Shown here in pieces: positions 1 through 64,000 of a stretch of 64,000 bases of DNA; the stretch's first letter is position 1, and each line of letters opens with the position of its first letter. The notes beneath the pieces are model-generated. The model was not told the origin of the DNA, did no database searches, and saw only the letters and a program-made list of their open reading frames with translations. The translations under genes were made by a program, and so were the position numbers. The stretch comes from Pagrus major (taxonomy: Eukaryota; Chordata; Actinopteri; Spariformes; Sparidae), in NCBI RefSeq assembly GCF_040436345.1, contig NC_133223.1, positions 15,211,613 through 15,275,612 on the forward strand. The letters run 5' to 3'.

Positions 1-3000
1 TACACAACACACAGTAGAAATTCACAGTAGAAATACAGAGCACACAGTAGAAATACACTGTAGAAATACACAACACAGTAGAAATTCACAGTAGAAATAC
101 AGAGCACACAGTAGAAATACACTGTAGAAATTCACAGCACACAGTAGAAATACACATCACATAGTAGAAATACAGAGCACACAGTAGAAATACACAACAC
201 ACAGTAGAAATTCACAGTAGAAATACAGAGCACACAGTAGAAATACACTGTAGAAATACACAACACAGTAGAAATACACATCACATAGTAGAAATACAGA
301 GCACACAGTAGAAATACACAAGACACAGTAGAAATTCACAGTAGAAATACAGAGCACACAGTAGAAATACACTGTAGAAATACACAACACAGTAGAAATT
401 CACAGTAGAAATACAGAGCACACAGTAGAAATTCACAGTAGAAATACAGAGCACACAGTCGAAATACACAGTAGAAATACAGAGCACACAGTAGAAATAC
501 ACTGTAGAAATACACAGCACGCAGTAGAAATACACAGTAGAAATACAGAGCACACAGTAGAAATACACTGTAGAAATACACAGCACGCAGTAGAAATACA
601 GAGCACACAGTAGAAAGACACATCACACAGTAGAAATGCACAGCACACAGTCGAAATACACAGTAGAAATACAGAGCACACAATAGAAATACACAGTAGA
701 AATACAGAGCACGCAGTAGAAATACACATCACACAGTAGAAATGCACAGCACACAGTCGAAATACAGAGCACACAATAGAAATACACAGTAGAAATACAC
801 ATCACACAGTAGAAATACACTGTAGAAATTCAGAGCACACAGTAGAAATACACAGTAGAAATACAGCGCACACAGTAGAAATACACTGTAGAAATACACA
901 GCACACAGTAGAAATACACTATAGAAATCCACAGCACACGGTAGAAATACACATTAGAAATACAGAGCACACAGTAGAAATACACTGTAGAAATACACAG
1001 CACACAGTAGAAATACACATCACACAGTAGAAATACAGAGCACACAGTAGAAATACACAACACACAGTAGAAATTCACAGTAGAAATACAGAGCACACAG
1101 TAGAAATACACTGTAGAAATACACAACACAGTAGAAATTCACAGTAGAAATACAGAGCACACAGTAGAAATACACTGTAGAAATACACAGCACACAGTAG
1201 AAATACACATCACAAAGTAGAAATACAGAGCACACAGTAGAAATATACAACACACAATAGAAATTCACAGTAGAAATACAGAGCACACAGTAGAAATACA
1301 CTGTAGAAATACACAACACAGTAGAAATTCACAGTAGAAATACAGAGCACACAGTAGAAATACACTGTAGAAATACACAACACAGTAGAAATTCACAGTA
1401 GAAATACAGAGCACACAGTAGAAATACACTGTAGAAATACACAGCACACAGTCAAAATACACAGTAGAAATACAGAGCACACAGTAGAAATACACTGTAG
1501 AAATACACAGCACGCAGTAGAAATACAGAGCACACAGTAGAAAGACACATCACACAGTAGAAATGCACAGCACACAGTCGAAATACACAGTAGAAATACA
1601 GAGCACACAGTAGAAATACACTGTAGAAATACACAGCACGCAGTAGAAATACACATCACACAGTAGAAATGCACAGCACACAGTCGAAATACAGAGCACA
1701 CAATAGAAATACACAGTAGAAATACACATCACACAGTAGAAATACACTGTAGAAATACAGAGCACACAGTAGAAATACACTGTAGAAATACACAGCACGC
1801 AGTAGAAATACACAGTAGAAACACACAGCACACAGTAGAAATACACTCTAGAAATACAGAGCACACAATAGAAATACACAGAAGAAATCCACAACACACA
1901 GTAGAAATTCACAGTAGAAAAACAACACACTGTAGAGATACACAGTAGAAATACACAGCACACAGTAGAAATACACTGTAGAAATACACAACACACAGTA
2001 GAAATACACATCACACAGTAGAAATACACAGCACACAGTAGAAATACACAGTAGAAACACACAGCACACAGTAGAAATACACAGTAAAAATGCACAGCAC
2101 TCAGTAGAAATACACAGTAGAAATACACAGCACACAGTAGAAATACACAGTAGAAATACAGCGCACACAGTAGAAATACACTGTAGAAATACACAGCACA
2201 CAGTAGAAATACACTATAGAAATCCACAGCACACGGTAGAAATACACAGTAGAAATACAGAGCACACAGTAGAAATACACTGTAGAAATACACAGCACAC
2301 AGTAGAAATACACATCACACAGTAGAAATACAGAGCACACAGTAGAAATACACAACACACAGTAGAAATTCACAGTAGAAATACAGAGCACACAGTAGAA
2401 ATACACTGTAGAAATACACAACACAGTAGAAATTCACAGTAGAAATACAGAGCACACAGTAGAAATACACTGTAGAAATTCACAGCACACAGTAGAAATA
2501 CACATCACATAGTAGAAATACAGAGCACACAGTAGAAATACACAACACACAGTAGAAATTCACAGTAGAAATACAGAGCACACAGTAGAAATACACAACA
2601 CACAGTAGAAATTCACAGTAGAAATACAGAGCACACAGTAGAAATACACTGTAGAAATACACAACACAGTAGAAATACACATCACATAGTAGAAATACAG
2701 AGCACACAGTAGAAATACACAAGACACAGTAGAAATTCACAGTAGAAATACAGAGCACACAGTAGAAATACACTGTAGAAATACACAACACAGTAGAAAT
2801 TCACAGTAGAAATACAGAGCACACAGTAGAAATTCACAGTAGAAATACAGAGCACACAGTCGAAATACACAGTAGAAATACAGAGCACACAGTAGAAATA
2901 CACTGTAGAAATACACAGCACGCAGTAGAAATACACAGTAGAAATACAGAGCACACAGTAGAAATACACTGTAGAAATACACAGCACGCAGTAGAAATAC

Positions 3001-5576
3001 AGAGCACACAGTAGAAAGACACATCACACAGTAGAAATGCACAGCACACAGTCGAAATACACAGTAGAAATACAGAGCACACAATAGAAATACACAGTAG
3101 AAATACAGAGCACGCAGTAGAAATACACATCACACAGTAGAAATGCACAGCACACAGTCGAAATACAGAGCACACAATAGAAATACACAGTAGAAATACA
3201 CATCACACAGTAGAAATACACTGTAGAAATTCAGAGCACACAGTAGAAATACACAGTAGAAATACAGCGCACACAGTAGAAATACACTGTAGAAATACAC
3301 AGCACACAGTAGAAATACACTATAGAAATCCACAGCACACGGTAGAAATACACATTAGAAATACAGAGCACACAGTAGAAATACACTGTAGAAATACACA
3401 GCACACAGTAGAAATATACATCACACAGTAGAAATACAGAGCACACAGTAGAAATACACAACACACAGTAGAAATTCACAGTAGAAATACAGAGCACACA
3501 GTAGAAATACACAACACACAGTAGAAATTCACAGTAGAAATACAGAGCACACAGTAGAAATACACTGTAGAAATACACAACACAGTAGAAATTCACAGTA
3601 GAAATACAGAGCACACAGTAGAAATACACTGTAGAAATTCACAGCACACAGTAGAAATACACATCACATAGTAGAAATACAGAGCACACAGTAGAAATAC
3701 ACAACACACAGTAGAAATTCACAGTAGAAATACAGAGCACACAGTAGAAATACACTGTAGAAATACACAACACAGTAGAAATACACATCACATAGTAGAA
3801 ATACAGAGCACACAGTAGAAATACACAAGACACAGTAGAAATTCACAGTAGAAATACAGAGCACACAGTAGAAATACACTGTAGAAATACACAACACAGT
3901 AGAAATTCACAGTAGAAATACAGAGCACACAGTAGAAATTCACAGTAGAAATACAGAGCACACAGTCGAAATACACAGTAGAAATACAGAGCACACAGTA
4001 GAAATACACTGTAGAAATACACAGCACGCAGTAGAAATACACAGTAGAAATACAGAGCACACAGTAGAAATACACTGTAGAAATACACAGCACGCAGTAG
4101 AAATACAGAGCACACAGTAGAAAGACACATCACACAGTAGAAATGCACAGCACACAGTCGAAATACACAGTAGAAATACAGAGCACACAATAGAAATACA
4201 CAGTAGAAATACAGAGCACGCAGTAGAAATACACATCACACAGTAGAAATGCACAGCACACAGTCGAAATACAGAGCACACAATAGAAATACACAGTAGA
4301 AATACACATCACACAGTAGAAATACACTGTAGAAATTCAGAGCACACAGTAGAAATACACAGTAGAAATACAGCGCACACAGTAGAAATACACTGTAGAA
4401 ATACACAGCACACAGTAGAAATACACTATAGAAATCCACAGCACACGGTAGAAATACACATTAGAAATACAGAGCACACAGTAGAAATACACTGTAGAAA
4501 TACACAGCACACAGTAGAAATACACATCACACAGTAGAAATACAGAGCACACAGTAGAAATACACAACACACAGTAGAAATTCACAGTAGAAATACAGAG
4601 CACACAGTAGAAATACACTGTAGAAATACACAACACAGTAGAAATTCACAGTAGAAATACAGAGCACACAGTAGAAATACACTGTAGAAATACACAGCAC
4701 ACAGTAGAAATACACATCACATAGTAGAAATACAGAGCACACAGTAGAAATATACAACACACAGTAGAAATTCACAGTAGAAATACAGAGCACACAGTAG
4801 AAATACACTGTAGAAATACACAACACAGTAGAAATTCACAGTAGAAATACAGAGCACACAGTAGAAATACACTGTAGAAATACACAACACAGTAGAAATT
4901 CACAGTAGAAATACAGAGCACACAGTAGAAATACACTGTAGAAATACACAGCACACAGTCAAAATACACAGTAGAAATACAGAGCACACAGTAGAAATAC
5001 ACTGTAGAAATACACAGCACGCAGTAGAAATACAGAGCACACAGTAGAAAGACACATCACACAGTAGAAATGCACAGCACACAGTCGAAATACACAGTAG
5101 AAATACAGAGCACACAGTAGAAATACACTGTAGAAATACACAGCACGCAGTAGAAATACACATCACACAGTAGAAATGCACAGCACACAGTCGAAATACA
5201 GAGCACACAATAGAAATACACAGTAGAAATACACATCACACAGTAGAAATACACTGTAGAAATACAGAGCACACAGTAGAAATACACTGTAGAAATACAC
5301 AGCACGCAGTAGAAATACACAGTAGAAACACACAGCACACAGTAGAAATACACTCTAGAAATACAGAGCACACAATAGAAATACACAGAAGAAATCCACA
5401 ACACACAGTAGAAATTCACAGTAGAAAAACAACACACTGTAGAGATACACAGTAGAAATACACAGCACACAGTAGAAATACACTGTAGAAATACACAACA
5501 CACAGTAGAAATACACATCACACAGTAGAAATACAAAACACACAGTAGAAATTCACAGTAGAAATACAGAACACAC
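1..5576. repeat. Minisatellite with nested higher-order repeats
   Basis: The whole stretch is built from variants of a 13-bp core, CAGTAGAAATACA, either abutting or separated by short linkers such as GAGCACA, CAACA or CATCACA. Common core variants are CTGTAGAAATACA and CAGTAGAAATTCA. There is higher-order structure: about 1-2060 recurs 3507 bp downstream, and about 281-930 recurs at +2401 and again at +3507, so an inner block is also repeated with a 1106-bp spacing. On the minus strand the motif contains no stop in any frame, which produces long open frames rich in Cys, Tyr, Phe, Ser and Thr. These are by-products of the repeat and are not called as genes. The left edge lies outside the window. 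Confidence 0.95.
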
Positions 5577-6039
5577 TGTTCCAGCCGTCAAACTGAAATT
5601 ATTACTTTTGTATTTGTTAACTTAGTTTTTCAATGGAAATGAATTGTTTATTCTGCTTATGATGGCCTATGGTATTGCTATGATTGTTTATATTATTGTT
5701 TTTGTTTTTCATGTCTCCTGGGGGCGTGTTGTGTGTAACAGTAGGACATACGGGTCAGGTGATTGCGCGGTGGCGTTTTGAAAAAAACCCTAAATGTTTG
5801 GTTAAGGGGCGGTGGTTGAAAACAGTTTTTTGACCACGTTATTTAAGTTTTTCGTTGCCATAAAAGATTTTTTCATTCTCTTTTGGATGTCTTAATAATT
5901 AAGCACACAGCTTGGAACGGATTTAAGTTGTAAAAATAAAAGTTATGATTTTTTAAACCGTGGCGAGCGTAAATTTATGAAGTGTGAGTGAAGCGGACCA
6001 CCCCTTCAACACCACGGCTTTTGACAAGAAAAGCCGACA
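5577..6039 (+). mobile_element. Candidate solo LTR inserted in the minisatellite
   Basis: A 463-bp non-repetitive island interrupts the minisatellite, which resumes on its far side. It begins TGTTCCAGCC and ends GCCGACA, so it has TG...CA ends. It is flanked on both sides by CACAC, a possible 5-bp target duplication, although the CA-rich flank makes this ambiguous. Inside are a TATTTAAG TATA-like box near 5839 and an AATAAA near 5935, in the order expected of a plus-strand LTR. No coding sequence is present. An unrelated unique insertion is the alternative. Confidence 0.4.
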
Positions 6040-6115
6040 CACACACTGTAGAGATACACAGTAGAAATACGCAGCACGCAGTAGAAATACGCAGTGAAAA
6101 ATACACAGCACACAG
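6040..6115. repeat. Minisatellite remnant
   Basis: Short resumption of the GTAGAAATAC motif, with more substitutions (TACGC, GAGATACAC) than the main array. It abuts a LINE fragment, so the minisatellite appears to have expanded next to or within that element. Confidence 0.85.
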
Positions 6116-6462
6116 TTTTTTATGCATCATTAATCTGGAACAAACTCCCAGAAAAGTGTATTTTAAATCAGTACTCAAGGCTTCTCTGTTTGCAGCAACC
6201 TTTTATTACATTAAAGTTTGGACCATTTAATCCGATCTTACATTGCAGCTGCACTATAATATGTGATTTTACTGTTTATTCTGTCTATTTTAGCTTATGT
6301 TTTATATTTATGACACTTGTTCATTTAATATGTTTTTATCCATGTATGGGTTTCATCGTTAATGTGCTGTGTTGATTGTTTTAACATCTGTTGTGCACTA
6401 TGAGCTTCACCAAGGCAAGTTTTTAACAGTGTTTGTTGAGATGACAATAAAGGACACTCAAC
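6116..6462 (+). mobile_element. LINE 3'-end fragment, unit 1
   Basis: This stretch starts TTTTTTATGCATCATTAATC and continues through the end of a decayed reverse-transcriptase reading frame, with a WNKLP-like segment followed by an L-rich stretch as at the C-terminus of L2/CR1-type LINEs. It ends in an AT-rich tail with AATAAA at 6446. The same fragment occurs before the other two receptor copies at 9191 and 13735, which shows that it was carried within the duplicated unit. The LINE clade is my recollection of common fish repeats and was not searched. Confidence 0.6.
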
Positions 6463-6776
6463 TCAACAGGCTTCAATCAGGTCTCTGTGAGGGAATGACA
6501 TGTGGTCTTTTTTCAAGTGAGATCAATTACATTTTAGAGATTAAAGTCAAATGGACTTTTATTTTTAATTAATCCAGTGGAGGAGGAACGTGAGTGTGTG
6601 CTGCTCTGCTGTTTGCCTCAGTTATAATCTAATGCTGCCACACAAACCAGTATGAAATGAGATGTTAGAATATATACACAGTGAAGTGTCCCCGCAGTGA
6701 CAGTAAATGTAAATGTAAGGTGACAGATCTGGTTCTTGTAATAGTGTCAGAATATTTCAAATCAGAAGCTGTGGAC
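6463..6776. other. Spacer without identifiable gene, unit 1
   Basis: AT-rich sequence that is repeated, with small differences, upstream of receptor copies 2 (about 9550-9780) and 3 (about 13960-14223). No coding segment or RNA gene was recognised. Confidence 0.6.
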
Positions 6777-7057
6777 TTAAAGGGTAACTCCACCAACTGA
6801 CACATTAAAGTGTGTTTACAGGTCTTGGGGAGTACTGTCTGCTGCATATGTGGAAACGTAACATTCTTCTTCTTTTTCAAAACTGCTGCCTAATTTCCCA
6901 CAATGCAACTTAGCCACTGAATGACATCACTGGAGGCAGTTTATCAGATGACTGTACATGCAGTTTCCTGTAGAAGACTTTAAACTACTTTTTTCACATA
7001 TGCAGCAGTACTCCCCAAGACCTGTTTAATGGGTAAATTGGTGGAATTACCCTTTAA
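6777..7057. mobile_element. TIR (MITE-like) element, unit 1
   Basis: Long inverted repeat. The left end reads TTAAAGGGTAACTCCACCAA and runs through a segment containing CTTGGGGAGTACT and GCATATGTG. The right end is its reverse complement and finishes ACCCTTTAA. The arms are about 65-80 bp, the element is 281 bp, and there is no coding capacity. A near-identical copy lies at 14224-14506 and a partial one at 9782. The TTAA at both ends could be target site or element end. Confidence 0.75.
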
Positions 7058-7461
7058 TTCACTGAGCAACAAGACCTTCTCATTATGCTTCAGGTACTCG
7101 ATATGCACTTAATGCACAGAGAGCAGCACAGACACAAAAGTGTCTCCAGCATTACACAGGAGTGTTTATTTCTGCACTTGAACGAATCTATTATGTGCAT
7201 TTTATATCAGTTTAACATGAGATTACCAATTAAGTCATATTGCAGTTTATTTTAAAAGAAGAACCAAGTTTGATCTCTAGATTTTAATTTGAATGAAGTT
7301 ATTGCCTACTGGACTCACAGATGACTTGTGTTCTATGAAATGTGGAAACAGACGCTTTGAGCAGCTGAACAACACCCAAAGCCACTTCCTTTCTTCAGCA
7401 CCTCGACCACAAACATATTTAAAACTTGATGGTAAAGTTCCAGTCTGAGTGTCTCTGTCTG
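7058..7461 (+). promoter_or_regulatory. Conserved 5' flank of receptor copy 1
   Basis: Sequence between the TIR element and the first exon. It closely matches 14507-14910 before copy 3, and its last ~90 bp match the flank of copy 2. It presumably contains the core promoter and 5' UTR. No unambiguous TATA box or named factor site could be picked out. Copy 2 lacks most of this block, so its promoter region differs. Confidence 0.4.
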
Positions 7462-9074
7462 ATGGTCACCATGTTCAGCCTGAACCGAGCAGCTCTGCTT
7501 CAACTATTAGTTATGTGCCAAGTCTTTGCAGGTACAGTGGACATTTGTGTTTGTCTTGTATGATTTTTTCTATTTTTAATTATATTTAATATTGATTGAT
7601 TGATTGTTTCCTTCCCTGTTAGGTCATTGTTTCGTTGACTACAGGGATATTCTGGTGTCCAGGGGGGAATCTGTCACGTTGACTTGCAACACATCCAAGG
7701 AAAAAAGATCACACAAATCAGCTCGACCAAAGACAGATTTAGATTTGGTTATTCAATTTCACTTAATAAGACTTCGAATCTAACCTCTAACAGACTGACA
7801 AACGTACCTGCCCAGCTAAATGTTTCTAATGCTCAACATGAAGACGCAGGACTCTATATATGTATAGTATTTGTACATGTAAGTAGAGCACAAAACAGGA
7901 CTAATCATCTCTTCAGACTTAGTACATTTCAAAGCTCACACTTCATGCTACTTTAATTATTCACATCTTATTTGATGCAGGAGTCAGTTCATCGTGGGAG
8001 TTTCTATACATACTCACATATGTAATTGGACTTCTTCTCTGTGTCATCGCTCCAGCTGTCTGCATCTGCAGGTGAGTTTTTATTCAAATCTGTGTGAAAA
8101 TTGTAGCCTGATGTTGTTACACACTTAACACCTTGACTTCCTCCCTTGCCCGCTTGTCGTCATCATGTAACTGACATGTGAACTAGCTGCATTTTTAAAC
8201 ATTTCTGCATTTAGTAAACATATGTCACACTACTTAATATTGTTAATCCTCTTTCCAGTAACAGTTTACATTACAATACGGGAGCTTTAGATGATGTCAG
8301 TTAATGCAGCACAGAGATTTTTTTACAGCGGACATTTTGATTTGTCAAAGCAGGAAAACAAACGTGTAAATAACATTAATGATGCGTTCACTTCATTAAG
8401 TGTCCCAGTAAGACATGTCAGAGAGTGAACATACACAACACCAGTGCCAGTGCTGTAAATGGCTCACCTAAATGGAAAGCGGTTATCATAAATGTTAGTA
8501 TTTCCACCTGTGCTTCCTGCTTTGACGAGTCAAAATGTCTGCTGTGAGAAGGCTCTGCTGCTGCCACCATGACCAAAAACCAGAATGTTTTTATTTTCCA
8601 GTCTGCTCATTTTAATGTCTTTTTCTCATGACAAGAATCTTTTCTTATTGCAATGAAATATCTTAATAATATTCTAATTATATAAGTCAAGCAGACGCAT
8701 CTCATTAAAGACATGTTTCCGGTTCAACATGATAACCTGGTGTGTGTTAATAAGAAATCTACATGTTGTTAAATGAGGAAAAGATCCAGTCAGTGCTTTC
8801 ACATCAACGAGCTGCAGGTAGTGTTAAACAAACAGGGGGACATTGTGTTTGAATCATGTTGAACTTAGGTTAATTATTTAACAAATAAATATATTTAAGA
8901 GTGGCCACATGAGTCTGCACTCAAACAGGCTGCATCCCTGACTGTGACAGGCAGAGGGCGACAAACTCTGAGAGAGAAGAGATGAGAGCTGAATGTGATG
9001 GAAGGAGGACAGAGGGAGAGGCTCAGTTCAGTGTTTGGTCTGACTAGAATGACATTCAGATTAAAGTTGAATAA
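7462..9074 (+). pseudogene. Single-V-set receptor pseudogene (copy 1)
   Basis: The leader exon (ATG 7462 or 7471, to 7531) is intact and near-identical to copies 2 and 3. The V exon (7623-7878) is damaged. An A-run is two bases longer than in copy 2, which shifts the frame just before the core Trp. The Trp codon itself is changed from TGG to TCG. A 9-bp segment is missing, and the end of the domain (G-strand region) is deleted before the GTAAGT donor. The membrane exon (7981-8071) is intact. The cytoplasmic exons are gone: at about 9013-9022 the sequence jumps from intron 3 into the last third of the final exon, a loss of about 1.47 kb relative to copy 3. The remaining tail also has a TAG at 9045 where copy 3 has AAG. 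The original TAA is at 9072. I judge it non-functional. Confidence 0.85.
8335..8545. mobile_element. Short TIR element in intron 3 of copy 1
   Basis: 211-bp non-coding element with roughly 30-bp imperfect inverted ends. The left end contains GACATTTTGATTTGTCAAAG and the right end is its reverse complement with few mismatches. It is shared with copy 3 at 15845-16063. More decayed relatives are seen near 31540, 44110 and 57030 in the downstream units. Confidence 0.65.
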
Positions 9075-9190
9075 GAAACAAGAGAGATGCTGGACAGGAC
9101 ACATGATATATGATGACGTATAGAAATAATATCAATGCAGCCTGGAGAATGATGACCTTGTTAAAACTAAACGTGGAGAAACAGCAGTGA

Positions 9191-9510
9191 GTTTTTTATG
9201 CATTATTAATCTGGAACAAACTCCCAGAAAATGTATTTTAAATTTGGACTCAAGGCTTTTCTGTTTGCAGCAACCTTTAATTACATTAAAGTTTGGACCA
9301 TTTAATCTGATCTTACACTGCAGCTGCACTATAATATGTGATTTCACTGTTTATTCTTTCTATTTTCGCTTGTGTTTTATATTTATGACACTTGTGTATT
9401 TAATATGTTCTCATCCATGTCTGGGTTTCATTATTAATATGCTGTGTTGATTGTTTTAACACCTGTTGTGCACTATGAGCTCACCAAAGCAAGTTTCTAA
9501 CAGTTTCTTT
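9191..9510 (+). mobile_element. LINE 3'-end fragment, unit 2
   Basis: Second copy of the fragment at 6116, with the same TTTTTTATGCAT start and the same decayed reverse-transcriptase C-terminal region. It ends earlier than unit 1 and lacks the segment with the AATAAA. It lies just downstream of the tail of pseudogene copy 1, which marks the unit junction. Confidence 0.6.
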
Positions 9511-9781
9511 CTTTTTTCAAGTGAGATAAATGACATTTTAGAGATTAAAGTCAAATGGACTTTTATTTTTAATTAATCCAGTGGAGGAGGAACGTGAGTG
9601 TGTGCTGCTCTGCTGTTTGCCTCAGTTATAATCTAATGCTGCCACACAAACCAGTATGAAATAAGATGGTTAGAATATATACACAGTGAAGTGTCCCCGC
9701 AGTGACAGTAAATGTAAATGTAAGGTGACAGATTTGGTTCTTGTAATAGTGTCAGAATATTTCAAATCATTAACTGTGGAC

Positions 9782-9900
9782 TTAAAGGGTAACTCCACCA
9801 ACTTTATACATTAAAGTGTGTTTACAGGTCTTGGGGAGTACTGTCTGCTGCATATGTGGAAATCGTAGTATGAAGCCTTTTGTGGCACCAGAGAAGGACG
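9782..9900. mobile_element. Partial TIR element, unit 2
   Basis: The left arm of the element described at 6777 is present from TTAAAGGG through GCATATGTGGAAA, then a short GTAGTATGAAG segment typical of the inner part. The right arm and about 400 bp of following flank are missing, so the sequence joins almost directly to the region just upstream of the copy 2 leader exon. Confidence 0.6.
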
Positions 9901-10012
9901 TGATAGATGCTGAACAACTAAAGCCACTTCCTTTCTTCAGAGCCTCGACCACAAACACATTTAAAACTTGATGGTAAAGTTCCAGTCTGAGTGTCTCTGT
10001 CTGATGGTCACC

Positions 10013-13000
10013 ATGTTCAGCCTGAACCGAGCAGCTCTGCTTCAACTATTAGTTATGTGCCAAGTCTTTGCAGGTACAGTGGACATTTGTGTTTGTCTTG
10101 TATGCTTTTTTCTATTTTCAATTATATTTAATATTGATTGATTGATTGATTGTTTCCTTCCCTGTTAGGTCATCGTGTCATTGACCACAGGGATATTCTG
10201 GTGTCCAGAGGAGAATCTGTCACGTTGACTTGCAACACATCTGAGGAAAAGATCACACAAATCAAATGGACCAAAGACAGATTTATTTATATTTATTCAA
10301 GTTCACTTAATAAGACTTTTTCGAATCTAACCTCTAACAGACTGACAATAGACCTAAACTTACCTGCTCAGCTGAATGTTTCTAATGCTCAACATGAAGA
10401 CGCAGGACTCTATATATGTGAAGTAGTAAGTGGTGACCATGGCACATGGACAACAGAGTGGAATTTGACAGTGTCTGAGGCACCTGAAAGTAAGTAGAGC
10501 ACAAAACAGGACTAATCATCTCTTCAGACTTAGTACATTTCAAAGCTCACACTTCATGCTACTTTAATTATTCACACCTGATTTGATGCAGGAGTCAGTT
10601 CATCATGGGATTTTCTATACATACTCACATCTGCAATTGGACTTCTCTGTGTCATCTCTGCAGCCATCTGCCTCTGCAGGTGAGTAATGCTTTAACACCT
10701 TTTAGGTGGTGACATTGTTTTATCAATTGAAAAATAATGTTTAGGGAATTGAGCAGGGACACATTTTCCAGAACGACGTCCCTGAAACTCTGCATGACCA
10801 ACAGATCTGTCAGCTTGAACTGTCAACAGTTTTCCGGGACTGTCTCGTCAGCCATCTTTTCTCTCTCTTCTCTTCAGCTCTCTTGTAGCTGTATTCAAAA
10901 CACAACTAGTGAAAAGACGATCTGCTGTGTAATATGTTAACTGTTCTTCCAAACAAAGTTTTATTTATCTGTATTTTGTTATGCAGAAATCTTAAAATGC
11001 ATAATTTGGGTGAATCAGTTGTTTGGCTCTATTTTTGCAGCAGAACAAAAACTAGTGCAACTACAGGTATTTGAATGTCCTTGGCCTTCACCATTAGTCT
11101 AAGTCTTTTTGTGCATAGTGCAAAGTCAGGAGGAAATGCACAAAGGGAAGTGTTCATAAATGAGGTCAGTGCCATAGCCACATATTCTTACACATACTTT
11201 TTGACCCACAAACTACAACCCAGGCAACATAGTGAATGCTTTACCTCATCAAACACGTTTCAAACAAGTTGGTACAGGGGCAACAAAAGACTGGGAAAAC
11301 TGTGGAATGCTCCAAAAACATTGCAAATGATTGCCTTCTGTATGCATTTAGGTTTTACATCGCAATTTGTACATAAAATATTGGTATGATTGAACAAAAG
11401 AAAAGAAAAGAAAACAAGTCATGACTAGGACTGAGTCTCGACCTGGTTGCTTCAAATCTTATACTACACTGGTTACATATGTATACTTTGATGTTGCTAC
11501 AGTGTAGCTAGAGTACACACAGAGAATGTATGGATGTTTGGATTTAAATGAAAAGTCATGCAAACAGAATTTCTATAAAGAACTGAATGTTAATGCAATG
11601 GGCTGAACTTAAATGTGAAATATGTAAGACTTTTTAAAATGAATATATTATAAAAAAAAAACCTAAAATTATCAACAGAATATAAAGAAACAACAGTGTT
11701 GACATTATGATGTCTATGTATTCTGCTGTAGAGATATCTACTGAAGCTAGCATGCTAACCAGCTAGGCCTAGCCTTTACCATTTAAGAGCCCATGTGCTA
11801 GTGGTGTAAATGATCCAGTCTCTCAGTTTGGACTGCTAGATGCACAGCTACCTGAGTTAACTAGCTAATGGTCACTACAGTCAGTAGCTGTTGAGTGTGA
11901 TGTCACAAAGTCATAGAATTAAAGGCGGGACTGCTGACGAGGTGTTTGAGGAGCAGTGTTTTCTGTAGGAGAGAGGAGCTTCTGTTGGTGTGGACTTTGG
12001 GCTTTTTAAATTTCAAGATCTTTTACATGTACAACAACCTATATAACACACTGTAGCTAATAAATGATAAATAAATAATATAAATAATGGAATAAATGAA
12101 AAAGCATAATAGGTCTCCTTTAAAAGCAGCTCTGGTAATTGTTACACTAACATGATTTGGTGCAGGGATCCTTTCTGTAATGGCTCTATAAGATTACAGC
12201 AGATCTGAGGAAAAGCCTTATTGTCATAATATAGCATAACAAAATGTTAAATGCAACCCCATTACTTATAAAATGCAGTCACTGCACATAATAATACTGA
12301 ATGGTTTGCTTAATTTGCATTGCAGTTGTTTTTTGTGCACAATTATATTTCGGAGTATGATTCACAGTTACACCTGCAACAGTGGCCTGTTTGTATTTTG
12401 TACAATCTCATAATCTCACACTATATTATTGCATTATTCTATAAGTTCTGTTACTTGAGACACTTTAATTTCAACATTTGGTTGATAAGACTTTTACATT
12501 AGTGGTTTTAATGCAGGGCTTTTACTTGCAATTTTACGTGTGACAGGAAAACTTGCCCAGCCTCTCAGTGCACCTCTGCAAACACAACAGAAAGCAAAAC
12601 TAAATACCAAACACAAAAATCCACAGCAGAATTTTGAGATTGTGACACTTTTACTTGCAATGAGGTATTTTAATATTGTGGTATTGGTACTTGTATTTAA
12701 ACATACTGTACCTGAAGGCACGTTTAAATGGTGATGAAACAGTCTCAGTTTAATGCTGATGCTTCTATATAACATCAATAGGCAAACAAGACCTTCAGCG
12801 AGACTGGCTTATTCTGTATAATTATTATTTTAATAGAGTTGTGTAGTCTGTTGTCCTAAAACCTTACTCTTACTGAACAAAATGTGTAAATATCATAAAC
12901 TTGTTCGTGCCACAGAGCTTTTTTTCTCCAATGATCAAAAATCCAATTCTAAAGTCCTAAAGGCTTTTTGTCTAGAGAACCGGGGCGATGCTAACTTTTG

Positions 13001-13676
13001 GTTGAGCCTATAAAAATACATCATCCTTAAACCACTCTATGCCTGTCTCCTGGTCGGATTCTGATTTTTCTGGGTTAGATAAGTCATAAAATTGAAACCT
13101 TTTTATGGCAAAGTGCTAAGGACAGATTGAGGAGTCTGACAGTCTCGCTTTGTGTCACCATTGTCATCTTTTGTCCACAGAAGACAGAATGAACAAAAAA
13201 ATAAAAGTTCCTTGTCCAAACTTTAAGTAAAAGGATCTGAGTACTCCTCCAATAACTATTGAGAATAAACTGTAGGATCTCATACGGTGCATCTTTTACA
13301 GTTTATTAGGTTCATACTCTGTGCAATATGTGATCTCTTTTACTATAAAGCACCTGAGACACCTGGAAAGTACTATGAAGTGTTCACAGCTTTTTCTCTG
13401 CAGGAAACTCAGGACACAAAACCAGAACACTTCAGTCCAGGACCAGTCTGATCTCGAGTCAGCAGAAGAGGTCAGAGGAAGTTGATTTTCTTTGACACTC
13501 ACATCCGTCATTTCTTCTTCCTTCTCAGAGAAAGGATTGAACATTATTTTCACTTCCTGCTTCTGTAGGTGGTGCTCCGTCGACCGCAGGCTGGCCCAGA
13601 CAGAAGGACACATAACAAGCATAGGAGTCAGTACATCGAGAGGCTCAACTCCATCTATGGACAACTGGGTCACTGA
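10013..13676 (+). CDS. Single-V-set Ig receptor with C-terminal ITIM (copy 2)
   Basis: Predicted inhibitory type I membrane receptor of 214 residues. Exons by splice sites and phase: 10013-10073, 10169-10489, 10592-10679, 13404-13470, 13569-13676; total 645 nt. Residues 1-20 are a signal peptide (M-F-S-L-N-R-A then a hydrophobic core). Residues 22-124 form one V domain with C42 and C104, core W54 in ITQIKW, and DAGLYIC. There are five N-glycosylation sequons. A membrane span covers about 135-156, followed by a basic residue. The tail ends in SIYGQL (207-212), a full match to the ITIM consensus, implying SHP-1/2 recruitment. One V domain plus span plus inhibitory tail is the TIGIT plan. The ITQ before the core Trp and the GTW after the second Cys resemble TIGIT/CD226. 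There is no J-like motif, so it is not a NITR. An in-frame ATG at 10004 is possible; 10013 has the better context (GTCACCATG). Orthology to TIGIT is inference. Confidence 0.78.
11080..11400. mobile_element. Interspersed teleost repeat in intron 3 of copy 2
   Basis: Contains TTGGTACAGGGGCAACAAAA and GGAATGCTCCAAAAACATTG, phrases I recognise from a widespread non-autonomous DNA-transposon-like repeat of fish genomes. A 104-residue open frame across it (11075-11389) has no Ig or other domain and is judged a by-product. The family assignment is from memory. Confidence 0.45.
11840..12122. mobile_element. Interspersed repeat in intron 3 of copy 2
   Basis: Runs from about GATGTCACAAAGTCATAG through GACGAGGTGTTTGAGGAGCA to a CTCCTTTAA end. 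The same repeat occurs once in each ligand unit, at about 27700-28095, 40260-40665 and 53330-53715, so it is dispersed and not part of the receptor unit. It is probably a non-autonomous DNA transposon. Confidence 0.55.
12123..13403. other. Intron 3 of copy 2, no recognised feature
   Basis: AT-rich intronic sequence without a coding segment I can support. Receptor copies 1 and 3 do not share it, so intron 3 was remodelled independently in copy 2. Together with the different tail exons, this suggests the 3' half of copy 2 has its own history. Confidence 0.5.
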
Positions 13677-13734
13677 TGTCTTCAGCGTAACTAAAAAAAT
13701 GCATTAAAACTGGTGCCTTCACTTTAAACGGTTT

Positions 13735-13925
13735 TGTTTTAGCTTATCTTTTCTATTTATGACACTTGTGTATTTAATATGTTCTTATCCATGTATGGGT
13801 TTCATTGTTAAAATGCTGTGTTGATTGTTTTAACACCTGTTGTGCACTATGAGCTCACCAAGGCAAGTTTCTAACAGTGTTTGTTGAGATGACAATAAAG
13901 GACACTCAACTCAACAGGCTTCAAT
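13735..13925 (+). mobile_element. LINE 3'-end fragment, unit 3
   Basis: 5'-truncated third copy of the LINE tail, starting within the TATTTATGACACTTG segment and ending at the AATAAAGGACACTCA tail. It begins about 60 bp after the stop codon of receptor copy 2, so its AATAAA near 13894 could provide the polyadenylation signal of that gene. Confidence 0.55.
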
Positions 13926-14223
13926 CAGGTCTCTGTGAGGGAATAATGTGGTCTTTTTTCAAGTGAGATAAATGACATTTTAGAGATTAAAGTCAAATGG
14001 ACTTTTATTTTTAATTAATCCAGTGGAGGAGGAACGGGAGTGTGTGCTGCACTGCTGTTTGCCTCAGTTATAATCTAATGCTGCCACACAAACCAGTATG
14101 AAATGAGATGGTTAGAATATATACACAGTGAAGTGTCCCCGCAGTGACAGTAAATGTAAATGTAAAGTGACAGATCTGGTTCTTGTAATAGTGTCAGAAT
14201 ATTTCAAATCAGAAGCTGTGGAC

Positions 14224-14506
14224 TTAAAGGGTAACTCCACCAACTGACACATTAAAGTGTGTTTACAGGTCTTGGGGAGTACTGTCTGCTGCATATGTGG
14301 AAACGTAATATTCTTCTTCTTTTTCAAAAACTGCTGCCTACGTTACCCACAATACAACTTAGCCACTGAATGACATCACTGGAGGTAGTTTATCAGATGA
14401 CTGTACATGCAGTTTCCTCCGGAAAACTTCATACTACTTTTTTCACATATGCAGCATTACTCCCCAAGACCTGTTTAATGGGTAAATTGGTGGAATTAAC
14501 CTTTAA
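14224..14506. mobile_element. TIR (MITE-like) element, unit 3
   Basis: 283-bp copy of the element at 6777, with both inverted ends (TTAAAGGG to CCTTTAA). Its matching position ahead of copy 3 shows that it was present before copies 1 and 3 separated. Confidence 0.75.
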
Positions 14507-14919
14507 TTCACTGAGCAACAAGACCTTCTCATTATGCTTCAGGTACTCAATATGCACTTAATGCACAGAGAGCAGCACAGACACAAAAGTGTCTCCAGCA
14601 TTACACAGGAGTGTTTATTTCTGCACTTGAACAAATCTATTATGTGCATTTTATATCAGTTTAACATGAGATTACTAATTAAGTCATATTGCAGTTTATT
14701 TTAAAAGAAGAACCAAGTTTGATCTCAAGATTTTAATTTGAGTGAAGTTATTGCCTACTGGACTCACAGGTGACTTGTGTTCTGTGAAATGTGGAAACAG
14801 ACGCTTTGAGCAGCTGAACAACACCTAAAGCCACTTCCTTTCTTCAGAGCCTCGACCACAAACACATTTAAAACTTGATGGTAAAGTTCCAGTCTGAGTG
14901 TCTCTGTCTGATGGTCACC

Positions 14920-17900
14920 ATGTTCAGCCTGAACCGAGCAGCTCTGCTTCAACTATTAGTTATGTGCCAAGTCTTTGCAGGTACAGTGGACATTTGTGTT
15001 TGTCTTGTATGCTTTTTTCTATTTTTAATTATATTTAATATTGATTGATTGATTGATTGATTGTTTCCTTCCCTGTTAGGTCATTTCATTGAACACAAAG
15101 ATATTCTGGTGTCCAGGGGAGAATCTGTCATGTTGACTTGCAACACATCCGAGGAAAAGATCATACAAATCAACTGGACCAAAGACAGATTTAGATTTGC
15201 TCATTTAATCTCAACGAATGAGACTTTTTCCAATTTCAGCTCTCACAGAGTGACAATAGACCTAAACTTACCTGCTCAGCTGAATGTTTCTAATGCTCAA
15301 CATGAAGACGCAGGACTCTATATATGTGAAGTAGTAAGTGGTGACCATGGCACATGGACAACAGAGTGGAATTTGACAGTGTCTGAGGCACCTGAAAGTA
15401 AGTAGAGCACAAAACAGGACTAATCATCTCTTCAGACTTAGTACATTTCAAAGCTCACACTTCATGCTACTTTAATTATTCACACCTGATTTGATGCAGG
15501 AGTCAGTTCATCATGGGATTTTCTATACATACTCACATCTGTAATTGGACTTCTTCTCTGTGTCATCGCTCCAGCTGTCTGCCTCTGCAGGTGAGTTTTT
15601 ATTTAAATCTGTGTGAAAATTGTAGCCTGATGTCGTTACACACTTAACATCTTGACTTCCTCCCTTCCCCACTTGCCGTCATCATGTAACTGACATGTGA
15701 ACTAGCTGCATTTTTAAACATTTCTGCATTTGCCAAACATATGTCACACTACTTAATATTGTTAATCCTCTTTCCAGTAACAGTTTACATTACAATACGG
15801 GAGCTTTAGATGATGTCAGTTAATGCAGCACAGAGATTTTTTTACAGCGGACATTTTGATTTGTCAAAGCAGGAAAACAAACATGTAAATAACATTAATG
15901 ATGCGTTCACTTCATTAAGTGTCCCAGTAAGACATGTCAGAGAGTGAACATACACAACACCAGTGCCAGTGCTGTAAATGGCTCACCTAAATGGAAAGCA
16001 GTTATCATAAATGTTAGTATTTCCACCTGTGCTTCCTGCTTTGACAAGTCAAAATGTCTGCTGTGAGAAGGCTCTGCTGCTGCCACCATGACCAAAAACC
16101 AGAATGTTTTTATTTTCCAGTCTGCTTATTTTCATGTCTTTTTCTCATGACAAGAATCTTTTCTTACTGCAATGAAATGTCTTAATAATGTTCTTATTAA
16201 TTCAAGCAGACGCATCTCATTAAAGACATGTTTCCGGTTCAACATGATAACCTGGTGTGTGTTAATAAGAAATCTACATGATGTTAAATGAGGAAAAGAT
16301 CCAGTCAGTGCCTTCACATCAACGAGCTGCAGGTAGTGTTAAACAAACAGGGGACATCGTGTTTGAATCATGTTAAACTTGGGTTAATTATTTAACAAAT
16401 AAATATATTTAAGAGTGGCCACATGAGTCTGCACTCAAACAGGCTGCATCCCTGACTGTGACAGGCAGAGGGCGACAAACTCTGAGAGAGAAGAGATGAG
16501 AGCTGAATGTGATGGAAGGAGGACAGAGGGAGAGAGATGAGAGACTCAGAGAGAGGAACAGAAACAGGAGGTCAAGAATGAAGCTGCACCAGTAGTACCA
16601 GTATTTTTTAAAATTTCTTTTATTTGAGTACCCCCACCCAACACCCTCCCAAGCACTGATGGCAAGTAACTGAGTAAATGTACTCCAGTACTGTACCTAA
16701 GTACAGGTACCTGTACTTTACTTCAGTATTTCCATCAAATACTACTTTATACTTCTGCTCTACTACATTTTACAGAGAAATATAGAAATATTGTACTTTT
16801 AACTCTACTGCAGTCATTTGACAGATTTAGTAATTTCACATTTCAGATCTAAATATATAAAACAAAGTGCAATATTCCCTTTTGCTTGTGGCTCCTTAGA
16901 AAAAGAGCGTGTCTATAGTCCAATAACTAAAAACAGATTCCCGTATCAGAATTTAGTTTTTTCTTTCCGACCACAGTAAACATCTCACGACCTACTCAAA
17001 TTTCTTTTGTGGGCCTTCGGAGGGGCCTGACCTCTAGGTTGGAAAACCACTGGACAAAGCAACATAACTGTGTTAAAATAACCTGAATTAGCTCCTCTTC
17101 AACCAGCTACAACAGTAAAATGCTACATGTACACTGATGCATCAGTGTGAATGAGCTTAGAGCTGAAATGTTGAGGTGATTATTCAATTAGTCGATCACC
17201 AGAAATCAATAATCGATGAATCATTTAGGTCATTTTAAGCCAAAACGCCGAACATAGGTTAGTTCAAACTTCTGAATTGTGAGGATTTTCTGCTTTTTCA
17301 TGTCTTATGTGACAAATGTTTTATGTGAAACAAGGGTGTCACTATGTGTTGAAAAGTGGTGGGGACATAAGGGCTCCGATGAAAAAACAACTTTTTATAA
17401 GTCCTCTTCAGCATAATGTGATTTAAGATAATGTAATGAAGAGATCGTATGAGGTCAGAGTACATAATTACAGCAGGAAAAAAGTGCATAATGGCATCAA
17501 ATGTATTTCATGTCATCTGTTAGTGAATATTTTTTAGTGCAAGCTTTTTCTTTATCACATTTTTAACCCAACTCAAGGTTGGTCATTTCAAAAAAGGGTG
17601 GGGACGTCTTCCAAGTATCCCCAACAGTCTGAAACAACATGAAAGTCCAGTGGATTTTCATTATTTACAATTTTATCTCTGCAGAAAACTCTGGAAAGAG
17701 ACACCAAACCAGGACTCAGTGAGGAGCAGGACCCTGAGTTATGTCCAGTTTCATGTCCAGTTGGGAGGACAGGTCAGAAGAACTTCAAGTCATTACTCAA
17801 ACTATTATGTTCTCATGTCTCACAAAGCATTTTTTTTTAGCAGTCTCTCTTATTTTCTTTCTTTTCTTTTCTTTCTTAGTTATGAGTTTATTCTCATCCC

Positions 17901-18056
17901 CTCTCCCCACAGGTGTCCACACAGGTGTCCCCACAGGTGGCTCCTCCTCAGTACCAGAGTTGTGTAGTATACAGGATGAATCACCAGCAGAGGGAAGAAG
18001 AGGCTCAGTTCAGTGTTTGGTCTGACAAGAATGACATTCAGATTAAAGTTGAATAA
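14920..18056 (+). CDS. Single-V-set Ig receptor with a divergent tyrosine tail (copy 3)
   Basis: Complete model of 233 residues. Exons 14920-14980, 15080-15397, 15500-15590, 17685-17772 and 17913-18056 total 702 nt, with the same phases as copy 2. The leader is identical. The V domain (22-123) has C41, C103 and core Trp in IIQINW, and differs from copy 2 mainly in the middle strands. The membrane span covers about 134-156. The tail differs from copy 2: LSYVQF at 174-179 is an ITIM-like motif with Phe at +3, where the consensus wants I/V/L, and Y206 sits in VVYRMN. There is no canonical ITIM, so signalling output may differ from copy 2. In-frame ATG at 14911 is an alternative start. The last acceptor is part of a 12-nt repeat, so three in-frame acceptors exist (exon starts 17913, 17925, 17937). 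The family call is as for copy 2. Confidence 0.78.
15845..16063. mobile_element. Short TIR element in intron 3 of copy 3
   Basis: Same element as at 8335, with inverted ends around GACATTTTGATTTGTCAAAG and its complement. It is absent from copy 2. Confidence 0.65.
16650..16830. mobile_element. Interspersed AAGTAC-rich teleost repeat
   Basis: Contains TACTGTACCTAAGTACAGGT and TACTTTACTTCAGTATTTCC, then TCTACTACATTTTACAG. I recognise this repeat type as very common in fish introns. Related stretches occur near 25930, 32880-32940 and 33690-33780 and at matching places in the later units. Confidence 0.45.
16831..17684. other. Intron 3 of copy 3, 3' part
   Basis: AT-rich intron with no coding segment or structured element recognised. 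It ends in an ordinary acceptor (TTTTATCTCTGCAG) ahead of the first cytoplasmic exon. Confidence 0.5.
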
Positions 18057-18296
18057 GAAACAAGAGAGATGCTGGACAGGACACATGATATATGATGATG
18101 TATGGAAACAATATGAATCCAGCCTGTGTATGTGTATGTCTCTTGAAAGTTGTGTCCTGCCTTTCACCCAGCATGCACCAGTGTTTATTACAAATAATCT
18201 TTGGAGGATTTGCAGTGAGTGACCTGTTCCTGCAGTGACACTTAACTATACTAACATGTGAGTGTTTGACTCTGCAGCTTTTCTTGCTCTTGAAGA

Positions 18297-18302
18297 AATA
18301 AA
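18297..18302 (+). terminator. Polyadenylation signal of receptor copy 3
   Basis: AATAAA about 240 bp after the copy 3 stop codon, following TTGCTCTTGAAG. No other AATAAA is evident between the stop and this point, so it is the likely 3' end of the transcript. Confidence 0.65.
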
Positions 18303-20572
18303 AATGAAATCAGCCATTTAAAATGGATCAGACTTCATTCACTGAATTTGTTTGGGGGTGTAAATCCAGACCAATGATTCTTTAGAGAACTTGTGCTTGT
18401 GTTCATGTCAAATGTTTGAAAAGCACATACTATAAGAAGTCCAAACTATATGGTTTATTAGCAGAATGATTCAAATGTTCAGCTCTTCATTAATTGTTCT
18501 TGTTGTTGAACTGATTCAGAGAAAATGTGCCATTTATCAGTCTTTTATCAGAACCATTTGAATAATTTACTTTTGATGTAACCTGTCAAGGAACATGTGA
18601 AATCTCGTGCAGACTTTTACTATTAAAACCAACTTCATCACTCAGATGTGTCGCATGTGTTTGCCACTAATATCCCAAACTTAAACTATTACAATATTAT
18701 TCTACCAATCAGTACAAACCGACACTGTATTTATTTTAATTAAAGACAAAAAAGCCAGTTTAAAACAAATATGGTTAATAAAGGATGCTCATCATGTGAC
18801 TGTATAGACAATATATTTCAGAAGAATACATTCATTGTTGATTTCAGTCTTTTCTCGGTAATAATAAAGAGATAAAAACAATGTTATTGTTATCTTTAAA
18901 TAGGCTGTTCATGTCCTGAGTGACCCGATCACAAAAGAAATATCTTTATGTATAACCAATGAACAAGTAGGCCCAAATAGTTAAGATTGTGTTGTAGATA
19001 GTGTTCCACAAAGTTTACAAATTTTCTCCTGACACAACAAGTCAAGTAAAACACAGAAAATAGACAAGCTGGTACAGCAATGCCTCAACATACTGGCACA
19101 TATTCAAATAAATGCTTATTTCTATTTTTAAATAAGAATATAAGAGGGGAGATAATGAGGGCTGATATGAGATAATAACAGTTTTGTCTCCGTTCTACTC
19201 TCCTCTTGTCTCAGACAACAGACAAGGAAGAGAGTTTGAGTTAATAACCTCATCTGAGGTCAACAGAAGAACTATTGATCAGTATAAATATGATGATGAT
19301 TATATGTTTGGTATTGAGGTCATCTAAAAGTCAAGGAAAGTAATCAAATAACATCACATTACTACTTTACTGACTACATTTTTTAAGAAGTAATTAGTAA
19401 CTGTATCAGAATACATTTTTAAAGTCACCCTCTCAACCCTGCATATAAATGAAATACTGTTTAATATCCCTCAGATTGACTGTCTCTGACAATAACATGT
19501 GAAGATGGTGTCTGTTTCATTCCTACAGTTTTATCTACATGACATTTAAAATCAAATCAAAAGAAGAAAATTCTTCTTTTCACTGTTAGGACACAGTCAT
19601 GGTTCAGAATTATTTAGTGTGCAGCAGAGTAAGTGACAGCTGCCGCTCTTGGTTAGCTATTCTTAGCTGTAGCTAGCTACTGTTAGAAATTTGATCATGG
19701 CTCTGGTAGCTGTGGAGCCAGCAGCCCTCAAGGTTGTCTGGGTTCAGCTCAACGGGATATGGCGGTCTGAGGTGAGAGTGAACACGGCTGGATACCAAAC
19801 TGGGACTGAACACAGCCTCCAAGACCATCTGAGGATAGTTTGACAACAGGGGATACGGTACAGAGGTGATACAGCAGCTCTAACCAAGACCGTGACTTCA
19901 GGGACAACAAGACACAGCAGGCGGGACGGTAGCTGAAGCCAAAATGAGCTGGACTATTTTCACATCTTACTCTGTGTATTGAGGATTTTTTTTTTTTTTT
20001 TAAGTGTTGGTGAGATTTATTTTGTTCATGTCGAGTTTGAATGAAGTGTGTTTCACGAGTGAACCAGGCAGTTAAGATATTTTTAGTTCAGTAAAAGAGA
20101 GAAACTTGAATTCAGGTGTATGGTTGTATTTTTTTCAGTTTAGTAAAAATAGAAACGGGAGTATTTCATTTCTTGACATTTTGTGAGCTTTTTTTTTGTT
20201 AATTTATTACCTTAACAGCTGGCATATCTGCCTGTACAAAGGGCTATAAGGAGACGGGTCAGGCTGGGGCTAGCTGGTCAGTATGCTAACTTCAGCAGAC
20301 ATCTCCGCAACACATCTTTGACATAACAAACGGAGGATGCCGATAGTGAGCAGGTACTTCTCATGGCTCGAAGCAGAGGCCATTTTTTCCTCACTGCAAC
20401 AGCTGCTTTCTCACTTCGAGATTCAACAGAGATGTTTCTTTCTTATTTGTATTGTATTATTGTATTTTGTAGATGTACTTGAGATTCAGTTGAGAGGGGC
20501 AATCAGCACTTTTTCCACAGTTCCCAAAGTTTCTCTTGTCTACAGTCAACCAACTATACTGTTTTTTTTAAT
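18303..20572. other. Intergenic region between receptor and ligand clusters
   Basis: No gene is supported. The sequence is AT-rich with scattered poly-T and short CT runs. A moderately GC-rich block (about 19620-20340, with GTTAGCTATTCTTAGC and tandem CTAGCTA) may be an old transposon remnant, but I cannot name it. Open frames here are short and carry no recognisable domain. Confidence 0.5.
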
Positions 20573-20969
20573 GACCTCAACAATATAATAACTGTTCTGT
20601 AGCCGGGTCTGAACTTTGTTCCTTCAGCAGCTGCTTCACAATGTAAGCTCAGTGATCCATTAACTCTGATGGCTTTTGGACTCTGGTTATTAGTTCAAAA
20701 TAAAAAAATAAAAAAGGCTCTGCTGAATTTATTGGTCACTATCATGTGGACTTGCAGGATGCTTTTACAAAATACCACTGATATACCACCCACACATCAG
20801 TATCACAGAGGAGACTGGATTCAATAACTGAAATGAGCAATTTGAGCCAAATTAGAATTGGAAACTTTTGATTACAGAAAATACCCAGCATGCTATTCCT
20901 CTTGTTTATTGACTTCCAGTAAAGAACCACAAATTGTTTCCCTTGTATCATTCCCTTACATCAATTTTT

Positions 20970-21003
20970 AATTCTTTAGTGTTTATTAAAACACTAAAGA
21001 ATT
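20970..21003. other. Perfect hairpin palindrome
   Basis: Two perfect 15-bp arms, AATTCTTTAGTGTTT and its complement, around a 4-nt ATTA loop. The corresponding place in the duplicated segment (about 21640) has only one arm, so the palindrome arose at a local rearrangement junction. There is no U-tract or gene context to make it a functional signal. Confidence 0.7.
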
Positions 21004-21936
21004 AATATGTCTGCCTAAACCAGCATAACCCAGGAACAGAGACTTTTGGCAAGAAAGGCTACATCCTGTTACAACTAAGCTGTACTCACTGACACCAGCC
21101 TGACTAGCTCCCCTCTCCCTGATCCTCCATATTCCTCTTCTTACGTATTACTCTGACCTGCTTCAGGCAGCATTTGTAAAGTCGGGCCGGGCATGAACTT
21201 ATGTGCAACTGTTGCTGCTCCACTTTGGAAGCACAGTCATTCATTAACTCTGATGGCTTTTTGACATTGCTTATTAACTAGACAGCAATTAGACAAGGCT
21301 CTGCTGATGTTATTGGTCACTGTCATGTGGACCTGCAGGATGCTTTTACAAAACACCACTGATCAGAGTTTGGATTTGTCTGTCGGCCCCACACATCAGT
21401 ATCACAGCGGAGAATGGGTTCAATAACTGAAATGAGCATTTTGAGCCAAATTAGAATTGGAAACTTTTGATTACAGAAAATACCCAGCATGCTATTCCTC
21501 TGTGTTTATTGATGCTGTGTTGAAACTTCAAGTAAAGATTATTTTCAGGCCTGAATAGCAAAACAAACACATTTCTTGCTCCAAATGTAAATCACAAATT
21601 GTTTCCCTTGTATCTTTCCCTTACATCAATGTTTAACTCTTTAGTGTTTCTTGCTCTGGTCCAGGTTGGACAATAACATTCAAGTATGTATAAACTTTGT
21701 TAACAGGATTAAATAATATGTCTGCCTAAACCAGCATGAAGGAACTGAGACTTTTGGCAAGAAAGGCTACATCCTGTTACAACTAAGCCCCCCCCCTGAT
21801 CCTCCATATTCCTCTGATTGCTTCAGGCAGCATTTGTAAAGTCCCACGCATTTCCCCTCCCCTGAAAGCAGAACGATCCCGCGACCTTCAGATCCTCGAT
21901 AAGACTGTACACTAACAGAAGTGTGCTGGATGGATC

Positions 21937-24900
21937 ATGTCTGCGTCTTCGTGCGTTTTCTACGACAAGTTATGGACAACGTGTTTCTCCAGGAGCAATA
22001 CGATGTTTATACTGGTGTCCGCGATGATCCTGAGCACAGTTACAGAAGGTTTGTGAGCTTTTTTTAAAAAAAAAACTACAAGGAAAGCAGATTGGCCGTT
22101 TCATGGTAAGCTAGCAAAGCCGAGGATGCTGAAGTAGTAAGTGTATAAGGAGTATAAATAAGGAGGAGTGTGTAAGAGAGGTAGCTAACATACACCACAC
22201 AAAGTGGTTAACTTTTTTTTTTTTTTGGGGGGGGGGGGGGGGGAGTGACTGCACCCTGTAAGTCCTTATTGCAAGGAGTGATATTGACCAAATTCACTGT
22301 ACATGCGCCTGGTTTCCTCTACTATTAATGCTGAAAAGACAGAGAATGTAACCCCTCCCAATCCAGAGTTACAGGGTGCAGTCACTTTTTGGCAGGGCCT
22401 GCCGAAAAGTGACTGCACCCTGTAACTCTGGATTGCAAGGAGTGATATTGACCAAATTCACTGTACATGCGCCTGGTTTCCTCTACTATTAATGCTGAAA
22501 AGACAGAGAATGTAACCCCTCCCAATCCAGAGTTACAGGGTGCAGTCACTTTTTGGCAGGGCCTGCCGAAAAGTGACTGCACCCTGTAACTCTGGATTGC
22601 AAGGAGTGATATTGACCAAATTCACTGTACATGCGCCTGGTTTCCTCTACTATTAATGCTGAAAAGACAGAGAATGTAACCCCTCCCAATCCAGAGTTAC
22701 AGGGTGCAGTCACTTTTTGGCAGGGCCTGCCCAAAAGTGACTGCACAGTGACACAGTGATATTGACCAAATTTACTGTACATGCACCTGGCAAACACAGA
22801 GAATGTTATGCAGAATGTAAAGGCAATCCGTTACAGTTAGCCTACAGTTCTATATATACTGCATTATTGTATTCATAATTATACTCTTAAAAGTACAAGT
22901 TAATCAAAAAGTTACTTAAGTAAATGTAATGAAGTAAATGTAAATCGTTATTACCCACCTCTGATAGCACTTACTAATTTCTCAGTATGTGTTATATGAT
23001 TGCTATCTAATGTGACGTGGAAACACTCCTGCATTCTTTTCTGCATTGATTTCCTAATCCTCGTTATAAAATCACTGAAACAGGGATATTGAATTATGAC
23101 TTTATTTATAGATCAAAGCGGTGTAAAATCACATTGCAACAACGATAACAACAACAACAACAATAAAAGTGGCAAGGTAAAGCATCTACCCTCATCAATT
23201 GTTGACAACTAGCCTACATTATGGAAACATCAGGTTACTTTTTTTATCTGCGCCGTTCTTTTTCCGTAGCCTCTTCACTTGGGCTACAGGACTGCACAGT
23301 AAAAAAAACATTTCTCTCGGTGCTGCGTCTGCCAGCTGACCCGTAGTAGACCTACGCCCACTTCCTCTGAACTGATGCGCGTTCCCTTCGAGGGCGGTCG
23401 TTTTTCGGCAAGCAGTCTCTTCTCGGCACTACACCGGGCGGTACCTACCATCCAAAAACAAAAATAATCGGAACACAGAACTTTAATGTGTGATTGTGTA
23501 CAGGTGTTCACGAGATACCAACCTTTCATGAACTCGTGAGTTTCGCCAGCCGTCTTCTTCAGACTACACCTGAGACGCCTAAAGTAACTCAGTTCATTTT
23601 TTAAAAGCCCACACCAGCAATTCTAGACTGTTTTCTTCGTGTGGACGGAGCACTGATACTGAGACAAGAAGATGTGTCTTTTCTACATGGAGGATGCCAG
23701 CTTACATCTCGCTAGATACCACATGTGTTTTTACTTGTTTCTGTGCCTTCTGACTTGAGATCTGAATCCTGATGAGATTTTACACCCCTCACAGCTCTCC
23801 AGGTGATTGGAGGAAACAAGACGGTGATCCAAGGAGGAACCGTTGTCTTACCGTGCAAACTCATTGACACCAGGGAAACCCTCAGTCAGATTTCATGGCA
23901 GAGGATGACCCGAGGGAAACCTCGGAATGAATTGTTCTTCACCATCTTACCTAAAGATGGACCAAAGTTTGTCAATGGAGGTGATGAGCGATTTACATTT
24001 ATTGGGAGCATTGATGACAGCAATGGATCTCTCCAGTTATTCAACGTCACGCTGATGGATGAAGGCACCTACACGTGCATCTTCACCCTGTTTCCCAGCG
24101 GTAACCACAAGACAGAAATACCTGTAAAAGTGCTCGGTATGATGCTCTGTTTATAAAAATATTTTCTTTGTTTATTTATTATTTGATTATTCATATTTAT
24201 ACATTTCTTGTGTACTGTGACTGTCGTAGTGCCTCCAATCTCAAGCCTGGAAGCTCATCCTCCTGTTTTGGGTGATAAGGAGGTTTCACTCGTTACCTGC
24301 ACAGCTGCTGGTTCCAGGCCTCCTGCAGAGGTGAGGTGGCAAACTGGTGATCTGGCAGATAAACTGAGGGCAACATCCAACTACAACCAGCAAGACAATG
24401 GTACAACTACCACAGTCTGCTCGCTGTTTGGAATACCGAGCAGAGAAATCAACAATCAGTTGGTCCAGTGTGTCGTCAACAATGCAGCCCTGGAGAGAGA
24501 ACAAACTCTGCCCTTCACCTTACAGGTCTACTGTGAGTATACAAATACTTCCATTCATCACTTACTTCTGCAGAAGAATCAGGGAGACTCTTTAACTCAG
24601 ATCTATATAATAATGACTTTCTGTCCTTCAGATGTTGGTGTGGACTGAGACTGGGTTCCAACAACAAGGATAAATGTTCAAACCAAGTGAAATCATGGTT
24701 TAATTTTAAATTATGTTGCACAAAACTGTAAAACTAGTGTGATTAAACCTTTCTATAACCTCAGTTTAGTTTTTACTCTTAAAGTAGAATAAATGTAATT
24801 CTGTTGCACCGAAACCTTAAACTCCAATTTAAAACTGTGATCCAGTAGTAACTTAAACTTACACTTGAGGAAATGTAACTTTTAAAATAGATTGAGCAAA

Positions 24901-27900
24901 GTAATCAACTTTGTTGATGGAGTTATGGAACTGAACATGAAGAATGAACTGACTGTCAACAGGGCAGTGAGGAGATGCAGCTGTACCACAAATATTCTTA
25001 ACTCCTTGTGGCCCTGAAATGTTATGCCACTGGATGTTTTCAGAGGATAGGAACCTGTTTGGCCTACACAGCTCCTCTTTTTGCAGCATAGATTTGCATG
25101 TCAGTTACAACAGGGCTACCTGTTTGAAGATGCGTCTTTAATTAATGACATGCTTATCTTGAGTCGTAAATGTTTAAAAGCAGCAGGCTGATCTAGGATG
25201 TACTGGTGGTTTAAAGAGTGGCTGTAAATGCTCTGCTCACTGCCATATTATATTGTGAAGCCCTGCATTTAATTTCCTATACATTCTTAAACAATAAAAG
25301 TCCCTGATTTATTTTTTCATGTAAAAACCTTTTCATAATGAAGCAACAAAATCAGGAGATGTTGGTTTTTCACCAGCAGTAACTTAACCACAACTCCTGA
25401 AAAAGCTGTATGTAGTGTTTTGTTATATACATACATATATATAAGGAATACAGACTACAGTCTACAAAGATCAAGTTTTTTGTCCTCCTTTTCACCCACT
25501 AGGTCCTGACAGTATGCAGATTTATTTCTGTATTTATTTTAATCTAGGTAGCATCTCCATGTTTGTATGTGTGAGCGCCCTTACCAGCATGCGAACGGCG
25601 CGCCACCACAGCACAACACTAAGCAGTCATTGCTGTGGTGGGAAGACATGTAGCTGGGCTGTAGGATGGGGTTCCTGAGCTAGTATTTTCTCACTTACAG
25701 CAATAACCCAGCCCATTCTCTCTGCCTGTTTCTTGCAGTCCCCCCCACTGAAGTGAACATTCATGAACGAGCTTCTGGCTCGTTTGAATGTGTGACTGAA
25801 GCCAATCCAGATGCAAAGTTTACCTGGAGCAGGTAAACTAGTTTGAATTAACTGGTTTCAGTGGAATTTTTTTATAAAACAATATTATGTTTAACCTCAA
25901 CGTCATTGTCACAACCTCTGTACAGTGGTGGGACTAGACCCAAAGTATGATTAGAAAAATGTACTTAAGTAACAAAAGTAAAAGTAAATGAATGGGATCA
26001 ATGTCCCCTGCAATTGTTACATAGATAGCTTAGATTATTAAATTATTACTGGTGTATTAATGTGTAAATGGCATTTGATTGTTGTAATGGGCCGAAGTGG
26101 AGCTGATGATGGAGGTCATCAACTATACTGTATGTAAAAGTATTTGAGCAACTGTACTCAATCACTGCTAAAGCATAATCATATAAAGGTATACACTCTG
26201 GAGGGAAAAAAAGAAGCAATGTTGAGACCCATATAGAAGTAATCCCTCTTAAGTATTACGTATGAGCCACTAGAAATGTGTGGCGGTGTCTGTATCTGCT
26301 ATGACTCTACCGTCTGCCTGTACGGCCTTATTTTATTGATATTTTGCTGTGTTCAGGACCTTTCTGGGCATAGGTATCTGACATCTCACTGTAGGAACGA
26401 AATTAGAAAATCAACTATCTTTCTCCAGAATCGCCCTCTGCACCTGGTGTGTTTACAAACCGCAATCACCAAATCCCACATATCACGCCTTTAACATGAA
26501 CTGAATAGGCTTAGGTAACTGACTGAACTAAAAGAAAACTGCCTAATAAACTGAACACAAAGGGGTGTATACAACATCTAATACACAAACACTATCAATC
26601 AAACTACAAATAAAGCAAAAACAGAACAATTAGTGTACCAGTATACATATTTTAAACGTACTACAAGGAGTTTTTAACTGTTTCTGAAACTCAGTGCCTG
26701 TTTTTATTGGTTATTTCTGTTTAGTTGTTATATTTAGTCTTAATGCCTGTCACCAGGTCAGATTACGACCTCTCCAGGTCAGAAACATAATAAAATAAAT
26801 CCATTAGTCTGGTGGTACGGCACTGAAACAAAGTTTATTATGTTTCACCATCTTGGGACTAATGCCAATACCAATATTAGGAAGTAAAAGATTTCGATAT
26901 TGATATATCGCCAAATATATACACCTTTCTGTAAAGATCCCTCAGATGTTGTGACAAAATATGTAATGGAGGCGGATATTTTACAGTCTAACAATAAACT
27001 TTACCTGGAGAAGGTCTAAGTCAGAAAAGGCAGCAAACCTATCCGTTAAGGACATAAATAAAAAACTAATAATTTAAATTCATTAAACTTTGGCAGAACT
27101 CTCTACAGTTCACAACATATTTCTGGCCTAATGTTGTGACTCTTTAATCAAGCTGAACATTTCAGTGCTTGGCCTTGTTCGTTTGTTTTAGGTTTAACAA
27201 CCCGTGGCCTCAGTCTGCCGTCAGAGTAGAAGGTGCAACATTACAGTTTCTAAGCATGACCTCTGACCTGAATGGACTCTACCAGTGTGAAGCTTCGAAC
27301 CCTTATGGAACAAAACGCGGTTACCTCTATCTGCATGTATCTTCAGGTGAGGACAGGTTTGATGTTGTGTTTTTTTATTTTTTTTCCCTCTGTTTTTAGA
27401 TTTCAGTGTGTTGTGATTGTTTGAATTTGTTATTCTTTTATATCTCTTAATTTAAAAAAAAAAAAGTTGCACAGTGAAACTCTACAAGGCTGGACATGCA
27501 CTCATTGATCAGGAAATCACTGATAACAGAGTTTCTCTTAAACCAGTCAGGAACACACAGCTGAGCAAAGGAGAAGGATATGCTGTAATGGAGACATATT
27601 GTCCTCATTTTCAGGTTCATCATTTTATGTTGGGTTACCACTAGAATCGATTTACAAGCTTTAATGTTCAAAAAGTACATTTGCATACATTTTCTTATTC
27701 TGTCCAGTGCTGCTGCGCTGTATTCCCCCTCTGTCTGAAACGTTCTGTTTTAGCTCCCGTCTCTTTAGGGCCCCTCCTCCTGAATACCCAGTCTCCTCTG
27801 ATTGGTCAGTTCATACATGCCTGTGCCAGTAACGCCAACAACAGAGCCACTTTAATAAAATGATTCTTACGTAACAAACTAGTTGCTCGGCATTTAAGTA

Positions 27901-28527
27901 TGCAAATGTGTGACATGATGACGTAGTGTGATGTCACTAAGACACATAATTAAAGGCAGGACTACTGACGAGGCGTTTCAGGAGCAGTGTTTTCTGTGCG
28001 AGAGAGGAGCTTCTGTTCTGTACAAGCACAAGAACCTATGTAACACACTGAAGGAAAGGGGGAAAAGCATAGTGCTGTACGTCTCCTTTAAAGTACGATT
28101 AACTGCAGTGCTGTTGTATTGGGGCGATATCAAACTTGTGAGTGTACCTCATACAATGACTGTGTATATCAATTTCCTGTTAATATCTCTTCTTTCTTGT
28201 GTCTTGTCTCTCTACAGGAGGCTGCGCTGTTGGTTGGACCTTATTTAGTCTTTTGCTTATCCTGAATGTTGCTGCTGCACTCTGGTACCTTTATAAATCT
28301 GGAAATTTGCAAAGGTAACAGGTACAGTAGTACTATATGCACATAAATGGAAAATTACAGTGCTGCTGGGAAGTATGTAAGAACATGTTGTATGCACTGT
28401 GTTAAACATTTGTTGCATATTAATTGTTGGTTCATTGTCCAGGACTAGGGAGTTGATATCTGGGGATATGGAGCCGGTCCAACGAAGTCCCAGTGTATCT
28501 GACAGTACTGACTCACGTGGATTATGA
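21937..28527 (+). CDS. Nectin/PVR-like three-Ig membrane protein (gene A)
   Basis: Predicted type I surface protein of 395 residues. Exons 21937-22048, 23795-24136, 24230-24532, 25739-25832, 27192-27346, 28218-28314 and 28443-28527 total 1188 nt with matching phases. Residues 1-37 hold the leader, whose hydrophobic core is MFILVSAMIL. V domain: C58 and C132, core W72 in LSQISW, DEGTYTC, then LFPSGN. Second Ig: C175-C232 with PPAEVRW and GIPSREI. Third Ig, split over two exons: C270-C316 with YQCEASNPYG. Membrane span about 339-361; 34-residue tail. V-C2-C2 order, FPSGN, the PSR segment and CEASNPYG are nectin-family traits. The SQ before the core Trp and FP after the second Cys match positions used by PVR-type ligands to bind TIGIT/CD226/CD96. 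The tail lacks the C-terminal afadin-binding motif of true nectins, so it is closer to PVR/CD155-like ligands. Orthology is inference. Confidence 0.82.
22213..22243. repeat. Poly-T/poly-G tract
   Basis: A run of T followed directly by a run of G in intron 1 of gene A, abutting the TIR array. The exact length is unreliable, as in most homopolymers. The G-run could also cause assembly error here. Confidence 0.8.
22243..22745. repeat. Tandem array of a small TIR element (164-bp period)
   Basis: Each unit begins AGTGACTGCACCCTGTAACT and ends with its reverse complement, AGTTACAGGGTGCAGTCACT, around an interior beginning ATTGACCAAATTCACTGTAC. Units are joined head to tail by TTTTTGGCAGGGCCTGCCGAAAA, a near-palindrome (22387-22407 and again 164 bp later). 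Roughly three copies are present, the last partly decayed. Units B and C lack the array in the same intron. A MITE amplified in tandem is the simplest reading. Confidence 0.8.
25576..25642. repeat. Truncated hairpin element in intron 3 of gene A
   Basis: Left arm CGCCCTTACCAGCATGCG... and loop as in unit B (37694), but the right arm is cut by a 35-bp deletion after GCTGTGGTGG. Unit C (50796) has exactly the same deletion. Confidence 0.65.
26220..26500. mobile_element. Interspersed repeat in intron 4 of gene A
   Basis: Segment with GTAGGAACGAAATTAG and TTTACAAACCGCAATCACC. It contains a 72-residue open frame (26276-26494) that is identical in units A, B and C but shows no domain. I recognise the wording as a common teleost interspersed repeat, so the frame is not called as a gene. 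Confidence 0.4.
27700..28095. mobile_element. Interspersed repeat in intron 5 of gene A
   Basis: Runs from TGCTGCGCTGTATTCCCCCT through GGGCCCCTCCTCCTGAATAC and GACGAGGCGTTTCAGGAGCA to CTCCTTTAA. Related to 11840-12122 and present at the same place in units B and C. Probably a non-autonomous DNA transposon. Confidence 0.55.
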
Positions 28528-28579
28528 AGACAACAGGCAGAGGCAGAGGTAGAGGAATTATGTAAAATATTCAGTTTGT

Positions 28580-28862
28580 TACAGAACTAATAATTTAAAT
28601 TCATTAAACTTTGGCACAACTCTCTACAACATATTTCTGGCCTAATGTTGTGACTCTTTAATCAAGCTTATGGAACAAACGCAGTCACCTCTATCTGCAT
28701 GTTCCTTCAGGTGAGGTCAGGTTTGACTTGGCTTTGGGTTTTTGTCAAATGTGTTGGTGTTTTTGTTTTTTTTTTGCATTTGCTGCTGTTCTGTGGCTTT
28801 CAGTCGGCTATACCATTTACACGCCACTAGAGGTCATTCATATTACAATTTATGATCTTGAG
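28580..28862 (+). pseudogene. Truncated duplicate of the fifth exon, gene A
   Basis: The sequence upstream of exon 5 (ACTAATAATTTAAATTCATT...) reappears here, then jumps inside the exon to its last ~50 bp (TTATGGAACAAACGCAG...CTTCAG) and keeps the GTGAGG donor. The acceptor and first two thirds are deleted, so it cannot be spliced as an exon 5 substitute. It is the left part of a tandem duplication of exons 5 and 6. The same relic is in units B and C. Confidence 0.7.
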
Positions 28863-28965
28863 GCTGCACTGTTTGTTGGACCTTATGTAGTCTTTTGCTT
28901 ATCTTGAATGCTGCTGCTGCTGCTGTGTGGTACCTTTGTAAAAGCAGGAAATGGTACAAGACAAG
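28863..28965 (+). CDS. Second membrane exon (possible alternative), gene A
   Basis: Duplicate of exon 6. Taken from the AG at 28861-28862 it starts in phase 1, stays open and ends in phase 2 at ACAAG|GTAACA, exactly as exon 6 does. It encodes GCTVCWTLCSLLLILN then an Ala run, WYLCKSRK and a basic end, a good membrane span. The acceptor is weak: the pyrimidine tract of exon 6 is missing. It may be an alternative exon or a silent relic. The open frame in all three units is not strong evidence, because the units are recent copies. Confidence 0.35.
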
Positions 28966-30050
28966 GTAACAAGAACAGTAGTAGTTCGTACAATTAAGTG
29001 GAATAAAAACAGTTTGGCTGCTAAGTATATAAGAAATATATCAGGGATTTTTACAAGGATGTGGAGCAGCCGGCCAGTGAGCCAGCTCGGGCCAGCTGAT
29101 GCTACTAGTCCACTATATACACTGATCTTAAGCATATCTGAATGAGTTTACCAACCCATTCGTAGACATGTAGTCAATTATTGTAAGAATAAAAGGCCCA
29201 AACACCAGCAAAGGCTCTATTGTAATGCAAGGAATTATTATTATTATATTTTTCAAATGAACTGCATATTTTAGGGGCTAAACAGGCTTGAAAATGCACT
29301 ACTGCTGTTGGTAAAATAACAAAGCACAACACCATAACAAATCACTTGGCACAAATAATGCAAATCTACTAAATTAACGCAACTTTTAAATGTCTGCAAA
29401 TAAGTGAAATGCCTCTTTCATGTGGTTGGTGAGACAGAATTGGGCATGCAGCTGAGCTAAAAAAACTCCACTTACAGTTTATTTTCAGATGATGTTAAAT
29501 CAGACATTACAGTATTTTTTCACTTGCCTTATTGGACAACTGTATCTGAAAATATACTGCATGCTGTATCACTAAAGCTGAGCTGGGGGTTCATGTCTGT
29601 CTCACCAGGAGGTGTTGAACAGGACTGATGGGAAATATCTGACACACTGGAAACTATCGAAGTTAACTTTTATTTTACTAATGTTTTACCAAGGTTCAAT
29701 ATGTATGGAATTTATTTTATAAATAATTCAATTCAAAGCCAATACATCAACATTGGATTACAAACATGTTCCCCTTAAATAATCTTATTTTTGTTGAATG
29801 AGAGTGCATTTATGTTTCTAATAAAACAATATTTTAACCATTGTGGCCTGTCTTGATCAACCTTACAGTGAAGGTGAAAATAAATAAATACATATATTAA
29901 ATGAGGGCTAATGATTCTTAATGGAAGACAGACGCAAACATTTAAATTCATTTCTAAATCAATTTGACTAATTTCTGTATGATATACAGTAAAAGTTGAC
30001 TTTATATAATATGTAATGTATAAAATGTATAATCATTTCCTTTTTTGCAG

Positions 30051-30102
30051 GTTCTCAGCAGAAAGAAACGGCACCGCAGCTTCTCCTGACTCCTCCTCCT
30101 AA
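30051..30102 (+). CDS. Alternative last exon, gene A
   Basis: A strong acceptor (TTTCCTTTTTTGCAG) precedes a phase-2 reading frame that ends in TAA, giving the tail RFSAERNGTAASPDSSS. Either membrane exon could splice to it in frame, replacing the 27-residue tail of exon 7. The same exon is present at 42622-42673 and 55680-55731. Confidence 0.5.
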
Positions 30103-33100
30103 ATCCCCAAATGAACAATGATAATACAGAGATTATTTTTATTATCAGGCTTTTGGATATATCTAATTTTTTTTAACTCTCAGGTACTGTAACAAATATG
30201 CTGAAATCTTGACACATCTCTGAGCTCTGTAAATCTTACTGTTTTTTCTTTATACTGTTTCATCTCTTTGTGTCTCTCATCTCGTGCCTAAGTGAATGAG
30301 ATGAAGCTACATATCATCTCAAAACACAGTGAAAAGTAAATAATGTAATAATGAGATAACAAAACTTGAAGAACATTATGAAATTTAAGTTATGAAGAGT
30401 TACAAGAAGGTTTTTAAAGGATCATATTAATAATTTAAAATCCATTTAATATTGTCTCAGAAAGTTCAAGGGCTCAAATCAAATCCTGAATCAGAAGAAG
30501 TATTAATGCTGGAACAATTACTATACAAAAACCCAAAGCTAATCTGGAAAGAAAGAAAAGAAACTGGGTCCTAAGTAGTTCAAGGAAAATCCAGTGGAAG
30601 TTTTATTAGTGACGGGGACGTTGTGAGTTGCATCAGTGAAGTAAAAAGGGTGTAGTAACAGCTACATTGAAGAGCTCATCCAGAACAGAAGGTATTCCAA
30701 AAAAGCTTTAAGGGGAACCTATTATTCTAATTTGTAGCTCTATATGTTTTGTCTGTGACTCCACTACAGTAGCTTTGCATGATTTACAAATCAATTTGCA
30801 GGATTTTAATCAAATTAAAAGTGTGTTATTTATCTTATACTGGCCCTTTATTCAGCCCCCGAGTTCATTCGGTGTCTGAAACGGTTCCTCAGAGGAGCCG
30901 AATAACTTTTTAACTTTACTATTCCAATTGTGGTAAAAGAATTTTTTTTAAAATGGTATTTTTAAATTATACAGTGACACATTGTTGGTGGATCAAGAGA
31001 AAAATGAGCCTATATTGATCAAATTTTTGCACTTTCATATGTTTTGTTGACGTTATGGAGTAAAACACAGAGGATTAATGTCTTTTAATGTTAAACATAG
31101 AAAACAAAAATATAAATATTATATTTAAGAGATTATATCAAAAATTCAAGAGTTACTGTGAAATGGAATGAAACCTTTGCACTATATGTAGAAGATGTGT
31201 GATATGTATCTGTTTGTTGTTCAAGTGTAATCTTCCCCTCATGCATTACGAGGTGTACTGTATGGTAACAGCTTGCCAAAGAATGTGTGCCATTGACCAC
31301 TGGTGTTGCTATCGAGAAAGAAGCCTTTTGGGATTGTGCTGGTTGACATGTTGATTGTAATTGGCTGTATTTTAACCATTTTGTGTAACTTGTGAGGAAA
31401 AGTATAGCACTTAGCCACTGCACTGTTCGTCTAAGTTGCTTCTTTATTTCTGGATTTCCTGTTTGTAATTAAAAACTCTGCACTTCACTTCAGTCCTGGC
31501 TTTTATAAATTACGTTAAGTTATTTTACAAGTTATTTTATGAGACCCTTTTCACAACAGACATTTTAACTTGTCAAACGGGAAAAGCAAAGGTGTAAATA
31601 ATATTAATGATGGATATTCTGTCAGTATGAAGGCATGTCAGTGAGTGAGCAATGCACAATACCAGAGCCCTGGAACTGGCTCACATAACTAGTATGCAGC
31701 CATTATTGATGTTACTTTACGTCCTTTTCCTCTAATAACAAGTAAAATGTTAGAGAAGAGTCTTTTGACAAAAAAATATTTACTCTGTTTCTACTTTCCA
31801 ATTTTCTCATCTATGTTGTTATAAGATATTTTCTTATTGTTCTGTTTTGACAAGAAACTTGTTATAACAACATGTCGCTTAACTTTGTTCAGTGACAATA
31901 CTTTCATGTGAAAATCAACGTATCTCATTTCATAACCCGATGAATGAGTATGTTTTAATAAGAAATCCACACATGTTGAAATGAGCGAAATATCCAATCA
32001 GTGCCTTGATCAAAGAGCTGCAGGTGTAGGGTGAAATAAAGTTCAAATGAATGCTCAGACACTAAATCTGTCTTTGTCTCTGATTGCAAGGGATTATTTA
32101 TTGCATGCACTTGAGAATGAAGAGAAGTTGGTTACATTGCAGCTTGTACTTGAATATCACAAGCATGTACAAGTTTATCAGCAAGGTCAGACCATGCTGT
32201 CCAGTCTGACCAGGGTGTCTCTCATAACATAACTGTCTTCTACTATCTGTACTTTCCCTCCTCACTCTGTGTGAACAAGGCCACTCTTCTCACTCGTTTC
32301 AGTCACTTCATTATGCTGAAACAACTGGAAAGTGGAGCCTCATTATCAATCATCTCTGTAGAGCTCTGCATCAATCATCCAGAGGCTTGATGTCTAAGTT
32401 GCTCAGGAGAGAGATGAAACGGGAGAGAGTCACCTGTCAGAAAGTATACAGAGAAAATGGTCAGACTGCCAGAAAGACAGGATAAATAAAGTCCCAGTCA
32501 GCTACTACTTTAGGATCAAACACAGAGGAAAAAGAGAAGCGGGTCAAAAGGACATTTCTTTCCCATAGCATGTGTTTATAAGGGGAATTCTAAGGCTAAA
32601 ACACTTTTCCTCTGTCCTTCTGTGGATGAAAGGCCAAAACAGAGAGAAAAGAAGTTTTGAGATTTTCGTGTCAAGTTTTGCTCAACTTTCCTCCCCCACT
32701 GCTCTCCCTCCCCACCTCCTTCCTTCCTGCCTTCCTTTCTTCCTCTGCCTTTCAATTCTGGTGAACTGTAATTAAAAATACTGTACTTTTTTTTTTTACT
32801 TCACTACAGCTAGTTAAAAGCAATCTAAAAGAGTCACTATTCAAATGTAATCTTTAGATTGAATCGACTTTATGGTGGAAAGAATGCTGACCAAAGTACT
32901 GCACTTAAGTACAATATTGAGGTAATTTTACTTTACTTGAGCCAGAATTCAGAAGTTATATATTTTTTTAAGAAATCATGTAAAATGTGTTAGTATGTCA
33001 CTACAAGCTGTAACTTGCACATTTCCTGAACTCAATGAAAAACAATAAAATTACCGTTAATAACATTAACTGAATTACAACCTGGCCCAGGCAACAAAAG

Positions 33101-33845
33101 AGGAGTCACAATGGAAAAAGTAATTTATTACGCCAAGATAAGGAGCTGCAGAGTACAGGGTTGTAATGTGTGGGGAGATTTATTGAGGGTTCAGTTACCT
33201 AAACAAAAGTCCCCTTTATGATCCCCAAAGTCGGAGAACACCTGTTCAAACAGAGACCTGCCTCCTGCTTCTTGAGGTAATTTTACTTGACGCACTCAAC
33301 TCAGTTCATACCATGAATATTTAAAAAAAGAAAAAAAATGTGTTAGTATGCCATTACAAGTTGTAACTTGCACATTTCCTGAACTCAATGAAAAGAAACA
33401 GGCCTAAAAGGTATCACACAAAGATGGAAAACCTTGAAGTCAAATAGTACGAACACTTACCTATGAAATAAACCAGTGAATGTAATATTACAGTCAGCGA
33501 AAAATCTTCAATTTACAAAGCAATATTAAATAATGATGTGATGAGTGATTTAACAGCTTTATTTTTTTTGTTTTATATGTCGGCATATATGAACATTTTC
33601 ACCAAAAAAAAGTTCCAAGGAAATTAAATGAATCAATCCACAGTCATAATTTATTAAACAGTTGGATTTTCAGGTCTATAGCACTTTTTTTCATGCTACT
33701 TCATAATTCTGCTCCAGAGGCAATTATTGTACTTTTTACTCCATTACATTCATCTGACTGCTACAGTATAGTTACTAGTTACCTTGAGGATCAAGATTAT
33801 ACCCATGAAACATCAACTTAATTAAAAGTAGTTCAGATTTTCTCT
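30103..33845. other. 3' flank and spacer, unit A
   Basis: Likely 3' UTR followed by AT-rich spacer with decayed repeats. Contents seen: the variant polyadenylation signal at 31468, a decayed TIR repeat near 31540-31740, a CT-rich tract (32690-32750) and two direct repeats of about 55-65 bp (about 32990-33045 and 33340-33396). Open frames at 31133-31423 (minus) and 32047-32232 (plus) have no domain and recur only because the units are duplicated. Confidence 0.5.
31468..31473 (+). terminator. Variant polyadenylation signal, gene A
   Basis: ATTAAA in TTTGTAATTAAAAACTCTGC. Units B and C read AATAAA at the same position, so gene A has a single-base change to the weaker common variant. It implies a 3' UTR of about 1.37 kb after the alternative last exon. 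Confidence 0.5.
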
Positions 33846-33850
33846 CAGTC

Positions 33851-34420
33851 TGTCACGGGTATGGTGAGGACCCAAAAGCAGCACAGGCAGACAGGATATC
33901 AGTCGGTAATGACTTTTATTTATCACTGGCGTCTTTAACAGTTTACACAGTGACAGGGAGAAAAGTCTTGGCTCACAGTGATCTGCGAGATCAGAGAAGG
34001 AGTGAGTCTGGCGTCGCTGACTGAAGGCAAAGCCAGCAACAGTTGGATTACCTAGCAGGCAGACAGGTCCGGTGGTGAGCTGTGTAGCCACAGAGCCGAG
34101 CAGGTGTGTAACCAGGAGGGGATAGGCGAAACTCGTGGTCGAAGACAGAAGGCTGAGGTAATATCCAGGAGATCGGTCAGGCAGGATAGTCAGAGGCAGG
34201 CAGGGTCGGAACCGGGAGATCAGGCAGAAAAACGCTGGAGAGTCTGGTGCAAGCATCGAGAACAATCTGGCAATGAGTGAGAGTGGAGCTGGAGCTTAAA
34301 TGCAGCCAGAGCAGAGCAGAGAGCACAGGTGAGTGGAGTTGGCTTGATGAGAGGGGTGTGTCTGATTGGCAGATTGAAGCAGGCAGGTGCAGAGTGGTGA
34401 GGCAGAGCTGAACTGTGACA
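33851..34420 (-). mobile_element. Solo LTR with 5-bp target duplication
   Basis: 570 bp beginning TGTCACGGGT and ending CTGTGACA, with perfect 6-bp inverted ends TGTCAC/GTGACA. It is flanked by CAGTC at 33846-33850 and 34421-34425. The same place in units B (46411-46427) and C (about 58532-58545) is an empty site reading TTCTCAGTCCCTCCC with one CAGTC. An AATAAA on the minus strand lies near the 33915 end and a TTTAAG box farther in, which gives minus orientation. Open frames inside (33822-34265, 34177-34488) are not genes. No internal retroelement sequence is left. Confidence 0.88.
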
Positions 34421-35245
34421 CAGTCCCTCCCAACCCTCCTGAGAAACTTTTCATTAACCTGGTCATATGATGGGTAATGTTTAATCATGTAGAATTAAAG
34501 CAAAACGAGGAAAGGGCTTTTAATACACAACTGCAACGACTTGTTCAATACTTTTTGGGAATGGAAGCAATAACAAAAGCCAAGGTCAAACATGTGAGGT
34601 GGCAGGCCATTCAGTTTCCCTTTAAATAAACTGTCCTTCAAGAACAGAGATTTCTTTGTATGAGGTTTTTTTCATGATCTCAACAATAAATAGCTGTTCT
34701 GTAGCCGGGCGTGAACTTCATGTGCACAGTCATTCATTAACACTGATGGCTTTTTGACATTGCTTATTAACTAGACAACAATTAGAAAAGGCTCTGCTGA
34801 TGTTATTGGTCACTGTCATGTGGACCTGCAGGATGCTTTTACAAAACACCACTGACCAGAGTTTGGATTTGTCTGTCGGCCCCACACATCAGTATCACAG
34901 AGGAGAATGGGTTCAATAACTGAAATGAGCATTTTGAGCCAAATTAGAATTGGAAACTTTTGATTACAGAAAATACAGGATTAAATAATATGTCTGCCTT
35001 AACCAGCATGAAGGAACAGAGACTTTTGGCAAGAAAGGCTACATCCTGTTACAACTAAGCTGTACTCACTGATATCAGCCTGACTAGCTCCCCTCTCCCT
35101 GATCCTCCTTTTCCTACATTTTCCTCTGACCTGGTTCAGGCAGCGTTTGGAAAGTCCCACACATTTTACTCTCCCGTGAACGCAGAGCGATGACGTGCCG
35201 TACAGCCTCGTTCTGGGTGCACACTAACACAAGTGTTCTGGATGG

Positions 35246-38200
35246 ATGGAGTCTGTTTCTTTGTGCGTTTTCTACGACAAGTTATGGACAGCGTGTTTCT
35301 CCAGGAGCAATACGATGTTTATACTGGTGTCCGCGATGATCCTGAGCACAGTTACAGAAGGTTTGTGAGCTGAATGTGTCTTTATTTAGCCTACAAGGAC
35401 AGCAGCTTTGCCGTCTCATGGTGAGCTAGCAAAGCCGAGGATGCTGAAGTAAAGAACAGTTGGTAAAACCATACAATACAGAGACATGAGAGGCTATTCT
35501 GTTTGTTTGTATTGTATTGTATTCTGTTTTGTCTGTGTTTAAAGACAACACGGCCTGTTGAGGGATGGTGTTGTTTTGCATTGTTGGACAAGTTGAGTCA
35601 GGTTCAACTGCCACTCCTGCAGTTGCAGCTCAGTGGTCCCATTAAGAGAAATCAGGAATGACTGAAATGGCAATATTTAGACTACGCCTAAGACGCCTAA
35701 ACTAACTCAGTTCATTTTTTAAACGCCCACACCAGCAATTCTAGACTGTTTTCTTCGTGTGGACGGAGCACTGATACTGAGACAAAAAGATGTGTCTTTT
35801 CTACATGGAGGATGCCAGCTTACATCTTCCTGGATACCATGTATTTCCATACTTGTTTCTGTGCCTTCTGACTTGAGATCTGAATCCTGATGAGATTTTA
35901 CACCCCTCACAGCTCTGCAGGTGATTGGAGGAAACAAGACGGTGATCCAAGGAGGGACCGTTGTCTTACCGTGCAAACTCATTGACACCAGGGAAACCCT
36001 CAGTCAGATTTCATGGCAGAGGATGACCCGAGGGAAACCTCGGAATGAAAATTTCTTCACCATCTTACCTAAAGATGGACCAAAGTTTGTCAATGGAGGT
36101 GATGAGCGATTTACATTTATTGGGAGCATTGATGACAGCAATGGATCTCTCCAGTTATCCAACGTCACGCTGATGGATGAAGGCACCTACACGTGCATCT
36201 TCACCCTGTTTCCCAGCGGTAACCACGAGACACAAATACCTCTAAACGTGCTCGGTATGATGCTCTGTTTATAAAAATATTTTCTTTGTTAATTTATTAT
36301 TTGATTATTCATATTTATAAATTTTTTGTGTACTGTGACTGTCGTAGTGCCTCCAGTCTCAAGCCTGGAAGCTCATCCTCCTGTTTTGGGTGATAAGGAG
36401 GTTTCACTCGTTACCTGCACAGCTGCTGGTTCCAGGCCTCCTGCAGAGGTGAGGTGGCAAACTGGTGATCTGGCAGATAAACTGAGGGCAACAACCAACT
36501 CCATTGAGTATGACAATGGTACAACTACCACAGTCTGCTCGCTGTTTAGAATACCAAGCAGAGAAATCAACAATCAGTTGGTCCAGTGTGTCGTCAACAA
36601 TGCAGCCCTGGAGAGAGAACAAACTCTGCCCTTCACCTTACAGGTCTACTGTGAGTATACAAATACTTCCATTCATCACTTACTTCTGCAGAAGAATCAG
36701 GGAGACTCTTTAACTCAGATCTATATAATAATGACTTTCTGTCCTTCAGATGTTGGTGTGGACTGAGACTGGGTTCCAACAACAAGGATAAATGTTCAAA
36801 CCAAGTGAAATCATGGTTTAATTTTAAATTATGTTGCACAAAACTGTAAAACTAGTGTGATTAAACCTTTCTATAACCTCAGTTTAGTTTTTGCTCTAAA
36901 AGTGGAATAAATGTAATTCTGTTGCACCGAAACCTTAAACTCCAATTTAAAACTGTGATCCAGTAGTAACTTAAACTTACACTTGAGGAAATGTAACTTT
37001 TTAAATGGATTGAGCAAAGTAATCAACTTTGTTGATGGAGTTATGGAACTGAACATGAAGAATGAACTGACTGTCAACAGGGCAGTGAGGAGATGCAGCT
37101 GTACCACAAATATTCTCAACTCCTTGTGGCCCTGAAATGTTATGCCACTGGATGTTTTCAGAGGATAGGAACCTGTTTGGCCTACACAGCTCCTCTTTTT
37201 GCAGCATAGATTTGCATGTCAATTACAACAGGGCTACCTGTTTGAAGATGCGTCTTTAATTAATGACGTGCTTATCTTGAGTCGTAAATGTTTAAAAGCA
37301 GCAGGCTGATCTAGGATGTACTGGTGGTTTAAAGAATGGCTGTAAATGCTCTGCTCACTGCCATATTATATTGTGAAGCCCTGCATTTAATTTCCTATAC
37401 ATTCTTAAACAATAAAAGTCCCTCATTTCTTTTTTTATGTAAAAACCTTTTCATAATGAAGCAACAAAATCAGGAGATGTTTTTTTTTCACCAGCAGTAA
37501 CTTAACCACAACTCCTGAAAAAGCTGTATGTAGTGTTTTGTTATATACATACATATATATAAGGAATACAAACTACAGTCTACAAAGATCAAGGTTTTTG
37601 TCCTCCTTTTCACCCACTAGGTCCTGACAGTATGCAGATTTATTTCTGTATTTATTTTAATCTAGGTAGCATCTCCATGTTTGTATGTGTGAGCGCCCTT
37701 ACCAGCATGCGAACGGCGCGCCACCACAGCACAACACTAAGCAGTCATTGCTGTGGTGGGTGCCGTTCACATGCTGGTTAAGGCGGCCAGTGGTGAAGAC
37801 ATGTAACTGGGCTGTAGGATGGGGTTCCTGAGCTAGTATTTTCTCACTTACAGCAATAACCCAGCCCATTCTCTCTGCCTGTTTCTTGCAGTCCCCCCCA
37901 CTGAAGTGTACATTCATGAACGAGCTTCTGGCTCGTTTGAATGTGTGACTGAAGCCAATCCAGATGCAAAGTTTACCTGGAGCAGGTAAACTAGTTTGAA
38001 TTAACTGGTTTCAGTGGAATTTTTTTATAAAACAATATTATGTTTAACCTCAACGTCATTGTCACAACCTCTGTACAGTGGTGGGACTAGACCCAAAGTA
38101 TGATTAGAAAAATGTACTTAAGTAACAAAAGTAAAAGTAAATGAATGGGATCAATGTCCCCTGCAATTGTTACATCGATAGCTTAGATTATTAAATTATT

Positions 38201-41095
38201 ACTGGTGTATTAATGTGTAAATGGCATTTGATTGTTGTAATGGGTCGAAGTGGAGCTGATGATGGAGGTCATCAACTATACTGTATGTAAAAGTATTTGA
38301 GCAACTGTACTCAATCACTGCTAAAGCATAATCATAAAAGGTATACACTCTGGAGGGAAAAAAAGAAGCAATGTTGAGACCCATATAGAAGTAATCCCTC
38401 TTAAGTATTACGTATGAGCCACTAGAAATGTGTGGCGGTGTCTGTATCTGCTATGACTCTACCGTCTGCCTGTACGGCCTTATTTTATTGATATTTTGCT
38501 GTGTTCAGGACCTTTCTGGGCATAGGTATCTGACATCTCACTGTAGGAACGAAATTAGAAAATCAACTATCTTTCTCCAGAATCGCCCTCTGCACCTGGT
38601 GTGTTTACAAACCGCAATCACCAAATCCCACATATCACGCCTTTAACATGAACTGAATAGGCTTAGGTAACTGACTGAACTAAAAGAAAACTGCCTAATA
38701 AACTGAACACAAAGGGGTGTATACAGCATCTAATACACAAACACTATCAATCAAACTACAAATAAAGCAAAAACAGAACAATTAGTGTACCAGTATACAT
38801 ATTTTAAACGTACTACAAGGAGTTTTTAACTGTTTCTGAAACTCAGTGCCTGTTTTTATTGGTTATTTCTGTTTAGTTGTTATATTTAGTCTTAATGCCT
38901 GTCACCAGGTCAGATTACGACCTCTCCAGGTCAGAAACATAATAAAATAAATCCATTAGTCTGGTGGTACGACACTGAAACAAAGTTTATTATGTTTCAC
39001 CATCTTCATCATTTGTCCAAAAAATGAAAGTTCCTTGTAGCAGCATTAATAATGAACACAAACAATAGCTGCAAAAATTGATATAGCTTAAAGAAATAAA
39101 CAAATTCTCTATAATAGAAATTCAAGTTTGACCGATACTTGATTTTTGGGACCAATGCCAATACCAATATTAGGAAGTAAAAGATTTCGATATTGATATA
39201 TCGCCAAATATATACACCTTTCTGTAAAGATCCCTCAGATGTTGTGACAAAATATGTAATGGAGGCGGATATTTTACAGTCTAACAATAAACTTTACCTG
39301 GAGAAGGTCTAAGTCAGAAAAGGCAGCAAACCTATCCGTTAAGGACATAAATAAAAAACTAATAATTTAAATTCATTAAACTTTGGCACAACTCTCTACA
39401 GTTCACAACATATCAAGCTGAACTTTTCAGTGCTTGGCCTTGTTCGTTTGTTTTAGGTTTAACAACCCGTGGCCTCAGTCTGCCGTCAGAGTAGAAGGTG
39501 CAACATTACAGTTTCTAAGCATGACCTCTGACCTGAATGGACTCTACCAGTGTGAAGCTTCGAACCCTTATGGAACAAAACGCGGTTACTTCTATCTGCA
39601 TGTATCTTCAGGTGAGGACAGGTTTGATGTTGTCTTTTTTTATTTTTTTTCCCTCTGTTTTTAGATTTCAGTGTGTTGTGATTGTTTGAATTTGTTATTC
39701 TTTTATATCTCTTAATTTAAAAAAAAAAAAAAGTTTTCTGTTACAAGTTTTACTCATTGACCCATCCTTAAGGACATGATGAGAAGCTTGGACATCTAGG
39801 CCTGGCCTAAACATGCTGAATGTGGTCAGGATTTCTCTCGGATGCCTCCCTTTTGAGATATTCCAGCTATGTCCAACTGAAAGTCGACCCAGGACACACT
39901 AGAGAATTCCTTAAGCTGAGAGGCATGCTGCTTAGCCTTTTCCCATCACAACGACAACTGTAAGAAAAACTGCCCACACTGTGACTAGATGACTACAGTG
40001 TACAGTCATCTAGTCACAGCTGTCACTTAGTTGCACAGTGAAACTCTACAAGGCTGGACATGCACTCATTGATCAGGAAATCACTGATAACAGAGTTTCT
40101 CTTAAACCAGTCAGGAACACACAGCTGAGCAAAGGAGAAAGATATGCTGTAATGGAGACATATTGTCCTCATTTTCAGGTTCATCATTTTATGTTGGGTT
40201 ACCACGAGAATCGATTTACAAGCTTTAATGTTCAAAAAGTACATTTGCATACATTTTCTTATTCTGCCCAGTGCTGCTGCGCTGTATTCCCCCTCTGTCT
40301 GAAACGTTCTGTTTTAGCTCCCGTCTCTTTAGGGCCCCTCCTCCTGAATACCCAGTCTCCTCTGATTGGTCAGTTCATACATGCCTGTGCCAGTAACGCC
40401 AACAACAGAGCCACTTTAATAAAATGATTCTTACGTAACAAAGTAGCTGCTCGGCATTTAAGTATGCAAATGTGTGACATGATGACGTAGTGTGATGTCA
40501 CTAAGACACATAATTAAAGGCAGGACTACTGACGAGGCGTTTCAGGAGCAGTGTTTTCTGTGGGAGAGAGGAGCTTCTGTTCTGTACAAGCACAAGAACC
40601 TATGTAACACACTGAAGGAAAGGGGGAAAAGCATAGTACTGTACGTCTCCTTTAAGGTACAATTAACTGCAGTGCTGTTGTATTGGGCGATATCAAACTT
40701 ATGTAAGTGTATCTCATACAATAACTGTGTATATCAATTTCCTGTTAAAATCTTTTCATTCTTGTATCCTGTCTCTCTACAGGAGGCTGCGCTGCTTGTT
40801 GGACCTTATTTAGTCTTTTGCTTATCCTGAATGTTGCTGCTGCTGCACTCTGGTACCTTTATAAATCTGGAAATTTGCAAAGGTAACAGGTACAGTAGTA
40901 CTATATGCACATAAATGGAAAATTACAGTGCTGCTGGGAAGTATGTAAGAACATGTTGTATGCACTGTGTTAAACATTTGTTGCATATTAATTGTTGGTT
41001 CATTGTCCAGGACTAGGGAGTTGATATCTGGGGATATGGAGCCGGTCCAACGAAGTCCCAGCGTATCTGACAGTACTGACTCACGTGGATTATGA
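35246..41095 (+). CDS. Nectin/PVR-like three-Ig membrane protein (gene B)
   Basis: 397 residues. Exons 35246-35360, 35913-36254, 36348-36650, 37892-37985, 39457-39611, 40783-40882 and 41011-41095 total 1194 nt. Domain plan and all six Ig cysteines are as in gene A. Differences: the start is one codon earlier (ATGGAGTCT); NENFF replaces NELFF in the V domain; the end of the V domain reads HETQIPLNVL instead of HKTEIPVKVL; in the second Ig the SNYNQQ segment is replaced by TNSIEY and LFG by LFR; the membrane exon has one extra Ala and AAC for AVG. The upstream ATG at 35242 is out of frame. Function is inferred as for gene A. Confidence 0.82.
37694..37786. repeat. Complete hairpin element in intron 3 of gene B
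   Basis: Inverted arms of about 36 bp (37694-37730 and 37750-37786) that pair with few mismatches around a 19-nt loop, ACAACACTAAGCAGTCATT. The sequence is unusually GC-rich for this intron. It resembles a short foldback MITE. Units A and C keep only part of the right arm. Confidence 0.75.
38355..38650. mobile_element. Interspersed repeat in intron 4 of gene B
   Basis: Copy of the repeat at 26220, carried within the unit duplication. Confidence 0.4.
39979..40019. other. Perfect 16-bp-arm hairpin, intron 5 of gene B
   Basis: CTGTGACTAGATGACT and its exact reverse complement around a 9-nt ACAGTGTAC loop. Present in unit C at 53044-53084 and absent from unit A, which has a deletion of about 300 bp here. 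It could be the end-to-end remnant of a foldback element. No RNA product is claimed. Confidence 0.65.
40260..40665. mobile_element. Interspersed repeat in intron 5 of gene B
   Basis: Copy of the repeat at 27700, with the same GGGCCCCTCCTCCTGAATAC and CAGGAGCAGTGTTTTCTG segments. Confidence 0.55.
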
Positions 41096-41430
41096 AGACA
41101 ACAGGCTGAGGCAGAGGTAGAGGAATTATGTAAAATATTCAGTTCGTTACAGAACTAATAATTTAAATTCATTAAACTTTGGCACAACTCTCTACAACAT
41201 ATTTCTGGCCTAATGTTGTGACTCTTTAATCAAGCTTATGGAACAAACGCAGTCCCCTCTATCTGCATGTTCCTTCAGGTGAGGTCAGGTTTGACTTGGC
41301 TTTGGGTTTTTGTCAAATGTGTTGGTGTTTTTGGGGTTTTTTTGCATTTGCTGCTGTTCTGTGGCTTTCAGTCGGCTATACCATTTACACGCCACTAGAG
41401 GTCATTCATATTACAATTTATGATCTTGAG

Positions 41431-41533
41431 GCTGCACTGTTTGTTGGACCTTATGTAGTCTTTTGCTTATCTTGAATGCTGCTGCTGCTGCTGTGTGGTA
41501 CCTTTGTAAAAGCAGGAAATGGTACAAGACAAG
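41431..41533 (+). CDS. Second membrane exon (possible alternative), gene B
   Basis: Same as 28863-28965 in gene A: phase 1 in, phase 2 out, open, with the weak CTTGAG acceptor. A truncated exon 5 relic lies just upstream. Confidence 0.35.
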
Positions 41534-42621
41534 GTAACAAGAACAGTAGTAGTTCGTACAATTAAGTGGAATAAAAACAGTTTGGCTGCTAAGTATATAA
41601 GAAATATATCAGGGATTTTTACAAGGATGTGGAGCAGCCGGCCAGTGAGCCAGCTCGGGCCAGCTGATGCTACTAGTCCACTATATACACTGATCTTAAG
41701 CATATCTGAATGAGTTTACCAACCCATTCGTAGACATGTAGTCAATTATTGTAAGAATAAAAGGCCCAAACACCAGCAAAGGCTCTATTGTAATGCAAGG
41801 AATTATTATTATTATATTTTTCAAATGAACTGCATATTTTAGGGGCTAAACAGGCTTGAAAATGCACTACTGCTGTTGGTAAAATAACAAAGCACAACAC
41901 CATAACAAATCACTTGGCACAAATAATGCAAATCTACTAAATTAACGCAACTTTTAAATGTCTGCAAATAAGTGAAATGCCTCTTTCATGTGGTTGGTGA
42001 GACAGAATTGGGCATGCAGCTGAGCTGAAAAAACTCCACTTACAGTTTATTTTCAGATTATGTTAAATCAGACATTACAGTATTTTTTCACTTGCCTTAT
42101 TGGACAACTGTATCTGAAAATATGCTGCATGCTGTATCACTAAAGCTGAGCTGGGGGTTCATGTCTGTCTCACCAGGAGGTGTTGAACAGGACTGATGGG
42201 AAATATCTGACACACTGGAAACTATCGAAGTTAACTTTTATTTTACTAATGTTTTACCAAGGTTCAATATGTATGGAATTTATTTTATAAATAATTAAAT
42301 TCAAAGCCAATACATCAACATTGGATTACAAACATGTTCCCCTTAAATAATCTTATTTTTGTTGAATGAGAGTGCATTTATGTTTCTAATAAAACAATAT
42401 TTTAACCATCATTGTGGCCTGTCTTGATCAACCTTACAGTGAAGGTGAAAATAAATAAATACATATATTAAATGAGGGCTAATGATTCTTAATGGAAGAC
42501 AGACGCAAACATTTAAATTCATTTCTAAATCAATTTGACTAATTTCTGTATGATATACAGTAAAAGTTGACTTTATATAATATGTAATGTATAAAATGTA
42601 TAATCACTTCCTTTTTTGCAG

Positions 42622-42673
42622 GTTCTCAGCAGAAAGAAATGGCACCGCAGCTTCTCCTGACTCCTCCTCCTAA
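42622..42673 (+). CDS. Alternative last exon, gene B
   Basis: Acceptor TTCCTTTTTTGCAG, phase-2 frame ending in TAA. It encodes the same short Ser-rich tail as in gene A. Confidence 0.5.
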
Positions 42674-45600
42674 ATCCCCAAATGAACAATGATAATACAG
42701 AGATTATTTTTATTATCAGGCTTTTGGATATATCTATTTTTTTTAACTCTCAGGTACTGTAACAAATATGCTGAAATCTTGACACATCTCTGAGCTCTGT
42801 AAATCTTACTGTTTTTTCTTTATACTGTTTCATCTCTTTGTGTCTCTCATCTCGTGCCTAAGTGAATGAGATGAAGCTACATATCATCTCAAAACACAGT
42901 GTAAAGTAAATAATGTAATAATGAGATAAAACTTGAAAAGACATGATGAAATTTAAGTTATGAAGAGTTACAAGAAGGTTTTTAAAGGATCATATTAATA
43001 ATTTAAAATCCATTTAATATTGTCTCAGAAAGTTCAAGGGCTCAAATCAAATCCTGAATCAGAAGAAGTATTAATGCTGGAACAATTACTATACAAAAAC
43101 CCAAAGCTAATCTGGAAAGAAAGAAAAGAAACTGGGTCCTAAGTAGTTCAAGGAAAATCCAGTGGAAGTTTTATTAGTGACGGGGACGTTGTGAGTTGCA
43201 TCAGTGAAGTAAAAAGGGTGTAGTAACAGCTACATTGAAGAGCTCATCCAGAACAGAAGGTATTCCAAAAAAGCTTTAAGGGGAACCTATTATTCTAATT
43301 TGTAGCTCTATATTTTTTGTCTGTGACTCCACTACAGTAGCTTTGCATGATTTACAAATCAATTTGCAGGATTTTAATCAAATTAAAAGTGTGTTATTTA
43401 TCTTATACTGGCCCTTTATTCAGCCCCCGAGTTCATTCGGTGTCTGAAACGGTTCCTCAGAGGAGCTGAATAACTTTTTAACTTTACTATTCCAATTGTG
43501 GTAAAAGAATTTTTTTAAAAATGGTATTTTTAAATTATACAGTGACACATTGTTGGTGGATCAAGAGAAAAATGAGCCTATATTGATCAAATTTTTGCAC
43601 TTTCATATGTTTTGTTGACGTTATGGAGTAAAACACAGAGGATTAATGTCTTTTAATGTTAAACATAGAAAACAAAAATATAAATATTATATTTAAGAGA
43701 TTATATTAAAAATTCAAGAGTTACTGTGAAATGGAATGAATCCTTTGCACTATATGTAGAAGATGTGTGATATGTATCTGTTTGTTGTTCAAGTGTAATC
43801 TTCCCCTCATGCATTACGAGGTGTACTGTATGGTAACAGCTTGCCAAAGAATGTGTGCCATTGACCACTGGTGTTGCTATCCAGAAAGAAGCCTTTTGGG
43901 ATTGTGCTGGTTGACATGTTGATTGTAATTGGCTGTATTTTAACCATTTTGTGTAACTTGTGAGGAAAAGTATAGCACTTAGCCACTGCACTGTTCGTCT
44001 AAGTTGCTTCTTTATTTCTGGATTTCCTGTTTGTAAATAAAAACTCTGCACTTCACTTCAGTCCTGGCTTTTATAAATTACGTTAAGTTATTTTACAAGT
44101 TATTTTATGAGACCCTTTTCACAACAGACATTTTAACTTGTCAAACGGGAAAAGCAAAGGTGTAAATAATATTAATGATGGATATTCTGTCAGTATGAAG
44201 GCATGTCAGTGAGTGAGCAATGCACAATACCAGAGCCCTGGAACTGGCTCACATAACTAGTATGCAGCCATTATTGATGTTACTTTACGTCCTTTTCCTC
44301 TAATAACAAGTAAAATGTTAGAGAAGGGTCTTTTGACAAAAAAATATTTACTCTGTTTCTACTTTCCAATTTTCTCATCTATGTTGTTATAATAAGATAT
44401 TTTCTTATTGTTCTGTTTTGACAAGAAACTTGTTATAACAACATGTCGCTTAACTTTGTTCAGTGACAATACTTTCATGTGAAAATCAATGTATCTCATT
44501 TCATAACCCGATGAATGAGTATGTTTTAATAAGAAATCCACACATGTTGAAATGAGCGAAATATCCAATCAGTGCCTTGATCAAAGAGCTGCAGGTGTAG
44601 GGTGAAATAAAGTTCAAATGAATGCTCAGACACTAAATCTGTCTTTGTCTCTGATTGCAAGGGATTATTTATTGCATGCACTTGAGAATGAAGAGAAGTT
44701 GGTTACATTGCAGCTTGTACTTGAATATCACAAGCATGTACAAGTTTATCAGCAAGGTCAGACCATGGTGTCCAGTCTGACCAGGGTGTCTCTCATAACA
44801 TAACTGTCTTCTACTATCTGTACTTTCCCTCCTCGCTCTGTGTGAACAAGGCCACTCTTCTCACTCGTTTCAGTCACTTCATTATGCTGAAACAACTGGA
44901 AAGTGGAGCCTCATTATCAATCATCTCTGTAGAGCTCTGCATCAATCATCCAGAGGCTCAATGTCTAAGTTGCTCAGGAGAGAGATGAAACGGGAGAGAG
45001 TCACCTGTCAGAAAGTATACAGAGAAAATGGTCAGACTGCCAGAAAGACAGGATAAATAAAGTCCCAGTCAGCTACTACTTTAGGATCAAACACAGAGGA
45101 AAAAGAGAAGCGGGTCAAAAGGACATTTCTATTCCCATAGCATGTGTTTATAAGGGGAATTCTAAGGCTAAAACACTTTTCCTCTGTCCTTCTGTGGATG
45201 AAAGGCCAAAACAGAGAGAAAAGAAGTTTTGAGATTTTCGTGTCAAGTGTTGCTCAACTTTCCTCCCCCACTGCTCTCCCTCCCCACCTCCTTCCTTCCT
45301 GCCTTCCTTTCTTCCTCTGCCTTTCAATTCTGGTGAACTGTAATTAAAAATACTGTACTTTTTTTTTTTACTTCACTACAGCTAGTTAAAAGCAATCTAA
45401 AAGAGTCACTATTCAAATGTAATCTTTAGATTGAATCGATTTTATGGTGGAAAGAATGCTGACCAAAGTACTGCACTTAAGTACAATATTGAGGTAATTT
45501 TACTTTACTTGAGCCAGAATTCAGAAGTTATATATTTTTTTTAAGAAATCATGTAAAATGTGTTAGTATGTCACTACAAGCTGTAACTTGCACATTTCCT

Positions 45601-46673
45601 GAACTCAATGAAAAACAATAAAATTACCGTTAATAACATTAACTGAATTACAACCTGGCCCAGGCAACAAAAGAGGAGTCACAATGCAAAAAGTAATTTA
45701 TTACGCCAAGATAAGGAGCTGCAGAGTACAGGGTTGTAATGTGTGGGGAGATTTATTGAGGGTTCAGTTACCTAAACAAAAGCCCCCTTTATGATCCCCA
45801 AAGTCGGAGAACACCTGTTCAAACAGAGACCTGCCTCCTGCTTCTTGAGGTAATTTTACTTGACGCACTCAACTCAGTTCATACCGTGAATATTTAAAAA
45901 AAGAAAAAAATGTGTTAGTATGCCATTACAAGTTGTAACTTGCACATTTCCTGAACTCAATGAAAAGAAACAGGCCTAAAAGGTATCACACAAAGATGGA
46001 AAACCTTTAAGTCAAATAGTACGAACACTTACCTATGAAATAAACCAGTGAATGTAATATTACAGTCAGCGAAAAATCTTCAATTTACAAAGCAATATTA
46101 AATAATGATGTGATGAGTGATTTAACAGCTTTATTTTTTTGTTTTATATGTCGGCATATATGAACATTTTCACCAAAAAAAGTTCCAAGGAAATTAAATG
46201 AATTAATCTACAGTCATAATTTATTAAACAGTTGGATTTTCAGGTCTATAGCACTTTTTTTCATGCTACTTCATAATTCTGCTCCAGAGGCAATTATTGT
46301 ACTTTTTACTCCATTACATTTATCTGACTGCTACAGTATAGTTACTAGTTACCTAGTAGGATCAAGATTATACCCATGAAACATCAACTTAATTAAAAGT
46401 AGTTCAGATTTTCTCTCAGTCCCTCCCAACCCTCCTGAGAAACTTTTCATTAACCTGGTCATTTGATGGGTAATGTTTAATCATGTAGAATTAAAGCAAA
46501 ACGAGGAAAGGGCTTTTGATACACAACTGCAACGACTTGTTCAATACTTTTTGGGAATGGAAGCAGTAACAAAAGCCAAGGTCAAACATGTGAGGTGGCA
46601 GGCCTTTCAGTTTCCCTTTAAATAAACTGTCCTTCAAGAACACAGATTTCTTTGTATGAGGTTTTTTTCATGA
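42674..46673. other. 3' flank and spacer, unit B
   Basis: Same content as the unit A spacer but without the solo LTR. No gene is supported. The direct repeats lie at about 45561-45612 and 45910-45966, and the CT-rich tract at about 45258-45325. Confidence 0.5.
44036..44041 (+). terminator. Polyadenylation signal, gene B
   Basis: AATAAA in TGTAAATAAAAACTCTGC, about 1.36 kb after the alternative last exon. The position is shared with unit C; unit A has ATTAAA. Confidence 0.5.
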
Positions 46674-47468
46674 TCTCAACAATAAATAGCTGTTCTGTAG
46701 CCGGGCGTGAACTTCATGTGCACAGTCATTCATTAACTCTGATGGCTTTTGACATTGCTTATTAACTAGACAACAATTAGACAAGGCTCTGCTGATGTTA
46801 TTGGTCACTGTCATGTGGACCTGCAGGATGCTTTTACAAAATGCTGACCACTGACCAGAGTTTGGATTTGTCTGTCGGCCCCACACATCAGTATCACAGA
46901 GGAGAATGGGTTCAATAACTGAAATGAGCATTTTGAGCCAAATTAGAATTGGAAACTTTTGATTACAGAAAATACCCAGCATGCTATTCCTCTGTGTTTA
47001 TTGATGCTGTGTTGAAACTTTCAGTAAAGATTATTTTCAGGCCTGAATAGCAAAACAAACACATTTCTTGCTCCAAATGTAAATCACAAATTGTTTCCCT
47101 TGTATCTTTCCTTTACATCAATGTTTAACTCTTTAGTGTTTCTTGCTCTGGTCCAGTTTGGACAATAACATTCAAGTATGTATAAACTTTATTAACAGGA
47201 TTAAATAATATGTCTGCCTAAACCAGCATAACCCAGGAACAGAGACTTTTGGCAAGAAAGGCTACATCCTGTTACAACTAAGCTGTACTCCCTGATATCA
47301 GCCTGACTAGCTCCCCTCTCCCTGATCCTCCTTTTCCTACATTTTCCTCTGACCTGGTTCAGGCAGCGTTTGGAAAGTCCCACCCATTTTACTCTCCCGT
47401 GAACGCAGAGCGATGACGTGCCGTACAGCCTCGTTCTGGGTGCACACTAACACAAGTGTTCTGGATGG

Positions 47469-50400
47469 ATGGAGTCTGTTTCTTTGTGCGTTTTCTACGA
47501 CAAGTTATGGACAACGTGTTTCTCCAGAAGCAATACGATGTTTATGCTGGTGTCCGCGATGATCCTGAGCACAGTTACAGAAGGTTTGTGAGCTGAATGT
47601 GTCTTTATTTAATACACTTAAACTTAAAGTTTATTTTATTTATATAGTTCCTTTCATACATATGAAATGCAACACAAAGTGCTTGCACACACAGCCGCAA
47701 ACATACACTCATTAAGATATGGTATGGCTGGGCACTGAGGATCCAGGTGAGGAAAGCATCGTTGGGGAGCCATCCACGCCGGGAAGTCATGTAGATACCA
47801 GGACCAGGACAGACAGAGGAGCCCACACCACGGCCGTGGAGATGGCCGTGGTGCAGTGCCACCCCAACCCTCCAGGCCAGGACAGCCCCCAGGGCAGCAC
47901 CCCCACAGGTGGATCAAACTACTCCCAACGTGGAGGGCCCCCCGTGAGGAAACCACTGGAGCTAGAAGATAAAAAGAAAACAGGATAAAATCAACATTAA
48001 AATAAGTTAAAAGTAGTTAGGAATAATAAGAAAGAGACTAAAAGAAAAAAGCTAAGAATACCATTCTTAAAGCTGTATCCTAAAAGGTCCTTAAAAAAAA
48101 AAAAAAATACAGAGACATGGGAGGCTATTCTGCACATTTTCCAGAGTGTATACGGGAGTTAGCTCACATACAACAAGCTCTATGTCGTCATATCTTGTCA
48201 GACGCACAAAAAGGTGGTTCACTTTATCTTTTATGTAAGAATAACGTTAACTGAATTACCACCTGTCCCAGGTAACAAGAGAGGAAGCTCAGGAGTCACA
48301 ATGCCAAAAGTAATTTAAGCCAATGAACTGATTAAAAGCTGAAGATAAGAAGCAGCAGAGTACAGGGTATGTGTTTAATATGTGGGGAGAATTATTGAGT
48401 GTTCATTTACCCAAACAAAAGTCCACTGTCCAAGTCCAAGCAATGCATGTTCCTTACAAATGTGGCACCATTTAAAAGGGAAATAAGCGGCTTTCCAACG
48501 GTATGAGATTTATTGCCAAGAAGCATTGTTACAACAAAGAAATAATCTATCAAACACAAATTTCCTTAGTACATTCAAAGAAACTGTTTGTTAAGCTCCT
48601 ACACTTCTACACTATGCTTCTAAACTTTAGGTTTGTGACTTTAAAGACAACATGGTCTGTTGAGGGATGGTCTTGTTTTGCATTGTTGGACAAGTTGAGT
48701 CAGGTTCAACTGCCACTCCTGCAGTTGCAGCTCAGTGGTCCCATTAAGATGAATCAGGAATGACTGAAATGGCAATATTTAGACTATGCCTAAGACGCCT
48801 AAACTAACTCAGTTCATTTTTTAAACGCCCACACCAGCAATTCTAGACTGTTTTCTTCGTGTGGACGGAGCACTGATACTGAGACAAAAAGATGTGTCTT
48901 TTCTACATGGAGGATGCCAGCTTACATCTTCCTAGATAGCATGTATTTCCATACTTGTTTCTGTGCCTTCTGACTTGAGATCTGAATCCTGATGAGATTT
49001 TACACCCCTCACAGCTCTGCAGGTGATTGGAGGAAACAAGATGGTAGCCCAAGGAGGGACCGTTGTCTTACCGTGCAAACTCATTGACACCAGGGAAACC
49101 CTCAGTCAGATTTCATGGCAGAGGATGACCCGAGGGAAACCTCGGAATGAAAATTTCTTCACCATCTTACCTAAAGATGGACCAAAGTTTGTCAATGGAG
49201 GTGATGAGCGATTTAAATTTATTGGGAGCATTGATGACAGCAATGGATCTCTCCAGTTATTCAACGTCACGCTGATGAATGAAGGCACCTACACGTGCAT
49301 CTTCACCCTGTTTCCCAGCGGTAACCACGAGACACAAATACCTCTAAACGTGCTCGGTATGATGCTCTGTTTATAAAAATATTTTCTTTGTTTATTTATT
49401 ATTTGATTATTCATATTTATAAATTTTTTGTGTACTGTGACTGTCGTAGTGCCTCCAGTCTCAAGCCTGGAAGCTCATCCTCCTGTTTTGGGTGATAAGG
49501 AGGTTTCACTCGTTACCTGCACAGCTGCTGGTTCCAGGCCTCCTGCAGAGGTGAGGTGGCAAACTGGTGATCTGGCAGATAAACTGAGGGCAACATCCAA
49601 CTACAACCAGCAAGACAATGGTACAACTACCACAGTCTGCTCGCTGTTTGGAATACCAAGCAGAGAAATCAACAATCAGTTGGTCCAGTGTGTCGTCAAC
49701 AATGCAGCCCTGGAGAGAGAACAAACTCTGCCCTTCACCTTACAGGTCTACTGTGAGTATACAAATACTTCCATTCATCACTTACTTCTGCAGAAGAATC
49801 AGGGAGACTCTTTAACTCAGATCTATATAATAATGACTTTCTGTCCTTCAGATGTTGGTGTGGACTGAGACTGGGTTCCAACAACAAGGATAAATGTTCA
49901 AACCAAGTGAAATCATGGTTTGATTTTAAATTATGTTGCACAAAACTGTAAAACTAGTGTGATTAAACCTTTCTATAACCTCAGTTTAGTTTTTGCTCTA
50001 AAAGTAGAATAAATGTAATTCTTTTGCACCGAAACCTTAAACTCCAATTTTAAACTGTGATCCAGTAGTAACTTAAACTTACACTTGAGGAAATGTAACT
50101 TTTTAAATGGATTGAGCAAAGTAATCAACTTTGTTGATGGAGTTATGGAACTGAACATGAAGAATGAACTGACTGTCAACAGGGCAGTGAGGAGATGCAG
50201 CTGTACCACAAATATTCTCAACTCCTTGTGGCCCTGAAATGTTATGCCACTGGATGTTTTCAGAGGATAGGAACCTGTTTGGCCTACACAGCTCCTCTTT
50301 TTGCAGCATAGATTTGCATGTCAATTACAACAGGGCTACCTGTTTGAAGATGCGTCTTTAATTAATGACGTGCTTATCTTGAGTCGTAAATGTTTAAAAG

Positions 50401-53400
50401 CAGCAGGCTGATCTAGGATGTACTGGTGGATTAAAGAATGACTGTAAATGCTCTGCTCACTGCCATATTATATTGTGAAGCCCTGCATTTAATTTCCTAT
50501 ACATTCTTAAACAATAAAAGTCCCTCATTTCTTTTTTCATGTAAAAACCTTTTCATAATGAAGCAACAAAATCAGGAGATGTTGGTTTTTCACCAGCAGT
50601 AACTTAACCACAACTCCTGAAAAAGCTGTATGTAGTGTTTTGTTATATACATACATATATATAAGGAATACAAACTACAGTCTACAAAGATCAAGTTTTT
50701 TGTCCTCCTTTTCACCCACTAGGTCCTGACAGTATGCAGATTTATTTCTGTATTTATTTTAATCTAGGTAGCATCTCCATGTTTGTATGTGTGAGCGCCC
50801 TTACCAGCATGCGAACGGCGCGCCACCACAGCACAACACTAAGCAGTCATTGCTGTGGTGGGAAGACATGTAGCTGGGCTGTAGGATGGGGTTCCTGAGC
50901 TAGTATTTTCTCACTTACAGCAATAACCCAGCCCATTCTCTCTGCCTGTTTCTTGCAGTCCCCCCCACTGAAGTGTACATTCATGAACGAGCTTCTGGCT
51001 CGTTTGAATGTGTGACTGAAGCCAATCCAGATGCAAAGTTTACCTGGAGCAGGTAAACTAGTTTGAATTAACTGGTTTCAGTGGAATTTTTTTATAAAAC
51101 AATATTATGTTTAACGTCAACGTCATTGTCACAACCTCTGTACAGTGGTGGGACTAGACCCAAAGTATGATTAGAAAAATGTACTTAAGTAACAAAAGTA
51201 AAAGTAAATGAATGGGATCAATGTCCCCTGCAATTGTTACATCGATAGCTTAGATTATTAAATTATTACTGGTGTATTAATGTGTAAATGGCATTTGATT
51301 GTTGTAATGGGTCGAAGTGGAGCTGATGATGGAGGTCATCAACTATACTGTATGTAAAAGTATTTGAGCAACTGTACTCAATCACTGCTAAAGCATAATC
51401 ATATAAAGGTATACACTCTGGAGGGAAAAAAAGAAGCAATGTTTAGACCCATATAGAAGTAATCCCTCTTAAGTATTACGTATGAGCCACTAGAAATGTG
51501 TGGCGGTGTCTGTATCTGCTATGACTCTACCGTCTGCCTGTACGGCCTTATTTTATTGATATTTTGCTGTGTTCAGGACCTTTCTGGGCATAGGTATCTG
51601 ACATCTCACTGTAGGAACGAAATTAGAAAATCAACTATCTTTCTCCAGAATCGCCCTCTGCACCTGGTGTGTTTACAAACCGCAATCACCAAATCCCACA
51701 TATCACGCCTTTAACATGAACTGAATAGGCTTAGGTAACTGACTGAACTAAAAGAAAACTGCCTAATAAACTGAACACAAAGGGGTGTATACAGCATCTA
51801 ATACACAAACGCTATCAATCAAACTACAAATAAAGCAAAAACAGAACAATTAGTGTACCAGTATACATATTTTAAACGTACTACAAGGAGTTTTTAACTG
51901 TTTTTGAAACTCAGTGCCTGTTTTTATTGGCTATTTCTGTTTAGTTGTTATATTTAGTCTTAATGCCTGTCACCAGGTCAGATTACGACCTCTCCAGGTC
52001 AGAAACATAATAAAATAAATCCATTAGTCTGGTGGTACGGCACTGAAACAAAGTTTATTATGTTTCACCATCTTCATCATTTGTCCAAAAAATGAAAGTT
52101 CCTTGTAGCAGCATTAACAAAGAACACAAACAATAGCTGCAAAAATTGATATAGCTTAAAGAAATAAACAAATTCTCTATAATAGAAATTCAAGTTTGAC
52201 CGATACTTGATTTTTGGGACTAATGCCAATACCGATATTAGGAAGTAAAAGATTTCGATATTGATATATCGCCAAATATATACGCCTTTCTGTAAAGATC
52301 CCTCAGATGTTGTGACAAAATATGTAATGGAGGCGGATATTTTACAGTCTAACACTAAACTTTACCTGGAGAAGGTCTAAGTCAGAAAAGGCAGCAAACC
52401 TATCCGTTAAGGACATAAATAAAAAACTAATAATTTAAATTCATTAAACTTTGGCACAACTCTCTACAGTTCACAACATATTTCTGGCCTAATGTTGTGA
52501 CTCTTTAATCAAGCTGAACATTTCAGTGCTTGGCCTTGTTCGTTTGTTTTAGGTTTAACAACTCATGTCCTCAGTCTGCCGTCAGAGTAGAAGGTGCAAC
52601 ATTACAGTTTCTAAGCATGACCTCTGACCTGAATGGACTCTACCAGTGTGAAGCTTCGAACCCTTATGGAACAAAACGCGGTTACCTCTATCTGCATGTA
52701 TCTTCAGGTGAGGACAGGTTTGATGTTGTGTTTTTTTATTTTTTTTCCCTCTGTTTTTAGATTTCAGTGTGTTGTGATTGTTTGAATTTGTTATTCTTTT
52801 ATATCTCTTAATTTAAAAAAAAAAATGATGTTTTCTGTTACAAGTTTTACTCATGGACATCTAGGCCTGGCATAAACATGCTGAATGTGGTCAGGATTTC
52901 TCTCGGATGCCTCCCTTTTGAGATATTCCAGCTATGTCCAACTGAAAGTCGACCCAGGACACACTAGAGAATTCCTTAAGCTGAGAGGCATGCTGCTTAG
53001 CCTTTTCCCATCACAACGACAACTGTAAGAAAAACTGCCCACACTGTGACTAGATGACTACAGTGTACAGTCATCTAGTCACAGCTGTCACTTAGTTGCA
53101 CAGTGAAACTCTACAAGGCTGGACATGCACTCATTGATCAGGAAATCACTGATAACAGAGTTTCTCTTAAACCAGTCAGGAACACACAGCTGAGCAAAGG
53201 AGAAGGATATGCTGTAATGGAGACATATTGTCCTCATTTTCAGGTTCATCATTTTATGTTGGGTTACCACTAGAATCGATTTACAAGCTTTAATGTTCAA
53301 AAAGTACATTTGCATACATTTTCTTATTCTGTCCAGTGCTGCTGCGCTGTATTCCCCCTCTGTCTGAAACGCTCTGTTTTAGCTCCCGTCTCTTTAGGGC

Positions 53401-54158
53401 CCCTCCTCCTGAATACCCAGTCTCCTCTGATTGGTCAGTTCATACATGCCTGTGCCAGTAACGCCAACAACAGAGCCACTTTAATAAAATGATTCTTACG
53501 TAACAAACTAGTTGCTCGGCATTTAAGTATGCAAATGTGTGACATGATGACGTAGTGTGATGTCACTAAGACACATAATTAAAGGCAGGACTACTGACGA
53601 GGCGTTTCAGGAGCAGTGTTTTCTGTGGGAGAGAGGAGCTTCTGTTCTGTACAAGCACAAGAACCTATGTAACACACTGAAGGAAAGGGGGAAAAGCATA
53701 GTACTGTACGTCTCCTTTAAAGTACGATTAACTGCAGTGCTGTTGTATTGGGCGATATCAAACTTGTGAGTGTACCTCAAACAATGACTGTGTATATCAA
53801 TTTCCTATTAATATCTCTTCTTTCTTGTGTCTTGTCTCTCTACAGGAGGCTGCGCTGCTTGTTGGACCTTATTTAGTCTTTTGCTTATCCTGAATGTTGC
53901 TGCTGCTGCACTCTGGTACCTTTATAAATCTGGAAATTTGCAAAGGTAACAGGTACAGTAGTACTATATGCACATAAATGGAAAATTACAGTGCTGCTGG
54001 GAAGTATGTAAGAACATGTTGTATGCACTGTGTTAAACATTTGTTGCATATTAATTGTTGGTTCATTGTCCAGGACTAGGGAGTTGATATCTGGGGATAT
54101 GGAGCCGGTCCAACGAAGTCCCAGCGTATCTGACAGTACTGACTCACGTGGATTATGA
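47469..54158 (+). CDS. Nectin/PVR-like three-Ig membrane protein (gene C)
   Basis: 397 residues. Exons 47469-47583, 49015-49356, 49450-49752, 50959-51052, 52553-52707, 53846-53945 and 54074-54158 total 1194 nt. Plan as in gene A. Private differences are KMVAQGG near the V-domain start, ERFKFIG for ERFTFIG, LMNEGTYTC for LMDEGTYTC, and NNSCPQ for NNPWPQ at the start of exon 5. The Asp-to-Asn change hits the conserved D of the V-set DxGxYxC motif, normally paired with an Arg; the new Cys in Ig3 is unpaired on this model. The V-domain end matches gene B, but the SNYNQQ/LFG segment of Ig2 matches gene A. The frame is intact throughout. Confidence 0.8.
47607..48106 (+). mobile_element. Poly(A)-ended insertion in intron 1 of gene C
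   Basis: Where units B and D have about 85 bp of ordinary intron, unit C has about 500 bp. It includes TTTATTTATATAGTTCCTTT and CACAAAGTGCTTGCACACAC, a GC-rich middle and an A-rich end finishing in a run of about 15 A. The first phrase is typical of a very common teleost retroposed repeat. The 89-residue open frame at 47719-47988 is low-complexity and shows no domain. Confidence 0.6.
50796..50862. repeat. Truncated hairpin element in intron 3 of gene C
   Basis: Same hairpin as at 37694, with the same 35-bp right-arm deletion as unit A. Confidence 0.65.
51422..51716. mobile_element. Interspersed repeat in intron 4 of gene C
   Basis: Copy of the repeat at 26220, carried within the unit duplication. 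Confidence 0.4.
53044..53084. other. Perfect 16-bp-arm hairpin, intron 5 of gene C
   Basis: Identical to the hairpin at 39979 in gene B. Confidence 0.65.
53330..53715. mobile_element. Interspersed repeat in intron 5 of gene C
   Basis: Copy of the repeat at 27700. Confidence 0.55.
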
Positions 54159-54493
54159 AGACAACAGGCTGAGGCAGAGGTAGAGGAATTATGTAAAATA
54201 TTCAGTTTGTTACAGAACTAATAATTTAAATTCATTAAACTTTGGCACAACTCTCTACAACATATTTCTGGCCTAATGTTGTGACTCTTTAATCAAGCTT
54301 ATGGAACAAACGCAGTCACCTCTATCTGCATGTTCCTTCAGGTGAGGTCAGGTTTGACTTGGCTTTGGGTTTTTGTCAAATGTGTTGGTGTTTTTGGGTT
54401 TTTTTTGCATTTGCTGCTGTTCTGTGGCTTTCAGTCGGCTATACCATTTACACGCCACTAGAGGTCATTCATATTACAATTTATGATCTTGAG

Positions 54494-54596
54494 GCTGCAC
54501 TGTTTGTTGGACCTTATGTAGTCTTTTGCTTATCTTGAATGCTGCTGCTGCTGCTGTGTGGTACCTTTGTAAAAGCAGGAAATGGTACAAGACAAG
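54494..54596 (+). CDS. Second membrane exon (possible alternative), gene C
   Basis: Same frame, phases and weak acceptor as 28863-28965, with a truncated exon 5 relic upstream. Confidence 0.35.
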
Positions 54597-55679
54597 GTAA
54601 CAAGAACAGTAGTAGTTCGTACAATTAAGTGGAATAAAAACAGTTTGGCTGCTAAGTATAAGAAATATATCAGGGATTTTTACAAGGATGTGGAGCAGCC
54701 GGCCAGTGAGCCAGCTCGGGCCAGCTGATGCTACTAGTCCACTATATACACTGATCTTAAGCATATCTGAATGAGTTTACCAACCCATTCGTAGACATGT
54801 AATCAATTATTGTAAGAATAAAAGGCCCAAACACCAGCAAAGGCTCTATTGTAATGCAAGGAATTATTATTATTATATTTTTCAAATGAACTGCATATTT
54901 TAGGGGCTAAACAGGCTTGAAAATGCACTACTGCTGTTGGTAAAATAACAAAGCACAACACCATAACAAATCACTTGGCACAAATAATGCAAATCTACTA
55001 AATTAACGCAACTTTTAAATGTCTGCAAATAAGTGAAATGCCTCTTTCATGTGGTTGGTGAGACAGAATTGGGCATGCAGCTGAGCTAAAAAAACTCCAC
55101 TTACAGTTTATTTTCATATGATGTTAAATCAGACATCACAGTATTTTTTCACTTGCCTTATTGGACAACTGTATCTGAAAATATACTGCATGCTGTATCA
55201 CTAAAGCTGAGCTGGGGGTTCATGTCTGTCTCACCAGGAGGTGTTGAACAGGACTGATGGGAACTATCTGACAGACTGGAAACTATCGAAGTTAACTTTT
55301 ATTTTACTAATGTTTTACCAAGGTTCAATATGTATGGAATTTATTTTATAAATAATTCAATTTAAAGCCAATACATCAACATTGGATTACAAACATGTTC
55401 CCCTTAAATAATCTTATTTTTGTTGAATGAGAGTGCATTTATGTTTCTAATAAAACAATAATTTAACCATTGTGGCCTGTCTTGATCAACCTTACAGTGA
55501 AGGTGAAAATAAATAAATACATATATTAAATGAGGGCTAATGATTCTTAATGGAAGACAGACGCAAACATTTAAATTCATTTCTAAATCAATTTGACTAA
55601 TTTCTGTATGATATACAGTAAAAGTTGACTTTATATAATATGTAATGTATAAAATGTATAATCATTTCCTTTTTTGCAG

Positions 55680-55731
55680 GTTCTCAGCAGAAAGAAACGG
55701 CACCGCAGCTTCTCCTGACTCCTCCTCCTAA
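55680..55731 (+). CDS. Alternative last exon, gene C
   Basis: Acceptor TTTCCTTTTTTGCAG, phase-2 frame ending in TAA, encoding the same Ser-rich tail as genes A and B. The downstream UTR is shortened by a deletion. Confidence 0.5.
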
Positions 55732-58700
55732 ATCCCCAAATGAACATTGCCTAAGTGAATGAGATGAAGCTACATATCATCTCAAAACACAGTGAAAAGT
55801 AAATAATGTAATAATGAGATAACAAAACTTGAAGACATGATGAAATTTAAGTTATGAAGAGTTACAAGAAGGTTTTTAAAGGATCATATTAATAATTTAA
55901 AATCCATTTAATATTGTCTCAGAAAGTTCAAGGGCTCAAATCAAATCCTGAATCAGAAGAAGTATTAATGCTGGAACAATTACTATACAAAAACCCAAAG
56001 CTAATCTGGAAAGAAAGAAAAGAAACTGGGTCCTAAGTAGTTCAAGGAAAATCCAGTGGAAGTTTTATTAGTGACGGGGACGTTGTGAGTTGCATCAGTG
56101 AAGTAAAAAGGGTGTCGTAACAGCTACATTGAAGAGCTCATCCAGAACAGAAGGTATTCCAAAAAAGCTTTAAGGGGAACCCATTATTCTAATTTGTAGC
56201 TCTATATTTTTTGTCTGTGACTCCACTACAGTAGCTTTGCATGATTTACAAATCAATTTGCAGGATTTTAATCAAATTAAAAGTGTATTATTTATCTTAT
56301 ACTGGCCCTTTATTCAGCCCCCGAGTTCATTCGGTGTCTGAAACGGTTCCTCAGAGGAGCTGAATAACTTTTTAACTTTACTATTCCAATTGTGGTGTTA
56401 TTAAATATTAAATAAATACCATTTTAAATATTTTAAAATGGTATTTTGAAATTATACAGTGACACATTGTTGGTGGATCAAGAGAAAAATGAGCCTATAT
56501 TGATCAAATTTTTGCACTTTCATATGTTTTGTTGACGTTATGGAGTAAAACACAGAGGATTAATGTATTTTAATGTTAAACATAGAAAACAAAAATATAA
56601 ATATTATATTTAAGAGATTATATTAAAAATTCAAGAGATACTGTGAAATGGAATGAAACCTTTGCACTATATGTAGAGGATGTGTGATATGTATCTGTTT
56701 GTTGTTCAAGTATAATCTTCCCCTCATGCATTACGAGGTGTACTGTATGGTAACAGCTTGCCAAAGAATGTGTGCCATTGACCACTGGTGTTGCTATCCA
56801 GAAAGAAGCCTTTTGGGATTGTGCTGGTTGACATGTTGATTGTAATTGGCTGTATTTTAACCATTTTGTGTAACTTGTGAGGAAAAGTATAGCACTTAGC
56901 CACTGCACTGTTCGTCTAAGTTGCTTCTTTATTTCTGGATTTCCTGTTTGTAAATAAAAACTCTGCACTTCACTTCAGTCCTGGCGTTTATAAATTACGT
57001 TAAGTTATTTTACAAGTTATTTTATGAGACCCTTTTCACAACAGACATTTTAACTTGTCAAACGGGAAAAGCAAAGGTGTAAATAATATTAATGATGGAT
57101 ATTCTGTCAGTATGAAGGCATGTCAGTGAGTGAGCAATGCACAATACCAGAGCCCTGGAACTGGCTCACATAACTAGTATGCAGCCATTATTGATGTTAC
57201 TTTACGTCCTTTTCCTCTAATAACAAGTAAAATGTTAGAGAAGGGTCTTTTGACAAAAAAATATTTACTCTGTTTCTACTTTCCAATTTTCTCATCTATG
57301 TTGTTATAAGATATTTTCTTATTGTTCTGTTTTGACAAGAAACTTGTTATAACAACATGTCGCTTAACTTTGTTCAGTGACAATACTTTCATGTGAAAAT
57401 CAATGAATCTCATTTCATAACCCGATGAATGTGTATGTTTTAATAAGAAATCCACACGTTGAAATGAGCGAAATATCCAATCAGTGCCTTGATCAAAGAG
57501 CTGCAGGTGTAGGGTGAAATAAAGTTCAAATGCTCAGACACTAAATCTGTCTTTGTCTCTTATTGCAAGGGATTATTTATTGTATGCACTTGAGAATGAA
57601 GAGAAGTTGGTTACATTGCAGCTTGTACTTGAATATCACAAGCATGTACAAGTTTATCAGCAAGGTCAGACCATGCTGTGACAAAAGTTTTGAGATTTTC
57701 GTGTCAAGTGTTGCTGAACTTTCCTCCCCCACTGCTCTCCCTCCCCACCTCCTTCCTTCCTGCCTTCCTTTCTTCCTCTGCCTTTCAATTCTGGTGAACT
57801 GTAATTAAAAATACTGTACTTTTTTTTTTTTACTTCACTACAGCTAGTTAAAAGCAATCTAAAAGAGTCACTATTCAAATGTAATCTTTAAATTGAATCA
57901 ATTTTATGGTGGAAAGAATGCTGACCAAAGTACTGCACTTAAGTACAATATTGAGGTAATTTTACTTTACTTGAGCCAGAATTCAGAAGTTATGCTGTTA
58001 TATATTTTTTTTAAGAAATCATGTAAAATGTGTTAGTATGTCACTACAAGCTGTAACTTGCACATTTCCTGAACTCAATGAAAAAAAAACAGGCCCAAAA
58101 GGTATCACACAAAGATGGAAAACCTTGAAGTCAAACAGTACAAACACTTACCTATGAAATAAATCAGTGAATGTAATATTACAGTCAGCGGAAAGTCTTC
58201 AATTTACAAAGCAATATTAAATCATGATGTGATGAGTGATTTAACAGCTTTATTTTTTTGTTTTATATGTCGGCATATATGAACATTTTCACAAAAAAAA
58301 GTTCCAAGGAAATGAAATGAATCAATCTACAGTCATAATTTATTAAACAGTTGGATTTTCAGGTCTATAGCACTTTTTTTCATGCTACTTCATAATTCTG
58401 CTCCAGAGGCAATTATTGTACTTTTTACTCCATTACATTCATCTGACTGCTACAGTATAGTTACTAGTTACCTTGAGGATCAAGATTATACCCATGAAAC
58501 ATCAACTTAATTAAAAGTAGTTCAGATTTTTTCTCAGTCCCTCCCAACCGTCCTGTGAAACTTTTCATTAACCTGGTCATTTGATGGGTAATGTTTAATC
58601 ATGTAGAATTAAAGGAAAACGAGGAAAGGGCTTTTGATACACAACTGCAACGACTTGTTCAATACTTTTTGGGAATGGAAGCAGTAACAAAAGCCAAGGT

Positions 58701-58791
58701 CAAACATGTGAGGTGGCAGGCCATTCAGTTTCCCTTTAAATAAACTGTCCTTCAAGAACACAGATTTCTTTGTATGAGGTTTTTTTCATGA
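55732..58791. other. 3' flank and spacer, unit C
   Basis: No gene supported. Same AT-rich spacer as in A and B with the private deletions listed for unit C. Confidence 0.5.
56953..56958 (+). terminator. Polyadenylation signal, gene C
   Basis: AATAAA at the position equivalent to 44036 in unit B. Confidence 0.5.
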
Positions 58792-59576
58792 TCTCAACAA
58801 TAAATAGCTGTTCTGTAGCCGGGCGTGAACTTCATGTGCACAGTCATTCATTAACTCTGATGGCTTTTGACATTGCTTATTAACTAGACAACAATTAGAA
58901 AAGGCTCTGCTGATGTTATTAGTCACTGTCATGTGGACCTGCAGGATGCTTTTACAAAATACCACTGACCAGAGTTTGGATTTGTCTGTCGGCCCCACAC
59001 ATCAGTATCACAGAGGAGAATGGGTTCAATAACTGAAATGAGCATTTTGAGCCAAATTAGAATTGGAAACTTTTGATTACAGAAAATACCCAGCATGCTA
59101 TTCCTCTGTGTTTATTGATGCTGTGTTGAAACTTCCAGTGAAGATTATTTTCAGGCCTGAATAGCAAAACAAACACATTTCTTGCTCCAAATGTAAATCA
59201 CAAATTGTTTCCCGTGTATCTTTCCTTTACATCAATGTTTAACTCTTTAGTGTTTCTTGCTCTGGTCCAGTTTGGACAATAACATTCAAGTATGTATAAA
59301 CTTTATTAACAGGATTAAATAATATGTCTGCCTAAACCAGCATAACCCAGGAACAGAGACTTTTGGAAAGAAAGGCTACATCCTGTTACAACTAAGCTGT
59401 ACTCACTGATATCAGCCTGACTAGCTCTCCTCTCCCTGATCCTCCTTTTCCTACATTTTCCTCTGTTCTGGCAGCGTTTGGAAAGTCCCACCCATTTTAC
59501 TCTCCCGTGAACGCAGAGCGATGACGTGCCGTATAGCCTCGTTCTGGGTGCACACTAACACAAGTGTTCTGGATGG

Positions 59577-59691
59577 ATGGAGTCTGTTTCTTTGTGCGTT
59601 TTCTACGACAAGTTATGGACAACGTGTTTCTCCAGGAGCAGTACGATGTTTATGCTGGTGTCCGCGATGATCCTGAGCACAGTTACAGAAG
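59577..59691 (+). pseudogene. Leader exon of a fourth ligand gene (D), partial
   Basis: Intact leader exon with ATGGAGTCT start and the GAAG|GTTTGTG donor, equal in length (115 nt) to genes B and C. Intron 1 follows unit C to about 60120, where similarity stops. No V, C2 or membrane exon is found in the remaining sequence, which contains a microsatellite and a retrotransposon. Either the gene is truncated, or its other exons lie beyond 64000 after a large insertion. The coding status of D cannot be decided here. Confidence 0.7.
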
Positions 59692-60120
59692 GTTTGTGAG
59701 CTGAATGTGTCTTTATTTAGCCTACGAGGACAGCAGCTTTGCCGTCTCATGGTGAGCTAGCAAAGCCGAGGATGCTGAAGTAAAGGACAGTTGGTAAACT
59801 TATACAATACAGAGACATGGGAGGCTATTCTGCACATTTTCCGGAGTGTATACGGGAGTTAGCTCACATACAACAAGCTCTATGTCGTCATTTCTTGGCA
59901 GACGCACAAAAAGGTGGTTCACTTTATCTTTTATGTAAGAATAACGTTAACTGAATTACCACCTGTCCCAGGTAACAAGAGAGGAAGCTCAGGAGTCACA
60001 ATGCCAAAAGTAATTCAAGCCAATGAACTGATTAAAAGCTGAAGATAAGGAGCAGCAGCGTACAGGGTATGTGTTTAATGTGTGGGGAGAATTATTGAGT
60101 GTTCATTTACCCAAACAAAA

Positions 60121-60666
60121 GTCTCTTTTATGATCCTCAAAGCCGGAAAACTAACACGTGTTCAACATCTGCATCCTGCAACAACAGTGAATGAGGGGAC
60201 AAAGGAACAGAGGAGGAAGTGACTGTGGGTCATCACACAGGACAACAGACCAACTTCTCCATCCTTAGTTATTTTTTCTAATAGCTTTTATATACTAGAA
60301 TACAAATAATAAGAAAAAAATACTGAAGTATGTTCATTGAATGTAACTCAAATGTGGTTATTAAACTTACATAGATAGTGTACAAAATGAAGGCAGAAGC
60401 AGAAGTTCATTGTCTAAAATGACAAACACTGAAACAGTAAACTTCACTAGGAATTTAATTACATAAATAAAATCATCTTTTACTGCATAATGTTCTGTTA
60501 ATTTATTTTTTTCATATCATCATATATTAGACAACAAATACACTGATACCAATAATATAGGCCAACCAATATACCGGTTTGGCTCTTGAGTAAAATAACT
60601 ACATTCAAAGTAATCTGACCCAACCCTAACTGTTAACTCTTCATTCCCTCTATATAGATACATACA

Positions 60667-60667
<1 letters not shown>
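60121..60667. other. Unit D breakpoint region
   Basis: AT-rich sequence not matching intron 1 of units A-C. The first ~80 bp resemble a segment of the inter-unit spacer (about 33190-33270), so the join may be a rearrangement between spacer and intron. No gene seen. Confidence 0.45.

Positions 60668-60751
<84 letters not shown>
60668..60751. repeat. (TG)n(TA)n microsatellite
   Basis: About 15 bp of TG repeat followed by about 70 bp of TA repeat, abutting the LTR. It was probably the insertion target of the retrotransposon. Length is likely variable. Confidence 0.95.
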
Positions 60752-60754
<3 letters not shown>

Positions 60755-61074
60755 AGCGTCCGACAGGACGTCAGAAGAATGACGAGGAGTTGGTCTCACC
60801 TTTCTTATTTATTAGAAACGCAACAGTTACTGTCGGCCGTAACTACGCCAAAATAACAACAGCGCTGAGTTTGTCTTACAGCTCTCCTCTAACATGAGCT
60901 CTCACCCCCTCCTATGCTAACACACACTCACTTCCTACACTCACCCCGCCCCCTTCCTTACTCATCCAACCACATACCTGTCTATACCAAACACGTTCAC
61001 TGACAGTCAGAAATCCCAGAACTTTAAAACACAGAACACATTATGACAGTAACATTACTGCAGGGTTCGCTACA
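60752..61074 (-). mobile_element. 3' LTR of a Ty3/gypsy retrotransposon
   Basis: 323 bp with inverted ends TGTAGCG and CGCTACA. On the minus strand it carries AATAAA (complement of TTTATT near 60808). It follows the integrase end of a minus-strand pol and a polypurine tract, so it is the downstream LTR. The left flank is TA repeat, which hides any target duplication. The partner LTR is outside the window. Confidence 0.88.
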
Positions 61075-61088
61075 CTGCCCCCCCCTTA
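61075..61088 (-). promoter_or_regulatory. Polypurine tract
   Basis: CTGCCCCCCCCTTA on the plus strand reads as a G-run with AAG on the minus strand, directly inside the 3' LTR. This is the expected place for the second-strand primer of an LTR retrotransposon. Confidence 0.75.
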
Positions 61089-64000
61089 CAAAGACCCTCG
61101 CCCCGAGGGATCACATAAAAAATCCCTGAAGTGGCCTGGGGGCCGTCTCTGTCTCTGAGGCCGCTTTGGAGTGAACAAAAGCGGCTGCACCTGCAGTCCT
61201 GGAACAACCTGCTGATGAGCAGGGGGTGAGTTTAGGGGCAGGGGGGAATGTGGGGAGTTGACAGGGGAAACAGTCAGTAAACGTGGGGGTGTGGCTGTCT
61301 TGTTTCTCTGAGAAGGTGTTGAGGGTCCTGGGCGCTGAGGTGGACGTGCATCACCCCTGTATGGGGCCAATCTGTCCCTGTGGAGGACCACTAGTCTCCC
61401 CCTAGGGGGCAGCGGCAGCCTGTATACCACCTCACCCAGCTTCTCCAATACCTCACAAGGCCCCACCCAGTGACTGTCCAGTTTTGGGCACCGGCCCTTC
61501 TTTCTCCTTGGACTGTACACCCATACAAGGTCTCCAGCCTTAAAGTCTCTCCCTTTAGCCCTCATGTCATAGTTTCTTTTCTGTCTCATGCCCGCTTTCT
61601 GCAACTGGTCACGAGCGAAGACATGAGCTGACTCCATTCGGTCCTGGAGCCTTCTGGCGTATTCTGGTCCTGGTGGCACTGCCGGTGAGTCTGGGGGTCT
61701 GCCAAAAGCCATTTCTGCCGGCGTCCGCAGCTCTCGTCCCAACATGAGCAGGGCAGGTGTGCATGAGGTGGACTCCTGCACCGCTGACCTGTAGGCCAAT
61801 AAGACGAGAGGCAGGTGCATGTCCCAGTCACGTTGATGTTCTGCAGTGAGGATGGCGAGTTGTTTTGCCAGGGTTCTGTTAAATCATTCGACGAGTCCGT
61901 CACTCTGCGGATGTAAAGGAGTAGTTCGCGTCTTCTGCATGCCTAGGCGCTCACACATAGCAGAAAACACGCCTGACTCAAAGTTTCTTCCTTGGTCGCT
62001 GTGAATGACCTCAGCAGCCCCAAACCTGGCAAACATGCCCTCAACCAGAGCATCTGCAACAGTCCCTGCCTCCTGATCTGGTATGGCATACGCCTCTGGC
62101 CATTTTGTAAAATAGTCCATGGCGGCTAGAACATAACGGTTGCCCCTGTCTGTGCGGGGAAACGGGCCCATTATGTCCACTGCTACCCTCTCCATCGGGG
62201 CCCCCACTGCCAGCTGCTGAAGCTGAGCGTGGGACTGATCCAGGGGACCTTTGTGTGCTGTGCAGAGGTCACAGCGGCGACAAAAGTCCTCAACATCTCT
62301 CCTAAGCTGACCCCAGTAAAAACCTTGCCGGATGCGACGCAGGGTTTTTGAGACTCCAAAGTGTCCTGCCCCCGTGGTTCCATGAGAGGCTTTTAGCACC
62401 GTCTCTCTCAGTGCTCTGGGTACCACTACCTGCCACCTCTCTTCTCCTGTAGCTGGCTCTTTCCAGGCTCTCTCGAGCACTCCATCTTTTACCCGGAGAG
62501 CCCCGAACTTTGCGAACAGTCCTTTAGTGGCAGGCGAGCACCCAGCGACCTCATTCCACTGTGGCTTTTGTCCTGACTCCACCCACTGCAGCACTGGGTG
62601 CAGATCAGCATCTTGCTCCTGCTGCAGTCTCCATTCAGGTGAGTCGACAACCTGCATCTCTCTGCAGACAGGCCCTTCTCCCTCATGCATGTGGCCTTGC
62701 TCCTCTACACGCAGCTCTTTCTCACGGACCTCCCTCTTTTCACAGTATCGGCAGCCGTAGAGAGTACAGGGGTGCCGGGACATGGCGTCAGCATTGGCAT
62801 GGCGAGTTCCAGCCCTGTACTCCACTTTGAAGACGTACGGCGCCAGTTCTTCCAGCCAGCGTGCAATCTGCCCTTCGGGCTCTTTGAAGGACATTAACCA
62901 CTGGAGGGCAGAGTGGTCAGTTCGGACAGTGAAGGGCAGACCGCACAAATAGTACTTGAAGTGGCTTATAGCTCTCACAATAGCAAGAAGTTCTCTGCGT
63001 GTCACACAATAGCGCCGTTCAGCTTTGTTGAAAGTTTTACTGAAGTACGCCACCACTTTCTCCCCCTCCGCCCCCACCTGGCTCAACACCGCTCCCATCC
63101 CAACATCGCTGGCGTCCGTGTCCAGGACGAACGGCAGGTTGGGGTCCGGAGGGATGAGGATGGGAGACTCTGTCAAGGCTTTCTTCAACAAGCTGAAGGC
63201 CTGCTTGCACTCAGGTGTCCACGAAAAATCACTGTCTTTCTGCTGCAGGCGGAAGAGGGGCGCAGCTATGCATGAGAAGCCACGCACAAACCGCCTGTAG
63301 TAGGATGCCAGTCCAATGAAGCTCTTCAGCTCTCGCAGGTTGGTGGGGGACCGGCCAGTCCCTCACTGCCTGCACTTTCTCCTCCAACGTGCTAATGCCT
63401 TCTCCCCCAACCCTGTGTCCCAGAAACTCCAGCTCTTTTCTCATGAAGCAGCACTTATCTGGGTGGAGTTTCAGACCAGCCGCCGATATCCTCTGTAGAA
63501 CGTGCCGCAGGGCCCCCAAGGCTGCATGGAAGGAGCCCCCATGGACCAGTATGTCGTCTAAGTAGACCAGACATTCCTGTCGGGGGATGTCACCCAGCAC
63601 CTTCTCCATCAGCCGTTCAAACGTGGCTGGGGCGTTGCATAGGCCGAAACTGAGGACTCGAAACTGCCACAATCCTCTGCCGGTACAGAAAGCACTCTTT
63701 GGTCTGGCTGAGGGGCTGAGGGGCACCTGCCAATACCCACTGCGCAGGTCTAATGAGGAGAACCAGGATGAGCCGGACACCAAGTCCAGAGACTCGTCGA
63801 TGCGGGGCAGTGGGTACGAGTCTTTCTTGGTCACACTGTTTAGTGGCCTGTAGTCGACACAGAACCTCATCTTTGAACTCTTTTTCTTATTGACCATCAC
63901 AACCCCCGAGGCCCATGGGCTGTCAGATGGCTCAATGATGCCAGCCTTCTGCATCTCATCAATAGCGCTGTCAGCAGCTGCCTGGTGCGCCAGGGGAAGG
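61086..64000 (-). pseudogene. Ty3/gypsy pol (RT, RNase H, integrase), broken and cut by window end
   Basis: Minus-strand pol entering from the right edge. Reverse transcriptase (from about 63999) shows the FCVDYRPLN block, an FSSLDLRSGYWQ block and the catalytic YLDD. RNase H follows with FVLDTDASDVGMGAVLSQ and a later DHSALQWL. Integrase has an HHCC finger (HFGVSKT... CDLC), the D and D of VDIMGP and VIHSDQG, the E of DGLVE, and a C-terminal module with WVGPCEV. RT-RH-IN order is diagnostic of Ty3/gypsy. Two breaks are seen: a one-base homopolymer gain at 63345-63349 between RT and RNase H, and an in-frame TGA at 61884-61886 right after the catalytic Glu, a probable CGA-to-TGA decay. This copy should not make full Pol. 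Gag and protease lie outside the window. Clade not determined. Confidence 0.9.

Follow-up and report, generated by a model that had tools for sequence, protein, structure and literature searches.

In Pagrus major, a tandem array of PVR/nectin-like V-C2-C2 genes (ligands) adjoins an array of single-V units (receptors) in the 64,000 nucleotides that we analysed, called the window here. All window copies of both kinds lie on the + strand, and the linkage that an earlier note on this DNA had proposed is real. We assign a probability of about 0.6 to the explanation as a whole, in which two different kinds of IgSF gene expanded recently in tandem, side by side. A linked receptor-ligand pair at this locus is plausible. 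Among the literature matches listed, no description of a fish TIGIT/CD226-nectin gene cluster was found.

Gene models of the ligand and receptor arrays

The ligand array contains three complete genes in tandem on the + strand, each with an open frame across seven exons coding for the leader, the V domain, the first C2 domain, the second C2 domain (split over two exons), the TM segment and a short tail. All exon ends needing a splice signal followed AG or preceded GT (20/20). Gene 1 (374 aa; 22003..28527) is composed of exons 22003-22048, 23795-24136, 24230-24532, 25739-25832, 27192-27346, 28218-28314 and 28443-28527. The exons of gene 2 (375 aa; 35315..41095) are 35315-35360, 35913-36254, 36348-36650, 37892-37985, 39457-39611, 40783-40882 and 41011-41095, and those of gene 3 (375 aa; 47538..54158) are 47538-47583, 49015-49356, 49450-49752, 50959-51052, 52553-52707, 53846-53945 and 54074-54158. 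The leader exon of a fourth gene lies at 59646..59691 (+), so that the three intact genes and fourth leader described earlier were recovered. When the comparison was extended beyond the window, the second C2 domain, TM and tail exons of the fourth gene were found past the window end and its V and first C2 exons were not seen. A relic extra copy of the TM exon, 75% alike, is located at 28862..28945 (+) and recurs after gene 2 (41430) and after gene 3 (54493).

Comparison of the ligand ectodomain with the PDB returned nectins or PVR in the first 16 of 27 rows, the best matches being nectin-1 (E 2e-32) and PVR (2e-29), with nectin-3 and nectin-2 also present. Pfam assigned V-set and C2-set_2 domains, and a tree with fish controls grouped the ligands with PVR and nectin-2 at 93/92. 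Human CD200R1 fell inside the ligand pair in a 30-row tree, which we took as a long-branch error. The family residues noticed earlier, LSQ before the core Trp and LFP after the second Cys, are present; the Ala of AX6G is absent. The PDB matches and the tree support the earlier assignment of the ligands to the nectin/PVR-like V-C2-C2 kind. The ligand tail comprises 28 residues and ends in DSRGL in all three genes, which differs from the letters of the nectin-type PDZ-binding C-terminus. Strict nectins carry such a C-terminus and PVR does not (PMC7286890). Since the ligands are modelled as single-pass proteins with a short tail and no ending of this type, they would be PVR-like rather than junctional-nectin-like surface proteins, and their anatomy suggests that they are most likely displayed to other cells.

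The receptor array consists of three units on the same strand, where two to three single-V genes had been announced; unit A is a pseudogene and unit B was found without a tail exon. In unit A (7462..9071, +) a leader (7462-7530), V remnants (7622-7705 and 7702-7869), a TM exon (7983-8069) and a tail remnant with a stop (9003-9071) were recognized. Its V exon is split over two frames, the core Trp is lost and the V end is unmatched. Unit B (10004..10679, +) has leader (10004-10073), V (10169-10489) and TM (10592-10679) exons. Unit C (14911..18056, +) is complete and gives a 236 aa model with leader (14911-14980), V (15080-15397), TM (15500-15590) and two tail exons (17685-17772 and 17913-18056). 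Two further copies, R1 and R2, lie upstream of the window units, and gene D, a diverged single-V relative, lies downstream on the opposite strand, outside the window. The tail exons of C recur in R2, the tail of which has a stop near its end; of the five receptor loci found, C is the only one whose tail is full and intact. NCBIfam gave one chance match on C and nothing useful.

The perfect ITIM claimed for one receptor did not hold up in the modelled exons: in those of C the only candidate is LSYVQF, which departs from the consensus in its final position; further tyrosines accompany it. Another candidate, SNYYVL at 17797, lies in a modelled intron of C and would be coding only if the donor at 17773 is unused. 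Across 6116-23500, ITIM-consensus matches in the three forward frames numbered 41, the level expected by chance (40.7, s.d. 6.2, in 50 block shuffles). The tail of gene D carries DIYENC; a motif of this type occurred in 2 of 2000 shuffles, the motif having been picked after it was seen. The receptors are most likely signalling proteins, in which LSYVQF would act as a weak or altered ITIM.

Layout of the locus and divergence between copies

The locus is flanked by FSTL1 on one side and GJA8/GJA5 on the other. The window is rich in repeat DNA. The earlier note had spoken of a co-amplified set. Both kinds are indeed tandemly duplicated, but they form two separate arrays with no duplicated receptor-ligand pairs. 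Searches of the fish's own genome found five loci of the receptor V family, all at this locus, and the V domain of gene D matched D itself and R1 only. The ligand V domain matched only its three copies in the window and, at 30%, one place on contig C2 that reads as nectin-1.

Divergence was higher in receptor V exons than in introns in 6/6 pairs (p < 0.05 in 4), and higher in ligand V exons than in non-coding DNA in 3/3 pairs (p < 0.05 in 1). This excess, less clear in the ligands, would fit surfaces for recognition whose diversity is maintained by selection or gene conversion. For the receptor V exons, dN lies near dS (a ratio of about 0.5-1.2), so selection on them is not proved, and gene conversion alone may have produced the mosaic pattern.

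The likeliest rival reading is chance linkage, in which two unrelated IgSF families came to lie in one stretch rich in repeats and prone to duplication, and are not functionally tied. It draws on the separateness of the arrays, on the repeat DNA, on a receptor V domain not placed within the nectin/TIGIT family and on the human counterparts of the flanking genes (FSTL1 versus GJA8/GJA5), which we take to be on different chromosomes. The confinement of both V families to this locus by the genome searches, the tandem duplication of both arrays and the tendency of V exons in both to outpace their surroundings argue against it, and we place it only somewhat short of even odds.

Family of the receptor V domain

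It is unlikely, in our judgement, that the receptors are diverged TIGIT/CD226/CD96 members that bind the adjoining PVR-like ligands in a compact, self-contained recognition locus. We scored the V submotifs of the PVR/TIGIT family, (V/I)(S/T)Q, AX6G and T(F/Y)P. Unit B has one of the three (ITQ) and unit C none (IIQ instead), so that the ITQ reported before the core Trp of the receptors stands for B and not for C. By reading, R1, R2 and D carry the first submotif type only (ISQ in R2, LTQ in D). Membership of this family is favoured by the ITQ-type motif, found in B, R1, R2 and D, and by the succession of single V domain, TM and tyrosine tail; the lack of AX6G and T(F/Y)P in B, C, R1, R2 and D counts against it.

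Searches pointed away from the family. No TIGIT, CD226 or nectin was among the best 60 PDB matches of the receptor V domain, and CD4, nectin-1 and SIRPA scored above CD226 or TIGIT against B. In a 264-kb stretch, a human TIGIT V query picked up the ligands but, at E up to 0.1, none of the receptors; human CD226 V reached B only at E 0.02 and C at 0.036. Across the genome, the CD226 query matched 19 places, none on contig C9 (matches with an assigned locus were read), and its best match was on contig C19 (E 4e-16). That V domain is 39% identical to human and keeps AVFHPEYG and QTFP. As this far better CD226 V exists on C19, the window receptors were ruled out as the CD226 orthologue of this genome. 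On the other side, of seven fish V domains compared, that of CD226 gave the best score with B, C and R2 (z 8.5-11.3).

Trees based on these sequences leave the receptor V domains unplaced. In the tree with fish controls they fell outside the nectin/TIGIT/CD226/CD96/CD200 branch (87/85), whereas one smaller tree joined them to TIGIT/CD226/CD96 at 69/75 and the topology test did not reject this kinship (p-AU 0.32-0.38). Nine human rows (CD47, BTLA, CD8A, CD83, CD200R1, NKp30, PVRIG, CD28 and CTLA4) were dropped to give a 21-row tree; the last two trees used 15 and 14 of 26 human rows, the final one with 6 of 7 fish V domains. The receptor and ligand V domains yielded AlphaFold models (mean pLDDT 36.0 and 43.1) too poor for use. 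The V domain thus does not bear out the TIGIT/CD226-like character given to the receptors in the earlier note, and the trees do not reject it.

That the copy number partly reflects haplotypes or repeats placed in tandem by the assembly is very improbable. Identity between the ligand units is 95.8-97.9% over aligned columns, but the units differ in length, by large indels and in leader-to-V distance. Nearby non-coding DNA differs between them at 1.2-1.5% of sites, and 20 coding sites distinguish gene 2 from gene 3.

Possible recognition and comparison with known systems

Under the preferred reading of two kinds of IgSF gene expanded side by side, the receptors would represent a V-domain family confined to this locus by the genome search, akin to their neighbour D. 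The two arrays might recognise each other, and we would bet against this, if not heavily. Distinctly doubtful is the more specific idea of a private locus, in which receptors without the TIGIT lock-and-key face co-evolved with the adjoining PVR-like ligands, both diversifying via their V exons. If the arrays bind, they would show how nectin-family ligands acquire immune partners and provide, within a small space, a natural example of linked receptor and ligand genes that diversify together. If they do not, the locus still documents a tandem expansion of short-tailed, PVR-like nectin relatives in a fish; PVR itself is regarded as restricted to placental mammals (PMC7286890).

To say that receptor and ligand genes lie in different places in mammals is too strong, since human TIGIT is at 3q13.31 and NECTIN3 at 3q13.13. 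With PVR and nectin-1, -2 and -3 the ligands share the V-C2-C2 ectodomain, the split second C2 exon and the LSQ and LFP motifs. They differ in having a tail of 28 residues with no PDZ ending of the nectin type, in the missing Ala of AX6G and in forming a tandem array. The PVR tail has an ITIM (PMC7286890), and none was noted in the ligand tail. The receptors differ from CD226 in having no lock and key, and from TIGIT in lacking AX6G and T(F/Y)P, with (V/I)(S/T)Q in B and not in C. CD226 has two extracellular Ig domains, C and D one V each; the (V/I/L)TQ-type motif of CD226 is shared by B and R1, with ISQ in R2 and LTQ in D. Receptor C resembles TIGIT in its single V domain, TM and tyrosine tail with an LSY motif, LSYVQF ending in Phe and the TIGIT motif LSYRSL in Leu. 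The CD226 tail motif D/EIYV/MNY has no equivalent in C and lies near DIYENC of gene D; both resemblances of the tails are hints of kinship with TIGIT and CD226.

Ligand genes and the receptor array

The window (C9:15211613-15275612 in a genome of 785.9 Mb and 25 contigs) was surveyed first, followed by 200 kb of flanks; the genes present suggest a teleost. Computation established the gene structures and the family of the ligands. The three tandem nectin/PVR-like genes (ligands 1-3) consist of seven exons each and encode 374, 375 and 375 amino acids without inner stops; all introns, spliced by hand, are of the GT-AG type. The ligand 1 ectodomain matched nectin-1 in the PDB at E 2.2e-32, and nectins or PVR occupied the first 16 of 27 rows at E up to 1e-10. 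When the ligand V domain was searched alone, an engineered antibody domain topped the list, followed by nectin-2, nectin-1 and PVR rows, and TIGIT accounted for nine of the best 60 of 162 matches. The tree that included fish controls placed the ligands with PVR and nectin-2 (93/92, not starred). Their 28-residue tails end in DSRGL in all three genes, and the proteins probably act as ligands that engage no PDZ partner. Every ligand unit carries a relic copy of the transmembrane (TM) exon 3′ of the tail exon. The first intron of ligand gene 1 contains three near-identical 164-bp tandem copies (window 22244-22746). Of a fourth ligand gene, the leader lies inside the window, whereas the exons for the second C2 domain, TM and tail are found past the window end. 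Its V and first C2 exons were not seen, and some of the DNA past the window end is N. LTR-retrotransposon-type frames with RNase H and integrase domains separate this leader from the later exons (window 61086-63359, minus strand).

The receptor array is immediately preceded by a large minisatellite with units of about 33 bp (window 1-5576). Among the single-V units of the window, A is dead, B retains leader, V and TM, and C comprises five exons encoding 236 amino acids. Two further copies lie upstream of the window: R1 with leader, V and TM, and R2, which in addition has both tail exons and a stop close to the tail end. The recurrence of both C tail exons in R2 supports the predicted exon border of the C tail without proving it, because the intervening intron shows a similar degree of identity. 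LSYVQF is the sole ITIM-like motif within the exons of C, and the receptor tail probably signals. By search, both V families are confined to this locus: the receptor V domain recovered five loci, all here, and the ligand V domain the three window copies plus one 30% match on contig C2, whose translation (ISQVTW, AIANPALG, TTFP) reads as nectin-1.

Family membership of the receptors

The earlier note had regarded the receptors as TIGIT/CD226-like. That set is marked by three V-domain submotifs (PMC10790541), and key and lock submotifs are likewise described in PMC5966540. When 26 human V domains were compared, 5 of 8 family members and 0 of 18 others had the first submotif; a loosened form of the third was present in every family member and in none of the 18 others, and AX6G in all eight, with 3 of the 18 others matching on pattern alone. 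The ligands possess the first and the loosened third submotif, B only the first and C none. Pairwise scores placed B nearest to CD4, nectin-1 and SIRPA, then CD226, nectin-3 and TIGIT. No TIGIT, CD226, CD96, PVR or nectin appeared among the best 60 of 2272 PDB matches of B (E up to 1) or the best 60 of 259 of a B and C profile (0.01).

The tree with fish controls paired human and fish CD226 (94/85), nectin-3 (100/98, starred) and nectin-1 (88/92). The receptors grouped with gene D (86/37), a receptor relative beyond the window, and stayed outside the branch of TIGIT, CD226, CD96, nectins and CD200 (87/85), and CD4 grouped with the receptors at 62/66. Earlier trees were similar; one put the receptors with TIGIT/CD226/CD96 at 69/75. 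Constraining the receptors with TIGIT, CD226 or TIGIT/CD226/CD96 was not rejected (p-AU 0.375, 0.317 and 0.327), nor was CADM1/CRTAM (0.471).

Searching the genome with the human CD226 V domain at E up to 0.05 matched 19 places, none on C9. The match at C19:15617268-15617552 (E 4e-16, 39% identity) keeps AVFHPEYG and QTFP, lacks the first submotif and is likely this genome's CD226 V domain; its score with human CD226 was 28.8. Among seven fish V domains from this search it scored best for B, C and R2 (z 10.1, 11.3 and 8.5). Eight V-domain places with weak matches to human CD226 lie within about 47 kb at C24:21692173-21739235 (minus strand); one, translated, grouped with human CD200 at 98/97. 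Membership of the receptors in the TIGIT/CD226 family is thus neither demonstrated nor excluded; CD226 orthology alone is made unlikely.

Gene D (C9:15302592-15301192, minus strand) lies past the ligand array on the opposite strand and encodes one V domain (LTQLTW), a TM segment and a tail with DIYENC, which resembles the CD226 motif D/EIYV/MNY; its leader exon was not found. In a pairwise panel of 28 its V domain scored highest with B (z 11.1; next 6.2), its intron phases equal those of C, and a genome search returned D itself and R1 (E 0.004). Unlike for B, C and R2, the C19 domain was not its best match among the seven fish domains (score 2.4). D is a diverged relative of the window receptors.

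Divergence between copies

V-exon divergence was likewise established by computation. Between receptor copies V exons differ by 7.9-16.0% and introns by 0.6-6.5%; V exceeded introns in all six pairs (p < 0.05 in four, uncorrected). The ligand V exon exceeded non-coding DNA in all three pairs (p < 0.05 in one) and the first C2 exon in two of the three (p < 0.05 in one). All V differences between B and C fall in the first part, the remaining V and intron 2 being identical, and R1 and C have codons 38-62 in common save two changes. This mosaic points to gene conversion as its probable source. With dN/dS of about 0.5 to 1.2 in the receptor V domain, positive selection is not demonstrated.

Flanks and receptor-ligand linkage

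FSTL1, supported by the Pfam domain EF-hand_FSTL1, lies in the left flank; genes for connexin-50 and connexin-40 are located on the right. Further open frames were read by eye as GPR156, LRRC58, ACP6 and BCL9; Pfam returned only leucine-rich repeats and a histidine-phosphatase start, the latter below cut-off, and no match for the GPR156 and BCL9 frames. The receptor and ligand proteins of the window would be expressed at the surface, and the two arrays may recognise each other. Human TIGIT maps to 3q13.31 (PMC10790541) and NECTIN3 to 3q13.13, so that a loose receptor-ligand linkage is present in humans as well. The linkage in the window is tighter than the human one, but not unheard of.
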